A stretch of 64,000 nt of DNA from contig NZ_CP022463.1 in the NCBI RefSeq assembly GCF_002224485.1, positions 3,812,808-3,876,807 of the forward strand, read 5' to 3'. Origin of the DNA: Sinomonas sp. R1AF57. Lineage in GTDB: Bacteria > Actinomycetota > Actinomycetes > Actinomycetales > Micrococcaceae. A program made the position numbers and the translations under genes. How positions within the stretch are numbered: position 1 is the first letter of the stretch; every line of letters starts with the position of its first letter. The notes beneath the pieces are model-generated. The model was given only the letters and a program-made list of their open reading frames with translations, searched no databases and had not been told where the DNA came from. Below, one piece after another: positions 1-64,000 of the stretch.

Positions 1-903
1 CGGGCCACGCCGTCGTGCGCGGGCGGTCCCAGCCGAGGTCCTCGGGGATGAAGGGGAGGACGGCGTGCACGGCCCGGTCGCCCACGGCGGCGAACGCGAG
101 CACGATCGCGGACCAGTTCAGCCACGCGAAGTTCCCGGACAGCACGAGCCACAGCTGTGTCAGGATCACCAGCGCCGCGGCGATGGAGCCGATGGGCTGC
201 GGGAAGAACAGGAAGAACGGCACCGCGAGCTGCGCGAAGTGGTTCCCCGCGGCCTCGCAGCGGTGCATCCACTTCGGCAGGAGGTGGAACTGCCGGCTCA
301 GGGGGCCGGGCATCGGCTGGGTCTCGTGGTGGTAGAACAGCGCGGTGAGGTCGCGCCACTCGTCGCCGCCGCGGATCTTGATCATGCCGGCACCGAACTC
401 GAGCCGGAACACGAGCCACACGGTCAGGATCAGGATCGGCGCCGGGGGCGGGACCTGGTCCGAGCCGAGGAACGCGACCGTGAACCCGGCCTCGAGCAGG
501 AGCATCTCCCACCCGAAGCCGTAGAACGTCTGGCCCACGTTCACGATCGACATGTACAGCCCCCACAGCAGCAGGAACGCCAGGAGGGGCACCCACCAGG
601 GGCCCAGCTGCGGCACGCCCAGGACCAGCAGCGCGGACACCGCCAGGCCCACCGCGCAGAACAGGCGGAACAGCCGGTCGGAGTAGCGGAAGCGGAACAG
701 GCTTGGCCGGCGCAGGCGGTGGAAGCCCTCGAGGTACTCCGGGACCGGCAGGAGGCCACGCTCGCCGAGGAGGGCCGGGAACTGGTTGAGGGAGGAGAGG
801 AAGGCGACGAAGAACAGCGCCGCGACCCCTCGCTGCAGCACCCACCGAGCCACCTCGGAGTCCTCGGCAGCGAACCAGTCGGTGAACCAGGACAGGACGT
901 CCA
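1..903 (-). CDS. Lipase maturation factor (LMF1) family membrane protein, 5' part only
   Basis: The gene runs off the left edge; 301 N-terminal residues are visible from the ATG at 903 and the frame is open to base 1. Hydrophobic helices lie at about 23-40, 80-97, 103-120, 154-167, 225-235 and 240-275. Family-like blocks are EFGAGMIKIRGGDEWRDL (169-186), FYHHETQPMPGP (190-201) and GNFAWLNW (258-265). Animal LMF1 is an ER chaperone for secreted lipases; the role of bacterial members is not established, though a membrane location is clear. It is divergent from the fluoride-channel genes starting at 978. The full length and C-terminal domain cannot be judged here. Confidence 0.85.
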
Positions 904-977
904 TGGTCTTCACGCTACCCCGCCGCCACGGATTCACTCGGGCGGATCGGAGGCGGACCCGATAGGCTCGACGCGCC

Positions 978-1685
978 GTGACCGACTCCCAGCCCCGAGA
1001 CACCCGCGACGCCGCCGCGCCGCCCGCTGCCGCTGCGCACGGCGCCCCTGCGCCGTCGCTCGCCGCCGTCCCCTCGCGCCTGCCCGCGCCGCCGCGATTC
1101 GCGCACCCGTTCTCCCCGGCCGTGCTCGCGCTCGTGTTCGCCGGCGGGGTGCTCGGGGCGCTGTCCCGCTGGGCGCTCGGGGAGGCCATCCCCGCGCCCG
1201 GCGGGTGGCCGCTCGCGACCCTGCTGGTCAACCTCGCCGGGGCGCTCGCGCTCGGGGCGCTGCTCGAGACCCTCGCCCGCCGCGGGCCCGACGTCGGCCG
1301 GCGCCGGCTCGTGCGCCTCACCGTCGGCACGGGGTTCCTCGGCGCCTTCACCACGTACTCCACCCTGGCGGTCGACGGCGCGCGGCTGCTCTCGGCGGGC
1401 CGCGCGGGCGACGGCGCGTGGTACCTCGTGCTGAGCCTGCTCGGCGGGGCGGCCGCGACCCTTGCCGGGGTCGCGGGGGCGGCGTGGCTGCACCGCGAGG
1501 ACCGCCGCGGGCTCGCCGCCGAGGCCCACGTCGCGGCTCACCCCCACGCCCCCCATCCGTCTGGGGGTCACGTTCTGGGGGGCACATCGGGTGACCCCCA
1601 GAACGTGACCCCCAGACGGGAGGGGCCCGGGAACGCGGATCCCGGACGCGAGGGGCCGAGCGGGGCTCAGGAGGACCCGCGGTGA
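978..1685 (+). CDS. crcB: Fluoride efflux channel subunit CrcB/FluC, with an unusual C-terminal tail
   Basis: FluC proteins form dual-topology dimeric channels that expel fluoride across the cytoplasmic membrane. This 235-residue product has the family core: GGVLGALSRW (56-65), the conserved Asn in VNLAG (85) and GTGFLGAFTTYST (117-129), with four membrane helices at about 48-66, 78-98, 111-130 and 146-171. A typical FluC is about 120-130 residues. Here there is an Ala/Pro-rich N-terminal extension of about 40 residues and a 65-residue polar tail. DNA encoding the tail contains a 25-bp perfect inverted repeat, so the tail looks like read-through into hairpin DNA. GTG start at 978. Its stop overlaps the start of the next crcB by 4 bases (GTGA), so the two subunits are probably co-translated. 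Confidence 0.9.
   Translation: MTDSQPRDTRDAAAPPAAAAHGAPAPSLAAVPSRLPAPPRFAHPFSPAVLALVFAGGVLGALSRWALGEAIPAPGGWPLATLLVNLAGALALGALLETLARRGPDVGRRRLVRLTVGTGFLGAFTTYSTLAVDGARLLSAGRAGDGAWYLVLSLLGGAAATLAGVAGAAWLHREDRRGLAAEAHVAAHPHAPHPSGGHVLGGTSGDPQNVTPRREGPGNADPGREGPSGAQEDPR
1557..1619. repeat. 25-bp perfect inverted repeat inside the crcB coding sequence
   Basis: Arms 1557-1581 and 1595-1619 are exact reverse complements around a 13-base loop. Each arm contains CTGGGGGTCACGTTCTGGGG or its complement. It lies in the tail codons of the first crcB gene, about 65 bases upstream of the second. It resembles the terminator-like GTGACCCCCAG hairpin at 9420-9474 in sequence. It could act as an attenuator between the two genes or be a mobile intergenic repeat. 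Confidence 0.85.
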
Positions 1686-2062
1686 ACCCCGCCGAGGCGC
1701 TGCTGCTCGGGGCGGCGGGCGGGCTGGGCGCGGTCGTGCGCTACGTCCTGGACACCGCACTCAGCCGCCGCCTCACGGGGCCGCTGCCGTTCGCGACGAT
1801 CCTCATCAACGTCATCGGCTCCCTGGTGCTCGGGGTCATCGCGGGCGCGGTGCTCGCCGGTGCCGACCCGGCGCTCCAGGCCGTGCTCGGGACGGGGTTC
1901 CTGGGCGGGTACACGACCTTCTCGACCGCCAGCTACCAGAGCGTGAGCCTCGCGCTGAGCGGGAGGTGGGGCGCCGCCGTCGTGAACGGGGTGGGGACGA
2001 TGGCGCTGTGCCTCGCGGCGGCGTTCGGCGGGCTCGCGCTCGGTTCGGCGCTGATGGCGTAA
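1682..2062 (+). CDS. crcB: Fluoride efflux channel subunit CrcB/FluC, second paralogue
   Basis: A compact 126-residue FluC subunit of normal family length. It has GGLGAVVRY (13-21), the pore Asn in LINVIGS (43) and GTGFLGGYTTFST (70-82), with four predicted helices at about 5-22, 36-58, 67-83 and 95-120. Tandem crcB genes commonly encode heterodimeric channels whose subunits insert in opposite orientations; the pairing here is inferred from the 4-base GTGA overlap with the upstream gene. GTG start at 1682. No fluoride riboswitch could be recognised upstream of the pair. Confidence 0.93.
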   Translation: MNPAEALLLGAAGGLGAVVRYVLDTALSRRLTGPLPFATILINVIGSLVLGVIAGAVLAGADPALQAVLGTGFLGGYTTFSTASYQSVSLALSGRWGAAVVNGVGTMALCLAAAFGGLALGSALMA

Positions 2063-2091
2063 GGGGCGCGGCGGGTGGGTACGGTGTGCCC

Positions 2092-2790
2092 ATGAGCGAT
2101 CAGCATCCCTTCCAGAACGTCACCTTCCCGTCCTCGGGCCGCGAGGCCCACGGCTACCTCGCCGTGCCCGCCGGCGGCACGGGACCCGGCGTCATAGTCA
2201 TCCAGGAGTGGTGGGGCCTCGTGGACCACATCAAGGACATCGCGGACAGGCTCGCGAGCCAGGGCTTCGTGGCCCTCGCCCCGGACCTCTACGGCGGCCG
2301 CGTGGCGCACGACGGCGAGGAGGCTGCCCAGATGATGCAGGAGCTGCCCGAGGAGGAAGGGGCACGCCTGCTCGGCGGCGCGGTCGACTACCTGCTGTCC
2401 CGCCCCGAGGTCACGAGCTCCACCGTCGGGGCGATCGGCTTCTGCATGGGCGGCGGCTTCGTGCTGCAGCTCGCGGCGCAGCAGGGCGAGCGCGTGAGCG
2501 CCGCGGTGCCGTTCTACGGCGTCGGGCAGGGCGTCCCGAACGACTTCTCCGGCGTCCGTGGCGCGGTCCAGGGCCACTACGGCGAGCAGGACACGAGCTA
2601 CCCGATCGAGGACGCGCGCAAGCAGGAGGAGCAGATCCGCCGCGAATCCGGCGCGGAGGTGGAGTTCTTCTACTACGACGCCCCGCACGCCTTCGCCAAC
2701 GACTCCAACCCCCAGGGCAACTACCGCCCCGAGGCGGCGGACCTCGCGTGGTCCCGGGCCGTGGCGTTCCTCAAGGCGAAGGTGCGCTGA
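2092..2790 (+). CDS. Dienelactone hydrolase family protein
   Basis: A 232-residue alpha/beta hydrolase of the dienelactone hydrolase family, predicted cytosolic. The Cys-His-Asp triad is visible: nucleophile C118 in GFCMGG, D167 in YGEQD and H199 in APHAF; E39 (QEWWG) matches the conserved Glu that orients the nucleophile. Family enzymes hydrolyse 4-carboxymethylenebut-2-en-4-olide in chloroaromatic catabolism, but many members have other substrates. No chlorocatechol genes are adjacent, so the substrate is unknown. The ATG at 2092 is chosen because the longer open frame upstream overlaps crcB. The gene converges with the exporter gene and shares a terminator with it. Confidence 0.9.
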   Translation: MSDQHPFQNVTFPSSGREAHGYLAVPAGGTGPGVIVIQEWWGLVDHIKDIADRLASQGFVALAPDLYGGRVAHDGEEAAQMMQELPEEEGARLLGGAVDYLLSRPEVTSSTVGAIGFCMGGGFVLQLAAQQGERVSAAVPFYGVGQGVPNDFSGVRGAVQGHYGEQDTSYPIEDARKQEEQIRRESGAEVEFFYYDAPHAFANDSNPQGNYRPEAADLAWSRAVAFLKAKVR

Positions 2791-2829
2791 GCCCCAAGGT
2801 GCCTCGCGCTGCGGGAAGGCGCCTCGCCC

Positions 2830-2892
2830 CGCGAATTGTCGGGTTGCCGTGGGTGGGAAGCGCCGGCACCAGCGTCAACCCGACAATTCGCG
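2830..2892. terminator. Bidirectional hairpin terminator between convergent genes
   Basis: A 17-bp perfect inverted repeat (arms 2830-2846 and 2876-2892, 29-base loop). It lies just past the dienelactone hydrolase stop and overlaps the last codons of the leftward exporter gene. There is no T-tract, as is usual in high-GC actinobacteria. Confidence 0.7.
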
Positions 2893-4446
2893 GTGACTTT
2901 GGCCGGGGATCGGCGCCCGCAGTGCGCGGTGCACGACGACGGCCGCCGCCACCAGGAGCGCCGCCCCGATCGCGGAGGTGTACGCCACGCCCGAGTCGAA
3001 GGCCCGGTGCGCCGAGTCGAGGAGGGCTGAGGCGGCGTCGGCGGGAAGGTGCGCCGCGGCGTCGGCCGCACCGCCGAGCGTCTCCCGGGCGCGGGCCGCA
3101 GCCTCCGGCGGCAGCCCCGCCGGGACGTGCACCCCCAGCCGGTACGCCGCGCCGAGGATGCTGCCCAGCACGGCGGTGCCGAGGACGGCGCCGAGCTCGT
3201 ACGCCGTCTCGGAGATCGCCGACGCGGCCCCGGCCTTCGCAGGCGGGACGGAGGCGAGGATGAGGTCGTTGGAGAGGGTCTCGGCCAGGCCCACGCCCGC
3301 GCCGACCACGGCGAAGCCCGTCAGCAGCGCCGGCAGCGACCCGTCCCGCCCGAAGGCGAGCACCACCGCATAGCCGGACGCGTTCACGAGCAGGCCCGCG
3401 ACCATGACCGACGCCGGCGAGAACCGCCGGGCGAGCCGCACCGCCGCGAGCCCGGCGGCCACGGACAGCGCCATGCCCGGGAGCATGAGCAAGCCCGCCT
3501 CGAGGGGCGCCTTCCCCGCCACGAGCTGCAGGTGCTGCGACAGGAAGTACATGAACCCCACGAGCGAGAAGATGCTCAGCAGGTTCGCCGCGAGGCCCGC
3601 GCTGAAGGCGGGCCGGGCGAAGAGCCGCACGTCGAGCATCGGGCCCTTCCCGCGGGCGGCCCGCACCAGCTGACGCCGCATGAACAGCGCGCCCAGCCCG
3701 AGCCCGAGGAGGATGGCGGCGGCGGCCGGCGCGCCGGCGTCGTGCGCCAGCTCCTTGATCCCCCACACGAGGGCGACGGCGGCGCCCACCACGAGCGCGA
3801 TGCTCGCCGGGTCCACGGGCGACGGCGCGGGGTCCCGGGACTCGGGCACGAGGAGGGGTGCGAGGAGCAGCGCGGGGACGAGCATGGGAACCGCGACGAG
3901 GAACACCGAGCCCCACGCGAAGTGGCTCAGCAGCGCACCGCCAGCGAGCGGGCCGAGGGCCGCGCCTCCCGAGAACACGGCGGCCCAGATGGCGACGGCG
4001 AGGCGGCGCTCGCGGTCGTCGCTGAAGATGTTCCGGATCAGGGAGAGCGTGGCGGGCATGATCATGGAGCCGAAGACGCCGATGAGGGCGCGCGCTGCGA
4101 TGAGCTGGGCCGCGGTGGTGGCGAAGGCCGCGGCGGCGGAGACCGCGGCGAAGCCGGTGGCACCGACCAGGAGGATGCGGCGGCGGCCGATGCGGTCGCC
4201 GATCGAGCCCATGGGCACCAGGAGGCCCGCGAGCACGAGGGCGTAGACGTCCACGATCCAGAGCAGCTCGGTGGACGAGGGGGCGAGCGCGAGCGTGATC
4301 GCGGGGACGGCGAAGCTCAGCACCGTGTTGTCCACGGCGATGAGCAGCACGGGGAACATGAGCGCGGTCAGGGCGAGCCAGCGACGGGCCGGGGTGGCCG
4401 GTGCGGCGGATGCGGGGGATGCCTGGACCGGGACGGTCTGGTTCAT
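2875..4446 (-). CDS. MFS exporter, DHA2 (14-helix, QacA/SmvA-like) family
   Basis: A 523-residue permease with about 14 hydrophobic helices, typical of the DHA2 drug:H+ antiporters. Motif A is GSIGDRIGRRRIL near residues 80-92. Motif-D-like Asp (VDNTVLSFAVP, about 38-48) and the motif-C region GGAALGPLAGG near 159-169 are present. Such pumps export cationic disinfectants, dyes or antibiotics. The ATG at 4446 faces a divergently transcribed TetR regulator 77 bases away with a palindrome between them, the standard layout of a self-regulated efflux pair. The actual substrate cannot be read from the sequence. Confidence 0.9.
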   Translation of the reverse strand: MNQTVPVQASPASAAPATPARRWLALTALMFPVLLIAVDNTVLSFAVPAITLALAPSSTELLWIVDVYALVLAGLLVPMGSIGDRIGRRRILLVGATGFAAVSAAAAFATTAAQLIAARALIGVFGSMIMPATLSLIRNIFSDDRERRLAVAIWAAVFSGGAALGPLAGGALLSHFAWGSVFLVAVPMLVPALLLAPLLVPESRDPAPSPVDPASIALVVGAAVALVWGIKELAHDAGAPAAAAILLGLGLGALFMRRQLVRAARGKGPMLDVRLFARPAFSAGLAANLLSIFSLVGFMYFLSQHLQLVAGKAPLEAGLLMLPGMALSVAAGLAAVRLARRFSPASVMVAGLLVNASGYAVVLAFGRDGSLPALLTGFAVVGAGVGLAETLSNDLILASVPPAKAGAASAISETAYELGAVLGTAVLGSILGAAYRLGVHVPAGLPPEAAARARETLGGAADAAAHLPADAASALLDSAHRAFDSGVAYTSAIGAALLVAAAVVVHRALRAPIPGQSHRELSG

Positions 4447-4476
4447 CGGGACTCCTGGTTCGTGGGGATGTCATAA

Positions 4477-4498
4477 CTGTACCGGCTGGACGGTATAG
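4477..4498. promoter_or_regulatory. Candidate TetR operator
   Basis: Imperfect palindrome CTGTACCG-N6-CGGTATAG (7 of 8 positions symmetrical) in the divergent gap between the exporter and the TetR gene. It is well placed to repress both promoters. Confidence 0.6.
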
Positions 4499-4523
4499 CT
4501 ACAACTCCGCGTACAGTGGCCGT

Positions 4524-5063
4524 ATGCCCAGACCCCCCAAGGCCCGCGCGGCGATCCTGGACGCCTACCGGGACCTCCTCGTCTCCGACGGCGAGCGGGC
4601 GGCCACCATGGATGCGGTCGCTGCGGCCGCCGGGGTCTCCAAGGGCGGGCTCCTCTACCACTTCGGGAGCAAGGACGCCCTCGCCGCCGGCCTGCTGGGG
4701 AGGCTGCGCGAGGCCGCGGCCGAGGACAGGGAGGCGATGGCCGCTGCGGAGGAGGGGCCATCGCGGTACTTCGTGCGCACGTCGGTGAGCACGGACAGCG
4801 ACCTGGACCGGCTCTTCGTCGCGGCGGTGCGCCTGGCCCAGGCCGGGCACGCCGGTGCGCTCGCGGCCCTCGAGGAACTCGACGCCGCCTGGCTGGCGCT
4901 GATCCGGACCGAGGTTGCCGACCCGGCCGTGTCCGCGGCAATCATGCTCGTGGGGGAGGGGCTGTACCACTACTCGACCCTCGCGGGGACGTGGCCGGAG
5001 GCCGCGTTCGGGACGGGGATCGAGGGGCTGCTCGGCGTCGTAGACCGGCTGCGGCAGGCGTAG
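4524..5063 (+). CDS. TetR/AcrR family transcriptional regulator
   Basis: A 179-residue repressor. The N-terminal helix-turn-helix spans about 27-52, with AVAAAAGVSKGGLLYHFGSK (31-50) the typical TetR recognition region. The C-terminal 120 residues form the ligand-binding part and are too variable to identify a ligand. The ATG at 4524 gives a normal TetR start directly ahead of the HTH. It is divergent from the DHA2 exporter and most likely represses it; this is inferred from position and the palindrome at 4477-4498. Confidence 0.92.
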   Translation: MPRPPKARAAILDAYRDLLVSDGERAATMDAVAAAAGVSKGGLLYHFGSKDALAAGLLGRLREAAAEDREAMAAAEEGPSRYFVRTSVSTDSDLDRLFVAAVRLAQAGHAGALAALEELDAAWLALIRTEVADPAVSAAIMLVGEGLYHYSTLAGTWPEAAFGTGIEGLLGVVDRLRQA

Positions 5064-5144
5064 CGGACAGGGTTTCGGGCCGTCCCCGCCTCTGTGCATT
5101 GATCAGCTGTATTTATCTAATATCCGTCTCGGTATACTTCGCGC

Positions 5145-5834
5145 ATGGCCAAGAAGACGGACGCCGAGACCCTCTCCAAGCACCTGCGCGATGCCCTGAG
5201 GCGGGACATCCTCGCGGGACGCTGGAACCCCGGCGCCAAGCTGCAGCTGATCGCCCTCTCCCAGCACTATGAGACGAGCAGCACTGTGGTGCGCGAGGCC
5301 CTCACCCGGCTCGTGGGCGACAGGCTGGTGCAGCTGCGGCCCAACCGCGGCTTCTTCGTGCCGGAGCTCTCCCTCGCCGAGCTCGAGGACATCACCGAGA
5401 TGCGGTGCGTCAACGAAGAGCTCGCCGCGCGGCTCGCCATCGAGCGCGGCACCCTCGACTGGGAGTCCGAGCTCATCGCGGCCCATCACACGCTGGAGCG
5501 CACCCAGAGCCGTGATCCCTCCGACCCCGACGTCCACACGGAGGCGTGGAACGACGCCCATCAGGCGTTCCATGCCAAGCTCATCGAGGCGTGCGGGGTC
5601 CCGGTCCTGATAGACCTCACCTGCGTCCTCTCCGATCTCAGCCAGCTCTACGGGCGCTGGGCCGGCGTCGCAACCCGCTATGCGAACCGCGACGTCGAGC
5701 AGGAGCACCGGGACATCCTGGCCGCTGCGCTGGCCCGCGACCCCCGGCTGACGGCCGCGCTCCTCCGGGCTCACTACCAGACGACGATGTCCGCGATCCG
5801 CAGCGCCGGCGAGGTGGGGCTCAAGGTGGGCTGA
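5145..5834 (+). CDS. GntR family regulator, FadR/FCD subfamily (island left border)
   Basis: A 229-residue regulator with an N-terminal winged helix (about 10-75; ETSSTVVREALTRLVGDRLV is the recognition part) and a C-terminal all-helical FCD ligand-binding domain (about 85-215). Candidate metal-ligand histidines are in HQAFHAKLIE and in EHRDI. FCD regulators usually sense small acids. It is a clear paralogue of the GntR protein at 27954, and the two bracket the aromatic island. The extradiol dioxygenase operon starts about 110 bases downstream, behind a 26-base palindrome (5859-5884) that is a plausible target. The ATG at 5145 directly precedes the conserved N-terminus. Confidence 0.92.
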   Translation: MAKKTDAETLSKHLRDALRRDILAGRWNPGAKLQLIALSQHYETSSTVVREALTRLVGDRLVQLRPNRGFFVPELSLAELEDITEMRCVNEELAARLAIERGTLDWESELIAAHHTLERTQSRDPSDPDVHTEAWNDAHQAFHAKLIEACGVPVLIDLTCVLSDLSQLYGRWAGVATRYANRDVEQEHRDILAAALARDPRLTAALLRAHYQTTMSAIRSAGEVGLKVG

Positions 5835-5858
5835 AGCCGGGAGCCATTCCTCAGTCAC

Positions 5859-5884
5859 TTTGCAATATCGCTAGATAATGCAAA
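5859..5884. promoter_or_regulatory. 26-base palindromic operator upstream of the ring-cleavage operon
   Basis: Arms TTTGCAATATC and GATAATGCAAA are separated by GCTA; 10 of 11 positions are symmetrical. It lies in an AT-rich gap between the GntR gene and the dioxygenase gene. Related half-sites occur at 24433-24461, 13771-13790 and 10082-10091. The likely ligand is one of the two FCD-type GntR regulators (inference). Confidence 0.65.
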
Positions 5885-5941
5885 ATCTTTCAGGTAGTGT
5901 CTTCTTCAGGATGCCGTAGACGGCCGAGCGAAGGAGCACGC

Positions 5942-6817
5942 ATGTCCTGGGGACTGATCAGCGAGATGGGCCACGTGGCCATCCAGACCACCGACCTCGC
6001 CGCGTCGGTTGCCGATGCCACCGACATCCTGGGACTGCGCGTCACCGAGCGCACCCAGGACGGCGTCTACCTCGCGGCGAATGCCGTGCACCACGAGCTC
6101 GTCTACGTCGAATCCAGCCGCAACGGGATCCACGCCCTCGGCCTGATCGCGCGCGACGGCGACGCCCTCGCCGAAGTGCGCCGCCGCGTCGAGGCCGAGA
6201 ACCTCCCGATCCTCTCCGACCGGCCCCTGAGCGCCGGCGTCGCGGACGGCTTCGCCTTCACCGGGCCCGAAGGGTGGATCTTCGAGGTGTACACGGGGAT
6301 GCAGAAGGCGGACCGGGACGCGCTCTCGTTCGGCCCGGACCGGTACGGCCACCTCAACTTCCACCCGCAGGACGTCCGCGGGATGATGCTCTTCCTCTCC
6401 CGCGTCTTCGACTTCCGGCTCTCGGACGTGATCGGGGACGACTTCGCCTACTTCATGCGCTGCAACCCCGACCACCATGGCATCGCCCTCATCAAGGGCC
6501 GCGGCACGTTCCATCACCACGCCTGGCAGACGCAGTCGGTCGGGGACCTCGCGAAGCTTGGCGACCGCCTGCATCTGAAGGGCCGCGAGCTCATCTGGGG
6601 GCCTGTCCGCCACGGAGCCGGCCACAACATCGCCGCGTACTACGTCGAGTCCTCCGGCGCCGTCGTGGAGCTGTACACCGACCTCGAGCAGATCTACGAC
6701 GACGACCGGGAGCCGGTCGTCTGGGGCCAGGACGAGAACTGGTACAACATGTGGTCCGACCGTCGCCCCGACGACTTCCGCACCTTCGGCATCCCCCCGG
6801 TGGACCACCGGTTCTGA
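5942..6817 (+). CDS. Extradiol ring-cleavage dioxygenase, vicinal oxygen chelate type
   Basis: A 291-residue type I extradiol dioxygenase, which opens catechol-like rings next to the hydroxyls with Fe(II) and O2. Two VOC modules are visible. The C-terminal one carries the iron site: H137 (YGHLNF), a His of HHHAW (191-195) and E243 (VVELYTD), with the signature His H228 (GAGHNIAAYY). The N-terminal module lacks a complete site, as usual. The ATG at 5942 is preceded by AAGGAG. First gene of an operon with an FAH hydrolase and an FAD hydroxylase, so it probably cleaves the ring that the hydroxylase prepares. The exact diol is unknown. Confidence 0.9.
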   Translation: MSWGLISEMGHVAIQTTDLAASVADATDILGLRVTERTQDGVYLAANAVHHELVYVESSRNGIHALGLIARDGDALAEVRRRVEAENLPILSDRPLSAGVADGFAFTGPEGWIFEVYTGMQKADRDALSFGPDRYGHLNFHPQDVRGMMLFLSRVFDFRLSDVIGDDFAYFMRCNPDHHGIALIKGRGTFHHHAWQTQSVGDLAKLGDRLHLKGRELIWGPVRHGAGHNIAAYYVESSGAVVELYTDLEQIYDDDREPVVWGQDENWYNMWSDRRPDDFRTFGIPPVDHRF

Positions 6818-6868
6818 TCCGGCCCACCACCTCGCCCACCCCATCACCTCTGACCCGAAAGGCCTTCC

Positions 6869-7723
6869 ATGAACTACGTCTCCTTCACGACTCCTGACGG
6901 CGCCGCCTCCTGGGGCGTGTCCCTCGAGGGCCGCGTCCACGACCTCGGTCCGTCCGGCGCGGGCCTCGCCCCGACCCTGAAGGACATCGTGGCCGACGGA
7001 CGCTTCGGCACGCTGTCCGAGGAGCAGGTCACCCGGGCCCCGGCCTACGACGAGGCAGACGTCACCCTCCTGCCGCCCATCACCGACCCGGCCAAGATCC
7101 TGTGCATCGGCGTGAACTACGTGAGCCACCAGGAGGAGACCGGCAAGACGAACCAGAAGGCGCCCACCGTCTTCACGCGCTTCGCCGACACCCAGATGGG
7201 CCACCTCGCCCCGGCCCTCATGCCGGCCTCGACGACCCAGTACGACTACGAGGGCGAGATGGCCCTCGTCGTCTCGAAGGACGCCTACCGGGTGAAGGCC
7301 GAGGACGCGTGGGACTACGTGGCCGGCTACGGCGCGTACAACGACTTCTCCGTCCGCGACTGGCAGCTCGCCGCAACCCAGTGGACCCCCGGCAAGAACT
7401 TCCCCGGCACCGGAGCCTTCGGCCCCTATCTGGTCCCGGCCGCCGACCTCGGGGACGTGGACCAGCTCAAGCTCGAGACCCGCGTCAACGGAGAGGTGCG
7501 GCAGAGCGCTTCCGTGGCGGACCTCTACTTCTCGATCCCGCAGATCATCGAGTACGTGACCGCCTGGACGAAGCTCTCCGCCGGCGACGTGATCGTCACC
7601 GGCACCCCGGGTGGCGTGGGCCTGTTCATGGAGCCCAAGGGATTCCTGTCGGCGGGCGACGTGGTCGAGGTCGAGATCACCGGCCTGGGCACGCTCTCCA
7701 ACACGGTGGCACTGGACGTCTGA
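6869..7723 (+). CDS. Fumarylacetoacetate hydrolase (FAH) family protein
   Basis: A 284-residue FAH-fold enzyme. The catalytic core starts near ILCIGVNYVSHQEE (77-90). Metal-site acidic residues are in YEGEMALVV (about 129-137) and NDFSVRDWQ; GTPGGVGLF is near 246-254. FAH-family enzymes act on acylpyruvates or isomerise and decarboxylate ring-fission products such as hydroxyheptadienedioate. Position directly after an extradiol dioxygenase suggests it processes the meta-cleavage product. It is similar in layout to the FAH protein at 47390 but clearly distinct in sequence. AAGG precedes the ATG at 6869. Confidence 0.9.
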   Translation: MNYVSFTTPDGAASWGVSLEGRVHDLGPSGAGLAPTLKDIVADGRFGTLSEEQVTRAPAYDEADVTLLPPITDPAKILCIGVNYVSHQEETGKTNQKAPTVFTRFADTQMGHLAPALMPASTTQYDYEGEMALVVSKDAYRVKAEDAWDYVAGYGAYNDFSVRDWQLAATQWTPGKNFPGTGAFGPYLVPAADLGDVDQLKLETRVNGEVRQSASVADLYFSIPQIIEYVTAWTKLSAGDVIVTGTPGGVGLFMEPKGFLSAGDVVEVEITGLGTLSNTVALDV

Positions 7724-7728
7724 CCGCC

Positions 7729-9456
7729 ATGACCGAGCCACTACCCGCGAGCGAGCGTGTCGACGTCGACGCCGTGGTCCTCGGCGCCGGGCCCACCGGC
7801 CTCACGGCTGCCTGCCTCATGGCCGACGCCGGCCTGAGCGTCGCCGTCGTCGAACAGCATCCAGGCACCGGCGACGAGCCGCGCGCCATCAGCGCGACCG
7901 ACGAGGCCCTGCGCATCATGCAGCAGCTGGGCGTCCTTCCCGAGCTCGCCCCGGAGACGCTTCTGGGGACCGGGGCGCGGTACACGGGCAGGCGGGGGCA
8001 GGTCCTCGCCGACGTGCACCCGCCGCGCCCCCGGCTGGGGCAACCGGGCAAGAGCCAGTTCGACCAGCCCGTCATGGAGGGCCTCCTCTGGAAGGCCGCC
8101 GCGGCGCGGCCCCGGATCCAGCTCCACTTCGCGACCGAGGCCACGCGCTTGGCGCAGACGCACGACGGCGTCGAGCTCACCGGAGTGCGCCGGGGGCCAC
8201 GCAGCCAGGGCTACCGCGGGGACCTGGCCCAGGACGAGGCCTTCGCGCTGGCCGATTCCGGCACAGGCGACGTCGTCCACATCGGCGGCACCCCGGCGTC
8301 GGCCGAGGCCGGCGCCCCGCCCACCGAGGTGACGTTCCGGTCGCAGTGGCTCGTGGCCTGCGACGGCGGCCGCAGCTTCGCGCGGAAGGCCCTCGGGATC
8401 GGGCTCGAGGGCTCGACCCAGGTCGAGAAGTGGATCGTCGTGGACCTGCTCGACGCGGGCGAGGGGGAGCTGTACGCGACGTTCCACTGCAACGGCAGCC
8501 GGCCGGCCGTCGTCGTGCCCGGGGTCAACGGGCGGCGCCGCTACGAGTTCATGCTGCTGCCGGGCGAGGACGAGCAGGCGATGGTCTCGGCCGCCTCGAT
8601 CCGCGCTCTCGTGGGGGAGTACCAGGACGTGGGGAGGCTCAGGGTCCGGCGTGCTGCCGTGTACACGGCCCAGCAGCGTCTGGCGTCGCGGTGGCGCGAG
8701 GGCCGGGTCCTGCTCGCCGGTGACGCGGCGCACCTCATGCCGCCGTTCGCCGGCCAGGGCCTCAACGCCGGCCTGCGGGACGCGGCAGCCGCCGCCTGGC
8801 GCGTGGCCGAGGCCGTCCACGGCCGCGCGGGGGACGGCCTCATGGACTCCTACGAGGCAGAGCGCAAGCCGCACGCGGCCGAGATGGTCAGGCTCTCCAA
8901 GCGCATCGGTGCCGTAGTCATGAGCACCAACCCTCTCGTGTGCGCACTGCGCGACGCCGCGATCCCGGCGCTCGGAGTTGCTCCGCGCGTCAAGGCCTGG
9001 CTCACGACCATGAAGTTCCTGCGCCAGCCGCGGTACCACCGGGGTCTCGCTGCGCCGGTGGCAGCCGACGTCCCGGGGCCTGCGGCGGACCTGCTCGGAC
9101 GCGCGCTGCCGCAGCCCGACGTCGTGCCGGCGGAGGGCGGCGCCGTCGTGAAGCTCGACGACGTGCTCGGGAGCGGCTTTGCCTGGCTCGCCGTCACGGG
9201 CCCGGGGGAGCTGTCGGTGACCCGACCAGGAGAGGCGCCGGAGGCGGTGCGCACGGTGGCTGGAGCCGTGGACGCGGGGATCCTCGACGCCGCGGTGGGG
9301 CACGAGCTCCTCGTGCGGCCCGACCGGTACATCGCCGCGGTCGTGCCCATCGGAGCCCGCCGCGGCGCGTACACCTCGCTTGCGGACGCCCTTCCGGGGC
9401 TCGCGGACCAGTTCGCAGTCCCCTCTGGGAGTCACCTCCTGAAGGTCACCTCCTGA
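7729..9456 (+). CDS. FAD-dependent aromatic hydroxylase (MhpA/PheA-like group A monooxygenase)
   Basis: A 575-residue single-component flavin monooxygenase. The Rossmann GAGPTG is at 19-24, the NAD(P)H/FAD motif CDGGRS at 211-216, and the second FAD motif GDAAHLMPPFAGQGLNAG at 331-348. A thioredoxin-like C-terminal domain follows from about residue 430, as in phenol hydroxylase and MhpA. Such enzymes add a hydroxyl ortho to an existing phenol group using NAD(P)H. It starts 5 bases after the FAH gene stop and is the last gene of the operon, so it likely makes the diol that the extradiol enzyme cleaves. The ATG at 7729 replaces a much longer upstream frame that overlaps the FAH gene. Confidence 0.92.
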   Translation: MTEPLPASERVDVDAVVLGAGPTGLTAACLMADAGLSVAVVEQHPGTGDEPRAISATDEALRIMQQLGVLPELAPETLLGTGARYTGRRGQVLADVHPPRPRLGQPGKSQFDQPVMEGLLWKAAAARPRIQLHFATEATRLAQTHDGVELTGVRRGPRSQGYRGDLAQDEAFALADSGTGDVVHIGGTPASAEAGAPPTEVTFRSQWLVACDGGRSFARKALGIGLEGSTQVEKWIVVDLLDAGEGELYATFHCNGSRPAVVVPGVNGRRRYEFMLLPGEDEQAMVSAASIRALVGEYQDVGRLRVRRAAVYTAQQRLASRWREGRVLLAGDAAHLMPPFAGQGLNAGLRDAAAAAWRVAEAVHGRAGDGLMDSYEAERKPHAAEMVRLSKRIGAVVMSTNPLVCALRDAAIPALGVAPRVKAWLTTMKFLRQPRYHRGLAAPVAADVPGPAADLLGRALPQPDVVPAEGGAVVKLDDVLGSGFAWLAVTGPGELSVTRPGEAPEAVRTVAGAVDAGILDAAVGHELLVRPDRYIAAVVPIGARRGAYTSLADALPGLADQFAVPSGSHLLKVTS

Positions 9457-9474
9457 GGTGACCCCCAGGAGGGG
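9420..9474. terminator. Hairpin terminator overlapping the hydroxylase stop
   Basis: Two alternative stems: a perfect 9-bp palindrome GGTCACCTC-CT-GAGGTGACC (9444-9463), and a longer imperfect stem pairing 9420-9438 with 9455-9474. It lies between the rightward hydroxylase and the leftward aldehyde dehydrogenase remnant, and shares the GTGACCCCCAG sequence with the crcB hairpin. Confidence 0.6.
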
Positions 9475-9486
9475 CGAGGCCGCGTC

Positions 9487-10020
9487 TTAAGCGAGGCGCA
9501 CGGTCACAGTCTTGAGCTCCGTGTAGGCTTCGATGCCTTCACGGCCGTTCTCACGCTCCCAGCCCGCCATCCTGAGCCCGCCGAACGGCAGATTCGGGTC
9601 CATGCCGGGGCTGTTGATGCGCAAGCCCGCCCCGTCGGCCGCGGTGCCGCCGGTGACGAGCTCGGCTCCACCCGCGATTCCCGCGCGGATGTAGCCCGGC
9701 ACGCGCTCGCGCCGGGCTTCGGAGATGGGGCGCACGGCCGTGAGCGGCGTGAGCTCGGCGGGCTTGAGCACCACGGTGCAGCCCGCCGTCAGGGCCGGCG
9801 CGACTTTGGACAGGGCCAGGGTCAAAGACACGTTCTACGGCGCGATCAGACCCGCGACGCCGACGGCCTGGCGGAGAGTGTAGGCGTGCCAGGTGCCCGG
9901 CAGGGACAAATCCCGGGTCTCCCGGTTCAGCTTCGTGGCACAGCCCGACTGGTAGCGGAGGACCTCGATGCCCTGCCGGATCTCGAAGTCGCGCGACGCG
10001 TCGAGGAGGGCCGGACGCAC
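9487..10020 (-). pseudogene. Decayed aldehyde dehydrogenase
   Basis: Leftward remnant of an NAD-dependent aldehyde dehydrogenase. The first part (10020-9835) reads GIEVLRYQSG...HAYTLRQAVGVAGLIAP, where the family continues WNFPL; the Trp codon is now TAG. The frame resumes as ALSKVAPALTAGCTVVLKPA, then jumps to VRPISEARRERVPGYI, and finally to NSPGMDPNLPFGG...ENGREGIEAYTELKTVTV. The segments holding the catalytic Glu and Cys are therefore deleted, and the N-terminus is missing or unrecognisable. A nonsense codon plus at least two internal deletions rule out activity. Confidence 0.88.
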
Positions 10021-10173
10021 GTGGACGTGGGCCGTTGCTGTCGTCGTCTCCTTGTGCTCGAAGGTCCCGAAAATGTGACCCTTGCAACATCATCACAGCA
10101 AAGATACATTACTCTCTGAGAAATGCATTCTTCCACTGCGGCAGCGCCGCCGAGACACTGCAGGAGAAAGACC

Positions 10174-11178
10174 ATGACCACTCGACGTTCCTTCCTCGTC
10201 AGAGGCAGTGCCGCACTCGCCGTGGCGGCCGCCGTGTCCTTCGGGCTCACAGCCTGCGGCGGGGACGCGCCGGCGCAGTCGGACGGGGGCACCACCAAGG
10301 TCAAGGTGGCCGTGGCGCCCATCCAGTTCGAGACGGCCTACATCGCCCAGCAGAAGGGCTACTTCGCCAAGCACGGCCTCGACGTCGAACTCGTCCGCGG
10401 CGCCGATCCCGCCGCCCTCCTGGCGCAGGTCGTCTCGGGCGACGTGAACATCGGCATCGGCTCGTGGATCAACGTCGCCACCTCGGCTGCCAAGGGCGTG
10501 CCCGTGAAGGTGATCGGCGGCAACGGGATGGTGGACTCGAAGTCCGACAACTCGGGTGTCCTCGTCGCCAAGGACTCGCCGGTCAAGAGCCTGAAGGACC
10601 TTGCCGGCAAGACCATCGGCGTCAACGGCGTCAAGACCGGCGGTGACATCCCTGTCCTCCAGGCGCTCGAGGGAGCCGGTGTCGACACGAGCGGCGTCAA
10701 GGAGGTCGCGATCCCCTACTCCGGGATGCAGGCGGCCCTCGAGCGCAACACGGTCGACGCGGTCGTGCCGGCGGACAGCTTCTACCATCAGATGGTCGCC
10801 GCAGGCTACACGTCGATCTCGAATCCTGTCCGGGAGTACCAGGCGGACATGCCGGTGACGGTCTGGACGACGACCGCGCAGTGGGTCTCCCAGAACGCCT
10901 CGACGGCGAAGAAGTTCACGGATGCGATGACGGAGGCCGTCGCCTACTACAACGACCCGGCGCACCTGCAGGACGTCCAGAAGGTCTATGCGGACGTGAA
11001 CCAGGCGGACATCTCCAAGGCGCCCAAGACGTTCGTCCCCGCCGATGTGACCCTGAACGTCAAGGAGGCCCAGGACGGGATCAACGCCATGCGCCACTTC
11101 GGGCTGCTCCAGAAGGACGTCGCGGTGAAGGACGTGCTGTGGGACCAGGCCCCCCAGCGCGCCGAGGCTGGCAAGTGA
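10174..11178 (+). CDS. ABC transporter substrate-binding lipoprotein (NMT1/SsuA-like)
   Basis: A 334-residue extracytoplasmic binding protein. The signal peptide has TTRRSFLVRG (twin-arginine-like, 2-11), a hydrophobic stretch, and lipobox LTAC with C28 as the lipidated residue. The mature part matches the nitrate/sulfonate/taurine or NMT1 group (KVKVAVAPIQFETAYIAQQKGYFAKHGL). AGGAG precedes the ATG at 10174 by 8 bases, favouring it over an in-frame ATG at 10123. First gene of a four-gene importer operon. Relatives import sulfonates, thiamine precursors or aromatic acids; location in an aromatic island makes an aromatic acid the likeliest cargo (inference). Confidence 0.9.
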   Translation: MTTRRSFLVRGSAALAVAAAVSFGLTACGGDAPAQSDGGTTKVKVAVAPIQFETAYIAQQKGYFAKHGLDVELVRGADPAALLAQVVSGDVNIGIGSWINVATSAAKGVPVKVIGGNGMVDSKSDNSGVLVAKDSPVKSLKDLAGKTIGVNGVKTGGDIPVLQALEGAGVDTSGVKEVAIPYSGMQAALERNTVDAVVPADSFYHQMVAAGYTSISNPVREYQADMPVTVWTTTAQWVSQNASTAKKFTDAMTEAVAYYNDPAHLQDVQKVYADVNQADISKAPKTFVPADVTLNVKEAQDGINAMRHFGLLQKDVAVKDVLWDQAPQRAEAGK

Positions 11179-11185
11179 GCCGACG

Positions 11186-11962
11186 ATGACCATCACATCC
11201 GCCCGCGGAGCGTGGCTTCTGGCCCAGCGTCTCCTCGCAATCACCGTCCTCCTCGGACTGTGGCAGGCAGTCGTCGCCTCAGGCATCCTGCCGTCCATGG
11301 TTCCCGGGGTGGGCGCGGTGGCCGCCGCCGTCGGGGCCTCCCTCGTGAATCCGGCCTTCTGGCAGGCGTTGGGGATGACGCTTCTCGCGGCGCTCGCGGG
11401 GTGGCTCGTCGCGACGGTCATCGGGGTTGTGCTTGGCCTGCTCATTGGATCGGTCCGCTTCCTGGACCGCTCGACGTCCATCCTCCTCGACTTCGGCCGC
11501 TCGTTCCCCGTCCTGGCGCTCATGCCGGTCGTCATCATGCTCCTCGGCTCCAACTCCCGCATGGAGATCGTGGTGGTGGCCCTGAGCGCGCTGTGGCCCA
11601 TCCTGATCCAGACCATCTACGGCGCCCGCCGGCAGGAGGCGGCCGTGGCCGACACGGTCGCGGTCTTCCGGATCCCGCCGCTGCTGCGCTTCCGCCGCGT
11701 CCTGCTGCCGGCGGCGCTGCCCTTCATCGCGACGGGCGTGCGCATCTCCTCGGCCATCTCGGTCCTCGTGGCCGTCGGCGTCGAGGTCATCTCCCAGGCA
11801 CCCGGCATCGGGCGCCAGATCACCCTGATGCAGCAGAACGCCAGCTGGGACCTCGCCTTCGCGTACCTGCTGTTCACGGGCTTCGTGGGCTGGACGCTCG
11901 CCGTCCTGCTCCAGCGGCTCGAGTCCCGTGCCCTGACATGGAAGAGGCAGACCGATGAGTAG
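11186..11962 (+). CDS. ABC transporter permease (SsuC/TauC-like), first
   Basis: A 258-residue inner-membrane permease with about six helices. The coupling motif region that contacts the ATPase is RQEAAVADTVAVFRIPPLLR (about 149-168), followed by RRVLLPAALPFIATGVRI. It starts 7 bases after the binding-protein stop and overlaps the next permease by 8 bases. With the second permease it should form the heterodimeric channel. Confidence 0.9.
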   Translation: MTITSARGAWLLAQRLLAITVLLGLWQAVVASGILPSMVPGVGAVAAAVGASLVNPAFWQALGMTLLAALAGWLVATVIGVVLGLLIGSVRFLDRSTSILLDFGRSFPVLALMPVVIMLLGSNSRMEIVVVALSALWPILIQTIYGARRQEAAVADTVAVFRIPPLLRFRRVLLPAALPFIATGVRISSAISVLVAVGVEVISQAPGIGRQITLMQQNASWDLAFAYLLFTGFVGWTLAVLLQRLESRALTWKRQTDE

Positions 11963-12791
11963 TGCAGCCCTTCAGGCCGCCGACCCCCGCCCGGCCCGGT
12001 CCGCCTCGCGGCGAGGGCGCGGCGGCGGGCCTTCAAGGCCGCTGCGCGTGGCCCAGGCCTCGTGGCTCGTGGTGGTCGCGGCCATCGCATGGTGGTTCCT
12101 GTCCGCCAGGAGCACCAACTTCTTCATCCCGCCCCTTGCCGACATCATGGCCTCCCTGGGCAAGGACCTGGGCAATGGGGTCATCGCCGCAGGGGCGGCC
12201 TACTCCCTCGGAAACCTCTTCGGAGGCCTTGCCATCGCGATCGGCGTCGGGATCCTCCTCGGGATCCTGCTCGGCGAGGCGAGGTGGCTCCGGGAAATCG
12301 TCGACCCGATCATCCACTTCTTCCGCTCCATTCCCCAAGCTGCGCTGGTGCCGCTCATCATCGGCACCTTCGGCGTGGGCCAGGGGCCGAAGGTCGGAAC
12401 GATCGCCTTCGCCTGCATGTGGCCCGTCCTGCTCAACACGATCGACGGCGTGCTCGGCGTCGAGCCGACCGTGCGGAAGTTCGCGAGGGTGTACCGGATC
12501 CCTCCCGCCCTCTACTTCCGCCGGGTCGTCCTTCCGGCTGCGCTGCCCCAGATCATGGCCGGCATCCGCGTGGCCCTGCCCATCGGTATCACCGTCATGG
12601 TGGTCTCGGAGATGTTTGCCTCCACCGAGGGGCTGGGCTTCTACATCCTCAATTCCTCTGCGACGTTCCAGGTGCCCCAGACGTGGGCAGGAGCGCTGCT
12701 CGTCGGCGTCGTCGGCTATGTGCTCTCGATGCTGTTCGTCCTTGTCGAGCGCCGGGTGCTGCGCTGGTACCACGCATCGGGTGCCCAATGA
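11955..12791 (+). CDS. ABC transporter permease (SsuC/TauC-like), second
   Basis: A 278-residue permease paralogous to its upstream neighbour, with a basic N-terminal tail (about 1-35) and about six helices. The EAA-type loop reads VEPTVRKFARVYRIPPALYF, followed by RRVVLPAALPQIMAGIRVALPI. The ATG at 11955 overlaps the previous stop, indicating translational coupling. Two non-identical permeases suggest a heterodimeric importer, a less common arrangement than the SsuC homodimer. Confidence 0.9.
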   Translation: MSSAALQAADPRPARSASRRGRGGGPSRPLRVAQASWLVVVAAIAWWFLSARSTNFFIPPLADIMASLGKDLGNGVIAAGAAYSLGNLFGGLAIAIGVGILLGILLGEARWLREIVDPIIHFFRSIPQAALVPLIIGTFGVGQGPKVGTIAFACMWPVLLNTIDGVLGVEPTVRKFARVYRIPPALYFRRVVLPAALPQIMAGIRVALPIGITVMVVSEMFASTEGLGFYILNSSATFQVPQTWAGALLVGVVGYVLSMLFVLVERRVLRWYHASGAQ

Positions 12792-12844
12792 TCTGGGCCG
12801 CATTCGCCCTGCCCATCCAGGAACACGTGCCGTCAGGAGAGACC

Positions 12845-13672
12845 ATGACCATCCAGCACCAGCCCCTCAAGGACGACGCCGGCGTCCGCAGCCTCCCGGA
12901 GCGGAGCCAGGACGTCATGACGGTGCGGGGGCTGACGATGAGCTATGGCACCGGCGCCGCGCTCAACCCGATCCTCGCCGACCTCGACCTGGACATCGCG
13001 TCCGGCGAATTCGTCTCGATCGTGGGGCCGTCCGGAGTCGGCAAGACGACCCTGCTGCGCTGCCTCTCCGGGCTGATCCGGCCACAGTCCGGGACGATCA
13101 CGGTCTCGGGCGATGTCATCGACGGACCTCATCCGGACCTGGCGGTGGTCTTCCAGGACTACAGCCGCTCCCTCATGCCGTGGATGACGACCCTGGAGAA
13201 CGTGGCCTTCCCCCTTCAGGGAAAGGGGATGGGCAGGGCCGAGCGCACTGCTGCCGCGGAGAAGAACCTCGCCGCGGTGGGGCTCGAGGGCCAGGGCCAC
13301 AAGTTCCCGTGGGAGATGTCCGGCGGGATGCAGCAGCGGGTGGCGATCGCACGGGCGCTCGCCTACGAGGCCAAGGTGCTGCTCATGGATGAGCCCTTCG
13401 CTTCCGTGGACGCGCAGACCCGGTTCGATCTCGAGGACCTCGTGCTGAACCTCCAGCAGGAGCTGGGCGTCACGATCCTCCTCGTCACCCACGACATCGA
13501 CGAGGCGCTCTACCTTGCCGACAAGGTGGTAGTGATCGCCAACAAGCCGGCGACCGTCGTCGACGTCATCGAGACGGGGTTCGGCGACCACCGCGACCAG
13601 CTCGAGACGAAGGCGGACCCGCACTTCGCGGAAGCTCGGGCGCGCATCATGCACCGCCTGCGCAAGGACTGA
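12845..13672 (+). CDS. ABC transporter ATP-binding protein (SsuB/NrtD-like)
   Basis: A 275-residue importer ATPase. Walker A GPSGVGKTT is at 61-69, the Q-loop at VVFQDY (101-106), the signature MSGGMQQR at 158-165, Walker B VLLMDEP at 178-184 and the switch His in LVTHD at 216. It powers uptake by the two upstream permeases. AGGAGA 5 bases ahead supports the ATG at 12845; an in-frame ATG at 12788 overlaps the permease stop but lacks a good ribosome site. A strong hairpin 18 bases past the stop ends the operon. Confidence 0.92.
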   Translation: MTIQHQPLKDDAGVRSLPERSQDVMTVRGLTMSYGTGAALNPILADLDLDIASGEFVSIVGPSGVGKTTLLRCLSGLIRPQSGTITVSGDVIDGPHPDLAVVFQDYSRSLMPWMTTLENVAFPLQGKGMGRAERTAAAEKNLAAVGLEGQGHKFPWEMSGGMQQRVAIARALAYEAKVLLMDEPFASVDAQTRFDLEDLVLNLQQELGVTILLVTHDIDEALYLADKVVVIANKPATVVDVIETGFGDHRDQLETKADPHFAEARARIMHRLRKD

Positions 13673-13690
13673 GCAGGCGCTTCGGGGCGT

Positions 13691-13728
13691 GCAGGAGAGG
13701 CCGGGTCTGACGACCCGGCCTCTCCTGC
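13691..13728 (+). terminator. Strong hairpin terminator of the ABC importer operon
   Basis: A perfect 17-bp inverted repeat (13691-13707 with 13712-13728) around the tetraloop TGAC, GC-rich and without a long T-run, 18 bases after the ATPase stop. Confidence 0.88.
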
Positions 13729-13770
13729 CGTGCTGCTTCATCGGCGCCACGGACAAAAAGCATAGTCAGC

Positions 13771-13790
13771 CAATATGTGCAATATTCGGC
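13771..13790. promoter_or_regulatory. AT-rich palindrome upstream of the alcohol dehydrogenase remnant
   Basis: CAATATGTGCAATATTCGGC contains AATAT-GTGCA-ATATT symmetry and the half-site TGCAATAT, as in the operator at 5859-5884. It may be a surviving GntR target in front of a now dead gene. Confidence 0.4.
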
Positions 13791-13831
13791 GCTCCGCTGT
13801 AGGAGTGCCGATGCAGGAGAGGCGGGGAACA

Positions 13832-14369
13832 ATGCGAGCAGCGGTCATGAACAGGCTGGACGGAACCTTCGACGTCGAGGACCTGGGCTTGGATCGCCCG
13901 CGGGGCGATGAGGTGCTGGTAGAGGTGGCGGCCGCAGGGCTCCTGCACCCCAACAAGCTCGTGAAGGTTCCCCGCGGCATCCCCTTCGCCCAGGCCGCAG
14001 TCCTCGGACGTGCCGTTTGGACAGGGTGGGTGCGGTGCTCAACACGGCGGGGTTGCGTCCCGGGGAGGCGGTCGCCGTCGTCGGGGCCGGCGGCGTGGGC
14101 CTCAACGTTGTCCAAGGCGCAGCCCTGGCCGGTGCCCGAGCGGTCGACCTCGACCTACAGGACCTACTGCTGGGCCAGCGCACCATGCAAGGGGTGTACT
14201 TGGGTTCCACCGACCTCGGCGCGACATCCCGTTCTACGCCGACCTCTACCTGCAGGGCCGCCTCAACCTGGACGATCTCGTCTCGGTGCGCATCGATCTC
14301 GACGAGATCAACGATGCCTGCGCCCGTCAGGAGAACAGCGCCGTGGCCCGGTCCGTCATCACCTTATGA
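13832..14369 (+). pseudogene. Decayed zinc-dependent alcohol dehydrogenase
   Basis: Remnant of a medium-chain (MDR) alcohol dehydrogenase. It begins MRAAVMNRLDGTFDVEDLGL and continues to EVLVEVAAAGLLH, where the catalytic zinc region should follow, but jumps to PNKLVKVPRGIPFAQAAVLG, a deletion of about 80 codons. A one-base frameshift near 14022-14028 moves the reading to GAVLNTAGLRPGEAVAVVGA (NAD fold), then GQRTMQGVYLGST. After a second frameshift near 14217 it continues DIPFYADLYLQGRLNLDDLV to the stop at 14369. Zinc ligands and part of the coenzyme domain are missing, so it is non-functional. Confidence 0.88.
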
Positions 14370-14399
14370 CGGGCAGCCTTCCAACAGTGCTCTCCCACG

Positions 14400-14438
14400 G
14401 GGAAGGGGCGGGACGCCCACAGCATCCCGCCCCTTCCC
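14400..14438. terminator. Hairpin terminator between convergent units
   Basis: A 14-bp perfect stem (14400-14413 with 14425-14438) and an 11-base loop, between the rightward pseudogene and the end of the leftward flavin reductase gene. Confidence 0.8.
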
Positions 14439-14455
14439 GCAGGGGTTCCCTGCCG

Positions 14456-15604
14456 TCAGACGGTCCCGCCGTGGCGGGCGATCACATCCCGGGCAAGCCT
14501 CTTCGCGAAGGCCGTGTGCGCGGCAAGTGCGGCCTGCGCTGCCGCGCCGTCACGGGCCGCCAGGGCCTCGGTGAGGGCGTGGATGTGGCTGGTCTCGAGC
14601 TGCCTCGACCACTCGTCGGCAGTGAGGGCCTGACGCCACACCGTGCCGATCCCGAGCCGGCGGAACGCGTCCACGAGTGCGGCGGAGCCTGCCACCGACA
14701 CGAGGCAGTCGTGGTACGCCACATTGAGCGAGAGGAACGCGTCCAGGTCGCCCGCCTGATCCGCCCGGAGGGCCTCGAGCTCGCCGACGATCCGGCGCAG
14801 CTCGGCGACCTCCCCGTCGCTGAGGCGCCCCAGGTGGGAGGCGATGATGCCCGACTCGATGGTGGCCCGTCCGTCGTACGCGGCGTCGGTCGTCTCGGCT
14901 GTGATGGGCTGCGGCTCGAGGAGCCCCTCGTCATTGCGCGTGACGAGGCCCTCCGCGGTGAGCTTCACGAGGGCGTTCTGCACCTGCTCGGGCTCGGAGC
15001 GGACAGCCTCTCCGATGGCGACCGGATCCAGGACGGAACCGAGCGGGGTGCGCCGCTTGAGCACCCAGTCCCGGACGCCGTCGTAGGCCTTCACCTCGAG
15101 CACGCGCTCGAGGCGCCCCATAGTGCCCCGGTAGTACGCGAGCGGCTGGCGATCCGCGGCGCTCGCCTGCGCGACGACGCCGAGGAAGACGGTGTGGGTG
15201 CCGCCCGTGGCCGTCTCTGCCACGCGGCACTCGATCGTGGCCAGTGCACCGTCCAGCAGCGGGACGCCGTTCTCGGAAACGGTGTAGCCGACGCCTTCGA
15301 ACTTGTCCCCGCCCTTGCGGCCGAACTGGAACGCGAGCGGGGCCTGGTCCTCGGCGAGGATGTTGATGCCGAAGACGCCGGCCTCGACCACGCGGTCATG
15401 AGTCGACGAGGCGCGGTTGAGGCACGCGAGCATCATGGGCGGCTCCATCGACAGGGAGGAGACGGCGGACGCCGTGGTGCCGTAGGGCTTGCCGTCGACC
15501 ACGGTCGTGATGACCGTGACGCCAGAGGCGAAGTGCCCCACGACATTGCGGAACACGATGGGGTCGACGACCGGTCCGGCGGCGGTGATGGGCTGGGTGG
15601 TCAT
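14456..15604 (-). CDS. Flavin reductase fused to a GntR/FCD regulator
   Basis: A 382-residue two-part protein. Residues 15-165 form a short-chain flavin reductase domain (HpaC/RutF type; HFASGVTVITT, SLSMEPPMMLACLN, GVFGINIL, CRVAETATGGTHTVFLGVV), which makes FMNH2 or FADH2 with NADH. Residues 175-230 resemble a GntR winged helix (DWVLKRRTPLGSVLD...VQNALVKLTAEGLVTRND). Residues 240-380 are an FCD effector domain with candidate metal histidines H298, H342 and H363. It is the last gene of the HpaB-like hydroxylase operon and should supply its reduced flavin; the attached regulator may sense substrate or DNA. ATG at 15604 after GGAGG. Confidence 0.85.
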   Translation of the reverse strand: MTTQPITAAGPVVDPIVFRNVVGHFASGVTVITTVVDGKPYGTTASAVSSLSMEPPMMLACLNRASSTHDRVVEAGVFGINILAEDQAPLAFQFGRKGGDKFEGVGYTVSENGVPLLDGALATIECRVAETATGGTHTVFLGVVAQASAADRQPLAYYRGTMGRLERVLEVKAYDGVRDWVLKRRTPLGSVLDPVAIGEAVRSEPEQVQNALVKLTAEGLVTRNDEGLLEPQPITAETTDAAYDGRATIESGIIASHLGRLSDGEVAELRRIVGELEALRADQAGDLDAFLSLNVAYHDCLVSVAGSAALVDAFRRLGIGTVWRQALTADEWSRQLETSHIHALTEALAARDGAAAQAALAAHTAFAKRLARDVIARHGGTV

Positions 15605-15653
15605 GGTGTCCTCCTTTGGACGGGAAGCTGGGTGGCTGGGAAGGGTGCCGCGC

Positions 15654-17081
15654 TCAGTCGAGCGCAAGCGAGTCGAGGAGAGGCCCGACGGATGCCGCGC
15701 CGGGCAGTTCCCGCGCGAGGGCCAGTGCCCTCCGTGCGCGGGATTGGCTCATGCCGGCGAAGTCCGCGTTGGCGAGGAACTTCGCCTCGACCTGCGCGTC
15801 GGTGAGCGGGGAGTGGTGGCGGTCGCCGAGAGGGGCCTCGACCCGCTCGCGGACCGTGCCGCCGTCGTGCAGGAGCACCTCGACCTCGGCGGTGAGGTAC
15901 TCGCCGGGCGCGAGGGAGGGGACGATCTCGACGGCCTCAGCGGCCGCTGAGATTTCGGGGTCGGCCGCGGCGAGCAGGTGCTCGGGACGCACGGTCCCGT
16001 GCGCCAGTGCGGCCGCCGCGGTGAAGCGGAGGCTGAAGGCGGCGTCGACCTCGGGGGTGCGGCCGGGATGCCAGGGGGCCCCGACGAAGCCTGCTGCTGT
16101 GCGGGGAGTGACATGCACACGGATCCTCGCGGCATCGTCCAGTCGCACACCCCGGGCATGCAGGCGGGCGGCCGCGTCGAGGCTCGGGTGGCTGGCGCGG
16201 CACGAGCTGAAGGGCTTGATGACGCGGTCGGCGCAGAAGACCTCGCCGAGGCGTTCGAGCATGACCTCCGGCCGCGGCTCGGAGCAGAAGCGGTCGAGGA
16301 AGCCGAAGCGTCCTGCGAGCGGATCGTCCTCGCCGCGGTAGCCGATGCCGGCAAGCTCGACGGCGGTGATGCCGGCCTGCGCCGCGAAGGCCATCGGCAG
16401 CCGGAACGCGGGCGCGTGGTCGAAGATCGGGGCGACGGACCCCCCGAGCTGCTGGACAGCGATGCCCCACGCGTCGACCAGGCCGTCCGTCCCGATGCCA
16501 GCGAGCCTGGCCGCGAGGGCGGTTGCGCCGATGCCGTTGACCGTGCCGGTGTTGTCCTGGCCGGAGTAGACGTCGAAACCGCTGCCCACCGCGAGGCGGG
16601 CCGTGATGTCGTCGGCGAGCACCAGTGCGTCGAGCAGGGCCGCGCCGCCGGCCCCGCGCCGTTCCGCCTCGGCGAGGGCCACGGGGACGGTCGTGCCCGT
16701 GATGTGGGCCGCGACCTCCTCGCCGCCGGGGCCCTCGGCGCTCACGGGCTCGAAGTCGAAGGACCGCGTCAGCACGCTCCCGGCCCACGCCGCGGTGCGC
16801 GACGGGACGGCGGTGGAAGTGCCGAGAATGCGGGCCTCGGGCTGTCCTCCCCAGCCGCGGGCGAGGGCCAGGAGGCGGTCGCCTCCCGGGGCCCGGTGCC
16901 CCGCCAGGGCACACCCCAGCGCGTCGAGCAGCCGCACGACGGCGCGTTCCCGCGCCTCAGCGGGAATTCCCTCCGGCTGCGTGTCCATGACGTGCGCCGC
17001 CAGACGTGCGGTGAGCCGGCCGCGCGCGGCGACCCGGGCGCCGTCGTCCGTCACGCAGTGGTCGGCAGCGGTTGAGCTCAT
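15654..17081 (-). CDS. MmgE/PrpD family protein
   Basis: A 475-residue member of the MmgE/PrpD family, whose characterised members include 2-methylcitrate dehydratase and cis-aconitate or iminodisuccinate-acting enzymes. Typical features are the early VVRLLDALGCALAGHRAPGG, SFDFEPV...HITGTTVPVALAEAE, and the middle KPFSSCRASHPSLDAA. It sits between an HpaB-type hydroxylase and the flavin reductase-regulator fusion in one leftward operon, with no propionate genes nearby. It therefore probably hydrates, dehydrates or decarboxylates a ring-derived acid rather than methylcitrate (inference). The ATG at 17081 has GGAGG 8 bases ahead and is preferred to the ATG at 17087. Confidence 0.85.
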   Translation of the reverse strand: MSSTAADHCVTDDGARVAARGRLTARLAAHVMDTQPEGIPAEARERAVVRLLDALGCALAGHRAPGGDRLLALARGWGGQPEARILGTSTAVPSRTAAWAGSVLTRSFDFEPVSAEGPGGEEVAAHITGTTVPVALAEAERRGAGGAALLDALVLADDITARLAVGSGFDVYSGQDNTGTVNGIGATALAARLAGIGTDGLVDAWGIAVQQLGGSVAPIFDHAPAFRLPMAFAAQAGITAVELAGIGYRGEDDPLAGRFGFLDRFCSEPRPEVMLERLGEVFCADRVIKPFSSCRASHPSLDAAARLHARGVRLDDAARIRVHVTPRTAAGFVGAPWHPGRTPEVDAAFSLRFTAAAALAHGTVRPEHLLAAADPEISAAAEAVEIVPSLAPGEYLTAEVEVLLHDGGTVRERVEAPLGDRHHSPLTDAQVEAKFLANADFAGMSQSRARRALALARELPGAASVGPLLDSLALD

Positions 17082-17118
17082 CCTCATCGCCTCCTTCGTG
17101 GATCCTGTGGCTTCGGCC

Positions 17119-18612
17119 TCAGGCGTTGCTCGCCGCGAGGTCGTCGAGCTCTTCGGCCGGTGCCGGTACCGGCGCGATGCCGGCCTCGGCGAACATCGCC
17201 GCTAAGGCGCCCGTCTCACCCTTGGCCTGGGCCTTCCGGTGGTCCAGCGCCCGGGCACGTGCCACCGAACCGAGGTAGAACCGCTCGTACAGCTCGATCC
17301 GGCTGCCGAGGGCGGAGCCCGCGAAGTCCCAGGCGGTGCGGAAGATGCGGGCGCGCTCCTCAGGGGCGATCCCGTTCGCGCCGGGCAGGTACTTGTGGAG
17401 CAGCGGCCCCAGCCGGGGGTCCTCGAATGCGCTGGCCGTCGGGGTGGCGAGCAGGTTGTGAGAGCCCATGGACTTGATGATGTCGTTGACCCGGGCCATC
17501 CACACGGGCAGGACCGTGCGCAGCGACGAGATGTCGTCGTGGCAGAAGAAGGCGCCGCCGCCCCAGTCCGAGGCGCGGTTCTCGGCATCCGACACCACCG
17601 CACGGGCGATGCGGAGGTAGGAGTAGATCTCGCCCAGCATTGCGGCCGTGTCCGGCTTGGCCTCGGTGCCGGTGACCCGGGCCATCTGGGTGCAGAGATC
17701 GTAGGCGAACTCGAGCTTGACGGTGGCACGGATCGCCGTCTGCTGCTGCGTGTTGCCGGTGGCCGTCGCCGCATTGATGGCGTTGTACACCCCCAGGTCT
17801 CCGTCGATGAAGACCCGCTCCCAGGGGACGAGGACGTCGTCGAAGATGATGACCGCGTCCTGCTCGTCGAACCGCGAGGAGAAGGGCCTGTCGACCACCT
17901 CCATGTCCACCCCGTAGTGGTCTCGGCAGACGGCGACGACGCCGGGGCTCGCCACCGGGATCGCGAAGGAGAGGGCGTACTCCTCGAAGCCCTTCTGGAT
18001 CGGCGTCGCGGGGTAGACGTAGAGCTCGTCGGCGATGGGCCCTAGCGTGGCGAGCATCTTGGCGCCCCGGACGACCAGGCCCTGCTCAGTGCGGTCGACG
18101 ACGCGCAGCGTCAGCTCCTCGTTGATGCCCTGCAGTTCACCGACGCTCTTGTCGATGGCCGCGTGCACGATCGTGTGGGTGAGGGCGAGGTCCTGCTCCT
18201 GCACGAGCCGCCAGTAGGCCTCCAGACGCTCGAAGTACACCGGGTCGCCGGAGCGGTCATAGATGTCCTTGCGGCTCGCATGCCCGGCCAGGACCACGTT
18301 CACGTAGTCAGGGGTGCGGCCCAGCATGCCGTTGGAGTACCGCGCGAGCCTGTCGAACGCCCGGTGCCGGCGGCCGATGTCCTCCGCGCTGCGCGGCCGC
18401 ATGAGGGACACGTTGTGCTGCTGGCCGGTCTCGGGATCCATCATGAGGCAGTCGTCGGCGTACTTGTGCTGGTAGTCGAAGTACGCGGCCATTCCCGAGA
18501 TGGAGCCCTGGAAGGCGGGGTGCGTCGAGACGTCGATGCGTGCGTTGCCCAGCCATACCTCTCGGCTGTCGACGAGCCCAGCTCGGTACTGGTCTCCCGT
18601 GCGTGCCACCAT
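17119..18612 (-). CDS. 4-hydroxyphenylacetate 3-hydroxylase (HpaB) family oxygenase
   Basis: A 497-residue large component of a two-component flavin hydroxylase, with the acyl-CoA-dehydrogenase-like fold. Recognisable parts are the N-terminal RTGDQYRAGLVDSREVWLG, HTIVHAAIDKS (about 155-165), the long RGAKMLATLGPIADELYVYP region and the C-terminal WDFAGSALGSRIELYERFY. It hydroxylates a phenolic substrate using reduced FAD supplied by a partner reductase, here most likely the fusion protein at the end of the operon. First gene of the leftward operon. GGAGG precedes the ATG at 18612 by 7 bases. Homologues act on 4-hydroxyphenylacetate, chlorophenols, pyrrole-2-carboxylate and others, so the substrate is open. 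Confidence 0.9.
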   Translation of the reverse strand: MVARTGDQYRAGLVDSREVWLGNARIDVSTHPAFQGSISGMAAYFDYQHKYADDCLMMDPETGQQHNVSLMRPRSAEDIGRRHRAFDRLARYSNGMLGRTPDYVNVVLAGHASRKDIYDRSGDPVYFERLEAYWRLVQEQDLALTHTIVHAAIDKSVGELQGINEELTLRVVDRTEQGLVVRGAKMLATLGPIADELYVYPATPIQKGFEEYALSFAIPVASPGVVAVCRDHYGVDMEVVDRPFSSRFDEQDAVIIFDDVLVPWERVFIDGDLGVYNAINAATATGNTQQQTAIRATVKLEFAYDLCTQMARVTGTEAKPDTAAMLGEIYSYLRIARAVVSDAENRASDWGGGAFFCHDDISSLRTVLPVWMARVNDIIKSMGSHNLLATPTASAFEDPRLGPLLHKYLPGANGIAPEERARIFRTAWDFAGSALGSRIELYERFYLGSVARARALDHRKAQAKGETGALAAMFAEAGIAPVPAPAEELDDLAASNA

Positions 18613-18833
18613 CGGTGACCTCCTTCTGTAGTGGCCGTCGGCCAGAAAATATAATCTTGAATCGAGATTACAAAGTCGGCGGTTGCGACGCAAGTGTTTC
18701 TGCGATCTGCCTCACATGTACGGGTGTCCTCGCGTGCGCAGTCAAGGAGGGGTGGCGGTGGTCAAGAAAATATTTTCTCGGCCGAAAATGTTCAAACTGA
18801 GCTCCGCGTATGCCATCCTGTGGTGAGGACCAC
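18613..18833. promoter_or_regulatory. Divergent control region with two palindromes
   Basis: A 221-base AT-richer gap between the leftward HpaB operon and the rightward MHS permease. It contains the 19-base near-palindrome TAATCTTGAATCGAGATTA (18652-18670, 16 of 19 positions symmetrical) close to the HpaB gene, and the perfect 12-base palindrome GAAAATATTTTC (18766-18777) close to the permease gene. The first differs from the TGCAATAT-type sites elsewhere in the island. It is a plausible target for the GntR part of the flavin reductase fusion (inference). Confidence 0.6.
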
Positions 18834-20228
18834 ATGACATCCCCGCCGGAAGGCCCGCACATGACGCACGCAACGACGCGAGCTGGGAACCCCTCGGACT
18901 CGCTGAACACCAAAGACCTGCGCCGGATCCTCGCTTCGAGCGCGATCGGCTCGATCATCGAGTACTACGACTTCATCCTCTACGCCACTGCCGCATCCCT
19001 GATCTTCGACAAGGTCTTCTTCTCGAACCTGCCCCCGGGTGTCGCCCTCTTCGCCTCCTTCGGCACGCTGGCTGTCGGCTACATTGCCCGTCCGCTCGGC
19101 GGCGTCGTCTTCGGCCACTTCGGTGACCGGGTCAGCCGAAAGCGCATGCTCGTGGTCTCGATGCTCCTGATGGGCGTCGCGACGGTGGCGATCGGCCTCC
19201 TTCCGACCCAGTCCCAGATCGGCCTCGCCGCTCCGATCCTCCTCGTCATCCTCCGGGTGGTGCAGGGCCTCTCCGTGGGTGGTGAGTGGGGAGGCGCCAC
19301 GCTCATGGCCCTCGAGCACGCACCCGAGTCAAAGAGGGGCTTTGCCGCCGCCTTCGCCAACGCGGGCGGGCCGGCGGGCGGACTCGTCGCCACGTTCGTC
19401 GTCTCCGGGGTCTCCGCGCTGACGGGCCCCGCCTTCCTCGACTGGGGCTGGCGCATCCCGTTCCTGCTCTCCGCCGTCCTCATCCTCATCGGCCTGCTCA
19501 TCCGCCTCAAGGTGGCCGAATCGCCGGTCTTCCAGGCGCTGGACTCCGAGGCGGAGGAGTCGCGGAAGCGGAAGAGGTTCCCGGTAGTCGTGGTGTTCCG
19601 CCGGCACTGGCGCCCGCTCGTGCTCACGCTCGTGGCATCCCTCGGCTTCTACACGATGCAGGGGTTCCTCACCTCGTGGGGCGTGTCTGTGGCCAACGCG
19701 GAGGGGGTCTCCCGGGAGGGAATCCTCAACGTCAAGGGCATCGCCGCCGTCGTGACCATCATCGGTTGCTTCGCCGCCGCCCGGGCCAGCGACAGGCTGG
19801 GCCGCAGGGCGGTGCTCGCTGCCGGCGGGGTTCTCGGGATCCTCTGGGTCTACCCGGCGCTCGTCCTCCTCCACAACGGCACCCTGTGGGGCTTCTCGGT
19901 AGCCGTGATCGTCGGCAACGGGCTCGTCCAGGGCCTGCTCGCCGGGCCCATCGGCGCCTACATCTCGGAGCAGTTCCCGCCCGAGGTCCGCTACACCGGG
20001 TCGTCCCTGTCCTACCAGGCGGCATCGACACTGGGGGCAGGCCTGACGCCGATGCTCGCGACCCTGCTCGTCATGGTCGACGGCAGCTTCGCCCTCGTCG
20101 GGGTGGCCTGGGCGCTGATCCTCGTCGCGGGCCTGGTCGCTGTCTTCTTGAGCCGAGAAGGGACGCGGCTCGGAGCGGACGCCGCTCCTCGTGCGGAGAC
20201 GGGGAAGACGCGCGCCGCCGTTCGCTGA
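18834..20228 (+). CDS. MFS permease, metabolite:H+ symporter (MHS) family
   Basis: A 464-residue, 12-helix proton symporter. MHS hallmarks are SIIEYYDFILYATAASLIFD at the first helix, the motif-A loop GHFGDRVSRKRML, LRVVQGLSVGGEWGGATLM, and WRIPFLLSAVLILIGLLIRL. The family imports citrate, ketoglutarate, shikimate, proline/betaine and aromatic acids. Divergent from the HpaB operon and followed by an NtaA-like monooxygenase, it likely imports the substrate of one of them. Start uncertain among 18810, 18834 and 18861; 18834 has AGGA at a suitable distance. Confidence 0.9.
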   Translation: MTSPPEGPHMTHATTRAGNPSDSLNTKDLRRILASSAIGSIIEYYDFILYATAASLIFDKVFFSNLPPGVALFASFGTLAVGYIARPLGGVVFGHFGDRVSRKRMLVVSMLLMGVATVAIGLLPTQSQIGLAAPILLVILRVVQGLSVGGEWGGATLMALEHAPESKRGFAAAFANAGGPAGGLVATFVVSGVSALTGPAFLDWGWRIPFLLSAVLILIGLLIRLKVAESPVFQALDSEAEESRKRKRFPVVVVFRRHWRPLVLTLVASLGFYTMQGFLTSWGVSVANAEGVSREGILNVKGIAAVVTIIGCFAAARASDRLGRRAVLAAGGVLGILWVYPALVLLHNGTLWGFSVAVIVGNGLVQGLLAGPIGAYISEQFPPEVRYTGSSLSYQAASTLGAGLTPMLATLLVMVDGSFALVGVAWALILVAGLVAVFLSREGTRLGADAAPRAETGKTRAAVR

Positions 20229-20389
20229 GCACGGCTGGGCCTCGTCTGCGGATCATGGTTCCGCCTGTGCCGTAAAGCCTATTTCTTAGAACATTGAGCC
20301 CTGATTTCGATGCTTTACCAGATGAAGTTGGGGTCCCACGATGGAAGTACACCGCGGCGATGCAGCCGGGTGCCCTGAAAGGAACTCTC

Positions 20390-21724
20390 ATGACCAACTC
20401 GCGCGGACACCACATGGTGCTCACCACCTTCATGCTGCCGGCGGGCTACCACAAGGACAGCTGGCGCATGGCGGGCAGCCGGGCCGACGAACTCGGCAAC
20501 TTCGACTTCGTCGCGGACCTCACCCGCATGGCCGAGGCAGCCAAGCTCGACGCCGTCTTCTTCGGCGACATTGCGCACGCCAACACGGTGATGCGCGGGG
20601 ACATCAAGATGAACGGCTTCTACGAGCCGATGACGACGCTCGCCGCGCTCGCCGCGGTGACGAAGAACATCGGCCTCATCGGCACCATCTCGACGTCCTT
20701 CTACGAGCCCTACAACGTGGCGCGCCTGCTCGCCGGGCTTGACCACATGTCGGGTGGCCGCGCCGGCTGGAACATCGTCACGAGCTCCGACGGCTACCAG
20801 AACTTCGGGCTGACGGAAGCCCCCGACGGGCCCACCCGCTACCGGCGCGCGACCGAATTCGTCGAGGTCGTCCAGAAGCTCTGGGACAGCTGGGAAGACG
20901 GCGCAGTCATCAACGACCGCGACTCGGGCTGGTACACCGACACGTCGAAGATCCACGCGATCGACCACGTCGGCGAGTACTTCCGTGTTCAGGGCCCTCT
21001 TCCCGGCCCCCGGTCGCCGCAGGGGCGTCCGGTGCTGGTCCAGGCCGGGTCGTCCGGCCCCGGCGTCGAGCTCGGGACCTCGGTGGCGGACGGGATCTAC
21101 ACGGCCCAGCCCCTCCTTCAGCCCTCCATCGAGTTCTACGCGGACTTCAAGGCCAAGGCCGCCGCGAAGGGCCGGGACCCGGAACTGATCAAGGTCATCC
21201 CGGGCATCCTCCCGATCATCGGCGACACCCAGGCCGAGGCCGACGAGCTCGCGGAGGAGCTGGCGCGCAACATCCACATGGAGAACGGGCGCCGGCAGGT
21301 CGGCGCTGACCTCAAGCTGGACCTGTCCTCCCTCGACCTCGACGAGGCGATCCCGGTCGAGTGGTTCACGGAGGATCCTGCGCGGGGCTCCCGCTACCAC
21401 ATCTACCGCCGCAAGAGCGTCGACCAGGGCATGACGCTGCGCGAGCTCATCGTGGACCTGGCCCGTTCGACCGGCCACCAGTGGATGGCCGGGACGCCGG
21501 GTGCCATTGCCGACCGGATGATCGAGTGGTTCGAGGCCCGGGCATGCGACGGGTTCAACCTCAACTCTCCCTTCAACCCCGGCGGCTTCGCACTGATCTG
21601 CGACAAGCTGGTGCCGGAGCTCGCGGAGCGCGGCTACTTCCGCCACGAGTACGAGGGCACCACGCTGCGCGAGAACCTCGGCCTCCCGTACCCGTCCGCC
21701 GTGCGCGAGTCGTCGCTCGCCTGA
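20390..21724 (+). CDS. FMN-dependent NtaA/SnaA/DszA-family monooxygenase
   Basis: A 444-residue bacterial-luciferase-fold monooxygenase of the nitrilotriacetate monooxygenase component A group. Typical elements are FVADLTRMAEAAKLDAVFFGD (about 40-60), EPMTTLAALAAVT, GLDHMSGGRAGWNIVTSS and RPVLVQAGSSGPGVELG. These enzymes need FMNH2 from a separate reductase and oxidise aminopolycarboxylates, sulfones or branched amine/ether substrates. No stand-alone reductase lies nearby, so it may borrow the fusion at 14456-15604. AAGGA precedes the ATG at 20390, chosen over an upstream in-frame ATG at 20294. Confidence 0.9.
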   Translation: MTNSRGHHMVLTTFMLPAGYHKDSWRMAGSRADELGNFDFVADLTRMAEAAKLDAVFFGDIAHANTVMRGDIKMNGFYEPMTTLAALAAVTKNIGLIGTISTSFYEPYNVARLLAGLDHMSGGRAGWNIVTSSDGYQNFGLTEAPDGPTRYRRATEFVEVVQKLWDSWEDGAVINDRDSGWYTDTSKIHAIDHVGEYFRVQGPLPGPRSPQGRPVLVQAGSSGPGVELGTSVADGIYTAQPLLQPSIEFYADFKAKAAAKGRDPELIKVIPGILPIIGDTQAEADELAEELARNIHMENGRRQVGADLKLDLSSLDLDEAIPVEWFTEDPARGSRYHIYRRKSVDQGMTLRELIVDLARSTGHQWMAGTPGAIADRMIEWFEARACDGFNLNSPFNPGGFALICDKLVPELAERGYFRHEYEGTTLRENLGLPYPSAVRESSLA

Positions 21725-21742
21725 GCGTCCGCCGTGAGCCCG

Positions 21743-22678
21743 TCAGTCCCCGCCACGCTCGGTGAACAGCTCGAGCGCCACGTCGATCCAGGCGCGTGCC
21801 CTGACCGAGGGGCGTGTGCTGCGGGGGCTCGCGAGCGCGACCTGGACTGGCCGGGACAGCTCGGCCCGTGCGCGCAGCGGGAGGAGCCGTACGCCGAGCT
21901 CGGCGTACGGCGCCTCGAGCGCGGTCTGCTGGTACAGGACCGCGACGCCGCGCCCCACCGCGACGAGGGACCTCACCGTTGCGTACGAGCGGGAGCGGTG
22001 CCGCACCTGGGGAACCGCGCCGGCATCGTGGAGGAGCTGCAGCACCCGGCTCCCCAGGGGAGGGGAGTCGAAGAGGACGAGCGGTTCGTGCGCGATGTCC
22101 GTCAGCCGCACCCCCTCCGCTTCCGCGAGCGGGTGGTCGGCTGGGACGAGGACATGCGGGGCCGCGTCCGCCAGGGCGACCGTGGTCAGCGCAGGGTCCA
22201 CGCCGGCGTCGTACACGAAGGCGACGTCGAGCGCTCCGGCGAGGAGCCCCGCCTGCACGTCCTCGTGGAAGCCCTCGACGAAGTCCACCTCGACTCCCGG
22301 GCACTGGCGGGCGAAGTCGGTGAGCATGGCCGGGATGATGGTCGGCCCGAGCGTGATGTCGCAGCCCACCGTGAGGGGGCCCCGCAGCTGCGAACGGTCC
22401 TCCCGGGAGAGCGCCGCGATGGAGTCCGCAAGCCTGAGGAGTTCCCGGGCCATCCCGAGCACCTGGCGGCCCGTCGCGGTGAGGGCGACGCCCTTGGCGC
22501 GGCGTTTGACGAGCAGTTCGGCGCCTACCGCCCGCTCGAGTTCGCCGATCGACGTGGAGATCGCCGACGGGGCCATGTGCAGCCGACGAGCCGCCTCGGC
22601 CAAGGTCCCGGACTCGGCCGCGAGGACGAAGTGCCAGGCCTGCCGGAGGGTGAGCGCGGGCTGCTGCTCGGGGATCAT
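21743..22678 (-). CDS. LysR family transcriptional regulator
   Basis: A 311-residue LysR-type regulator. The N-terminal winged helix spans about 8-68 (GTLAEAARRLHMAPSAISTSIGELERAVGAELLVKR), and the periplasmic-binding-protein-like effector domain about 95-300. It is convergent with the NtaA-like gene and divergent from the VAO oxidase gene 79 bases away. By the usual LysR layout it most likely controls the VAO-BVMO-esterase operon. Confidence 0.93.
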   Translation of the reverse strand: MIPEQQPALTLRQAWHFVLAAESGTLAEAARRLHMAPSAISTSIGELERAVGAELLVKRRAKGVALTATGRQVLGMARELLRLADSIAALSREDRSQLRGPLTVGCDITLGPTIIPAMLTDFARQCPGVEVDFVEGFHEDVQAGLLAGALDVAFVYDAGVDPALTTVALADAAPHVLVPADHPLAEAEGVRLTDIAHEPLVLFDSPPLGSRVLQLLHDAGAVPQVRHRSRSYATVRSLVAVGRGVAVLYQQTALEAPYAELGVRLLPLRARAELSRPVQVALASPRSTRPSVRARAWIDVALELFTERGGD

Positions 22679-22757
22679 GCGCCGAGCCTAGCCGGTTGCA
22701 GGAGCCTTCCTCGGCCCGGCTGCTGAACAAGCCTTGAGAAAAACGAAGGAAATGAAC

Positions 22758-24410
22758 ATGTCCGCACATTCCGTCCTGTCCGCAGATTCCGCCACGGACT
22801 CCCGCGAGGAGTTCCTCCGCCGCGCCGCCGAGATCATCGGCGACGAGCACGTGGTCCGCCCCGACGTCCAGGACGGCTACCTCGACCCGTACCCGCTCAA
22901 TCCCGGCCGTTCGGCATGGCCCGGGGTCCGGCCCGCAGGCACCGAGGAAGTCCAGGCCCTCGTTCGGCTCGCCGGCGAGACCGGAACCCCGCTGTGGACG
23001 TTCTCCCGGGGGAAGAACCTGGGCTACGGCGGCCCGGAGCCGCGGGACCAGGGCATGGTCGCGCTCGACCTGTCCCGCATGAACCGCATCCTCGCCGTCG
23101 ACGACAGGCTCGGCTATGCCGTCGTGGAACCGGGAGTCACCTTCTTCGACCTCTTCGAGTACATCCGCGAGCACGGCCTTAATCTCTGGATGAGCGTTCC
23201 GGCGCTCGGCTGGGGCTCGATCCTCGGCAACATGCTGGACCGCGGCTACGGCATGACCCCTCTGGGCGACCACGTCAAGAGCCTCTGCGGCGTCGAGGTC
23301 GTGCTCCCGGACGGCGACCTCCTGCGCACCGGCATGGGAGCGATGGAGGGCACCGACCTGGGGCCGATCTTCCAAGGAGGGTTCGGCCCCACCCTCGACG
23401 GGCTCTTCACGCAGTCGAACCTCGGCGTCGTCGTCTCGGGTGGCCTGTGGCTCATGCCCGCCCCCCAGGCGTTCGCCAACGGGGACATCATGGTCGAGCG
23501 CGAGGAGGACCTCCCAGCCTTGATCGACGTGCTCACCCAGCTTCGGCGCGAGGACGTCATCCAGAACAACGCGCTGTGCGGGAACGTCGTGCGCGCCGCA
23601 ACGATGCGCGGGGCTCGGAAGGACTTCTGGGACGGGGAAGGGTCGATCCCGGACTGGCGGCTGGAGGAGATGCGGCGCGACTTCGGCATCGGGCAGTGGA
23701 ATGCCAAGTTCGGGCTGTACGGCGACCCGGGACTCGTCCGCAGGCGGCTGGAGATCGTCCGGGACCGCGTCACCGCTGCCGTCCCGGGAGCAAGGGTGGA
23801 CGCCCGGGTGTACGAGGGCGAGGAAGGCCGCCGGCTCGACCACGAGCGCATCGCCGAGGCGGACCGCACGCAGATGGCGGGTGTCCCGACGCTGAAGCCC
23901 CTCTCCACGATTGCCTGGGCCTCCGAGAACGGCGGCCACATCGACGCCGCGCCCATCATCCCTGCGCGCGGCGAGGAGGTGTACGCGTTCTACCAGGAGG
24001 CCAAGGCGCTCTACGCGGAGTACGGGTTCGACCTCTACATCGGCTACCACCTGTACCCGCGGCACATGGTGCACGTGACCATGATCTTCTTCGAGCGCGG
24101 CAACGAGGAGATGCTCGCGCGCGCCCGAGAGCTCTACACGCGCCTGCTCGACGCTGCCCGTTCCCATGGCTATGCGCCGTATCGCAGCCACGTCGACCAC
24201 ATGGACCGCATCGCTGCCGGCTTCGACTTCAACGACCGTGCGGCTCTGCGCTTCCAGGAGCGACTCAAGGACGCTGTCGACCCCCGCGGCATCATCTCCC
24301 CCGGCAAGCAGGGGGTCTGGCCGGCGCGGTTCCGGCAGGCGCATACCAGTGAGCAGGGGAGCATCCCCCGCGCTGAAGCCGAGCACACCGCGTCCACCGC
24401 GGCCAACTGA
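22758..24410 (+). CDS. VAO-family FAD oxidase (4-cresol/4-alkylphenol/vanillyl-alcohol type)
   Basis: A 550-residue flavoprotein of the vanillyl-alcohol oxidase/4-cresol dehydrogenase family. The PP-loop FAD domain shows GTPLWTFSRGKNLGYGGPEP and RILAVDDRLGYAVVEPGVTF, then GWGSILGNMLDRGYGMTPLG. The C-terminal substrate domain ends DPRGIISPGKQGVWP, typical for the family. Relatives oxidise para-alkylphenols via quinone methides to alcohols, ketones or vinylphenols. Next come a 4-hydroxyacetophenone-type BVMO and an esterase, so oxidation of a 4-alkylphenol or its alcohol to the aryl ketone is likely (inference). The ATG at 22758 has AAGGA 7 bases ahead, better than 22734 or 22752. Confidence 0.9.
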   Translation: MSAHSVLSADSATDSREEFLRRAAEIIGDEHVVRPDVQDGYLDPYPLNPGRSAWPGVRPAGTEEVQALVRLAGETGTPLWTFSRGKNLGYGGPEPRDQGMVALDLSRMNRILAVDDRLGYAVVEPGVTFFDLFEYIREHGLNLWMSVPALGWGSILGNMLDRGYGMTPLGDHVKSLCGVEVVLPDGDLLRTGMGAMEGTDLGPIFQGGFGPTLDGLFTQSNLGVVVSGGLWLMPAPQAFANGDIMVEREEDLPALIDVLTQLRREDVIQNNALCGNVVRAATMRGARKDFWDGEGSIPDWRLEEMRRDFGIGQWNAKFGLYGDPGLVRRRLEIVRDRVTAAVPGARVDARVYEGEEGRRLDHERIAEADRTQMAGVPTLKPLSTIAWASENGGHIDAAPIIPARGEEVYAFYQEAKALYAEYGFDLYIGYHLYPRHMVHVTMIFFERGNEEMLARARELYTRLLDAARSHGYAPYRSHVDHMDRIAAGFDFNDRAALRFQERLKDAVDPRGIISPGKQGVWPARFRQAHTSEQGSIPRAEAEHTASTAAN

Positions 24411-24432
24411 GGCACACTGCTACCAGAGCAAA

Positions 24433-24461
24433 TAATGCATTTTTCTTGTTTATTGCATTTT
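24433..24461. promoter_or_regulatory. Paired TGCAwTA-type half-sites upstream of the BVMO gene
   Basis: TAATGCATTTT (24433-24443) and TATTGCATTTT (24451-24461) are near-identical direct repeats 18 bases apart in a markedly AT-rich gap. Each matches one half of the operator at 5859-5884, suggesting a common regulator. Confidence 0.5.
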
Positions 24462-24526
24462 AACCGATACTATGGACGGAGACGTGATGCCGCTCACGGA
24501 GCGGCGCGTGATCCGAGGAGAGCACT

Positions 24527-26506
24527 GTGACTGAATCCCTGGCCCCTGCCGACGTGCTGAGCGGCATCGACGACCTCTACACCCGCGACGAGTACACCCC
24601 CATCACCGAGGATGATGCGTTCTTGACGCGTATCGTCCAGAGCGTGGAGCTGCCCGCCCTCATGGTCGCGCTCGCGGCCGCTACCGGAGACTTCAGCCTC
24701 CTGCGCGACCGGCTCCGGCCCCCGCAGCCGCCGGTGGACACCGTCGGCAAGCCGCATGGCGCCATGAGCGCAGAGCAGCAGGCCGAGGCTCGCGCCCTCG
24801 CCCTCGAGGCCCTGAAGAGGGTCCGCGACGAGCGCATCACCCGGGTCCGCACGCTCTCCGACGCCGAGGCCGACGCGATCGTCGACTGGATCACCAACGG
24901 CGCCGACGATGCCTACCGCCCCCTCCTCAAGCACGACATGGCCCTCGCGCCCCAGTCGAACGGACGCCCCCGCTGGCGCGTCGACGAGGTGGCCCCAGGA
25001 CGCAACTTCACCGCCGCCGTCATCGGCGCCGGAGTCGCTGGCATGGCCTCGGCGTACCGGCTCAAGCAGGCGGGGATCGACGTGCGGGTCTTCGAGAAGG
25101 GCCATGACGTGGGAGGGACGTGGTGGAAGAACACCTACCCCGGCGTGCGCCTCGACACCCCCAACTACGCCTACTCCTTCTCCTTCGCCCAGCGGGACGA
25201 CTGGCCCCAGCAGTTCTCCGAAGGCGCCGAGATCCACGCGTACACGAGGGAAGTCGCCGAGCGGGGCGGCTTCCTCGACGACATCGTCTACGGGGCGGAT
25301 GTCCAGGCCATCACCTGGGACGAGGGCTCCCGCATGTGGGACGTGCGCGTCGCGGTCGACGGCGTGCCGGCCGTCCACCGGGTCAACGCCGTCTTCACCG
25401 CGGTCGGCCAGCTCGACCGTCCCAAGATCCCTGACACCCCAGGCCGCGAGACGTTCACCGGCGCGCAGATGCACTCCGCCGAGTGGAACCACGGGGTGGA
25501 CCTCACCGGCAAGCGGGTCGCGGTGGTCGGAACCGGCGCGAGCGCGTACCAGATCGTCCCGGCGATCGTGGACCGCGTCGCGTCGCTCACGGTCTTCCAG
25601 CGCAGCTCGCCGTGGATGCTGCCCACGCCCATGTACTACGACAGCATGCCGGATGCCGTCCTGTGGCTCTCCGAGCACCTGCCCCACTTCGGCCAGTGGC
25701 TGCGCCTGTGGCAGCACTGGCTCGGCGTCGAGGGCCGCCAGCACACCACTGTCATCGACCCGCAGTGGACCCGTCCTGACTCCATCTCCGAGGTCCACCA
25801 CCGGGTCCAGGAGTCGCTGCGCGCGCTTCTGGCCGAGCAGTACGCCGGCCGCCCCGACCTGCTGGAGAAGGTCACCCCTGACTACCTCCTCGGCGGCAAG
25901 CGTATGCTGCGTGACAACGGCGTCTGGGCGGCGTCCCTCCGCAAGCCCCAGACGCAGCTCGTCACCTCGGGACTGGGCCACTTCGTCCCCGAGGGCGTCG
26001 TGGACGGAGACGGGGTCCTGCACGAGCTCGACGCGGTCATCTACGCCACGGGGTTCCAGGCGAGCGAGTTCCTCGAGCCGCTCTCCATCACGGGCCGCGG
26101 GGGGCGGGACCTCCACGCCTACTGGGGCGGCGACGCGAAGGCCTACCTCGGCATGACCGTGCCCGGCTTCCCGAACCTCTTCATCGTCTCGGGGCCCAAC
26201 ACCGGCCACGTGGTCAACGGCAGCCTCTTCTCGATGATCGAGTACGGCCTCGAGTACGCGCTCGACGCCATCCGCCGCGAGCTCTCCGAGGGCTGGTCCG
26301 CGCTCGACCTCAAGCAGGAGGCCCTGGACGAGTTCTACGAGCGGCTCGATGCCGCCAGCGCCACCAAGGCCTGGGGACATCCCAGCGTGCACACCTGGTA
26401 CAAGAACCGGTTCGGCCGGGTCTCCCAGATCTGGCCGCTGCCGGTGCTCGAGTACTGGAACCTCACGCGCTCCGTCGACCCCGAGCAGTACGAGCCGATC
26501 GCGTGA
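24527..26506 (+). CDS. Baeyer-Villiger monooxygenase, 4-hydroxyacetophenone monooxygenase type
   Basis: A 659-residue class B flavoprotein. FAD motif GAGVAG is at 167-172, the BVMO fingerprint FTGAQMHSAEW at 310-320, and the NADPH motif GTGASA at 335-340. The roughly 155-residue N-terminal helical extension before the FAD fold is a hallmark of 4-hydroxyacetophenone monooxygenase (HAPMO, 640 residues in Pseudomonas fluorescens ACB), absent from cyclohexanone-type enzymes. HAPMO inserts oxygen into aryl methyl ketones to give aryl acetates. The next gene, overlapping by 4 bases, encodes an esterase that could release the phenol. ATG at 24527 after GAGGAG. Confidence 0.92.
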   Translation: MTESLAPADVLSGIDDLYTRDEYTPITEDDAFLTRIVQSVELPALMVALAAATGDFSLLRDRLRPPQPPVDTVGKPHGAMSAEQQAEARALALEALKRVRDERITRVRTLSDAEADAIVDWITNGADDAYRPLLKHDMALAPQSNGRPRWRVDEVAPGRNFTAAVIGAGVAGMASAYRLKQAGIDVRVFEKGHDVGGTWWKNTYPGVRLDTPNYAYSFSFAQRDDWPQQFSEGAEIHAYTREVAERGGFLDDIVYGADVQAITWDEGSRMWDVRVAVDGVPAVHRVNAVFTAVGQLDRPKIPDTPGRETFTGAQMHSAEWNHGVDLTGKRVAVVGTGASAYQIVPAIVDRVASLTVFQRSSPWMLPTPMYYDSMPDAVLWLSEHLPHFGQWLRLWQHWLGVEGRQHTTVIDPQWTRPDSISEVHHRVQESLRALLAEQYAGRPDLLEKVTPDYLLGGKRMLRDNGVWAASLRKPQTQLVTSGLGHFVPEGVVDGDGVLHELDAVIYATGFQASEFLEPLSITGRGGRDLHAYWGGDAKAYLGMTVPGFPNLFIVSGPNTGHVVNGSLFSMIEYGLEYALDAIRRELSEGWSALDLKQEALDEFYERLDAASATKAWGHPSVHTWYKNRFGRVSQIWPLPVLEYWNLTRSVDPEQYEPIA

Positions 26507-27924
26507 GCGCCACGGCCACCCGGGGCCTGTGCGAGGAGCACGTCCCCGGCGGGCGGGGCGCCGTCGTGCTCACCCGCTGTCGGTGGGCGCGGCTCGGCGG
26601 TCCAGCGGACGACGGCGTCCTCCCGCCCGCCGTGCCCGTCCCGCCGGCCGCGGTGGGAACCGTGGAGGACGCCGTGGTCTTCCCCCAGCAGCCCGGGGGT
26701 CTGGACTGGCTGCTCGGCCCCGCGGCAGGCGAGGTCGAGCAGGACGAGGACGCCTTCCAGATCAGCGTGTACGCTCCCGCCGAGGCGGCTCCCGGCGCTC
26801 CCCTCGTCGTGTTCCTGCCCGGTGGCGGGTACGTCTCGGGCGGTGCATCGGTCCGCTGGCACGACGCGTCGGCCCTGGCCGAAGCGATCGGCGCGGTCAT
26901 CGCAGTCCCCGCCTACCGGCTCGGGGCGGCCGCCTGCTTCAACCCCGGCCCCGACGGCACTGCACCGGCCGTGGCGGACGCCGTCGCGGCGGTCCAGTGG
27001 GCCATCGACCACGCCGCCCACTTCGGCGGAGACCCGGATGACGTGACCCTTGCAGGCCAGTCGGCCGGGGCGTGGCTCGCGTTCGCAGCCGCGCAGGATC
27101 CCGCACTCGCCGGGCGGATCAGGCGGCTGGCCCTCTACAGCCTGCCGTACCAGCCGCCGCCCGGCCCCGAGGGCGCCGCTGCCCGGCGCCGCGTGTTCGC
27201 CGAGGCGCTCGCCGGACCGGACCCGTCGGCGGCCACGCCCGGCGTCCTCGTGGCCGCCTCGGCGGAGGTGAACCAGGCCTGGGCGGGCCGCGGTCTGGGA
27301 GTCCAGCCGCTTGCTGGCGGTCGGCTTCCGGGCGGCGTCCAGGACTGGGATGCAGCCGTGGGGCGCCTGGCCGGCGTGGAGCATGTCCTGCTGGCGACGA
27401 CGGCCCATGAGGCCCGTGCCTTCATTCCGCCGCACGCGGCCGGCCGCCTGCCCTCGGCGGCAGCGGACGCGTACCGTGCAGCCCACTTCGCACGGCCCGC
27501 CGAGCTGCCTGCCGCTGACAGTGCGTGGGGGCAGATGACCGCCGACATGACGGAGCACCAGTTCGCCAGTGCCGCCCGAGAACTGGCGGGGCACCTGCGT
27601 TCGGCCGGGGTGGCTGTCCACGTTTCCCGCCTCGACATCGAGGCGGCCGGTGGTGCCGGCGCTGCCCACTGCTTCGACGTGCCGTTCCTGTTCGGGGACC
27701 GCGGCCAGTGGCGGGACTCGCCCATGCTCGTGGACCTTGAGGACGATGCCTTCGACGCCGTCGCCGCCGTCTGGCGCGATCCGCTCGCCCGTGCCGTGGC
27801 GGGCGCAGCGCCCACCACGGCGCCGGGCGAGGTCCGGGCCGTGGGGTTCGCGGACGGCGTCGTGCACGTCGACCACGTGCCCGACCCCGCCCGCGGCGAG
27901 CCGGTACGCAGGGCTGAGCCGTGA
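26503..27924 (+). CDS. Type B carboxylesterase
   Basis: A 473-residue alpha/beta hydrolase of the carboxylesterase type B family. The oxyanion-hole segment VVFLPGGGYVSGG is at about 102-114 and the nucleophile elbow GQSAGAW at about 186-192 (the family norm is GESAG). GTG start at 26503 overlaps the BVMO stop (GTGA), so the two are translationally coupled. The expected role is hydrolysis of the aryl ester made by the BVMO (for example 4-hydroxyphenyl acetate to hydroquinone plus acetate). The elbow Gln and the shorter length are mild departures from family norms; the substrate is inferred from context only. Confidence 0.88.
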   Translation: MSATATRGLCEEHVPGGRGAVVLTRCRWARLGGPADDGVLPPAVPVPPAAVGTVEDAVVFPQQPGGLDWLLGPAAGEVEQDEDAFQISVYAPAEAAPGAPLVVFLPGGGYVSGGASVRWHDASALAEAIGAVIAVPAYRLGAAACFNPGPDGTAPAVADAVAAVQWAIDHAAHFGGDPDDVTLAGQSAGAWLAFAAAQDPALAGRIRRLALYSLPYQPPPGPEGAAARRRVFAEALAGPDPSAATPGVLVAASAEVNQAWAGRGLGVQPLAGGRLPGGVQDWDAAVGRLAGVEHVLLATTAHEARAFIPPHAAGRLPSAAADAYRAAHFARPAELPAADSAWGQMTADMTEHQFASAARELAGHLRSAGVAVHVSRLDIEAAGGAGAAHCFDVPFLFGDRGQWRDSPMLVDLEDDAFDAVAAVWRDPLARAVAGAAPTTAPGEVRAVGFADGVVHVDHVPDPARGEPVRRAEP

Positions 27925-27953
27925 CCAGCCGGCCGAGAGCCTGAGGAAGGGGC

Positions 27954-28628
27954 ATGGGAACGGCTGGACGGCAGGCGTACAGCATGCTGCGCGCCGCGAT
28001 CCTCGACGGTGTGTGGCACCCGGGGGAGCGCCTCGCACCCGGTGCGCTCGGCGCGAGGCTCGGCACGAGCACCACGGTGATCCGCGAGGCCCTCACCCGG
28101 CTTGCGGCTGAGGACCTCGTCACCCTTCGGCCGCAGCGTGGGTTCGCTGTCCGGGACCTTGATGTGCAGGAGCTGCACGACCTGACGGAGCTGCGGTGTC
28201 TGACCGAGGTGTACGCGGCGCGGCTGAGCCTCGAGCGTGGGGACGTCGCGTGGGAGAGCGCGGTGATGGCCGCCTACCACCGGCTGACGCGTACGCCGCG
28301 GCGGGACCCGGAGGGTCCTTCCGTCACCACTGCTGCGTGGCAGGAAGCGCACCGTGCGTTCCACGAGGCGCTCCTGTCGGCCTGCGGGTGCGCGCCCGTC
28401 CTCCGGCAGGCCAGCCAGCTCGGCCGCACCACCGAGCTCTACCGGCGCTGGGCCTCCGCCGCGCCTGCCGCGTCGCAGCGGGACGTCGAGGGCGAGCACC
28501 GCGGCCTGCTCGAGGCAGCACTGGCGCACGACGTCGAGGCGATGGCCGCGCGCCTTCGGCACCATTACGAGGCGACGGCGGAGATGGTCCTGGACGCGGG
28601 CCTTGCGATGGCCCAGACGGGAGGGTGA
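27954..28628 (+). CDS. GntR family regulator, FadR/FCD subfamily (island right border)
   Basis: A 224-residue regulator with a winged helix (about 5-70; LGTSTTVIREALTRLAAEDLV) and an FCD domain (about 80-210). It aligns along its length with the GntR protein at 5145, sharing STTVIREALTRL, LRPQRGFAV, ELRC and the EAHRAFHEAL helix, so the two are paralogues. It starts 29 bases after the esterase stop and is probably co-transcribed with the BVMO operon. Ligand unknown; an aromatic acid or ring-fission product is likely. Confidence 0.92.
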   Translation: MGTAGRQAYSMLRAAILDGVWHPGERLAPGALGARLGTSTTVIREALTRLAAEDLVTLRPQRGFAVRDLDVQELHDLTELRCLTEVYAARLSLERGDVAWESAVMAAYHRLTRTPRRDPEGPSVTTAAWQEAHRAFHEALLSACGCAPVLRQASQLGRTTELYRRWASAAPAASQRDVEGEHRGLLEAALAHDVEAMAARLRHHYEATAEMVLDAGLAMAQTGG

Positions 28629-28657
28629 GCCTCGGCGGCCCCGCGAAGCCGACAGGT

Positions 28658-30010
28658 CTAGAGCCCGCGGGCGACCGCGGCGGCCGCGGCGAGCCAGGCC
28701 CGCTGGGTGGCGGGCCGGAGGGAACCGTAGCGGAGCGGGCCTCCGACCATGGCAGGGTCGTGGGGGATGGTGACGACCTCGCGTGCGAGCTCGCGGTACC
28801 CGTCCGCGATCCGGCGGACCTGGTCCGCTGTCGCCCTCGGATCGGCTTGGCTGACGATGGCGATGGCCTGCTGGGCGAGGCTGGCAGAGTGCTCGTCCCG
28901 CTCTGCCAGCGCCTCCAGGAGGAGGGCGCCGGCCTCGGCGTGGTCGTCCCGGGTGGTGGTGGCGACGACCAGTTGGTCGGTGCGGTCAATCATGCGCAGC
29001 CACATGGGATCGCTCTCGTCGTTGCCGCTGTCCATGAGGATCAGGCGGTAGTACTTGGCTGCCACCGCATGGATCACGTCGACATCGTTCGGCTCCACGC
29101 GCTGCTCGTGGGCAAGGGCCATGGGCTTGCTTCGGAGGACATCGAAGCGGTCGCGGGTCTGATGGTGCACGAATCGCGCGAGATCGGCGGACTGGGCGGC
29201 GATCCCGAGCAGAGGTTCGACCTGGGGCAGGAGGTCGAGCACGGTGGCCTCGTGCGGTCCCTGCTCGGTGCGCCAGCCGAGCGTTCCGCGGGTCTGGTTG
29301 TTGTCCCAGGCCAGGACGCCGGCGCCGCCCTCGCGTGCGAACACGGCGGCGAGGAGGATCGTGCTGGGGGTCTTGGAGGCGCCGCCTTTGCCATTGACAA
29401 CCGCGATCGTGCGGGGTCCCGGCCAGTGCTGGCTGACGGCCTGAACGTCCGCGCGCTCGGCGCGCTCTGCAGCGCTGGGCGGCATCCGGAACCCGGAACG
29501 GGTGAGGATCCCTCGCCATCCCTGCGTCGCAGGCTCCTCCGCCTGTTCCTGAGGGAGGAAGGATGTGCGCGACGGGTGCGGCCTGGCGGATCCCGCGGGA
29601 GGCCGGCCGGGCTCCCGCGGGGGGCCCTGCGGCCCCACGCCGGTGGCAGCGGGGGCCGGGACCTCTGTGAAGGTGCCGTCCGGTGACACGACAACGAGGC
29701 TCTGTCCGTCTCCATCCCTCGTGGTGACCTTCACGGGCCGGCCGAGCCGGACCGCCGTCCCGGAGATGAGGTTCAGGGCCTCTCGCAGCGCAGCAAGTTC
29801 GTCGTCCGCCTGGAGCGGGTGGGACGTGCCGTCGATGGTGACCTCGCCGGTGCCGTCGGCGCGCAGGACGGCGTCGATCTTGGGGAAGTCGAGGGCGTGG
29901 GGTTCCATCATCTCCGCCTTGCTGTCGGCATCGAGACGCATCCAACCTGCGGGCGCTGCACCGAGTTCCTTCGGAGCGGATGGCCTCGTGCTTGTGTCTG
30001 TGGGGGTCAA
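28658..30010 (-). CDS. ParA/MinD-like ATPase with an extra N-terminal domain
   Basis: About 450 residues. The C-terminal half is a ParA/Soj-type ATPase: deviant Walker A GKGGASKTPST (about 206-216), a Walker-B-like LILMDSGNDESD and the later ATTTRDDHAEAG segment. The first 110 residues form a separate small alpha/beta module (FPKIDAVLRADGTGEVTIDG, RPVKVTTRDGDG) followed by a Pro-rich linker. No parB, parS or secretion gene is adjacent, so a role in partition or ATP-driven localisation is only a family guess. The TTG start at 30010 is weak; ATGs at 29941 and 29911 (AAGG 5 bases ahead) are alternatives. Convergent with the GntR gene. Confidence 0.75.
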   Translation of the reverse strand: MTPTDTSTRPSAPKELGAAPAGWMRLDADSKAEMMEPHALDFPKIDAVLRADGTGEVTIDGTSHPLQADDELAALREALNLISGTAVRLGRPVKVTTRDGDGQSLVVVSPDGTFTEVPAPAATGVGPQGPPREPGRPPAGSARPHPSRTSFLPQEQAEEPATQGWRGILTRSGFRMPPSAAERAERADVQAVSQHWPGPRTIAVVNGKGGASKTPSTILLAAVFAREGGAGVLAWDNNQTRGTLGWRTEQGPHEATVLDLLPQVEPLLGIAAQSADLARFVHHQTRDRFDVLRSKPMALAHEQRVEPNDVDVIHAVAAKYYRLILMDSGNDESDPMWLRMIDRTDQLVVATTTRDDHAEAGALLLEALAERDEHSASLAQQAIAIVSQADPRATADQVRRIADGYRELAREVVTIPHDPAMVGGPLRYGSLRPATQRAWLAAAAAVARGL

Positions 30011-30111
30011 GGTACAGCAGCGCAGTGACGGCCGAGAAGGAGGCAGCCGTCAACCGGCCCACTCATCCGTGCGGCACACGGCGCCTCGGCGGAGCCGCGA
30101 TTTCATTTGCT

Positions 30112-30123
30112 TGACGTTCGTCA
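30112..30123. promoter_or_regulatory. Palindromic operator in the kynA promoter
   Basis: TGACG-TT-CGTCA, a perfect 5-bp-arm palindrome overlapping a likely -35 box (TTGACG, 30111-30116), 21 bases before the kynA start. The same element, with 6-bp arms, occurs at 47328-47341 upstream of the anthranilate-CoA genes. Confidence 0.6.
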
Positions 30124-30144
30124 CCTAGCTGATATCGTGGGGAT

Positions 30145-31014
30145 ATGCCCCAGACCAGCCCCGCCGAGCCCGCCGGCGTCCGCCGGATCGAGGACGGCGT
30201 CCGCACCGACTTCCGCGGCGCCATGACGTACGGGCGCTACCTCGCCCTCGACGAGCTCCTCCACAGCCAGCGCCCGCAGAGCCAGCCCGAGCACCACGAC
30301 GAGCTGCTCTTCATCGTCCAGCACCAGACGAGCGAGCTGTGGCTCAAGCTCGTCCTGCACGAGCTGCTCGAGGCCCGCCGCCTGATGGACGCCGACGACC
30401 TCGGCAAGGCCCTCAAGTGCCTCGCCCGCGTCAAGGCGATCCAGCGGACGCTGACCGAGCAGTGGAGCGTCCTGGGCACCCTCACCCCCCGCGAGTACTC
30501 CCAGTTCCGCGGCTCGCTCGGCAACTCCTCGGGCTTCCAGTCGTACCAGTACCGCGCCATCGAGTTCGTGCTCGGCAACAAGCACGCGAAGATGCTGGAC
30601 GTCTTCAGCTCCGAGCCCGAAGCACACGCGCTCCTGTCCCGGATCCTCGGCGAGCCCACGGTCTACGACTCGTTCCTCGCGCTCGTGGCCCGCAGCGGCT
30701 ACGACGTGCCGCGGGACGTCCTCGAGCGCGACGTGCGCGAGCCGTGGACCTTCCGCGAAGACCTCGTGCCCGTGTTCCAGCGGATCTACGAGGAGGACTC
30801 CACGCCGTGGGGCCTCTACGAGGCCTGCGAGAGCCTCGTGGACCTCGAGGACAACTTCCAGGCGTGGCGCTTCCGGCACCTGCGCACGGTCCAGCGCACC
30901 ATCGGCTTCAAGCGCGGCACTGGCGGCTCCTCCGGCGTCGACTTCCTCAAGCGAGCCCTCGACCTGACCTTCTTCCCCGAGCTGTATGCCGTCCGCACGG
31001 CGATCGGAGCCTGA
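30145..31014 (+). CDS. kynA: Tryptophan 2,3-dioxygenase
   Basis: A 289-residue haem enzyme that converts L-tryptophan to N-formylkynurenine. The family core is intact: IVQHQTSELW with distal H60, FRGSLGNSSGFQSYQYR (121-137) holding the substrate-carboxylate Arg, and proximal haem ligand H245 in RFRHLRTVQRTIG, with GTGGSSGVDFLK after it. Length is normal. First gene of kynA-kynU-paaX; the next gene starts 2 bases after its stop. No formamidase gene (kynB) is visible in the operon, so that step must be supplied elsewhere. A palindrome in the promoter suggests control shared with the cluster at 46821-54452. Confidence 0.96.
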   Translation: MPQTSPAEPAGVRRIEDGVRTDFRGAMTYGRYLALDELLHSQRPQSQPEHHDELLFIVQHQTSELWLKLVLHELLEARRLMDADDLGKALKCLARVKAIQRTLTEQWSVLGTLTPREYSQFRGSLGNSSGFQSYQYRAIEFVLGNKHAKMLDVFSSEPEAHALLSRILGEPTVYDSFLALVARSGYDVPRDVLERDVREPWTFREDLVPVFQRIYEEDSTPWGLYEACESLVDLEDNFQAWRFRHLRTVQRTIGFKRGTGGSSGVDFLKRALDLTFFPELYAVRTAIGA

Positions 31015-31016
31015 TC

Positions 31017-32309
31017 ATGACCCTCCCCAGCACCCCCGCCTCTGCCGCGCACGACGCCGGCCGCGCACCCGGCGCCGTCGGCCTCCCCACGCTGGACGCG
31101 GCAGCGCTCGACGCCGCTGACCCGCTCGCGGCGTTCCGCGGCCGGTTCCTCGAGCCCGAGGGCGAGCCGGTGGTCGCGTACCTCGACGGGAACTCGCTCG
31201 GACGGCCGCTTGCCGACATCGGCGACCGGCTCGCCGCGTTCACGGCTGGGCCGTGGGGCCAGCGCCTCATCCGGGCCTGGGACGAGGAGTGGATGGACGA
31301 GCCGTTCCGGCTCGGCGACCGCCTCGGCGAGGTGGTCCTCGGGGCCGCGGCCGGGCAGACCGTCGTGGCCGATTCGACGTCGGTCATGATCTACAAGCTG
31401 GTCCGCGCAGCGCTCGACGCCGCCGGGCGGGGCCGGGATGAGCTCGTGATCGACCGCGAGAACTTCCCCACCGACAGGTTCCTCGTCGAGGGCATCGCCG
31501 CCGAGCGCGGCTCCACTCTCCGCTGGGTCACGCCGGACCCCGCCACCGGGGTGACCGCCGCGGACGTGGAGGCCGCGCTCTCGCCGCGCACCGCCGTCGT
31601 GCTCCTGAGCCACATCGCCTACCGGTCCGGGTACGTCGCCGACGCGCCCGCGATCACCGACGCCGTGCACCGCGCCGGGGCGCTCGTGGTGTGGGACCTG
31701 TGCCATTCGGCGGGGTCGGTGCCGGTTGAGCTGGACGCGTGGGGCGTGGACCTGGCGGTGGGGTGCACCTACAAGTACCTCAACGGCGGCCCGGGCTCGC
31801 CCGCGTTCGGGTACGTGCGCGCCGGCCTGCAGGAGACGCTGCAGCAGCCGATCTGGGGCTGGATGGGCGCCGCCGACCCGTTCGGCATGACCGAGTCCTA
31901 TGTCCCTGCCGCCGGCATGCGCCGCTTCATCACGGGCACGCCGCCGATCCTCGCCATGCAGCCGCTCTCCGCCATGGTCGAGCTGATCGCCGAGGCCGGC
32001 GGGATCGACGCCGTGCGCGCCAAGTCCGTGCTCCTGACCGAGTTCGCCGCGGCCCTCGCGGACCGCGATCTGGCCCCGCTCGGGGTGCAGTTCGCGAGCC
32101 CCCGCGACCCGTCCGTGCGCGGCTCGCACATCACCATCAACCACCCGCGCTTCCGCGAGGTCACCGCGCTGCTGTGGGAGCGGGGCGTCATCCCCGACTT
32201 CCGGCCCCCGCACGGGCTGCGGATCGGGCTGTCGCCGCTGAGCACGTCTTTCGCGGAGGTGGAGGCCGGGATCGAGGCGATCCGGGCCGCCCTGACCGAG
32301 CTCGCATGA
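31017..32309 (+). CDS. kynU: Kynureninase
   Basis: A 430-residue PLP enzyme that cleaves L-kynurenine to anthranilate and alanine. Family marks are YLDGNSLGRP (55-64), WDLCHSAG with cofactor-binding D227, and the Schiff-base lysine K253 in CTYKYLNGGPG; the C-terminal RGSHITINHP and GLRIGLSPLSTS are also typical. Tightly coupled to kynA (2-base gap) and overlapping the PaaX-family gene by 4 bases (ATGA). Product anthranilate is the expected substrate of the CoA ligase at 49808. Confidence 0.96.
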   Translation: MTLPSTPASAAHDAGRAPGAVGLPTLDAAALDAADPLAAFRGRFLEPEGEPVVAYLDGNSLGRPLADIGDRLAAFTAGPWGQRLIRAWDEEWMDEPFRLGDRLGEVVLGAAAGQTVVADSTSVMIYKLVRAALDAAGRGRDELVIDRENFPTDRFLVEGIAAERGSTLRWVTPDPATGVTAADVEAALSPRTAVVLLSHIAYRSGYVADAPAITDAVHRAGALVVWDLCHSAGSVPVELDAWGVDLAVGCTYKYLNGGPGSPAFGYVRAGLQETLQQPIWGWMGAADPFGMTESYVPAAGMRRFITGTPPILAMQPLSAMVELIAEAGGIDAVRAKSVLLTEFAAALADRDLAPLGVQFASPRDPSVRGSHITINHPRFREVTALLWERGVIPDFRPPHGLRIGLSPLSTSFAEVEAGIEAIRAALTELA

Positions 32310-33160
32310 CCCAGAGCCTCCAGACGGGACGCGAGCCGCGCGTCGCGGATGACATGGTCTCGCGCCCCGGCAGCGCCGTCTCCCTCCTGCGCACGGTGGT
32401 GGGGCTGTACCTGCGCGAGGCCGGTGGCTGGATGCCCACCGACGCGTTCCTGGCCCTGCTCGGCGCCCTCGGCGTGCCCGTGCCGCAGGCCCGCACGGCG
32501 CTGAGCCGCGTCAAGGCGCGCGGCCTCCTGCAGGCTCAGGCGCACGACGGCGTCCCCGGCCTCGCGCTAGCACCCGGCGCCGAGGCGATGCTCGCCCGGG
32601 GCGACCGGCGCATCCACGAGCCGCGGGCCATGGCGGCCGACGGCGAGTGGTGCCTCATCGTGTTCTCCGTGCCGGAGGCGATGCGGGATGCCAGGCACCA
32701 GCTCCGCAAGCAGCTGAAGTGGATCGGCTGTGGCACCGTCGAGGCCGGGGTGTGGATCTGCCCGGACTTCCTGCGCGGCGAGGTCGAGGACGCCGTCGAG
32801 GGGCTCGGCCTGTCGGGCCATGTGGTGCTGTTCACCGCGCGGGGGCTGCCCCCGGGGCCGGTCGCGGCAGGGCAGGTGCGGCAGTGGTGGGACCTCAAGG
32901 GGATCGCGCAGCTGCACCGGGAGTTCGTCCAGGGGCAGTCGGGCGTGCCGGAGCACAGCCGGAGTGCCGCCGAGAGCTTTGCCGCCTACGTCGGATGCAT
33001 CGACGCGTGGCGGGTCATCCCGTACCTCGATCCGGGACTGCCGCCCGAGCTGCTGCCGCGGGATTGGCCCGGGCCGGAGTGCATCGCTCTGTTCCTGCGG
33101 ATCCGCGAGGCCCACGCGGGCCCGGCGGCCGACTTCGTGCGGGGCGTCCTCGCCCCGTAG
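32306..33160 (+). CDS. PaaX family transcriptional regulator, first
   Basis: A 284-residue regulator of the PaaX family, whose prototype represses phenylacetate genes and is released by phenylacetyl-CoA. It has an N-terminal winged-helix (about 22-85; ALGVPVPQARTALSRVKARGLL), a central domain with WCLIVFSVPEAMRDARHQLRKQLKWIGCGTVEAGVWICP (about 114-152), and a C-terminal helical domain with WDLKGIAQLHREFV and YLDPGLPPELLPRDWPG. The ATG at 32306 overlaps the kynU stop, so it is produced with the kynurenine enzymes. An aryl-CoA such as 2-aminobenzoyl-CoA is a reasonable but unproven effector. Confidence 0.92.
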   Translation: MTQSLQTGREPRVADDMVSRPGSAVSLLRTVVGLYLREAGGWMPTDAFLALLGALGVPVPQARTALSRVKARGLLQAQAHDGVPGLALAPGAEAMLARGDRRIHEPRAMAADGEWCLIVFSVPEAMRDARHQLRKQLKWIGCGTVEAGVWICPDFLRGEVEDAVEGLGLSGHVVLFTARGLPPGPVAAGQVRQWWDLKGIAQLHREFVQGQSGVPEHSRSAAESFAAYVGCIDAWRVIPYLDPGLPPELLPRDWPGPECIALFLRIREAHAGPAADFVRGVLAP

Positions 33161-33285
33161 GGCCAGTCCTTGCGGGGTCGCGTCCCGTTCGTTGCGGGGT
33201 CTCGTCCCCTGACGCGCTGGGCTCACCCTCTCGTCGCCCCCGCGCTCAACCCGGCCCCGCCAGGTCCGGCGGTAGGCTCGGAGGC

Positions 33286-34155
33286 ATGTCCACCGTCGCC
33301 GCAGCGGAGTCCAAGGCCGCGGCCGCTTCCCCGCGGCACCAGCAGCTGATCGTCACAGTGTTCGGCCTCTACGCGCGAGAGCACGGGGGCGTCCTGCCGG
33401 TCGCGGGACTCGTGCGGCTGCTCGGAGACCTCGGCGTCGAGGGCGCCGGCGTGCGCTCCGCGGTCTCGCGGCTCAAGAAGCGCGGCGTCCTCGAGAGCGT
33501 CAAGCTCGGCAACGCCGCCGCCTACCGCCTCGGTCCCGGCCTCGAAGAGGTCTTCTCCGAGGGCGACGAGCGCATCTTCTCGCCCCGCCGCGCCCGCCCT
33601 GAGGACCCGTGGCTGCTCGCCGCCTTCTCTGTGCCAGAGTCCCAGCGCGCGCTGCGCCACCAGATCCGTGCGGCCTTCACACGTCTGGGCTTCGGCGCCG
33701 TCTCGCCGGGGCTGTGGATCGCCCCGGCCTCACTCGAGCGGGAGGCCCGGCGCCGCCTCGCCCGGGCGGGTGCCGCCGGCTACGTCGAGTTCTTCCGCGC
33801 CGAGTACGCGGACGACGGCGAGGGGTCGGGCATGCGCGGCCGCGTCGCCGAGTGGTGGGACCTGGAGGCGCTCGACGCGACCTACGCGGAGTTCGTGGAG
33901 GGCCAGCGCGAGGTGCGCGAACGCTGGGAAGGCGCGCCGGCGCCGTCGTCCGCGGACGACGACGCCGCCGCGTTCACCGACTACGTCTCGCTGCTCACGC
34001 ACTGGCGGCGGCTCCCGTATCTCGACCCGGGGCTTCCCGCTGAGTACCTCCCGGAGAACTGGCAGGGGCTCGTGGCGCAGCAGCTGTTCGCGGAGCTCCA
34101 CGCGAAGCTCGCCGGCCCCGCCCGGCGCCATGCCGAGCGGGTCCTTGGAGCGTAA
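33286..34155 (+). CDS. PaaX family transcriptional regulator, second
   Basis: A 289-residue PaaX-family paralogue of the gene just upstream, with the same three-part layout: winged helix (about 18-80; DLGVEGAGVRSAVSRLKKRGVL), central WLLAAFSVPESQRALRHQIRAAFTRLGFGAVSPGLWIAP, and C-terminal WWDLEALDATYAEFVEGQ and YLDPGLPAEYLPENWQG. It has its own leader of 125 bases and GGAGG before the ATG at 33286, so it may be expressed separately. Two adjacent PaaX-type genes suggest division of labour, for example sensing a CoA ester at two promoters (inference). Convergent with kdgK. Confidence 0.92.
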   Translation: MSTVAAAESKAAAASPRHQQLIVTVFGLYAREHGGVLPVAGLVRLLGDLGVEGAGVRSAVSRLKKRGVLESVKLGNAAAYRLGPGLEEVFSEGDERIFSPRRARPEDPWLLAAFSVPESQRALRHQIRAAFTRLGFGAVSPGLWIAPASLEREARRRLARAGAAGYVEFFRAEYADDGEGSGMRGRVAEWWDLEALDATYAEFVEGQREVRERWEGAPAPSSADDDAAAFTDYVSLLTHWRRLPYLDPGLPAEYLPENWQGLVAQQLFAELHAKLAGPARRHAERVLGA

Positions 34156-34209
34156 GAACGCGCCGACGCATTGCCCTCGCGGCATAACATCCAGTCGCGC
34201 GGGCCAGCG

Positions 34210-35187
34210 CTACCGCAGAACAGGATCGCGCGGATCAAGAAGGTGCAGCTCGCTCCTGCGCGGCATGCCCTCCCAATCGCCGGGGACCAGGCACGCGAAG
34301 GCGCCGACCTGGTTGGCGACCATCAGGCGCTGTTCGACGTCGGACCCGCGGAGCAGCTCCGACAGGTACCCGCCGACGAACGCGTCCCCGGCGCCGACCG
34401 TGTCCACCACGCGTACCGGAACCGCTTCTCGGGCGTACTCGGCGCCGTCGACCAGCGCGAGGCAGCCGCGGGCCCCGCGCTTGAGGACCACCTGGGTGGG
34501 GCCCAGCGCCGCGATCCGCCTGGCCAGTTCCCCGGCATCGCTGGAGGGGCCGACGGCGATCGCGGCCTCGTCGTCGCCGGCGAACACGATGTCGGCCTGG
34601 GCGATGATCTGCCGGAAGTGCTGGCCGGCCAGCTTGGCGGGCCAGAGCGCAGCGCGGTAGTTCAGGTCGAAGGACACGAGTGCCCCGGCCGCCTTGGCGC
34701 GGTCGACGGCCTCCTGCGTGGCGGCGGCGGCCGAGCCGGAGAGGGCGGGCGTGATCCCGGTGATGTGGAGCAGCCGACAGCTCTCGATGACGCCTGCGGG
34801 GAGATCGTCCGGCCGCAGGCGCGATCCTGCGCTGCCCGACCGGTAGTACGAGACCTTGAGGGCCTCAGCGGTGCGCCGTTCTTTGATCATGAATCCAGTC
34901 GGCGCGGCGTCGTCGCGGACGGGCACGACGGCGATGCCCTCCGCGCGCAGCTCGCGGACCACCAGGTCTCCCGGGCCGTCCGCGCCGACACGCCCGATCC
35001 AGGCCACCGAAGTCCCCAGACGCTGCAGCGCCACGGCAACGTTGCTCTCGGCTCCGCCGACGCCCAGGCTCCAGCTGTGCACGTGGGGCAGCGGGCCGGG
35101 GGCGTCCGCCTTGAACAGGGCCATGGTCTCGCCCAACGTGACGACCTCGGCGGCCGGAAGCTGCGCGCTCTCCCGTGCCGCCGTCAC
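34210..35187 (-). CDS. kdgK: 2-dehydro-3-deoxygluconate kinase (PfkB family)
   Basis: A 325-residue ribokinase-fold sugar kinase. It shows the N-terminal VTLGETMALF, the GG switch in SLGVGGAESNVAVALQRLG (about 40-58), and the C-terminal PfkB signature DTVGAGDAFVGGY with the catalytic Asp (about 264-276). It is predicted to phosphorylate KDG to KDPG in the cytosol. Last gene of the leftward uronate operon; its start overlaps the aldolase stop by 4 bases. Substrate assignment rests on the adjacent KDPG aldolase and kduI/kduD. Confidence 0.88.
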   Translation of the reverse strand: MTAARESAQLPAAEVVTLGETMALFKADAPGPLPHVHSWSLGVGGAESNVAVALQRLGTSVAWIGRVGADGPGDLVVRELRAEGIAVVPVRDDAAPTGFMIKERRTAEALKVSYYRSGSAGSRLRPDDLPAGVIESCRLLHITGITPALSGSAAAATQEAVDRAKAAGALVSFDLNYRAALWPAKLAGQHFRQIIAQADIVFAGDDEAAIAVGPSSDAGELARRIAALGPTQVVLKRGARGCLALVDGAEYAREAVPVRVVDTVGAGDAFVGGYLSELLRGSDVEQRLMVANQVGAFACLVPGDWEGMPRRSELHLLDPRDPVLR

Positions 35188-35840
35188 ACGGACGCCTTTG
35201 CCGTTGCGGACTCGGCTTCTGACGCGAGGGCGACGGCCTCCGAGGTGCGCCGGGTGATCTGGGCGAAGTCGCCGGCCTGCACCCGGTCGCGCGGCACCAT
35301 CCAGGAGCCGCCGACCGCAGCCACGGCCGGAATTGCGAGGTAGTCGTGGAGGTTCTTCGGGCCGATCCCGCCCGTGGGCACGAAGCTCAGGTCCCCGAAC
35401 GGCGCCGCAAGCGCTGCGATCGCGGGAGCGCCACCCGAGGTTCCGGCCGGGAAGAACTTGACCGTGGTCAGTCCCAGCTCGAGGGCAGCCTGGATTTCGG
35501 TGGCCGTGACGGCCCCCGGAAGCGCCAGCACGCCGTGGTCATGGCAGCGTTCCACGACCGCCCGGCTGAGGCCTGGCGAGACCACGTAGGAGGCGCCCGC
35601 CTCCACCGCCCGGTCGACCTGCTGGCTCGTCAGCACCGTGCCTGCCCCAACGACCATGTCCCCGCGGTCCGCCATGGCGCGGATCGAGTCGGCAGCGGCG
35701 GGGGTGCGGAACGTGACCTCGGCGACGGGCAGCCCGCCGGCCACGAGGGCGGCGGCCAGCGGCGCGGCGTCGCGCGCGTCGTCGAGCACGACGACGGGCA
35801 CGAGGCGTGCGGCGCGCAGCGCGGAAAGCGTCTCACTCAT
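35184..35840 (-). CDS. eda: KDPG aldolase
   Basis: A 218-residue class I aldolase that splits 2-dehydro-3-deoxy-6-phosphogluconate into pyruvate and glyceraldehyde 3-phosphate. The Schiff-base lysine is K128 (TTVKFFPAG), the catalytic Glu E41 (VAEVTFRT), and the phosphate loop GGIGPKN follows. ATG at 35840, 12 bases after the kduI stop. Together with kdgK it closes the Entner-Doudoroff-like end of the pathway. Confidence 0.93.
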   Translation of the reverse strand: MSETLSALRAARLVPVVVLDDARDAAPLAAALVAGGLPVAEVTFRTPAAADSIRAMADRGDMVVGAGTVLTSQQVDRAVEAGASYVVSPGLSRAVVERCHDHGVLALPGAVTATEIQAALELGLTTVKFFPAGTSGGAPAIAALAAPFGDLSFVPTGGIGPKNLHDYLAIPAVAAVGGSWMVPRDRVQAGDFAQITRRTSEAVALASEAESATAKASV

Positions 35841-35851
35841 CGGTGCCGCCC

Positions 35852-36691
35852 TCACCGCAGGGAGGTGACGGGAACGGCGTCCATGTCGGTGAAGGACTGG
35901 TTCTCCCCGGCCATGGCCCACACGAAGGAGTACGCGGCCGTCCCGACGCCGGAGTGCAACGACCAGGAGGGCGAGATGACGGCCTGCCGGTCCGCGACCA
36001 TGAGGTGCCGGGTCTCGGCCGGCTGGCCCATCAGGTGCAGCACACGGGCGTCCTGCGGGACGTCGAAGTAGAGGTAGCACTCCGTGCGCCGGTCGTGCGT
36101 GTGCGCCGGCATGGTGTTCCACATCGATCCGGGATGCAGCTCCGTCACGCCCATGACGATCTGGCAGGACTCCACGCCCTTCTCGTGGATGTACTGGTTC
36201 AGGGTCCGCCGGTTGCTGGTGAGCTGGTCTCCCAGCTCCAGCACCGTGCCCTCGCCCCTGAGCACGAGCTGCGTGGGGTAGGTGGTGTGCGCGGGAGCGC
36301 TGAACAGGTAGAACTGGGCACCGGCGGCCTCCTCGCCCTCGGGGGCGTCCGCGAAGGCGATGTCGCGAGTGCCGCGCCCGACGTACAGGCAGGCGCCGTG
36401 CGGCATGGTGAACACCTCGCCGTCGGCGGTGACCGTTCCGGTGCCGCCCACGTTGACGATCCCGACCTCGCGATTGGCGAGGAAGTACTCCGCGCGGAGC
36501 TCGTCGAAGGTCGGGAGTGGCAGCTCGCGTCCGGCGGGGACGGCGCCGCCGAGGATGATCCGATCGTGATGCGTGTAGACGACCTTCACCTCGCCGGGCA
36601 CGAAGACGTCCTCGATGAGGAAGCGCTCCCGCAGCTCGGCGGTATCGAAATGCGGCAGCTGGCCGGGGCTCGTGGCGTATCGCTGTTCCAT
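35852..36691 (-). CDS. kduI: 5-dehydro-4-deoxy-D-glucuronate isomerase
   Basis: A 279-residue cupin-fold zinc isomerase converting 5-keto-4-deoxyuronate (DKI) to 2,5-diketo-3-deoxygluconate (DKII). The zinc site is visible as PAHTHDRRTE (two His and a Glu, about 191-200), with the distal His in SWSLHSG near 240. The N-terminal RYATSPGQ and FDTAELRERFLIE blocks are family-typical. Between kduD and eda in the leftward uronate operon, as expected for pectin or glycosaminoglycan degraders. Confidence 0.95.
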   Translation of the reverse strand: MEQRYATSPGQLPHFDTAELRERFLIEDVFVPGEVKVVYTHHDRIILGGAVPAGRELPLPTFDELRAEYFLANREVGIVNVGGTGTVTADGEVFTMPHGACLYVGRGTRDIAFADAPEGEEAAGAQFYLFSAPAHTTYPTQLVLRGEGTVLELGDQLTSNRRTLNQYIHEKGVESCQIVMGVTELHPGSMWNTMPAHTHDRRTECYLYFDVPQDARVLHLMGQPAETRHLMVADRQAVISPSWSLHSGVGTAAYSFVWAMAGENQSFTDMDAVPVTSLR

Positions 36692-36739
36692 GAAGTGCTC
36701 TCCAGTCTCAGAGTGGGTCGGTGTGGTGGGGCGGCGGGG

Positions 36740-37504
36740 TCAGCGGACCAGCCAGCCGCCGTCGACGGGGATGATTGCGCCGTTCAGGTAGTCCGAGGCC
36801 GCCGAGGCCAGGAAGACGAAGGGGCCCTGCAGGTCGGTGGGCGTGCCCCATCGCCCGGCCGGGATCCGGTCGAGGATGGACTTCTCGCGCGACTCGTCGG
36901 AGCGGATGGGGGCTGTGTTGTCGGTGGCCATGTAGCCGGGGGCGATGGCATTGACGTTCACCCCGTGGGCCGCGAGCTCGTTCGCGAATGACTTCGTGAG
37001 CCCCGCGACGGCGTGCTTGCTCGCTGCGTAGCCGGGCACGAGGATGCCGCCCTGGAACGAGAGCATGGAGGCGACGTTGATGATCTTCCCCCCGCCCTGC
37101 GGCACATAGCGCCGCGCAGCGGCCTGAGAGAGGTGGAAGACGGCGTCGAGATTGACTGCCATCACGTCGTCCCAGTCCGACGCGGGGTGATCCAGGAGCG
37201 GGGCGCGGCGGATGATCCCCGCGTTGTTGACGAGGATGTCGATGCGGCCAAGGGCATCGACCACCTGCTGGATGGACTCGTCCAGCTCCCGGGGCGTCGC
37301 TGAGACGAGGTCCTGCTCGATCGTGTGGACCCGCCGTCCGAGCGCCCGGACCTTCTCGGCGGTTTCCTCCGCCGGGCTCTGGCTCAGCAGGGCGACGTCG
37401 GCCCCCGCCTCGGCGAGTGCGACGGCGGCGCCTTGCCCGAGGCCACGGGACGCGCCCGTCACGAGGGCGACCTTTCCGTCCAGGCGGAACGAGTCGAGAA
37501 CCAT
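36740..37504 (-). CDS. kduD: 2-dehydro-3-deoxy-D-gluconate 5-dehydrogenase
   Basis: A 254-residue short-chain dehydrogenase. Coenzyme motif TGASRGLG is at 16-23, NNAG at about 92-95, and the catalytic Ser and Tyr-x3-Lys are in NVASM and YAASK. It reduces DKII to KDG, the substrate of kdgK. Family assignment as KduD is from high similarity in pattern (APGYMATDNTAPIR) and from the flanking kduI gene. Confidence 0.93.
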   Translation of the reverse strand: MVLDSFRLDGKVALVTGASRGLGQGAAVALAEAGADVALLSQSPAEETAEKVRALGRRVHTIEQDLVSATPRELDESIQQVVDALGRIDILVNNAGIIRRAPLLDHPASDWDDVMAVNLDAVFHLSQAAARRYVPQGGGKIINVASMLSFQGGILVPGYAASKHAVAGLTKSFANELAAHGVNVNAIAPGYMATDNTAPIRSDESREKSILDRIPAGRWGTPTDLQGPFVFLASAASDYLNGAIIPVDGGWLVR

Positions 37505-37534
37505 CAGTGTGCCTCCATTAGTGGTCAGCGGGGG

Positions 37535-38698
37535 TCAGTAGTAGGTGCGCAGATACTCAGCCAGGCACAGGATCGCCATGGCCTGCCCGTAGGGCATCGA
37601 GGTGCGCGGGATATTCCGGTAGAAGTCCAGGTCCGAGCCCATTCCGGTCCCGAACGAGACCTGCTGCAGCTCGCCGTCGTCCGAGATGTTGTCGATCACC
37701 GCACGGACCGCCTTCTCGGCGACTGGCTGGTAGTCGGCCTTGAGGTAGCCCCTGCGCACGCCCTTGAGGATTCCGTAGGCGACTCCAGCGGTCGCGGAGG
37801 CCTCGAGGTAGGAGGAGGGGTCGTCGAGGAGCGTATGCCAGAGCCCTGAGCCGTCCTGGAGGCGGGCGAGGGCGGCGACCTGCGCATCGAGGATCTCGAT
37901 GAGGAACCGCCGCACGGGGTTGGATGCGGGCAGGTCCACGAGCTCGAGGAAGTCGGGGATGACCATGGTCAGCCATGAGTTCCCGCGGGCCCAGCGGGCT
38001 TTGGCGAAGTTGTGGTTGCCCTCGAAGGACCACCCGTGGAACCAGAGACCCGTCTCCCGGTCCATGAGGTGGGCCGCGTGGGTGAGGAACTGGAACGTCG
38101 CCTCCTCGACGTAGTGGGGACGGTCTAGCAGAAGGCCGATCTTGGCCAGCGGCAGGACGGTCATCATGAGGGTGTCGTCCCACAGCTGGTGGTGGTTCTC
38201 CTCAGCCAGGGTGATGTGCTGCATGCCACCGTGCGGCGTACGGGGCATGGCCCGCATCGCCCACTCGGCCCACGAGTCGAGCCACGGCAGAAGCGTGCGG
38301 TCGCCGGTCTCCTCGTACCTGAAGGCGAGCGTCAGGAACGGTGCCATGGTGTTGACGTTCTTCGTGGTTCCCTCTGCCAGCCGTGCGGCGAACCACGCGT
38401 CGATGATGTCCCGCATCGCGGTCTCGCCCGTCTGGTCGTAGTACTGCCACATGCCGTAGAGGCCGACGCCGTGGGTCCACTCCCAGCCCGCCCAGCCCTT
38501 GGTGTCGATGACGCGGCCGTCGTCGAGCCGGAGGAGGAATTCTCCTGTCTCATCGCTGATGCCGACGAGGTTCTCGGTCAGCCGGCGGACCAGCTCCTGC
38601 AGGCCGCTGCGGGGGATGAAGCGCTCCGGAGCGCGCAGCAGCGGGCTGTGCTTCACGGGCCACACCGCCGCGTGGGGGGCCGTCGTCTTCTCGGTCAT
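37535..38698 (-). CDS. GH105 unsaturated (rhamno)galacturonyl hydrolase
   Basis: A 387-residue glycoside hydrolase of family 105/88, predicted cytosolic since no signal peptide is visible. These enzymes hydrate and release the 4,5-unsaturated uronate from lyase-made disaccharides such as delta-GalA-rhamnose. Family patterns are WEWTHGVGLYGMWQYY, HHQLWDDTLMMTVLPLAKIG with the catalytic Asp, WFHGWSFEGNHNFAKARWARGNSW, and GMGSDLDFYRNIPRTSMPYGQAMAI near the end. GGAGA precedes the ATG at 38698. Products would be rhamnose for the divergent rha genes and DKI for kduI, linking both arms. Confidence 0.92.
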   Translation of the reverse strand: MTEKTTAPHAAVWPVKHSPLLRAPERFIPRSGLQELVRRLTENLVGISDETGEFLLRLDDGRVIDTKGWAGWEWTHGVGLYGMWQYYDQTGETAMRDIIDAWFAARLAEGTTKNVNTMAPFLTLAFRYEETGDRTLLPWLDSWAEWAMRAMPRTPHGGMQHITLAEENHHQLWDDTLMMTVLPLAKIGLLLDRPHYVEEATFQFLTHAAHLMDRETGLWFHGWSFEGNHNFAKARWARGNSWLTMVIPDFLELVDLPASNPVRRFLIEILDAQVAALARLQDGSGLWHTLLDDPSSYLEASATAGVAYGILKGVRRGYLKADYQPVAEKAVRAVIDNISDDGELQQVSFGTGMGSDLDFYRNIPRTSMPYGQAMAILCLAEYLRTYY

Positions 38699-38735
38699 CT
38701 CGTCTCCGCTTGTCGTGTGCGTGGGTGGTTGGCTT

Positions 38736-38768
38736 GTCGAAGGGGGAACCTCAGGTTCCCCCTTCGAC
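38736..38768 (-). terminator. Hairpin between the MHS permease and GH105 genes
   Basis: A perfect 16-bp inverted repeat with one central base (GTCGAAGGGGGAACCT and its complement). It is placed just past the permease stop, upstream of the GH105 start. It may lower read-through from permease to hydrolase rather than end the operon. Confidence 0.75.
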
Positions 38769-38778
38769 GGCACGGTGG

Positions 38779-40155
38779 CTAGGCGCCCGTGGTGCTGAGC
38801 CGGTTGGGCGCGGTCTTCTCGTCCTCGAGGTCTGCGAGGGTCTTGCCCTTCGTGTCCGAGGAGAGGAGGGCCGCCAGGGCGGCGACGACGCAGATGCCGA
38901 ATGTGGCGCCACCGATCACGAGCGGGACGTTCGCCGTTCCGGGGGGAGCGATCGCCGTGAAGATGCTCGGGAAGAAGGAGGCGATCATGAGGCCGATGTT
39001 CTGCGACACCGCGAAGCCGGTCACCCGGATCCGCATGGGGAACTGCTCCTGGAAGAAGGTCGCGAAGGTCGCGTTCCACATCTGGAAGAGGGCGCCCTGG
39101 ACGATGACCACGAACACGAAGACGAGGACGAGGCTGCGCTGGTCGATGGCCCAGAGGTACGCCGCAGCCAGCAGGCCGCCGCCGGCGCCGCCGACGATCA
39201 TGAGGGCCCGCCGCCCGATCCGGTCGGAGAGTGCGCCGAAGACCGGGATGGTGATCACGGCGGCCACGTTGGCCACGAGCGTGACCCAGAGGAATTCGCC
39301 GGCGGAGAAGCCGATGCCATAGCCCTTCTGCGTGGCGTAGGACACGCCGAAGATCAGGGTTGCCATGCCGATGACGTTGGTGAACGTCATGATGATGCAG
39401 CGGACCAGGACCCAGGGGTGGCTACGGAGGAGGTCGACGAGCGGGAAACGGCGCTTGACCTCGGCCTTCTCGGCCTGGGCAAGGTAGGCGGGTGGCTCCT
39501 GGACGCGGCGGCGGATGAGGTAGCCGGCCAGGATGACGAACGCGCTGAGCAGGAAGGGGATCCGCCAGCCCCACGTCTGGAACTGCTCCGCGGGGAGGAA
39601 TGCGGAGAGGGGCAGCAGTGCCGCGGTGGCGAGGATCGAGCCGACCTGGGTGCCCTGGAGGCTGAAGCTGGCGAAGAACCCGCGCTTGGCATCGGGGGAG
39701 TGCTCGACGATCATCGCGCTCGCGCCGCCGAGCTCGCCCGCGACCGCGAAGCCCTGGATCAGACGCAGGGCCACGAGGAGGGCGGGCGCGAGGAGTCCAA
39801 CCTGCTGGTAGGTGGGCAGGAGGCCCACCGCGAAGGTGGCGACCCCCATCAGCAGCATGGCGAAGACCAGGACCTTCTTCCGCCCGTGGCGGTCCCCGTA
39901 CGCGCCAAGGACGACCGCGCCGAGCGGACGGGAGACGTAGCCGACCGCGTACGTCGCAAGTGAGGCGATGATCGCGACGGTCGGGTTCTCCGAGGGGAAG
40001 AAGACGCTGGGGAAGACCAGCGCCGAGACCGTCGAGTACAACGCGAAGTCGTAGTACTCGAGGGCGCTTCCGATCCAGCCGCTGATCGCGGCCTTCTTCG
40101 GGTTGCGCCGTCCGATGCTGGCTTCGGGACCGAAGTCCCCGGCTGACGTGTTCAT
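38779..40155 (-). CDS. MFS permease, MHS family, probable unsaturated disaccharide or uronate importer
   Basis: A 458-residue, 12-helix symporter. MHS traits are GSALEYYDFALYSTVSALVF at the first helix, the motif-A loop GAYGDRHGRKKVL, LRLIQGFAVAGELGGASAM, and WRIPFLLSAFVILAGYLI. First gene of the leftward uronate operon, with a LacI-type operator (40269-40280) about 115 bases upstream. It probably imports the pectin-derived sugar acid or disaccharide used by GH105 (inference; MHS members mostly carry carboxylates). The ATG at 40155 is chosen over upstream in-frame codons that precede the conserved N-terminus. Confidence 0.88.
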   Translation of the reverse strand: MNTSAGDFGPEASIGRRNPKKAAISGWIGSALEYYDFALYSTVSALVFPSVFFPSENPTVAIIASLATYAVGYVSRPLGAVVLGAYGDRHGRKKVLVFAMLLMGVATFAVGLLPTYQQVGLLAPALLVALRLIQGFAVAGELGGASAMIVEHSPDAKRGFFASFSLQGTQVGSILATAALLPLSAFLPAEQFQTWGWRIPFLLSAFVILAGYLIRRRVQEPPAYLAQAEKAEVKRRFPLVDLLRSHPWVLVRCIIMTFTNVIGMATLIFGVSYATQKGYGIGFSAGEFLWVTLVANVAAVITIPVFGALSDRIGRRALMIVGGAGGGLLAAAYLWAIDQRSLVLVFVFVVIVQGALFQMWNATFATFFQEQFPMRIRVTGFAVSQNIGLMIASFFPSIFTAIAPPGTANVPLVIGGATFGICVVAALAALLSSDTKGKTLADLEDEKTAPNRLSTTGA

Positions 40156-40267
40156 GTGCTGACTTCCTTCATCGACGTTGGTGATGAGCCGGCGCTGGCC
40201 CCGCAGGGGCACTGGTCGTGACGGTGGATGCTGGGGGAGGGATGCGAGGCGTTGAAGCCTTCGCTTC

Positions 40268-40281
40268 TTGAATCGTTTCAT
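40268..40281. promoter_or_regulatory. LacI-type operator upstream of the uronate operon
   Basis: TTGAATCGTTTCAT, centred on CG (10 of 12 core positions symmetrical), is the exact reverse complement of the site at 40861-40874. It is upstream of the MHS permease start. Confidence 0.7.
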
Positions 40282-40367
40282 CAATCGTAGAAGGTGAGGT
40301 GCGCCACGTCAACGCCCCGAGGATGCTTGTTTCCATTCGGCCGTGCAGCGTTCCCCGCCCGGGCCTC

Positions 40368-40736
40368 CTACTCGAGATGGAAGTACTGCAGGAGCCCCTC
40401 GGGTGCCGACCCTTCGACGAAGTACTGGGCCATCTGGGCCTGCCACCGCGCATTCACCGGATGCCTTGCCATAAGGGTCTCGGCGTCCCAGGCGTCATCG
40501 GCCTCGAAGTACCCCACGACCAGGCCGTCCTCGGCCCGGAGGAACAGCGAGTAGTTGCGCCATCCGGTCCCGCGCAGGGCGTCAAGCATCTCGGGCCACA
40601 CCCTCTGGTGCACCTCGACGTACTCAGCGAGCTTCTCGGGGCGGATCCGCAGGAGGAAGCAGTGCCGGGTGCGGAGGACCTCCTGGGGCACTTCGACCAG
40701 ACCGATCAGCTCGGAGGGTGTTGGGTCGGGATTCAT
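40368..40736 (-). CDS. rhaM: L-rhamnose mutarotase
   Basis: A 122-residue ferredoxin-like dimeric protein that interconverts alpha- and beta-L-rhamnose. Family patterns are HCFLLRIRPEKLAEYVEVHQRVWPEML with the catalytic His, NYSLFLRAEDGLVVGYFE, and the C-terminal WQAQMAQYF near LLQYFHLE. Divergent from rhaI, with two LacI-type sites in the 211-base gap. The 122-residue form is slightly longer than the E. coli protein (104). Confidence 0.93.
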   Translation of the reverse strand: MNPDPTPSELIGLVEVPQEVLRTRHCFLLRIRPEKLAEYVEVHQRVWPEMLDALRGTGWRNYSLFLRAEDGLVVGYFEADDAWDAETLMARHPVNARWQAQMAQYFVEGSAPEGLLQYFHLE

Positions 40737-40799
40737 GGGGCTCCTTTGGCCGGAAGGGCTGTGATGTGCACCTCGGTGGGGGTTTCATCGTAGAAGATA

Positions 40800-40815
40800 T
40801 TTGAGACGTTTCAAA
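40800..40815. promoter_or_regulatory. LacI-type operator in the rhaM-rhaI gap
   Basis: TTTGAGACGTTTCAAA, 14 of 16 positions symmetrical around a central CG. Probably bound by the LacI protein at 45763. Confidence 0.68.
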
Positions 40816-40860
40816 TGCGGGCGTGATCGTTGACGTGACCTGATTCACCGGCTACCGTGG

Positions 40861-40874
40861 ATGAAACGATTCAA
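40861..40874. promoter_or_regulatory. LacI-type operator upstream of rhaI
   Basis: ATGAAACGATTCAA, the exact inverse of 40268-40281, 73 bases before the rhaI start. Confidence 0.7.
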
Positions 40875-40947
40875 TAAATAGGGAACAGGCCGCGTCGAGT
40901 CGCCCAGGCCGCTCTCCTGCGTCGGTCCTCACAGAGAAGAGAAGATC

Positions 40948-42114
40948 ATGACAGCCTTCGACGACATCGCACCGCGTCTCGCCGCGCAGGCCATCGAGCT
41001 GCCCTCGTGGGCCTTCGGCAATGCCGGCACCCGCTTCAAGGTCTTCGGCACCCCCGGAACCCCCCGCACAGTCGAGGAGAAGATCTCCGACGCGGCGACG
41101 GTCCACCGCTTCACGGGCCTCGCTCCCACCGTGGCACTGCACATCCCTTGGGACGCCGTGGACGACTATGCCGCGCTGTCCCGCCACGCTGCCGACGAGG
41201 GGGTGGCCCTGGGCACGATCAACTCCAACACGTTCCAGGACGAGGACTACAAGTTCGGCTCGCTGACCCACACCGACGCGGCCGTACGGCGCAAGGCCAT
41301 CGACCACCACCTGCAGTGCCTCGAGATCATGGAGGCGACCGGCTCCCGGGACCTGAAGATCTGGCTCGCTGACGGCACGAACTACGCTGGCCAGGGTGAC
41401 ATGCGCGGCCGCCAGGACCGCCTCGCCGAGTCGCTCGCAGTGATCTACAGCCAGCTCGGGATGGAGCAGCGGCTTGTCCTGGAGTACAAGTTCTTCGAGC
41501 CCGCCTTCTACCACACGGACGTGCCGGACTGGGGCACCGCGTACACCCAGGTCGCCGCCCTCGGGGAGCGCGCCGTCGTGTGCCTGGACACGGGGCACCA
41601 CGCCCCGGGCACCAACATCGAGTTCATCGTCATGCAGCTCCTGCGGCTCGGGAAGCTGGGGTCCTTCGACTTCAACTCCCGCAACTACGCCGACGACGAC
41701 CTCATCGTCGGTGCCGCCGACCCGTTCCAGCTGTTCCGCGTCATGGTGGAGGTTGTCCGCGGGGGAGGCCTGGACCACGAGTCCGGCGTGGCGTTCATGC
41801 TCGACCAGTGCCACAACGTGGAGGAGAAGATCCCCGGCCAGATCCGCTCGGTCCTCAACGTCCAGGAGATGACTGCGCGGGCGCTGCTGCTGGACCGCGT
41901 GGCACTCACCGCGGCGCAGGAGGCCGGCGACGTGCTCGGAGCGCACCAGATCCTCATGGACGCCTTCTACACCGATGTCCGTCCCGCCCTGGCCGCGTGG
42001 CGGGAATCCCGAGGCCTGCCCGCCGACCCCATGCGCGCCTACGCGGCCTCGGGCTACCAGCAGCGCATCGCCGACGAGCGTGTCGGCGGCGCCCAGGCCT
42101 CCTGGGCCTCCTGA
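40948..42114 (+). CDS. rhaI: L-rhamnose isomerase (Pseudomonas stutzeri type)
   Basis: A 388-residue TIM-barrel metal isomerase converting L-rhamnose to L-rhamnulose. Residues typical of the RhaI subgroup include SWAFGNAGTRFKVF near the N-terminus, LALEYKFFEPAFYHTD-like LVLEYKFFEPAFYHTD (Glu and His metal ligands), CLDTGHHAPGTNIEF, and FDFNSRNYADDDL with the acidic ligands. Unrelated in close detail to E. coli RhaA. First gene of rhaI-rhaDE-rhaB-lacI, preceded by two operators. AGAGAAGA lies before the ATG at 40948. Confidence 0.94.
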   Translation: MTAFDDIAPRLAAQAIELPSWAFGNAGTRFKVFGTPGTPRTVEEKISDAATVHRFTGLAPTVALHIPWDAVDDYAALSRHAADEGVALGTINSNTFQDEDYKFGSLTHTDAAVRRKAIDHHLQCLEIMEATGSRDLKIWLADGTNYAGQGDMRGRQDRLAESLAVIYSQLGMEQRLVLEYKFFEPAFYHTDVPDWGTAYTQVAALGERAVVCLDTGHHAPGTNIEFIVMQLLRLGKLGSFDFNSRNYADDDLIVGAADPFQLFRVMVEVVRGGGLDHESGVAFMLDQCHNVEEKIPGQIRSVLNVQEMTARALLLDRVALTAAQEAGDVLGAHQILMDAFYTDVRPALAAWRESRGLPADPMRAYAASGYQQRIADERVGGAQASWAS

Positions 42115-42159
42115 TCCATCCCGCCCGTCGACCCACCGACTTCCAAGGAACGCCAGATC

Positions 42160-44217
42160 ATGAACACCATCACCGACAGCCCCGCGCAGACCGTCGTCGC
42201 GGACCTGATCGCCCGCTCCAACCAGCTCGGCGCCGACCCGAGGAACACCAACTACGCCGGTGGCAACACGTCCGCGAAGGGAAGGGCCACGGACCCAGTC
42301 ACGGGCGAGGACGTCGAGCTGCTGTGGGTCAAGGGATCGGGCGGTGACCTCGGCACCCTGACCGAGCAGGGCCTCGCGGCGCTTCGCCTCGACAGGCTGC
42401 GGGCCCTCGCGGACATGTACCCGGGCGTCGAGCGCGAGGACGAGATGGTCGCCGCGTTGGACTACTGCCTGCACGGCAGGGGAGGGGCAGCCCCCTCGAT
42501 CGACACCGCCATGCACGGCCTGGTGGGCGCCGCCCACGTGGACCACCTCCACCCGGACTCCGGCATCGCCATCGCCACAGCGGCCGACGGCGAGAGGCTC
42601 ACCTCCGAGGTCTTCGGCGGGAAGGTCGTGTGGGTGCCGTGGCGCCGCCCCGGGTTCCAGCTGGGACTGGACATCGCCGCCATCAAGGATGCCAACCCGC
42701 AGGCCGTGGGCTGCATCCTGGGCGGACACGGCATCACGGCCTGGGGCGAGACCAGCGAGGAGGCGGAGGCGAACTCCCTGTCGATCATCGCCGCGGCGGA
42801 GAGGTACATCGCCGAGAACTCGAAGGCCGAGCCCTTCGGTCCGGTCCTGCCCGGCTACGAGGCGCTCCCCGAGGCTGAGCGGCGCGCCAAGGCGGCCGCG
42901 CTGGCGCCGACGATCCGGGGCCTGGCCTCTCACGACCGGCCGCAGGTCGGCCACTTCACCGACGACCCCCGGGTCCTCGACTTCCTCGCCGGCGCGGAGC
43001 ACCCCCGTCTGGCGGCCCTGGGCACCTCATGCCCGGACCACTTCCTGAGGACCAAGGTCAAGCCCCTGGTCATGGACCTCCCCGCAGATGCATCGGTCGA
43101 CGACTCCGTCGCCAGGCTGAAGGAGCTCCACGAGGCCTACCGGTCCGACTACCAGGCCTACTACGACCGCCACGCCGTCCCGGACTCCCCAGCGATCCGC
43201 GGGGCTGACCCGGCCATCGTGCTCGTGCCCGGCGTCGGGATGTTCTCCTTCGGCAAGGACAAGCAGACCGCGCGCGTCGCCGGCGAGTTCTACCTCAACG
43301 CCATCAACGTCATGCGGGGTGCCGAGGGGGTATCCTCCTACGCCCCCATCGACGAGGCCGAGAAGTTCCGCATCGAGTATTGGGCCCTGGAGGAGGCCAA
43401 GCTCCAGCGCATGCCCGAGCCGAAGCCACTGGCGACGCGGATCGCGCTCGTGACCGGCGCGGCCTCGGGCATCGGCAAGGCCATCGCCACCCGCCTGGCG
43501 GCCGAGGGGGCGTGCGTGGTGATCGCCGACCTCGACGCGGAGAAGGCGCGTGCGGCGGCCGCTGAGATCGGCGGACCCGACGTCGCCGTCGGCGTTGCCG
43601 TGAACGTCGCCGACGAGGCAGCTGTTCAGGCCGCCATCCAGGAGTCGCTTCTCGCCTTCGGCGGACTGGATCTCGTGGTCAACAACGCCGGGCTGTCGCT
43701 GTCAAAGCCGCTTCTGGAGACCACCGAGAAGGACTGGGACCTGCAGCACGACGTCATGGCCAAGGGCTCCTTCCTCGTGTCCAAGAACGCCGCCCGCGTG
43801 CTCATCGACCAGAACATGGGCGGAGACATCGTGTACATCTCCTCGAAGAACTCGATCTTCGCCGGGCCCAACAACATCGCCTACTCCGCGACCAAGGCCG
43901 ACCAGGCCCATCAGGTCCGTCTCCTGGCAGCGGAGCTGGGCGAGCACGGCATCAAGGTCAACGGCATCAACCCCGACGGCGTTGTGCGCGGCTCGGGGAT
44001 CTTCGCCGGAGGCTGGGGCGCCAAGCGCGCGGCGGTGTACGGCGTCCCCGAGGAGGAGCTGGGCCAGTACTATGCCCAGCGGACCCTGCTCAAGCGCGAG
44101 GTCCTCCCCGAAAACGTCGCCAACGCCGTCTTCGCCCTCTGCACCTCGGACTTCTCGCACACCACCGGCCTGCACGTTCCGGTCGACGCCGGCGTCGCCG
44201 CCGCCTTCCTGCGCTGA
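42160..44217 (+). CDS. rhaDE: Bifunctional rhamnulose-1-phosphate aldolase/lactaldehyde dehydrogenase
   Basis: A 685-residue fusion (RhaE/YuxG type). Residues 1-about 410 form a class II aldolase domain with GGNTSAKG (28-35), metal His residues in AAHVDHLHPDS and GGHGITAWG, and RTKVKPLVMDLP. Residues about 425-685 form a short-chain dehydrogenase with TGAASGIGKAIA (about 431-442), VNNAGLSLSKP, SSKNSIF and catalytic YSATK. It splits rhamnulose 1-phosphate into dihydroxyacetone phosphate and lactaldehyde; the dehydrogenase domain is presumed to act on lactaldehyde. ATG at 42160 after AAGGA, 45 bases from rhaI. Confidence 0.94.
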   Translation: MNTITDSPAQTVVADLIARSNQLGADPRNTNYAGGNTSAKGRATDPVTGEDVELLWVKGSGGDLGTLTEQGLAALRLDRLRALADMYPGVEREDEMVAALDYCLHGRGGAAPSIDTAMHGLVGAAHVDHLHPDSGIAIATAADGERLTSEVFGGKVVWVPWRRPGFQLGLDIAAIKDANPQAVGCILGGHGITAWGETSEEAEANSLSIIAAAERYIAENSKAEPFGPVLPGYEALPEAERRAKAAALAPTIRGLASHDRPQVGHFTDDPRVLDFLAGAEHPRLAALGTSCPDHFLRTKVKPLVMDLPADASVDDSVARLKELHEAYRSDYQAYYDRHAVPDSPAIRGADPAIVLVPGVGMFSFGKDKQTARVAGEFYLNAINVMRGAEGVSSYAPIDEAEKFRIEYWALEEAKLQRMPEPKPLATRIALVTGAASGIGKAIATRLAAEGACVVIADLDAEKARAAAAEIGGPDVAVGVAVNVADEAAVQAAIQESLLAFGGLDLVVNNAGLSLSKPLLETTEKDWDLQHDVMAKGSFLVSKNAARVLIDQNMGGDIVYISSKNSIFAGPNNIAYSATKADQAHQVRLLAAELGEHGIKVNGINPDGVVRGSGIFAGGWGAKRAAVYGVPEEELGQYYAQRTLLKREVLPENVANAVFALCTSDFSHTTGLHVPVDAGVAAAFLR

Positions 44218-44245
44218 TGCTGGTCGTGATCAGAGGAGAGAGAGC

Positions 44246-45730
44246 ATGACGACATCCGTGGCGGCGGTCGACCTCGGGGCCACGAGCGGCAGGGTCATCC
44301 TCGGCGGCCTCGAGGACGGGCGGCTTCGCCTGCGCCACGTCGCCCGCTTCCCCAACCAGCCGGTGCAGCTGCACGAAGGCGGCCGTCTCGGCCTGCACTG
44401 GAACATTGCGGAGCTCTACCGTTCCCTGAGTGCCGGCCTTGCCCAGGCCCTCCGGGACGAGCCCCGACTGGCCTCCATCGGGATCGACTCCTGGGCCGTG
44501 GACTACGCGCTGCTGCGCCGCGGACGCATGCTCCGGCTGCCCTACCACTACCGCGACGGGCGCACCGCCCGAGGGGTGGAGGCGGTGCACGGCCGGGTGC
44601 CCGCCGTCGAGCTCTACCAGCGCAACGGGCTGCAGCACCTGCCCTTCAACACGGTCTTCCAGCTGGCTGCCGACTCGGAGGAGGGAGACCTCGCGCTCGC
44701 AGACCGGGCGCTGCTCATCCCGGACCTCATCGCCTACTGGCTCACGGGGGAAGAGGCCACCGAGGCAACCAACGCCTCGACGACCGGGCTTGTCGACGTC
44801 CGGTCCGGTCAGTGGGACACGGCGCTCTCCGATCGGCTTGGCCTGCCGCGGGACCTCTTCCCATCCCTGGTCCATCCGGGGCACCGGCTCGGCGCCCTGC
44901 TGCCGGAGGTGGCGGCAGAACTCGGGGCCTCCCGCACGGTGCCCGTCACCGCCGTCGGCTCCCACGACACCGCCTCTGCCGTGGTGGCGGTTCCGGCCGC
45001 CGACGACGAGTCCGCCTTCATCTCCTCTGGCACCTGGTCGCTGGTCGGGCTCGAGCTCGACGCTCCCGTGCTCACGCCCGAGAGCCTGGCGGCGAACTTC
45101 ACGAACGAGGGCGGAGTGGACGGGCGCGTGCGCTACCTCAAGAACGTCTCGGGGCTGTGGCTGCTCTCGGAGTCGATCCGCACGTGGGAGGGGCTGGGGG
45201 CGACGGACGCCCAGCGCACCAGCGACCTCGCAGCCCTGATCGCCGAGGCGGCCGCGGTGGCCCGCCCCCAGCCGGTCTTCGATGCTTCCGACGAGCGCTT
45301 CACGGCCCCGGGGGACATTCCCTCCCGCATCGCGGCGTGGTGCCTGGAACACGACCTCGAGCCGCCGCGCGGCCGGGCCGAGTTCGTCCGGTCCATCCTC
45401 GAGTCGCTCGCTGCCGCGTACGCGGCCACGATCGAGCAGGCCGAGCAGCTCTCAGGCAAGCGGATCCGCACCGTGCACATCGTCGGCGGCGGGTCGCAGA
45501 ACACCCTGCTCTGCCAACTCACGGCCGACCGCACGGGGCGGACGGTCCTCGCCGGACCCGTCGAGGCCACCGCGATCGGCAACGTCCTGGTCCAGATGAG
45601 GGCCACAGGCATCCTCTCGGGGAGCCTTGAGGCCCTCCGGAGCGTCGTGGCCCGCACGTTCGAGCCGGTCCGCTACCCACCCAAGGCCCACGCCCCGAGC
45701 CTTTCCCGCGCTGGCCATTGGGTACGATGA
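44246..45730 (+). CDS. rhaB: Rhamnulokinase
   Basis: A 494-residue FGGY-family kinase. The ATP-binding phosphate-1 motif is AAVDLGATSGRVILG (6-20), substrate residues lie in SIGIDSWAVDYALL, the catalytic Asp in VGSHDTASAV, and the adenosine motif is HIVGGGSQNTLLCQL near the C-terminus. It phosphorylates L-rhamnulose before the aldolase acts. GAGGAGA precedes the ATG at 44246. The next gene, a LacI regulator, begins about 30 bases later. Confidence 0.94.
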   Translation: MTTSVAAVDLGATSGRVILGGLEDGRLRLRHVARFPNQPVQLHEGGRLGLHWNIAELYRSLSAGLAQALRDEPRLASIGIDSWAVDYALLRRGRMLRLPYHYRDGRTARGVEAVHGRVPAVELYQRNGLQHLPFNTVFQLAADSEEGDLALADRALLIPDLIAYWLTGEEATEATNASTTGLVDVRSGQWDTALSDRLGLPRDLFPSLVHPGHRLGALLPEVAAELGASRTVPVTAVGSHDTASAVVAVPAADDESAFISSGTWSLVGLELDAPVLTPESLAANFTNEGGVDGRVRYLKNVSGLWLLSESIRTWEGLGATDAQRTSDLAALIAEAAAVARPQPVFDASDERFTAPGDIPSRIAAWCLEHDLEPPRGRAEFVRSILESLAAAYAATIEQAEQLSGKRIRTVHIVGGGSQNTLLCQLTADRTGRTVLAGPVEATAIGNVLVQMRATGILSGSLEALRSVVARTFEPVRYPPKAHAPSLSRAGHWVR

Positions 45731-45762
45731 CACTCTCACCTGTGAGGAGGGGGAATCCGGAC

Positions 45763-46785
45763 ATGAACCGTGGCCGACCGCCGGTGAGCATCAAGGACGT
45801 CGCCCGCCACGCGAACGTCTCCATCGGCACGGTGTCCAACGTCCTGAACCGCCCCGAGATGGTCTCCGAGGATCGCCGGCGCCGCGTCACCCAGGTGATC
45901 GAAGAGCTGGGCTACGTCCGGAACGACGTCGCCCGCCAGCTCAAGGCTGGCCAATCCCTCACCGTGGGCCTGGTCGTGCAGGACTCGGCCAACCCCTTCT
46001 ACAACGAGATCGCCCTGGGCGCGGAGGCCGCGGCGGAGAAGCTCGGCCAGGCCGTCATCCTGGGCAACGCGGGCCTGTCGCCGGCCAGGGAGGGCCTCTA
46101 CCTCGACCTCTTCCAGGAGCAGCGTGTCCGGGGCGTGCTCATCACTCCGCAGTCGGCGGACCGCGCCCGCATCGACACCCTCCGCTCGCGCGGCATTCCC
46201 GTGATTCTCGTCGACGAGCACGCCTCGTCCAGCCTGTACTGCTCGCTGGCCGTGGACGACATCGAAGGCGGCCGGCTCGCCGTCGAGCATCTGCTCTCGA
46301 CCGGGCGCCGCCGGATCGCCTTCGTCGGCGGCCCCGACTCGCTGCACCAGGTCCGCGACCGCCGCACCGGTGCGCGTCGCGCCGTCCAAGGCGTCCCCGG
46401 CGCGTCCCTCGAGGACTTCGCCAGCGAGGCCCTGACTGTACTGGAGGGCAGGCGGATCGGGGAGCAGATCGCGGACCTGCCGCAGGACCGGCGCCCCGAT
46501 GCGGTCTTCGCCGCAAACGACCTGGTGGCGATCGGCCTGCTGCAGGCCTTCGCGTTCCACCGCAGGATCCGTGTCCCCGAGGACATTGCACTCATCGGCT
46601 ACGACGACATCGACTTCGCGACCTCGGCGATCGTGCCGCTGTCGTCGATACGCCAGCCGGCGCGGCTGATCGGCCGCACCGCGGTGGAACTGCTCGAGGA
46701 CGAGAGCACGGACCCCGAGCACCGCCACCGGCACGTCAGCTTCCAGCCGGAGCTTGTGGTCCGCGATTCGACCGCCGCCCCTTAA
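45763..46785 (+). CDS. LacI family regulator of the rhamnose/uronate locus
   Basis: A 340-residue LacI-type regulator. The HTH and hinge lie at 7-65 (VSIKDVARHANVSIGTVSNVLN, VRNDVARQLKAGQS), with a periplasmic-binding-protein-like effector domain to the end (VFAANDLVAIGLLQ, IALIGYDDIDFA). Last gene of the rha operon. It is the obvious candidate to bind the three CG-centred palindromes at 40268, 40800 and 40861, and so coordinate both divergent arms. The ATG at 45763 follows GAGGAGG; in-frame ATGs at 45718 and 45727 overlap rhaB. Confidence 0.92.
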   Translation: MNRGRPPVSIKDVARHANVSIGTVSNVLNRPEMVSEDRRRRVTQVIEELGYVRNDVARQLKAGQSLTVGLVVQDSANPFYNEIALGAEAAAEKLGQAVILGNAGLSPAREGLYLDLFQEQRVRGVLITPQSADRARIDTLRSRGIPVILVDEHASSSLYCSLAVDDIEGGRLAVEHLLSTGRRRIAFVGGPDSLHQVRDRRTGARRAVQGVPGASLEDFASEALTVLEGRRIGEQIADLPQDRRPDAVFAANDLVAIGLLQAFAFHRRIRVPEDIALIGYDDIDFATSAIVPLSSIRQPARLIGRTAVELLEDESTDPEHRHRHVSFQPELVVRDSTAAP

Positions 46786-46820
46786 CGCCGCGGCGGCGCC
46801 CGAGACCCCGGAGTCCCGCC

Positions 46821-47246
46821 CTACTCCGCCGCCGCGCCCGACCCGATCACCGCGACGCCCTTGATCTCGATGAGCGCCTCCTCCTGCCAGAGCCGGGTGA
46901 TGCCGATCCCGGCCATGGCGGGGTACTCGCGGCCCGCCATCTCGCGCCACAGGCGCCCGATCTCGCGCCCGTTGGCCATGTAGTCGTCCACGTCGGTCAG
47001 GTAGATCGTCACGTCGACGAGGTCCTCGGGCTTCCCGCCCGCCTCCTCCAGTGTGGCCAGGACGTTCCCGAACGCCTGCTTGAACTGCTCGACGATCCCG
47101 CCGGGCACGATCTTCATGTCCGCATCCAGGGCGGTCTGCCCGCCCAGATACACGGTGTTCCCCACCTTGATCCCGTGCGCGTAGCCCGACGGCTTGGGCA
47201 GCGACGCCGGGTTGATGGTCTCCTTGCGCGTCATGGTGGCCTCCAT
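46821..47246 (-). CDS. RidA family imine/enamine deaminase
   Basis: A 141-residue RidA/YjgF-family protein, cytosolic and probably trimeric. Family features are GIKVGNTVYLGGQTALDADM, QFKQAFGNVLATLEEAGG, DVTIYLTDVDDY and IEIKGVAVI; the active-site Arg common to RidA appears in ITRLWQEEALIEI. RidA proteins hydrolyse enamine/imine intermediates to ketones plus ammonia. Divergent from the FAH gene across a shared palindrome, so it likely serves the anthranilate-CoA pathway, whose dearomatised product is an enamine (inference). ATG at 47246 or 47234, both with good ribosome sites. Confidence 0.9.
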   Translation of the reverse strand: MEATMTRKETINPASLPKPSGYAHGIKVGNTVYLGGQTALDADMKIVPGGIVEQFKQAFGNVLATLEEAGGKPEDLVDVTIYLTDVDDYMANGREIGRLWREMAGREYPAMAGIGITRLWQEEALIEIKGVAVIGSGAAAE

Positions 47247-47327
47247 GGTGTCCTCCTGCGTCCCTCGCGGGCTCGTTCCAGTGTGGGGCTAGTCACGGCC
47301 GTGTGAGCCGTGTTACGTTGAGCTTAG

Positions 47328-47341
47328 TTGACGGACGTCAA
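47328..47341. promoter_or_regulatory. Palindromic operator between ridA-like and FAH genes
   Basis: TTGACG-GA-CGTCAA, a perfect 6-bp-arm palindrome in a 143-base divergent gap. It repeats the element in the kynA promoter at 30112-30123 (TGACG-N2-CGTCA). Confidence 0.68.
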
Positions 47342-47389
47342 GAAAGCGACATACTCAGGAATGTCGCCCACGACCCAGGGAGGAGCCCC

Positions 47390-48241
47390 ATGGAACTGGC
47401 CACCATCCGGACCGCGGAGGGAACCCGCGCCGCCGTGCGCAGCGGGGACCAGTGGCTGCCGCTCGGCGCCCCGCACCTCAGCGCGCTCCTCGCCGACGCC
47501 GCCTGGCGAACGACGGCGCACGCCGCCCTCGCGGGGACCGCGCCGCACGCCGCGGCCCCGGTCGCGGCGAACGACGCCGAGCTCGTCCTCCCGCTCCCGG
47601 CCCCGCGCAAGGTGATCTGCTGCGGACTGAACTACGCCGACCACATCCTCGAGATGGGCCGCGATCTCCCCGAGCACCCCACGCTCTTCGCGAAGTTCGC
47701 CGACACCCTCACCGGCCCCACGGACGAGATCGCCGTGCCGCCCGCCGCCCAGGCCGAGCTCGACTGGGAAGCCGAGCTCGCCGTCGTCGTCGGCGCGGAG
47801 CTGCGGGACGCACGGGAGGACGAGGCCCGGGACGGCATCGCCGGCTACACCCTCGCGAACGACATCTCCGTCCGCGACTGGCAGAAGCGCAGCCTCCAGT
47901 GGCTCCAGGGCAAGGCCTGGGACGCCACCAACCCGCTCGGCCCGGTCCTCGTCACCGCGGACGCCCTCGATCCCGAGGCCGGCATCGAGATCACCTGCGA
48001 GGTCAACGGCATCCGCCGCCAGACCGGCAACACCAAGACACTCGTGTTCGGCCCCGCGGCCCTCGTGGCCTACATCTCCCAGTTCACCGTGCTGCGCCCC
48101 GGCGACGTCATCCTGACCGGCACGCCCGGCGGCGTCGGCATGGGCATGCGGCCTCCGCGGTATCTCGCCGATGGCGACACCGTGGTGGTCGAGGCCGAGG
48201 GCCTGGGCCGCCTGGCCAACACCATCCGCTTCACCGACTGA
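47390..48241 (+). CDS. Fumarylacetoacetate hydrolase (FAH) family protein
   Basis: A 283-residue FAH-fold enzyme, first gene of a six-gene rightward operon. The catalytic domain begins VICCGLNYADHILEMG (about 77-92). The metal site is in ELDWEAELAVVVGAEL (two acidic ligands) and TLANDISVRDWQKRS, and GTPGGVGMGM is near 244-253. Likely substrates are acylpyruvates such as fumarylpyruvate or maleylpyruvate, or a ring-opened dicarboxylate. GAGGAG precedes the ATG at 47390. The neighbouring cupin might supply such a ring-fission product. Confidence 0.9.
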   Translation: MELATIRTAEGTRAAVRSGDQWLPLGAPHLSALLADAAWRTTAHAALAGTAPHAAAPVAANDAELVLPLPAPRKVICCGLNYADHILEMGRDLPEHPTLFAKFADTLTGPTDEIAVPPAAQAELDWEAELAVVVGAELRDAREDEARDGIAGYTLANDISVRDWQKRSLQWLQGKAWDATNPLGPVLVTADALDPEAGIEITCEVNGIRRQTGNTKTLVFGPAALVAYISQFTVLRPGDVILTGTPGGVGMGMRPPRYLADGDTVVVEAEGLGRLANTIRFTD

Positions 48242-48276
48242 CACCGACACACTAGAGACAAGGCAAAGGAGCCACG

Positions 48277-48771
48277 ATGACTCAGCAGACCGAGATCCAG
48301 CAGGCCCAGTACGCGACCGAGGGCGACAACTCCGTCTACGCCCAGCCCGACGGCCGCGTCGTCCCCGTCGTGACCCGCGCCGGGCAGGAGGACACCTCCA
48401 CGATGCAGTCCGGGCAGTGCGTGCGCGTCTCCGGCGTCTCGATCCAGCACACCCCTGCTACCAAGATCTGGTTCGGCCAGGTCTCCAACGAGCCCGGCTA
48501 CCGCTCCTTCCCGCACCACCACGGCGAGGCCGAGACCGGCGGGTACGTGCTCCGCGGCCACGGCCGCATTTACTTCGGCGAGGGCTACAAGGACTACATC
48601 GACATGACCGCGGGGGACTGGGTCTTCGTCCCGCCGTTCATGCCGCACGTCGAGGCCAACATGTCCACCACTGAGGAGCTCGTCTGGCTCACCGCCCGCA
48701 CGCCGGAGAACATCGTGGTGAACCTCGAGGACGTCGACGACTCCGAGCTCGAGGGGTTCCGTCGGGCATGA
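48277..48771 (+). CDS. Small cupin-domain protein, possible dioxygenase
   Basis: A 164-residue single-cupin protein. Motif 1 reads HHHGEAETGGYVLRGHGRIYFG (H,H,E metal-binding pattern about 80-101), and motif 2 GDWVFVPPFMPHVEAN (second His about 124). Intact ligands suggest a bound Fe or other metal. Single cupins include ring-cleaving and isomerising enzymes as well as sugar-binding proteins, so function is open; in this operon it may act on a hydroxylated or dearomatised intermediate. Its stop overlaps the thioesterase start by 4 bases. AAAGGAG precedes the ATG at 48277. Confidence 0.85.
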   Translation: MTQQTEIQQAQYATEGDNSVYAQPDGRVVPVVTRAGQEDTSTMQSGQCVRVSGVSIQHTPATKIWFGQVSNEPGYRSFPHHHGEAETGGYVLRGHGRIYFGEGYKDYIDMTAGDWVFVPPFMPHVEANMSTTEELVWLTARTPENIVVNLEDVDDSELEGFRRA

Positions 48772-49721
48772 GCACCGGGACCCAGGAGACGCGCACGACG
48801 CCGCGCGGCGGCACCGCGGAGGCCCTCCTCGCGGCGCTCGAGCTGACCCCGACGGAGCCGGAGCACTTCGACCTCGCCTTCACCGCGACGACGCAGCCCT
48901 GCCCGTGGCCCAAGGCCTACGGCGGCGACATGGTGGCCCAGGCCGCCGCGGCCGCGATGCTCTCCGCCGGGACTGACCGCCGCCTGCACTCGATGCACTC
49001 CTACTTCATGCGGCCGGTCGACATCGGCGCCGAGGTCCGGTACGAGGTCGAGCTGCTGCGCGACGGCCGCGGCTACTCGACCCGGCAGGTCCGCGGCTAC
49101 CAGAACGGCAAGCCCGTCTACGCGGCGCTCGCCTCCTTCCAGGTGCCCGAGGAGGGCGCCGAGCTCGCCCCCGCGATGCCCGCCGGCGTTCCGGCCCCCG
49201 AGACGCTGCCGAGCTCGGCCGAGTACCTCGCGGCCGTGGAGCCCGGCACCCCCGAGGCCGGCACCATGACCGAGGAGGCCAGGGCGTACTGGTCCGGCGG
49301 CCGCTCGTTCGACACGCGGCACGTCCCCGGCCCCGTGTACGTGCGGGTCGAGGGCGAGCCGGTGCCGCACCAGGCCGTGTGGGTCCGCGCCTTCAGCCCC
49401 CTCGAGGGCGCTCGGGCCGGCGCCCTCACCGAGGAGCAGCTCCACACCGCGGCGCTGGCCTACGTGTGCGACTACACGATCATCGAGCCCACCCTGCGGG
49501 CCCTCGGCCTCGCCTGGGCGGACCCGGGGCTGACGACGGCGAGCCTGGACCACGCCATGTGGTTCCACCGCCCGGCGCGCGTGGACAAATGGCTCCTTTA
49601 CGTCCAGGAGGCCGCCGGCGCCCAGTCCGGGCGCGGCCTCGGTCTGGGCCGGTTCTACGACACCGACGGCCGCCTCGTCGCGACCGTGGCCCAGGAGGCC
49701 CTGGTCCGGCCCGGACACTGA
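48768..49721 (+). CDS. Acyl-CoA thioesterase II (TesB-like)
   Basis: A 317-residue double hot-dog thioesterase. Residues 25-135 and 205-315 form the two hot-dog folds; PWPKAYGGDMVAQAA, RLHSMHSYFMRPVD and CDYTIIEPTL...SLDHAMWFHRPAR are characteristic and include the catalytic Asp and neighbouring polar residues. It hydrolyses CoA esters, here perhaps releasing CoA from a pathway end product or rescuing trapped aryl-CoA (inference). ATGA overlap with the cupin gene. Confidence 0.9.
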   Translation: MSTGTQETRTTPRGGTAEALLAALELTPTEPEHFDLAFTATTQPCPWPKAYGGDMVAQAAAAAMLSAGTDRRLHSMHSYFMRPVDIGAEVRYEVELLRDGRGYSTRQVRGYQNGKPVYAALASFQVPEEGAELAPAMPAGVPAPETLPSSAEYLAAVEPGTPEAGTMTEEARAYWSGGRSFDTRHVPGPVYVRVEGEPVPHQAVWVRAFSPLEGARAGALTEEQLHTAALAYVCDYTIIEPTLRALGLAWADPGLTTASLDHAMWFHRPARVDKWLLYVQEAAGAQSGRGLGLGRFYDTDGRLVATVAQEALVRPGH

Positions 49722-49807
49722 CGTCCGGGCCCCGGGCCCCGGGCCCCCCCGGCCCGCCTCTGCAGATCCCCACCCGTGCCCCACCCGCACATCACGAAAG
49801 GTGCGCC

Positions 49808-51466
49808 ATGGCTCTCTCACCCTCCGCCCACGCGGACACGTTCGCGCGGGACAACCTCCCCCCGGCCGAGCAGTGGCCGACCTTCGAGTTCACCCTCCCC
49901 GAGCTCCAGTACCCCGACCGGCTCAACGCGGGTGCGGCGCTGATCGACCGCGCCGTCGAGCGCTTCGGCGCCGACCGCCCGGCCGTCATCGCCCCGGACG
50001 GCACCCGCTGGACCTACGGCGAGCTCCAGACGCACGCCAACCAGGTCGCGCAGGTCCTCACCGAGGACCTCGGCCTCGTGCCCGGCAACCGGGTCCTCCT
50101 GCGCTCCCCGAACAACCCCTGGACGGTCGCCGCCTGGCTCGGCGTCCTCAAGGCCGGCGGAGTGGTCGTGACGACGATGCACGCCCTCCGCGCCCCCGAG
50201 ATCGCCCAGATCCTCGAGCGGACCACACCCACCGTGGCGCTCGTGGACCACCGCTTCGCCGAGGACCTCGACGCCGCGGTCACCGGCCTCGGTGCCCCGG
50301 CCGCCGTCGTGCGCCCCACCGTCGTCCGGTACGGCGGCGAGGGCCCGGACGACCTCACCGCCCGCGCGTCGGCCAAGAGCGGGACGTTCGACGCCGTGCA
50401 GACGGCGGCGGACGACGTCGCCCTCCTGGGCCCCACCTCGGGCAGCACCGGCGTGCCCAAGGTGACCATGCACTTCCACCGCGACATCCTCGCCAACGCG
50501 GACACGTTCGCCCGGCACGTCCTGCAGCCCAGGCAGGACGACGTCTTCGCCTGCTCGGCGCCGTTCGCGTTCACGTTCGGGCTCGGCTCCCTCGTGGTGT
50601 TCCCGCTGCGCTTCGGCGCCTCGGCGCTGCTGACCGAGCGCACGACGCCGGTCCAGCTCGCCGAGCTCGTCGCGGAGCACGGCGTCACGGTCCTCGCCAC
50701 GGCCCCGACCGCGTACCGGGCGATCCTCAAGGAGGGCCACGCCGACCTGCTCAAGGGCGTGCAGAAGGCGGTCTCGGCCGGCGAGCACCTTCCCCAGGAG
50801 ACGTGGCAGCACGTCTACGAGGAGACCGGCCTCAAGCTCATCAACGGCATCGGCGCCACGGAGATGCTCCACGTCTTCATCTCCGCCGCCGGCGAGGACA
50901 TCCGCCCCGGCGCCACCGGCCGCGCCGTCCCCGGCTACCGGGCCACGGTCCTCGACGAGGAGGGCAACGAGGTGGCCCCCGGCGAGCTCGGGCGGCTCGC
51001 CGTCATCGGCCCGACCGGCTGCCGGTACCTCGACGATGAGCGGCAGGCCTCCTACGTGGTCAACGGCTGGAACGTCACGGGCGACACCTTCTACCGGGAC
51101 GCCGACGGCTACTTCTACTACCAGGCCCGCGCGGACGACATGATCGTCTCCTCCGGCTACAACATCGGCGCCCCCGAGGTCGAGGCCGCCATCAACGAGC
51201 ACCCTGACGTCATGGAGTCCGGCGTCGTCGGCCGCCCCGACGCCGAGCGCGGCACCGTGGTGTGCGCGTTCATCGTCCTCCGCGAGGGCGTGGAGGGCGA
51301 CGACGCCAAGCGCCGCGAGATCCAGGACTTCGTCAAGTCCCGGATTGCCCCCTACAAGTACCCGCGCGACGTCCGCTTCGTCGAGGCCCTCCCGCGCAAT
51401 CCGAGCGGCAAGCTCCAGCACTACCGCCTGCGCGAGCAGGCCGCCACCAACGGCACCCAGGTTTGA
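49808..51466 (+). CDS. Aryl-CoA ligase, benzoate/2-aminobenzoate-CoA ligase type
   Basis: A 552-residue ANL-superfamily adenylate-forming ligase. The P-loop is GPTSGSTGVPK (208-218), the aromatic-acid pocket region SAPFAFTFGLGSLVVFPL, A5-type motif NGIGATEMLHVF, A7 GDTFYRDADGYFYYQ, and the C-terminal catalytic Lys in RNPSGKLQHY. Pattern and neighbour (the fused monooxygenase/ene-reductase) point to 2-aminobenzoate (anthranilate)-CoA ligase, activating the kynureninase product; salicylate is an alternative. ATG at 49808 after AAAGG. Confidence 0.9.
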   Translation: MALSPSAHADTFARDNLPPAEQWPTFEFTLPELQYPDRLNAGAALIDRAVERFGADRPAVIAPDGTRWTYGELQTHANQVAQVLTEDLGLVPGNRVLLRSPNNPWTVAAWLGVLKAGGVVVTTMHALRAPEIAQILERTTPTVALVDHRFAEDLDAAVTGLGAPAAVVRPTVVRYGGEGPDDLTARASAKSGTFDAVQTAADDVALLGPTSGSTGVPKVTMHFHRDILANADTFARHVLQPRQDDVFACSAPFAFTFGLGSLVVFPLRFGASALLTERTTPVQLAELVAEHGVTVLATAPTAYRAILKEGHADLLKGVQKAVSAGEHLPQETWQHVYEETGLKLINGIGATEMLHVFISAAGEDIRPGATGRAVPGYRATVLDEEGNEVAPGELGRLAVIGPTGCRYLDDERQASYVVNGWNVTGDTFYRDADGYFYYQARADDMIVSSGYNIGAPEVEAAINEHPDVMESGVVGRPDAERGTVVCAFIVLREGVEGDDAKRREIQDFVKSRIAPYKYPRDVRFVEALPRNPSGKLQHYRLREQAATNGTQV

Positions 51467-51480
51467 GAGGAAGACCCACC

Positions 51481-53889
51481 ATGAAGATCGCAGTCATCGG
51501 CGGCGGCCCCGGCGGCCTGTACTTCTCCGCCCTCATGAAGCAGCTCGACCCGTCCCACGAGATCACCGTGTGGGAGCGGAACCGGGCCGAGGACACCTTC
51601 GGATTCGGCGTCGTGTTCTCCGACGAGACCCTCGGCGGGATCGGCAACGCGGACACCGTCGTCGCGGAGTACATGTCGGAGCGGTTCGCCCGCTGGACGG
51701 ACATCGACATCACCCTCAACGGCGTCCGCCACACCGTGGGCGGCCAGGGCTTCGCGGCCATGAGCCGCAAGGAGCTCCTGCAGCTCCTCCAGCGCCGCAC
51801 CGCGGAGCTCGGCGTCGACGTTCGCTTCTCCACCATGGCGCCCGACGTCGCGGAGCTCTCCCGGGACTACGACCTGGTCCTCGCGGCCGACGGCGTGAAC
51901 TCGGCCGTGCGGGCGAAGTTCGCCGACTCGTTCGGACCGAGCCTGGACGTGCGCCCCAACAAGTACATGTGGCTGGGCACGGACCTCGTGTTCGAGGCGT
52001 TCCAGTTCTTCGTCAAGGACACCCAGTGGGGCACCATGCAGATCCACGGGTACCCGTACTCCGACGAGGGTTCGACCTTCATCGTCGAGATGCACGAGGA
52101 CGTGTGGCGCGCCGCCGGGTTCGACGAGACCGAGGGCACCGCCTTCGCGCCGGGCGTCTCCGACGAGAAGGCCATCGCCAAGGTCCGCGAGATCTTCGCC
52201 GAGGAGCTCGACGGCCACGAGGTCCTCGCCAACAACTCGAAGTGGATCAACTTCACCACCGTGCGCAACGCCTCGTGGCGGCACGGGAACGTGGTGCTCC
52301 TCGGCGACGCCGCCCACACCGCGCACTTCTCCATCGGCTCCGGCACCAAGCTCGCCATGGAGGACGCGCTCGCGCTCGCGGCCTGCCTGCACGAGCACCC
52401 CACCCTCGAGGCCTCCCTCGAGGCGTACGAGACCGAGCGGCGCCCCGTCGTCGAGTCCACCCAGCGCGCCGCGCAGGCCTCGCTCGAGTGGTTCGAGAAC
52501 ATCGGCATGTACACGTCCCAGGAGCCCACGCAGTTCTGCTTCAACCTCCTGACCCGCTCGCGCCGCATCACGCAGGAGAACCTGCGGCTGCGTGACCCGG
52601 AGTTCGCCGCGCAGGTCGACGCCTGGTTCGCCGCGTCCCAGGCCGCGGCCGGGCACGGCGACGGCGCGTCGCGCCCCGCGATGTTCCAGCCCTACCGGAT
52701 CGGCGGCCTCGAGCTGAAGAACCGCGTCGTCGTCTCCCCGATGGACATGTACTCCGCCGTGGACGGCGTGCCGGGCGACTTCCACCTCGCGCACCTGGGC
52801 TCCAAGGCCCTCGGCGGGGCCGGTCTCGTCATGACGGAGATGGTGTGCGTGTCCCCCGAGGGCCGCATCACCCCGGGCTGCGCCGGCCTCTACACGGACG
52901 GCCAGCAGGAGGCCTGGGGCCGGATCGTGGACTTCGTCCACACCGCCTCGACCGCGAAGATCGGCGCGCAGATCGGCCACTCGGGCCGCAAGGGCTCCAC
53001 GAAGCTCATGTGGGAGGGCATCGACCAGCCCCTGGAGTCGGGCAACTGGCAGGCGGTCGCACCGTCCGCCCTGGCCTACGGCCCGGAGAACCAGGTCCCG
53101 GCCGAGCTGGACCGGGCCGGCATGGACGCGATCCGGGACGAGTTCGTCGCCGCCGCCCGCCGCGCGGGCGAGGCCGGCTTCGACCTGCTCGAGGTCCACG
53201 CCGCGCACGGCTACCTGCTCTCGTCGTTCCTCTCCCCGGCCTCGAACCGGCGCGCAGACGAGTACGGCGGCAGCCTCGAGAACCGCCTGCGGTTCCCGCT
53301 CGAGGTGTTCGACGCCGTCCGCGCCGCCTTCCCGGCCGAGCGTCCCGTCACCGTCCGCATCTCCGCGGTGGACTGGCTGCCCGACGGCAACACGGTGGAG
53401 GACGCGGTCGAGATCGCGCAGGCCTTCGTGGCGCACGGCGCAGCCGCCGTGGACGTCTCCTCCGGCCAGATCGCCAAGGAGGAGAAGCCGGCGTTCGGCC
53501 GCTCGTACCAGACGCCGTTCGCGGACCGGATCCGCCAGGCCCTCGAGGGGACAGGCGCAGCCGTCATCGCCGTCGGCGCGATCTCGAGCTACGACGACGT
53601 CAACTCGATCCTCCTCGCCGGCCGCGCCGACCTCTGCGCCCTGGGCCGCACGCACCTGTACGACCCGAACTGGACGCTGCACGCGGCCGCCGAGCAGGAC
53701 TACCGCGGCGAGGGTGCGGAGTGGGTGCAGCAGTTCCGCGCCGGCCGGCGGAAGCCCCCGTCGGCCCGCACGGACGCCGTCCGCCCGCGGCTCTCGCTCC
53801 TGCGCGAGCCAGACGCCGACGAGCTGCCCACCCACCTGCGCTGGACCCCGGCTGCGGCCCGGAAGCACGAGGCCCTCGCGAACGCCTGA
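51481..53889 (+). CDS. 2-aminobenzoyl-CoA monooxygenase/reductase or salicylyl-CoA 5-hydroxylase/oxidoreductase fusion
   Basis: An 802-residue bifunctional flavoprotein. Residues 1-390 are a group A FAD hydroxylase (GGGPGG 7-12, LAADGVNS, GDAAHTAHFSIGSGTKLAMEDA), as in salicylyl-CoA 5-hydroxylase. Residues 401-790 are an Old Yellow Enzyme domain (MFQPYRIGGLELKNRVVVSP, HSGRKG, HAAHGYLLSSFLSP.SNRR). This exact order is that of Azoarcus (Aromatoleum) evansii 2-aminobenzoyl-CoA monooxygenase/reductase, which hydroxylates and then dearomatises the ring. It acts on the product of the upstream ligase, 14 bases away. GAGAGGA precedes the ATG at 51481. Confidence 0.92.
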   Translation: MKIAVIGGGPGGLYFSALMKQLDPSHEITVWERNRAEDTFGFGVVFSDETLGGIGNADTVVAEYMSERFARWTDIDITLNGVRHTVGGQGFAAMSRKELLQLLQRRTAELGVDVRFSTMAPDVAELSRDYDLVLAADGVNSAVRAKFADSFGPSLDVRPNKYMWLGTDLVFEAFQFFVKDTQWGTMQIHGYPYSDEGSTFIVEMHEDVWRAAGFDETEGTAFAPGVSDEKAIAKVREIFAEELDGHEVLANNSKWINFTTVRNASWRHGNVVLLGDAAHTAHFSIGSGTKLAMEDALALAACLHEHPTLEASLEAYETERRPVVESTQRAAQASLEWFENIGMYTSQEPTQFCFNLLTRSRRITQENLRLRDPEFAAQVDAWFAASQAAAGHGDGASRPAMFQPYRIGGLELKNRVVVSPMDMYSAVDGVPGDFHLAHLGSKALGGAGLVMTEMVCVSPEGRITPGCAGLYTDGQQEAWGRIVDFVHTASTAKIGAQIGHSGRKGSTKLMWEGIDQPLESGNWQAVAPSALAYGPENQVPAELDRAGMDAIRDEFVAAARRAGEAGFDLLEVHAAHGYLLSSFLSPASNRRADEYGGSLENRLRFPLEVFDAVRAAFPAERPVTVRISAVDWLPDGNTVEDAVEIAQAFVAHGAAAVDVSSGQIAKEEKPAFGRSYQTPFADRIRQALEGTGAAVIAVGAISSYDDVNSILLAGRADLCALGRTHLYDPNWTLHAAAEQDYRGEGAEWVQQFRAGRRKPPSARTDAVRPRLSLLREPDADELPTHLRWTPAAARKHEALANA

Positions 53890-53918
53890 CCCTTGCGGGG
53901 TCCCGTCCCGCCCGTTGT

Positions 53919-53959
53919 GGGGTCCCGTCCCGCCCGCCCTAGGATCGGGACGGGACCCC
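53919..53959. repeat. Hairpin repeat in the gap before the small thioesterase
   Basis: A 14-bp perfect stem (GGGGTCCCGTCCCG, 53919-53932, with 53946-53959). The same GGGGTCCCGTCCCG sequence also occurs just upstream at 53897-53910. Related GCGGGGTCNCGTCCC units lie at 33173-33208, so this looks like a dispersed intergenic repeat; it could attenuate the last operon gene. Confidence 0.65.
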
Positions 53960-53996
53960 CAGACTCTGAGTGAATCGCACAACCCAGGAGGACTCC

Positions 53997-54452
53997 GTGA
54001 CGGAGGCGAGCGGCGCCGTCGTGCGCGAAGAGGTGACCCGCACCGTCGAGTGGGTCGACACGGACGCGGCGGGGCACCACCACAACTCGTTCGTGCTGCG
54101 CAGCGTCGAGGCGGCCGAGGCGCGGCTGTTCCGGCGCCTCGGCGTGCTCGAGGCGTACTTTGGCGCGGCGCCGCGCGTGCGCCAGGAGGTCGACTACCTC
54201 TCCAAGCTGTACTTCGGGCAGGAGGCCACGACCGTCCTCGAGCTCGAGGCGATCGGCCGGTCCTCGATGACGTTCCGCTTCCAGGTGTGGGGCGAGGCGC
54301 ACGACGGCGGCCCCTCCGGGCGCGTCGAGCGGCGCCTCGCGGCCTCGGGCCGGTTCGTGACGGTGCATGTGCCGAAGGACAGCGAGGCGTCCGCCCCGTG
54401 GCCCGAGGCCATCCGCGGGGCCGTGACGTCGCAGGGCGGGCTGTCGGACTAG
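53997..54452 (+). CDS. Hot-dog acyl-CoA thioesterase (4-hydroxybenzoyl-CoA thioesterase type)
   Basis: A 151-residue single hot-dog protein. VEWVDTDAAGHHHNS (about 18-32) matches the catalytic Asp loop of 4-hydroxybenzoyl-CoA/YbgC thioesterases (D-x-D-xx-GH-hx-N). RQEVDYLSKLYFGQEA and the later beta-strand pattern agree. It likely hydrolyses an aryl- or acyl-CoA of this operon. GTG start at 53997, with AGGAGGA 7 bases ahead; GTG at 53970 has no such site. Two different thioesterases in one operon is notable. Confidence 0.88.
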   Translation: MTEASGAVVREEVTRTVEWVDTDAAGHHHNSFVLRSVEAAEARLFRRLGVLEAYFGAAPRVRQEVDYLSKLYFGQEATTVLELEAIGRSSMTFRFQVWGEAHDGGPSGRVERRLAASGRFVTVHVPKDSEASAPWPEAIRGAVTSQGGLSD

Positions 54453-54460
54453 GACAGCCG

Positions 54461-54519
54461 AGGGCCCCCTGTCGCAGGGAAGACGGCTTGACGGTGTCTT
54501 CCCTGCGACAGGGGGCCCT
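54461..54519. terminator. 24-bp perfect hairpin between convergent operons
   Basis: Arms 54461-54484 and 54496-54519 are exact complements around an 11-base loop, 9 bases after the thioesterase stop and 31 before the end of the leftward MHS gene. It probably acts in both directions. Confidence 0.88.
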
Positions 54520-54550
54520 GCGGCGGTTCTCGGGGCGCCGTCCCTGGGGG

Positions 54551-55921
54551 CTACCGGACCGGGGCGCCGGCCTCCCCCGTCGTGGTCTGCGCGGAGAGCG
54601 AAGCGTCTTCCACGTGAGCCTTGACCCGCTTCATCGTCTCCGGAGCGAGGATCGCCGAGGCAATCGTGATCACACCGATGATGCTGAAGTAGAGGATGAC
54701 CCAGCCGGGATGCCCCTGGCCCAGGTCAAGCAGGGCCACGGCGACCAGAGGGGCGATGCCGCCTGCCAGCACGGAGCCGAACTGGTAGCCCATGGAAGCG
54801 CCGCTGTAGCGCAGCTTGGTGGAGAACAGCTCGGCGAAGAAGGCGGCCTGCGGCCCGTACATGGAGTTGTGGAAAACAGCCAGGCCGATGATGATCGCGA
54901 GGGTCGCCAGGAGGGCGCTGCCCGTGTCCGTCATGACGAAGTACAGCGGGAAGAACAGGAGCCCGCCGATGGAGCCGAAGAGGTAGAGCGGCTTGCGGCC
55001 GATCCGGTCCGACAGGAGGGCCCACAGCGGCACGGCGATGACGCCCATGGCCGAGGCAATCAGCACCGACATGCTGCCCTGGTTGGCCTGTTCGGGGCCG
55101 AAGGTCTTCATGATGTAGACCACGGAGAACGTCGTGTACAGGTAGAAGGCGCTGTTCTCGGCCAGGCGCATGCCGACCACGAGCCACACGCCCTTGGATT
55201 CCTTCTTCAGGGCCTCCCCGAGCGGGTTGTGCGCGGTCTGCTTCGCGGCCACGAGCTCCTTGAAGTCCGCCGAGTCTTCGAGCTTGGCGCGGACGACCAG
55301 ACCGGTGGCAATCAGCAGGGCGCTGAGCAGGAACGGGACCCTCCAGCCCCAGACCGCGAAGTCTGCGGCGGGCACGAAGGCCTTGACGGCGAGCACGCTG
55401 GAGTTGGCCAGCAGCATGCCGGCGGGAACGCCCATCTGCGTGAAGCTGCCGAAGAAGCCGCGGCGGCCCTCGGGCGCGTGCTCCGTGGAGATCACGGCAG
55501 CGCCGGCCCATTCAGCCCCAGCGCCGAAGCCCTGCGCGAGCCGCAGCACCGTGAGCAGGATGGGCGCCCAGACGCCGATCTGTGCGTAGGTCGGCAGAAG
55601 ACCCATGGCGAGGGTGGCGACGCCCATGATCATCAGGGACAGCACCAGCATGGGCTTGCGTCCGAGCTTGTCGCCGAAATGCCCGGCGAAGAGGCCGCCG
55701 AAGGGGCGCGCCACGAAGCCGACGGCGTAGGTCACGAAGGCGAGGAGGAGGCCGGTGGCCGGGTCCTGGTCGGGGAAGTACAGCTTGCTGAAGACCCCGG
55801 TAGCGGCCAGCAGGCCGAAGATGTAGTAGTCGTACCACTCGATGGTGGTGCCGACGAGGCTGGCGACTGATACGCGCCAGGGCACGCGGCGGGCAGATGC
55901 CGCGGGGGCAGAATGCGTCAT
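54551..55921 (-). CDS. MFS permease, MHS family
   Basis: A 456-residue, 12-helix symporter. MHS traits are GTTIEWYDYYIFGLLAATGVF at helix 1, the motif-A loop GHFGDKLGRKPML, LRLAQGFGAGAEWAGAAVI, and WRVPFLLSALLIATGLVV. It ends a leftward unit behind an aldehyde dehydrogenase and an iron alcohol dehydrogenase, with a 43-base gap, so it probably imports their carboxylate substrate (4-hydroxybutyrate-like; inference). Confidence 0.9.
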   Translation of the reverse strand: MTHSAPAASARRVPWRVSVASLVGTTIEWYDYYIFGLLAATGVFSKLYFPDQDPATGLLLAFVTYAVGFVARPFGGLFAGHFGDKLGRKPMLVLSLMIMGVATLAMGLLPTYAQIGVWAPILLTVLRLAQGFGAGAEWAGAAVISTEHAPEGRRGFFGSFTQMGVPAGMLLANSSVLAVKAFVPAADFAVWGWRVPFLLSALLIATGLVVRAKLEDSADFKELVAAKQTAHNPLGEALKKESKGVWLVVGMRLAENSAFYLYTTFSVVYIMKTFGPEQANQGSMSVLIASAMGVIAVPLWALLSDRIGRKPLYLFGSIGGLLFFPLYFVMTDTGSALLATLAIIIGLAVFHNSMYGPQAAFFAELFSTKLRYSGASMGYQFGSVLAGGIAPLVAVALLDLGQGHPGWVILYFSIIGVITIASAILAPETMKRVKAHVEDASLSAQTTTGEAGAPVR

Positions 55922-55964
55922 TGGTCTGTTTTCTCTTGGTGGATCACGGGTGTTCGGGTGGGGG

Positions 55965-57437
55965 TCACCAGTCGAGGGCGATGTACTTGGTCTCGGTGAA
56001 GTCGAGCAGGCCCTGATGAGCGCCCTCGCGGCCCAGGCCGCTCTGCTTCACTCCGCCGAAGGGCGCGGCCGGGTCGGAGACGAGGCCGCGGTTGATGGCG
56101 ACCATGCCGCTCTCGATCCTCTCTGAGACGCGCAGGGCGCGGCGCAGGTCCTCCGAGAAGACGTACGCGGCGAGGCCGTACTCGGAGTCGTTGGCCGCCG
56201 CGATGGCCTCCTCTTCGGTGTCGAACGGGATGATCGAGGCGACCGGACCGAAGATCTCCTCGCTCACCATGCGGGCGCTCAGCGGGACGTTGGTCAGGAC
56301 GGTGGGCAGGTAGAAGAAGCCCTCAGCCTGGGGGGTGCGGCCGCCGGTCAGCAGCCGGGCGCCCTGCCCGACCGCGTCGCGGACGAGCTCGTCGACCTTG
56401 CGGACGCTGGCCTCGTCCACCAGCGGGCCGACCTCGGTTGCGGGGTCGGTGCCCGGACCGACGCGCAGGGCGCTCATCCGCTCTGTCAGCCGGCGGGCGA
56501 ACTCCTCGTCCACGCCGCGCTGGACGTAGATGCGGTTCGCGGCAGTGCAGGCCTGCCCGCCGTTGCGCATCTTGGCGACCATGGCGCCGTCAACCGCCTT
56601 GTCCAGGTCCGCGTCGTCGAACACGAGGAACGGAGCGTTGCCGCCCAGCTCCATCGAGCACTTGAGCACGTTGTCGGCTGCCTGGCGCAGGAGGTGGCGG
56701 CCCACCTCGGTGGAGCCGGTGAAGGAGAGTTTGCGGACCCTGGGGTCGGCGATGATGGGGCCCATCACTGCGCCGGTCCTGCTGGTGGTGATGACATTGA
56801 CGACGCCGGCAGGCACCCCGGCGTCGACCATGAGCTGGGCGATCGCGAGGGAGGTGAGCGGAGTCAGGGCCGCTGGCTTCAGGACCGCCGTGCAGCCGGC
56901 GGCCAAGGCCGGGGCCAGCTTCCGGGTCGCCATGGCGGCCGGGAAGTTCCACGGGGTGATGAGCGCCGTCACGCCGATGGGCTGGTGCTGGACCAGGATG
57001 CGGTTGGAACCGGAGGGAGACGTGCTGACGTCGCCGATGATCCGCACGGCCTCCTCCGAGTACCAGCGGAAGAACTCGGCGGCGTAGGCCACCTCGCCGC
57101 GGGCGTCGGGGAGTGCCTTGCCGTTTTCGAGCGAGATCAGACGTGCGAGCTGCTCGCTGCGCTCCGTCATCAGTTCGAAGCAGCGACGCAGGATCTCTGC
57201 CCGCTCGCGCGGGGCAGTTCCGGCCCAGGCCGGGAAGGCCGCGGCGGCGGCGTCGACGGCGGCGAGGCCGTCCTCGACCTCGGCATCGGCGATCGAGGCG
57301 AGGACCGAGGTGTCGGAGGGGTTGACGACGTCGATGACGGCGCCGGCTGCGGCGTCGCGCCACTCACCGGCAATGAGGAGCCGGGTCGGGACGTCGAGGC
57401 CATCAAGTGCGAGGGCTTCAGGGGCAGTCTGGGTCAT
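55965..57437 (-). CDS. NAD(P)-dependent aldehyde dehydrogenase, succinate-semialdehyde type
   Basis: A 490-residue aldehyde dehydrogenase with all catalytic residues: N164 (TPWNFP), E263 (MELGGNAP) and C297 (GGQACTAANR); the NAD fold GSTEVGR is at 241-247. PFGGVKQSGLGREG and the C-terminal LDFTETKYIAL match the GabD/succinate-semialdehyde subgroup. It would oxidise the semialdehyde produced by the adjacent iron alcohol dehydrogenase to succinate. ATG at 57437, 20 bases from that gene, so co-transcribed. Other semialdehydes such as glutarate semialdehyde remain possible. Confidence 0.9.
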   Translation of the reverse strand: MTQTAPEALALDGLDVPTRLLIAGEWRDAAAGAVIDVVNPSDTSVLASIADAEVEDGLAAVDAAAAAFPAWAGTAPRERAEILRRCFELMTERSEQLARLISLENGKALPDARGEVAYAAEFFRWYSEEAVRIIGDVSTSPSGSNRILVQHQPIGVTALITPWNFPAAMATRKLAPALAAGCTAVLKPAALTPLTSLAIAQLMVDAGVPAGVVNVITTSRTGAVMGPIIADPRVRKLSFTGSTEVGRHLLRQAADNVLKCSMELGGNAPFLVFDDADLDKAVDGAMVAKMRNGGQACTAANRIYVQRGVDEEFARRLTERMSALRVGPGTDPATEVGPLVDEASVRKVDELVRDAVGQGARLLTGGRTPQAEGFFYLPTVLTNVPLSARMVSEEIFGPVASIIPFDTEEEAIAAANDSEYGLAAYVFSEDLRRALRVSERIESGMVAINRGLVSDPAAPFGGVKQSGLGREGAHQGLLDFTETKYIALDW

Positions 57438-57457
57438 GGGATATTCCTTGGTGGTGG

Positions 57458-58720
57458 TCAGCGGATGGTGCGGTCGCCGGCGAAGGCGGCCTCCACGATG
57501 GAGGTGACGGCCTCGACGTCGAGGGGCACAGGGTTGTTGTCGACAAGGCGCTTGGAGTTCAGTGAGAGCCGCGCGATCTCCGGCAGGTCTTCCTCCCTCA
57601 CGCCGAGTGCCTCGAGGGTGGGCGGGAGCTCGATGGCGGCGATGACCTCGTCGATGGCCTCGACACCGGCAACGGCGGCGGACCGCTCGTCCAGGCCACG
57701 CACGTCCCGTCCGAGCGCCTCGGCGATCGTTGCCAGCTGGGGCCGGACGACGTCGAAATTGTGCCGGACCACGTACGGGAGCAGCAGGCCCACGCCAACG
57801 CCGTGCGGCGTGTGGGTCAGGGCCCCAACCGGGTACTGGATGGCGTGCGCGGCGGCGGTTCCGGCGTTGCTGAGCGCGACGCCCCCGTAGAGGGCGGCGA
57901 GCATCATGTCCCCGCGCGCCTCGGCGTTCTCGGGGTCCTTGTAGGCCGTCACGAGACTGCGGCCGACGCGACGGATGCCGTCGAGCGCGAAGGAGTCGGT
58001 CAGGGTGTTCTTGCCGATCAGAATCCGCTCCGAGGCCAGGGCGCTGGTGGGCTCGCGGGTGATCGCCGTGAAGGACTCGACGAGGTGGACGAACGTGTCC
58101 GCACCGGTGGCCGCGGTCAGGGACGGCGGGCAGGTGTAGGTCAGCTCGGGGTCGCATACGGCGATCTCGGGAATGATGTGCGGGCTCGAGATGCCCATCT
58201 TCATCCCCAGCTCCGGGTCGGAGACGACGGCGATGGCAGTGGCCTCGGAACCCGTCCCCGCCGTCGTCGGCAGGGCGATGACCGGCAGGGTGGGGCCGGG
58301 AACGGCGAACTCGCCGTAGTAGTCGCTCGGGCGCCCCCCGTGGGTCAGCAGGATGGACACGACCTTGGCCATGTCCATGCAGCTTCCGCCGCCGAAGCCG
58401 ACGACGACATCGATGTCCTCGCCGCGGAGGCCATCGACGCATGCGACGATTCCGGGAACAGGCAGCTCCGCCTGGGTCTCTCCGAAGACGCGGACGGCCA
58501 GACCGGCGCTCTCGAGGCTCTCGACCAGCGATCGGAGGTCCTCCGAGGCGGCCAGACGGGGGTCGGTGCAGATCAGGACGCGCTGGCCGAGCCCGGCGGC
58601 GAGGCTGGCGACAGCAAAGCGCTGGCCGGCGCCCACGACGACGGTGCGCGGCAGGCGCAGGACGCCTGAGGGGCCGCCTGAACGGACGCCTTCTGGGTGC
58701 GAACAGGACATGGAAGACAT
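57458..58720 (-). CDS. Iron-containing alcohol dehydrogenase (4-hydroxybutyrate-type)
   Basis: A 420-residue group III alcohol dehydrogenase. The coenzyme motif is GFGGGSCMDMAK (108-119); PTTAGTGSEAT is at 151-161. Metal ligands are D208 and H212 (GADTFVHLVES), with further His residues in AHAIQYPVG and HTPHGVG. With a succinate-semialdehyde-type dehydrogenase next to it, 4-hydroxybutyrate oxidation is the best guess; maleylacetate reductase, another relative, is an alternative given the aromatic genes nearby. ATG at 58720 or 58711. Confidence 0.88.
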   Translation of the reverse strand: MSSMSCSHPEGVRSGGPSGVLRLPRTVVVGAGQRFAVASLAAGLGQRVLICTDPRLAASEDLRSLVESLESAGLAVRVFGETQAELPVPGIVACVDGLRGEDIDVVVGFGGGSCMDMAKVVSILLTHGGRPSDYYGEFAVPGPTLPVIALPTTAGTGSEATAIAVVSDPELGMKMGISSPHIIPEIAVCDPELTYTCPPSLTAATGADTFVHLVESFTAITREPTSALASERILIGKNTLTDSFALDGIRRVGRSLVTAYKDPENAEARGDMMLAALYGGVALSNAGTAAAHAIQYPVGALTHTPHGVGVGLLLPYVVRHNFDVVRPQLATIAEALGRDVRGLDERSAAVAGVEAIDEVIAAIELPPTLEALGVREEDLPEIARLSLNSKRLVDNNPVPLDVEAVTSIVEAAFAGDRTIR

Positions 58721-58785
58721 GGGTGCTCTACTCCTCAAGGGGGGTGGAAGATCTCCGCGGTGTGCGCGGGTCTCCATCGTCTCCC

Positions 58786-58814
58786 GTGATCCAGCTCTCT
58801 CCTATGGGGATCAC
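58786..58814. promoter_or_regulatory. Candidate operator upstream of the iron alcohol dehydrogenase
   Basis: Inverted repeat GTGATCC-N15-GGATCAC in the 131-base gap between the PucR-type regulator gene and the alcohol dehydrogenase gene. It is a possible binding site for that regulator. Confidence 0.4.
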
Positions 58815-58851
58815 AGCCACAACAGAGCGGTTCCTATGTGGTCAGACAACA

Positions 58852-60780
58852 TCAGCTCGAGCTGCCTGCAGAACCTTTCCTCCCGACGGACTTGAGCCGC
58901 CAGAGCTGCAGCGCCACGTGGACGTCCAAGGTCCGGCTGCCCCGCCGCCAGCCCTCTCCCAGCACTGCGTCGATCCGCTGCAGCCGCTGGCGCAGCGTAT
59001 TCGCGTGGATGTGGAGGGAGTCAGCGGCCACCGCCAGAGCGCCATCGCTCTCCAGAAAACGCCACGCGGTGAGTGTCAGCTCGGTGCCGCGCCGCTGGTC
59101 GTAGTCCAACAGCGGGCCGATCTGCGCGGCCAGCAGCTGCTCGGTGAAGTGGCTCCCCATGGCGCCGAGGAGCATGCCGGCTGTGCCGAGGGCCGCCCTG
59201 TCCGCCGCCTCGCCAGCACGCGAGAGGGCCAGCAGGGCCGCGAGCACGGCCTGAGCCTCGGCGTGCCCGGACGCGAGGGCAGCGAAGCCGGCAACCGGCT
59301 GCGAGGAGCCAAGGGTTGCCGTGATGCGGTGCCGGCGCAGGGCGGCGAGGAAGGACTCGCCGCCGTCGTCATCGGGGCGGGCAGGCTCGATCAGGCACAG
59401 ATGGGCCTCGTGCAGGGCCACGATCCCAGGACGCCCTTCCATCTCGCGCCGGAGGACAGCAAGGGCCCGGTGACGCTGATCCTCTTCCACGCCGATGACC
59501 CTCGCCACGAGGCGGACGCTGCCGCTGAGACCAAACTGGCTGGCGCGTCGGGCGACGGAGACGGAGTCCTGGGGGCGGGAGCTCAGCAGCTCGTCAATCA
59601 GCTCCAGCTGGAGCCTGTACTGCGCGTCCTGGAACGTCCGCTCGAAGAGCAGGGCGACGCTGAGCACGAGGGCGCTGCGCTCCAGCACTGCGATCTGGGC
59701 CGGGCCGAGTTCGCCGACCACGATCAGGGACGCGAGCTGCTGTTCGCCTGCCACGGCGGACATCAAGGTCAGCTCTCGCCCGCCGGCCGTGAAGAGCACG
59801 GGGGCGGTGCTCGCGGCGGACTCCTGCGCCGCCGCGAGCACCTCGGGGACCGCGTACTCGGCGTCGGCGTTGAATCCTTCCAGGCTCTCCCCGAGTGGCG
59901 AGATCGCCGCAACATCCTTTCCCAGTGCCCCGCGCAGCAGCTTGTGAAGTTCGGGCAGCGTGTTCGGGGCGGCCAGCGCTTCCATGAGGCGGCGGTCGAT
60001 GCTGGAGAGCTCCTCGAGCGCCCGCACTGTCGCGAGATTCTGCTGTTGGGCCCGGTCCAGCTCGGCTAGGGCGTCTGCCATCTCGCTGAAGTGCCTGGCA
60101 TTCTCGAGGGCCACGGCGGCGTGGGTGCCGAGGGACTCCATGAGGGCAACGTCTTCACTGCTGAACTCGTGCGGGTGGCGGTCGGCGACGAGCAGGGCGC
60201 CGATCACCTTGCCCTCCACGCGGAGCGGGACGCCCATGATCGCGCGGACCCCCTCGGCCTCAACCGCACGGTCGCTGGACTCGAGGTGCGACTTGGTGCG
60301 GTCCGCCGGGTAGTCGGAGCTCTGCGAGGGTGCCTCACCGGTGGCCACGGCGCCCAGCACCCCGGCACCGAGCGGCATGCGGATGTTGCGGAAGAGGGCC
60401 GTCGTCGCCCCGTCGGTGACCCGGATGTATGACTCGCCCGTCTTGTAGTCGTTGAGGCTCAGATAGGCCAGATCCGTTCCCATCAGCGCACGGGTGCGCC
60501 GGACGATCGCTTTGAGGATCGCCTCCACATCGCGGATGGCGGTCAGGTCCGTTGCTGTGTCGTACAGCACCCGGAGCAGGCTCTCCCGCCGACGTGCCTC
60601 GGAGAGCTGCGAGTGCAGGCCGCGGGCTGCCCTTGCCGCCACCTCGTCGATGCGGCCCTCCTCGAGCCATCGGGAGAGGCGCGGCTCAAGCGTCCCGGCC
60701 GGCACGCCCGACTCCAGGAGGGACAGGAGCTCCCCGGTGATCGGGCCGTCGGTGGCCCTGGCACTGCCCTTGGCATCCAC
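58852..60780 (-). CDS. GAF-domain PucR/CdaR-type transcriptional regulator
   Basis: A 642-residue regulator. A GAF sensory domain occupies about 80-225 (DVEAILKAIVRRTRALMGTD, GVPLRVEGKVIGALLVADR), a coiled-coil-like helix follows (ENARHFSEMADALAELDRAQQQN), then a variable middle part. The C-terminal PucR-type HTH lies at about 575-630 (LTLTAWRFLESDGALAVAADSLHIHANTLRQRLQRI). This architecture activates small catabolic operons on binding a metabolite; the target is probably the downstream dehydrogenase-permease genes in the same direction. GTG start at 60780 with no clear ribosome site. Confidence 0.88.
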   Translation of the reverse strand: MDAKGSARATDGPITGELLSLLESGVPAGTLEPRLSRWLEEGRIDEVAARAARGLHSQLSEARRRESLLRVLYDTATDLTAIRDVEAILKAIVRRTRALMGTDLAYLSLNDYKTGESYIRVTDGATTALFRNIRMPLGAGVLGAVATGEAPSQSSDYPADRTKSHLESSDRAVEAEGVRAIMGVPLRVEGKVIGALLVADRHPHEFSSEDVALMESLGTHAAVALENARHFSEMADALAELDRAQQQNLATVRALEELSSIDRRLMEALAAPNTLPELHKLLRGALGKDVAAISPLGESLEGFNADAEYAVPEVLAAAQESAASTAPVLFTAGGRELTLMSAVAGEQQLASLIVVGELGPAQIAVLERSALVLSVALLFERTFQDAQYRLQLELIDELLSSRPQDSVSVARRASQFGLSGSVRLVARVIGVEEDQRHRALAVLRREMEGRPGIVALHEAHLCLIEPARPDDDGGESFLAALRRHRITATLGSSQPVAGFAALASGHAEAQAVLAALLALSRAGEAADRAALGTAGMLLGAMGSHFTEQLLAAQIGPLLDYDQRRGTELTLTAWRFLESDGALAVAADSLHIHANTLRQRLQRIDAVLGEGWRRGSRTLDVHVALQLWRLKSVGRKGSAGSSS

Positions 60781-60832
60781 GCAGCCATGCTAAGGCGCCG
60801 CTTCAGCTCCCGGGGTCCTCCAAGAGGTCAGG

Positions 60833-62539
60833 CTAGAGCCTCTTGCCCGCGTCGAGGGAGGCGGCCATGAACTCGGCGATAACCTTCTGGGAGATGGCGA
60901 CGTCGAGGACGAACACGCCGTCCTCGCCCGTGGCGAGCCACTCCCTGAGGGACTCGAGGTCGGCGAGGGTGTGGGCCTTCGCACCGCGCGCGCCGAGGGC
61001 GCGCCCGAGCGCCGCGAAGTCGACCTCGTCGATGAGCATCGCCGTGGGGTCCAGCCCCTTGGAGGCGTACTGGTGCAGCTCGGCGCCGTAGGCGGAGTCA
61101 TTGAGCACGACGACGACGCCGCGCCGCGTGGCCCGCAGGAAGGTCTCGAGATCGGCCAGGCCCATGAGCCCGCCGCCGTCGCCGGTGACGAGCACGGTGG
61201 TGCGGTCCGGGCGGGCGGCGGAGACACCGGCGGCGGAGCCGAAGCCGAGCCCGATGCTCTGGAACGCGGTGCCGACCAGCACCATGGCCCTCGGATCCGG
61301 GACCGACAGGTACATCGGCGCCCAGCCGATGAAGTGCCCGCCGTCCATGACCACCGACCGCTCCGTCGGGAGGATCTCCTCGAGCGCGGCGACGACGGCG
61401 CGCGGGTTGAGCCGCCCGTCGGGGCCGAATTCGGCAGGGTCCTCGACCGGCTCGGCGGAGTGGAAGGCCGCGTCGGCGGCCTCGGGCACCCGCGCCCGCC
61501 ACGTCCGGGCGGCGTCCGCCGCGGGGATGCGCTCGGCCAGACCGGCCAGGGCTGGGGCCAGGTCGGCGCGGAGGTAGTCGGTGACCTGCGGGTGGGCGAG
61601 GTCCTCCGCGGGCTCGTTGTCGATCCGGATCACCCGGGCACCCTCGGGGAACAGCGTGCCGTAGCGGGACTGGAAGGCATTCAGCGACGCGCCGGCCACG
61701 AGGACGACGTCGGCCTGCCGCGCGAGCTCGAGGCGGTGGGCCCGCGTGAACCCGCCCGCCACGCCGAGGTCCCACGGCGAGTCGACCACGCCGACGGCCA
61801 TGACCGAGGTCATGAACAGCGCACCGAGCCGGTCGCCGAGCTCGCGCAGGGGCGCCGCGGCGTCGGCCAGGACAACCCCGCGGCCGGCGAGCACGAGCGG
61901 GCGTTCCGCGGCGCGGAGAAGGTCGGCGATCCGGTCCAGGTCGGCGGGGTCGGCGTGCCACGCGGGCTTGGCCGGCAGTGGCTCGAGCCCGGACTGCTCG
62001 GCAGCCAGGGGCGCGGTGCCGACGTCGTAGGGGATGGCGAGGACCACGGGCTGGACGGTCTGGAGGGCGAGGTCGAACGCGCGGTGCGCGACAGCGGCCG
62101 CGTTCTGCGGGGTCGCCACGAGGGTGGTGACCCCGACCGCCGCCGCCGCCATCGTCTGGTCGATGTCGAAGGGCCGGGGCCCGGTGGTCGGGGCATCCCC
62201 GACCACGAGGACGAGGGGGATGCGGGCCAGGCGCGCCTCGGCCAGGGCGGTGTAGGTGTTCGTGAAGCCCGCCCCGTAGGTGGTCGTGGCGACGCCGACC
62301 GTGCCGGTCGCCCGGTGCCACGCGTCCGCCATCGTGACGGTCGCGGCCTCGTGCCGGGCGGAGGTGAAGGGGAAGCCGGCGTAGGTCAGGTGGCTGATCA
62401 GGTGGGCGTTGCCGTTGCCCATGAGCCCGAACAGGTGCTGGGCGCGCTCCGCGATCACGTCCGCCACGGCGGTGGAGACGGTCGGGGCGCTCCCGGCGCC
62501 GGCGGATGCGGTCTGCTGGGAATCGGTGGCGGTGGTCAT
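60833..62539 (-). CDS. Thiamine-diphosphate enzyme, acetolactate synthase-like
   Basis: A 568-residue three-domain ThDP enzyme. The N-terminal PYR domain has the catalytic Glu in SARHEAATVTMADAWHR, the central domain is Rossmann-like (RPLVLAGRGVVLADAAAPL), and the C-terminal PP domain has the ThDP/Mg motif GDGGGLMGLADLETFLRA...LNDSAYG. The family covers acetolactate synthase, benzoylformate and other 2-keto acid decarboxylases and glyoxylate carboligase; the lack of a small subunit gene argues against biosynthetic acetolactate synthase. It lies 52 bases upstream of the PucR-type regulator, same strand. GGAGG precedes the ATG at 62539. Substrate unknown. Confidence 0.85.
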   Translation of the reverse strand: MTTATDSQQTASAGAGSAPTVSTAVADVIAERAQHLFGLMGNGNAHLISHLTYAGFPFTSARHEAATVTMADAWHRATGTVGVATTTYGAGFTNTYTALAEARLARIPLVLVVGDAPTTGPRPFDIDQTMAAAAVGVTTLVATPQNAAAVAHRAFDLALQTVQPVVLAIPYDVGTAPLAAEQSGLEPLPAKPAWHADPADLDRIADLLRAAERPLVLAGRGVVLADAAAPLRELGDRLGALFMTSVMAVGVVDSPWDLGVAGGFTRAHRLELARQADVVLVAGASLNAFQSRYGTLFPEGARVIRIDNEPAEDLAHPQVTDYLRADLAPALAGLAERIPAADAARTWRARVPEAADAAFHSAEPVEDPAEFGPDGRLNPRAVVAALEEILPTERSVVMDGGHFIGWAPMYLSVPDPRAMVLVGTAFQSIGLGFGSAAGVSAARPDRTTVLVTGDGGGLMGLADLETFLRATRRGVVVVLNDSAYGAELHQYASKGLDPTAMLIDEVDFAALGRALGARGAKAHTLADLESLREWLATGEDGVFVLDVAISQKVIAEFMAASLDAGKRL

Positions 62540-62735
62540 CTGGCCCCTCCTCGATGATGTGCTGCGCATCGGTTCTCGATGACGGTAGGTGTGAAGAGCG
62601 TCACTGCACAAGCGGGCACATTAGGACGGTGCACGATGTCACTTATGCACGGTGGAAGCGGCTCTTGATGTGGCAATTTGTTTGACCGACTCGGCCGCCC
62701 TGCCAGATGCCGCCGCTGCGCGCTAGCCTCGTAGG

Positions 62736-64000
62736 GTGACTGAGGGGGCCCGGACTCCTCCGGCGGGCGCGGCCGCCGAGCACGCGCCCGGTGGCGCGCA
62801 CCCGCCGTCGGACGGGATGCGCGTCTTCGTCGCCCTGCTCGCCAACACGATGGTCGCGAACGTCACGACAAGCTACCTCTGGTTCGCCCTCACCTTCTGG
62901 GTCTACCTCGAGACGCGGTCCGTGCTGGCCACCGGGATCGTGGGCGGCGCGTACATGCTGCTGGTCGCGGTGTTCGCGATGTACTTCGGGACGATGGTCG
63001 ACCGTCACCGGAAGCACCGCGTCATGGTGCTCTCGAGCGTCGTCCCGCTCGGGGCGTTCCTCGTGGCCGCCGCGGTCTACCTGCTCCAGCCCGAGTCCGC
63101 GATCGTGGACCTCGGCGGGATGTGGTTCTGGATCTTCTCAGGCGTCATCCTGCTCGGCTCAGTCGTGGAGCAGCTGCGCAACATCGCGCTCTCGACGACG
63201 GTGACCCTCCTGGTGCCGGTGGAGCGGCATGCGAACGCCAACGGCATGGTGGGCACCGTCCAGGGGCTGGCGTTCATCACGACGAGCGTGTTCAGCGGGC
63301 TCTCGGTCGGCCTGCTGGGGATGGGGTGGACGCTGGCGATCGCCGTTGCCCTCACGCTCGTCACGCTCGTGCACCTGATGTTCGTGCGTATCCCCGAAGA
63401 GAAGCCGGCCCCGGAGGGAGGGAAGGCGCCTTCGGTGGACATCCGCGGCAGCCTCGCCGCCATCCGCGGGGTGCCCGGGCTCTTCGCCCTGATCCTGTTC
63501 ACGACCTTCAACAACCTCATCGGCGGCGTCTACATGGCGCTCATGGACCCGTACGGGCTGACGCTGTTCTCGGTGGAGCTCTGGGGCCTCGTCCTGGGCG
63601 TGACGTCCACGGGGTTCCTCATCGGGGGCGCGGCCATCGCGAAGTTCGGGCTGGGCAGGAACCCGGTGCGCACCATGCTGCTCATGGTCGTCGCCATGGG
63701 CCTCCTCGGCGCTCTCTTCACCATCCGCGAGTGGTGGTGGGTCTACGCGCTCGGCATCTTCGCCTACATGATGCTCATCCCCGCCGTCGAGGCCTCCGAG
63801 CAGACTGTGATCCAGCGGGTCGTCCCGTACCGGCGGCAGGGCCGGGTCTTCGGATTCGCCTCCGCGTTCGAGGCCGCGGCAGCGCCGATCACCTCGTTTC
63901 TCATCGCGCCCGTCGCCCAGTTCTGGATCATCCCGTACATGGCATCCGACGGCGGCCGGCAGGCGTGGGGGTGGCTGCTCGGCGAGGGTCAGGCCAGGGG
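62736..64000 (+). CDS. MFS permease, 5' part only
   Basis: Open from the GTG at 62736 to the right edge (421 codons), so the C-terminus is missing. About 11 hydrophobic helices are visible; the motif-A-like loop is FGTMVDRHRKHRVMVL (about 87-102). The region NGMVGTVQGLAFITTSVFSG and the long periplasmic-type loops resemble the MFS_3/enterobactin-exporter-like group. Substrate unknown. A 196-base gap with the repeated element GTGCAC/TGCAC (62630-62650) separates it from the divergent ThDP enzyme gene. The GTG is preceded only by a weak GTAGG. Confidence 0.85.
   Translation, partial: MTEGARTPPAGAAAEHAPGGAHPPSDGMRVFVALLANTMVANVTTSYLWFALTFWVYLETRSVLATGIVGGAYMLLVAVFAMYFGTMVDRHRKHRVMVLSSVVPLGAFLVAAAVYLLQPESAIVDLGGMWFWIFSGVILLGSVVEQLRNIALSTTVTLLVPVERHANANGMVGTVQGLAFITTSVFSGLSVGLLGMGWTLAIAVALTLVTLVHLMFVRIPEEKPAPEGGKAPSVDIRGSLAAIRGVPGLFALILFTTFNNLIGGVYMALMDPYGLTLFSVELWGLVLGVTSTGFLIGGAAIAKFGLGRNPVRTMLLMVVAMGLLGALFTIREWWWVYALGIFAYMMLIPAVEASEQTVIQRVVPYRRQGRVFGFASAFEAAAAPITSFLIAPVAQFWIIPYMASDGGRQAWGWLLGEGQAR

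Follow-up and report, generated by a model that had tools for sequence, protein, structure and literature searches.

A palindrome shared by kynurenine and anthraniloyl-CoA genes of Sinomonas sp. R1AF57 is a probable operator of PaaX-type repressors

Introduction

In Arthrobacter sp. Rue61a, MeqR2 reportedly acts as a PaaX-type repressor, with TGACGNNCGTcA as its binding site and anthraniloyl-CoA as its effector (Niewerth et al. 2013, J Bacteriol). Plasmid pAL1 (NC_009453.1) of this strain carries two annotated PaaX genes, which from their positions we take to be MeqR1 and MeqR2. The operator of E. coli PaaX differs from the Sinomonas palindrome considered here. In Proteobacteria, kynurenine-pathway genes are regulated by KynR, an Lrp/AsnC-type protein; control of this pathway would be common to both systems, but the regulator family is unrelated to PaaX. 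E. coli PaaX itself (PDB 8a39), aryl-CoA responsive according to the molecule name of that entry, belongs to the same family as the Sinomonas regulators, one of which (PaaX2) matches it with 75.9 bits over residues 19-279, but it acts on other target genes and both Sinomonas proteins miss the cut-off of the PaaX model TIGR02277. A ligase and a fused monooxygenase/reductase also make up the proteobacterial 2-aminobenzoate-CoA pathway of Azoarcus evansii, to whose 2-aminobenzoyl-CoA monooxygenase/reductase a chromosomal homologue of Rue61a is 50% identical, according to PMC3534580.

The stretch of the Sinomonas sp. R1AF57 genome analyzed here, a window of 64,000 nt, resembles pAL1 in several respects. 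Both carry the same cluster in the same order (RidA, then FAH-cupin-TesB-ligase-fusion) at 57-83% protein identity, PaaX2 is 56% identical to MeqR2, and the plasmid, with its two PaaX genes, has the palindrome in the same RidA/FAH gap (TGACGATCGTAA) as well as upstream of its quinaldine operons. Exact boxes lie at 9727, 10133 and 30318 of pAL1; sites with one mismatch at 3319, 18311 and 19755 have no assigned role. The two systems differ in their upper pathways, which lead from quinaldine to anthranilate on the plasmid, whereas the feeding branches in Sinomonas are kynurenine and isatin. Moreover, the window has an additional PaaX1 embedded in the kyn operon (38% identical to MeqR2) with a longer operator, and the box that the plasmid carries in its regulator's own promoter (30318) has no counterpart ahead of PaaX2, where 125 bp contain no box even with two mismatches allowed; transcription of PaaX2 may start at the kynA promoter.

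Results

The original prediction was that a single palindrome joins the kynurenine genes to a distant anthraniloyl-CoA operon. Its two sites are indeed the sole exact matches of TGACGNNCGTCA in the window: TGACGTTCGTCA at 30112-30123, overlapping the kynA -35 element (TTGACG, 30111-30116), and TTGACGGACGTCAA at 47328-47341 (core 47329-47340) in the divergent gap between RidA and FAH. Dinucleotide shuffles of the window gave a mean of 0.11 exact matches, and two were reached in 1 of 100. At up to two mismatches, 49.65 sites are expected in the window and 55 occur, so only exact or near-exact palindromes are informative. Genome-wide there are 10 exact sites. Scaling up the window shuffles gives an expectation of about 6.8, and the reversed control occurs 4 times; the total of 10 is therefore no proof of a regulon. 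Six of the 10 lie away from anthranilate genes, and one exact core occurs at a divergent sugar-gene promoter (L001). Thirteen further genomes carry 5-18 exact cores each. The genome scan proposed as a check did not clearly separate regulator-bearing genomes (10, 17 and 18 sites) from four congeners that have neither PaaX1 nor the fusion gene (9, 9, 9 and 14), and we rejected motif counting as proof. The case for a regulon rests on placement and conserved position, not on motif abundance.

The kyn operon, on the forward strand, comprises kynA (30145-31014; tryptophan 2,3-dioxygenase, TIGR03036 394.2 bits against a cut-off of 390.7), a kynureninase-like kynU (31017-32309; TIGR01814 234 bits, slightly below the cut-off of 246.4) and PaaX1 (32306-33160), which overlaps the kynU stop. 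PaaX2 follows on the same strand at 33286-34155. By eye and alignment, the kynA promoter (30111-30138, forward) consists of the -35 element, a 16-nt spacer and the -10 sequence TATCGT at 30133-30138; judging from the ATG at 30145, the transcript may be leaderless. The palindrome is here the center of a putative operator with a double dyad (30101-30134, forward), in which TTTCA (30101-30105) and TGATA (30130-30134) each stand six nucleotides from the TGACG-TT-CGTCA core. These outer arms are missing from the other boxes. The left half of the kyn box coincides with the -35 element, and part of its conservation is therefore promoter conservation.

We scanned the kynA promoters of all 27 PaaX1-positive genomes (260 bp) and, as negatives, 31 kynA genes from 30 of the 59 PaaX1-negative kynA genomes (260 bp for 11 genes, 300 bp for the other 20). 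A box with at most one mismatch was found in 18 of 27 PaaX1-positive genomes, exact in 10, and in none of 30 kynA genes from PaaX1-negative genomes (Fisher p=1.5e-8, uncorrected for phylogeny); one extra negative (G135) was also boxless, giving 0/31. The nine PaaX1-positive genomes without a box at this threshold are chiefly of the Glutamicibacter type, with a degenerate right half. An extended promoter pattern matched 25/27 PaaX1-positive promoters and 0/10 plus 0/21 negatives; since it demanded TG[AC]CG and [TA]GATA, those columns are conserved by construction, but it set no condition on the left arm, on CGTCA as the right half or on the T that follows TGATAnnn. At four of its five positions, the unconstrained left arm mirrors the right one in 92-100% of these 25 promoters.

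Both regulators, PaaX1 and PaaX2, exceed the gathering scores of PF07848, PF20803 and PF08223 (the N-terminal, Cas2-like central and C-terminal domains) and thus belong to the PaaX family. They score 105.6 and 153.6 bits against the TIGR02277 equivalog (cut-off 264.55), which marks them as family members and not as PaaX itself, the phenylacetate repressor. In a tree of 97 of 111 rows, with repeats dropped and MeqR1 and MeqR2 left outside, the two fall into different clades (split support 100/99); the top scores of MeqR1 and MeqR2 are against cluster-linked PaaX proteins. By clade and by linkage to the RidA-FAH-ligase-fusion operon, PaaX2 fits the MeqR2 type and PaaX1 does not, and the reported MeqR2 consensus palindrome, TGACGNNCGTcA, is present at the predicted target promoters here. 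All 27 kyn-linked PaaX1 genes adjoin kynA and/or kynU. Among kynA genomes the fusion gene accompanies PaaX1 in 16/27, compared with 13/59 without PaaX1, an association that is enriched but not obligatory. The genome encodes a third PaaX-type protein, PaaX3 (C1:3880990-3881829).

The second box (TGACGGACGTCA, 47329-47340, forward, an exact match) lies between a RidA-family gene on the reverse strand (46821-47246; TIGR00004 63.3 bits, below the cut-off of 106.25) and a forward-strand operon. This starts with a fumarylacetoacetate hydrolase-family gene (FAH, 47390-48241; no model above cut-off, 57% identical to its pAL1 counterpart), a cupin gene (48277-48771; PF07883, 83% identical to the pAL1 cupin) and a TesB-type acyl-CoA thioesterase gene (48768-49721; TIGR00189 187.7 bits, below 292.85). 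A benzoate/anthranilate-type CoA ligase gene follows (49808-51466; TIGR02262 344.5 bits, below 375.25); its counterpart at this place in the pAL1 cluster, an AMP-binding gene, is 71% identical. Next come the 2-aminobenzoyl-CoA monooxygenase/reductase-type fusion of an FAD monooxygenase and an OYE-like reductase (51481-53889; PF01494 and PF00724, NF006101 1227.5 bits above 1078, 76% identical to pAL1) and a small hotdog thioesterase gene (53970-54452; PF13279). The NCBIfam name of the fusion implies salicylyl-CoA, a reading we set aside because PMC3534580 describes one plasmid-encoded and one chromosomal ligase of Rue61a, on the basis of assays, as anthranilate-CoA ligases.

Across fusion loci from Micrococcaceae to Streptomyces, a gap box with at most one mismatch occurs in 61 of 75, a count that omits 5 of 80 loci lacking a RidA(-)/gene(+) gap; shuffles gave a mean of 0.87 and a maximum of 4, and the best of 59 other permuted half-sites reached 15/75 gaps. 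For two of the 61 (L091 and L092) the best match lies on the RidA side of the gap; at the usual place L092 has a further box with one mismatch, and L091 only one with two. A PaaX-type gene neighbors the fusion cluster in 66/80 loci, and in 11 of the remaining 14 that were examined a homologue lies elsewhere in the genome (11/11; partial in the genome of L079). Anthranilate 1,2-dioxygenase, which could offer another route where PaaX1 occurs without the fusion, was rejected: 14 genomes, 11 of them with this combination, gave no match above the cut-off of 671.9 bits, although sub-cut-off matches reached 466 bits, in G126 and G074.

A locus with isatin hydrolase and an aromatic transporter (AAHS), 38 kb further on and outside the window, carries two exact boxes. 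Its cyclase gene (L012, 5034-5813) was rejected as kynB (TIGR03035 33.6 bits against a cut-off of 223.05) and is isatin hydrolase instead (5nmp 244.3 bits versus 31.2 for kynurenine formamidase 4co9). A weaker match to PF04199 makes C1:2471535-2471996 a candidate for the formamidase of the kyn route. Among the best 30 loci of 53 positive genomes (400 bp each, some overlapping 21 loci scanned earlier), the isatin hydrolase box is present in 12/18 fusion-positive and 1/12 fusion-negative genomes (p=0.002); it is missing from 6/18 fusion-positive promoters, that of the sister genome G104 included.

In G104 (L161) the genes run without interruption from kynA, kynU, PaaX1 and PaaX2 through RidA/FAH to the fusion gene, and each of the two promoters has an exact box. 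The 17-kb separation emphasized in the original prediction is true of our strain, where a sugar island (34210-46785; kdu genes, rhamnose isomerase, rhamnulose-1-P aldolase, a rhamnulokinase-like gene and a LacI/RbsR-type regulator) separates the operons; it is secondary, because this island does not lie between them in G104.

Discussion

We think it likely that the palindrome is an operator of PaaX-type repressors over anthranilate metabolism, with PaaX2 acting at the fusion operon, PaaX1 at the kyn genes and the isatin locus as a probable third target. The positions of the boxes, their conservation at orthologous sites, their co-occurrence with PaaX1 or the fusion operon and the synteny are computed results; binding, repression and any cross-binding of the boxes by PaaX proteins are predictions from sequence.

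An alternative account would have one MeqR2-type protein, PaaX2, run all loci including kyn through the common core, PaaX1 being accessory or redundant, as the original prediction of a single regulon had it. The same core recurs at all loci in this genome, PaaX1 and PaaX2 are adjacent in the window and in G104, and their putative recognition-helix regions have the same residue at six of eight positions conserved in both clades. We nevertheless regard this account as unlikely, given the outer arms that only the kyn operator has and a box found at 0/14 kynA genes of fusion-positive, PaaX1-negative genomes versus 9/11 PaaX1-positive, fusion-negative ones. The kynA motif might also be mainly a conserved promoter (-35 TTGACG, extended -10) that is palindromic by chance, leaving the RidA/FAH and isatin boxes as the true operators. 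The overlap of the left half with the -35 element and the decay of the right half in g22 and g23 genomes would fit, but the core persists in PaaX1-positive promoters at the frequencies given above (10/27 exact, 18/27 within one mismatch) and in no PaaX1-negative one, and the upstream TTTCA, which is no promoter element and was not among the bases searched for, hardly varies at precisely the mirrored position; we hold this to be highly improbable. A different regulator, PaaX3 or a non-PaaX protein, could read some or all boxes. In G104 the genes for isatin hydrolase and a TPP enzyme are immediately followed by one of PaaX3 type, which raised our estimate for such a regulator and lowered that for our best explanation, and the core at the sugar-gene promoter points the same way. 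Against it, box presence goes with PaaX1 at the kyn promoters and with the fusion operon at the isatin promoters, and pAL1 offers a precedent in its cluster, PaaX genes and boxes; we judge this distinctly improbable.

Under the two-repressor reading that we prefer, PaaX2 would repress the RidA/FAH-cupin-TesB-ligase-fusion operon until anthraniloyl-CoA, the ligase product and its presumed effector by homology to MeqR2, accumulates and releases it. PaaX1, encoded within the kyn operon, would repress kynA-kynU from a longer operator in which the shared TGACG-NN-CGTCA core is flanked by TWTCA and TGATA, and, bound there, would span the promoter from the -35 across the spacer to the -10. Either PaaX2 or PaaX3 would read the isatin hydrolase/transporter locus. 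The proposal that an operator is common to the kyn and anthraniloyl-CoA operons is supported by the conserved box at both, and would extend to isatin as a third branch outside the window. A single regulator for both is not supported, because the kyn box goes with PaaX1 even where anthraniloyl-CoA genes are absent; for the same reason, the expectation that both PaaX proteins sense 2-aminobenzoyl-CoA is doubtful for PaaX1. Naming the neighboring PaaX genes as regulators is supported by their linkage to both operons and the pAL1 precedent, except that two clades point to two regulators.

The mechanism is probably already known in principle from MeqR2 of Arthrobacter Rue61a; what is new is the PaaX1 clade linked to kyn genes, with its longer double-dyad operator, and the isatin branch. 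Tentatively, and with rather more doubt than confidence, we propose that the PaaX1 clade is a new repressor of the kynurenine pathway acting on the 34-bp TWTCA-N6-TGACG-NN-CGTCA-N6-TGATA, whose core is common to MeqR2-type operators, and that in genomes without anthraniloyl-CoA genes it senses another signal, perhaps a kynurenine-pathway metabolite.

If this is correct, repressors answering to different signals could link the tryptophan and isatin routes that yield anthranilate to its degradation. The analysis provides a testable regulatory map of candidate regulators, operator bases and target promoters for soil Actinobacteria that feed tryptophan and isatin breakdown into the aerobic CoA route for anthranilate. 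PaaX1 keeps its operator where no fusion operon and no close ligase were found, so a PaaX-family protein may sense a signal other than anthraniloyl-CoA, and kyn promoters could act as sensors of kynurenine-pathway metabolites.

Palindromes of the window and their genomic background

The original prediction had placed a TGACG-NN-CGTCA palindrome at the kynA promoter (30112-30123) and another in the RidA/FAH gap (47328-47341; core 47329-47340), and both were confirmed at these positions. They are the sole exact TGACGNNCGTCA sites in the 64 kb, for which window shuffles give an expectation of 0.11. The first overlaps a good kynA promoter. The second lies within the divergent gap between the RidA-family gene (46821-47246) and an operon (47390-53889) that codes for a FAH-family protein, a cupin, a TesB-type thioesterase, a benzoate/anthranilate-type CoA ligase, and a monooxygenase/reductase fusion above the NF006101 cut-off. 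In profile searches, kynA scored above its family cut-off and kynU narrowly under its own. The PaaX1 gene (32306-33160) is overlapped by kynU and followed by PaaX2 (MeqR2-like, 33286-34155); both proteins contain all three PaaX Pfam domains. Only 6 bases separate the end of the -10 hexamer from the kynA ATG (30133-30147), and the transcript appears to be leaderless; by eye, this distance is similarly short in some relatives. A second kynA-like ORF (contig C1, 3525668-3526120; locus L173) aligns at residues 10-37 and 163-288 only, so that about 125 internal residues are deleted in frame.

Genome-wide (3.94 Mb), the exact core was counted 10 times (reversed control, 4), with about 6.8 expected when the window shuffles are scaled up. 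Thirteen relatives carry 5-18 exact cores per genome, and four congeners with neither PaaX1 nor the fusion operon carry 9, 9, 9 and 14. Since congeners without the genes and the expected number give similar counts, the site count alone is no proof of a regulon. In this genome scan, the check proposed with the original prediction, 4 of the 10 sites lie at anthranilate-related promoters, two in the window and two at C1:3898315 and 3898351. Judged by eye, the remaining six are found beside an hmp/Rrf2-like pair, within genes or at their ends, and at a divergent ROK/sugar promoter. The box at the divergent ROK-regulator/sugar-gene promoter, TTTTGACGAACGTCAAG (locus L001 1501-1512; genes judged by eye), is probably the site of another regulator.

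Conservation of the box at three sets of promoters

Fusion operons were compared in the best 80 of 507 loci, which include Sinomonas, Arthrobacter, Glutamicibacter, Kocuria, Streptomyces, Planotetraspora, and others. A box with at most one mismatch is present in 61 of the 75 loci that have a divergent RidA gap (exact in 3), against a mean of 0.87 and a maximum of 4 in shuffled gaps, and the best of 59 alternative arrangements of the same half-site reached 15/75.

The C1 box pair, 36 bp apart (locus L012 6001-6048), lies upstream of an aromatic-acid-symporter-type gene (TIGR00895 match, under cut-off). Divergent from it is a cyclase gene with a 1-mismatch box 61 bp ahead of its start (L012 5863), and the three boxes could possibly form a cooperative operator. 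With 244 bits to 5nmp, the cyclase is an isatin hydrolase; kynurenine formamidase was rejected as its identity at 31 bits. The TPP enzyme gene that follows would encode, we infer, a 2-oxoacid decarboxylase en route to anthranilate. Within the best 80 of 507 fusion loci, the box is found at 11 of 21 isatin hydrolase promoters (9 exact; shuffles, mean 0.20, maximum 2). Its presence tracks the fusion operon: 12/18 with the operon versus 1/12 without, among the best 30 loci of 53 positive genomes (raw counts, kinship ignored).

The kynA box behaves differently, in that its presence is independent of the fusion operon. The kynA and RidA/FAH cores are both exact in the window's genome. Across genomes, 18 of the 27 that are PaaX1-positive have the kynA box (10 exact; raw counts, kinship ignored), and it occurs at none of 31 kynA genes in PaaX1-negative genomes, a contrast that also holds inside Sinomonas (3/3 versus 0/4). 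Among the PaaX1-positive genomes it occurs in 9/16 with the fusion operon and 9/11 without; where the operon is present and PaaX1 absent, it was found at 0 of 14 kynA genes.

A longer pattern, TG[AC]CG...[TA]GATA, whose named columns are conserved by construction, is present at constant spacing in 25 of 27 PaaX1-positive genomes and at 0 of 31 PaaX1-negative kynA promoters. Outside this search pattern, a left arm, TWTCA, exactly mirrors the position of TGATA about the common axis; four of the five pairs show 0.92-1.0 complementarity. Conservation of the right arm is confounded by its second role as an extended -10; the left arm is no promoter element. This arm dyad is absent from the RidA and isatin boxes. 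The full kyn operator is predicted to be TWTCA-N6-TGACG-NN-CGTCA-N6-TGATA.

Precedent, regulators and history of the locus

Plasmid pAL1 of Arthrobacter Rue61a (NC_009453.1) shares the cluster of the window and has two PaaX genes, its proteins being 57-83% identical. Its RidA/FAH gap holds TGACGATCGTAA, and exact boxes lie between the quinaldine operons (9727, 10133) and ahead of the downstream PaaX gene, taken to be MeqR2 (30318). Three more sites, at 3319, 18311 and 19755, have one mismatch; at the last (locus L174 7756), distant from RidA, the promoter block resembling the RidA gap recurs in reverse orientation as TTGAGCATATGTGACGATCGTAA. MeqR2 reportedly binds TGACGNNCGTcA at pAL1 promoters and is released by anthraniloyl-CoA, a finding ascribed to Niewerth et al. 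(2013). According to a report on this system, two PaaX-related plasmid regulators take part in the control of quinaldine degradation, and the plasmid and chromosome ligases, heterologously expressed, are anthranilate-CoA ligases (PMC3534580). Among titles in the open-licence literature, none linked PaaX or the box to the kyn or isatin branches.

A PaaX-type gene is present in 66 of the best 80 of 507 fusion loci; 11 of the 14 loci without one were checked, and all 11 have a PaaX2 homologue elsewhere, one of them partial. In a tree of 97 PaaX proteins, 27 kyn-linked members split from 70 cluster-linked ones with support of 100/99; as a caution, long branches meet at this split. Each of the 27 kyn-linked genes lies next to kynA and/or kynU. 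Candidate regulators of the isatin genes are PaaX2 and PaaX3. PaaX3, the genome's third PaaX-type protein, is encoded about 4 kb past the window (C1:3880990-3881829; L172 4982-5782). It is a candidate because in the sister genome G104 a PaaX3-type gene (L240 1785-2582), which may be its counterpart, directly follows the isatin hydrolase and TPP enzyme genes; the isatin hydrolase there has no box, at one mismatch or fewer, within a distance of 400 bp.

The fusion operon is missing from 11 PaaX1-positive genomes. Ten have no ligase at E<=1e-60, the remaining one has only a 32%-identical ligase, and anthranilate 1,2-dioxygenase above cut-off was found in none of the 11. With the fusion and a close ligase absent, anthraniloyl-CoA is therefore doubtful as the PaaX1 ligand in these genomes.

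In G104, kynA-kynU-PaaX1-PaaX2-RidA/FAH-cupin-TesB-ligase-fusion runs uninterrupted for about 11 kb, and both promoters have an exact box. A 12.6-kb kdu/rhamnose catabolic island (34210-46785) separates the two parts in the window, as do about 4.6 kb of different genes in the relative G006, so a single locus, since split, is the most likely origin of the two operons. The original prediction had joined them under one operator read by the PaaX-type proteins; the distribution of genes and boxes is most simply read as a division of labor in which PaaX1 would control the kyn genes and the MeqR2-type PaaX2 the anthraniloyl-CoA operon.
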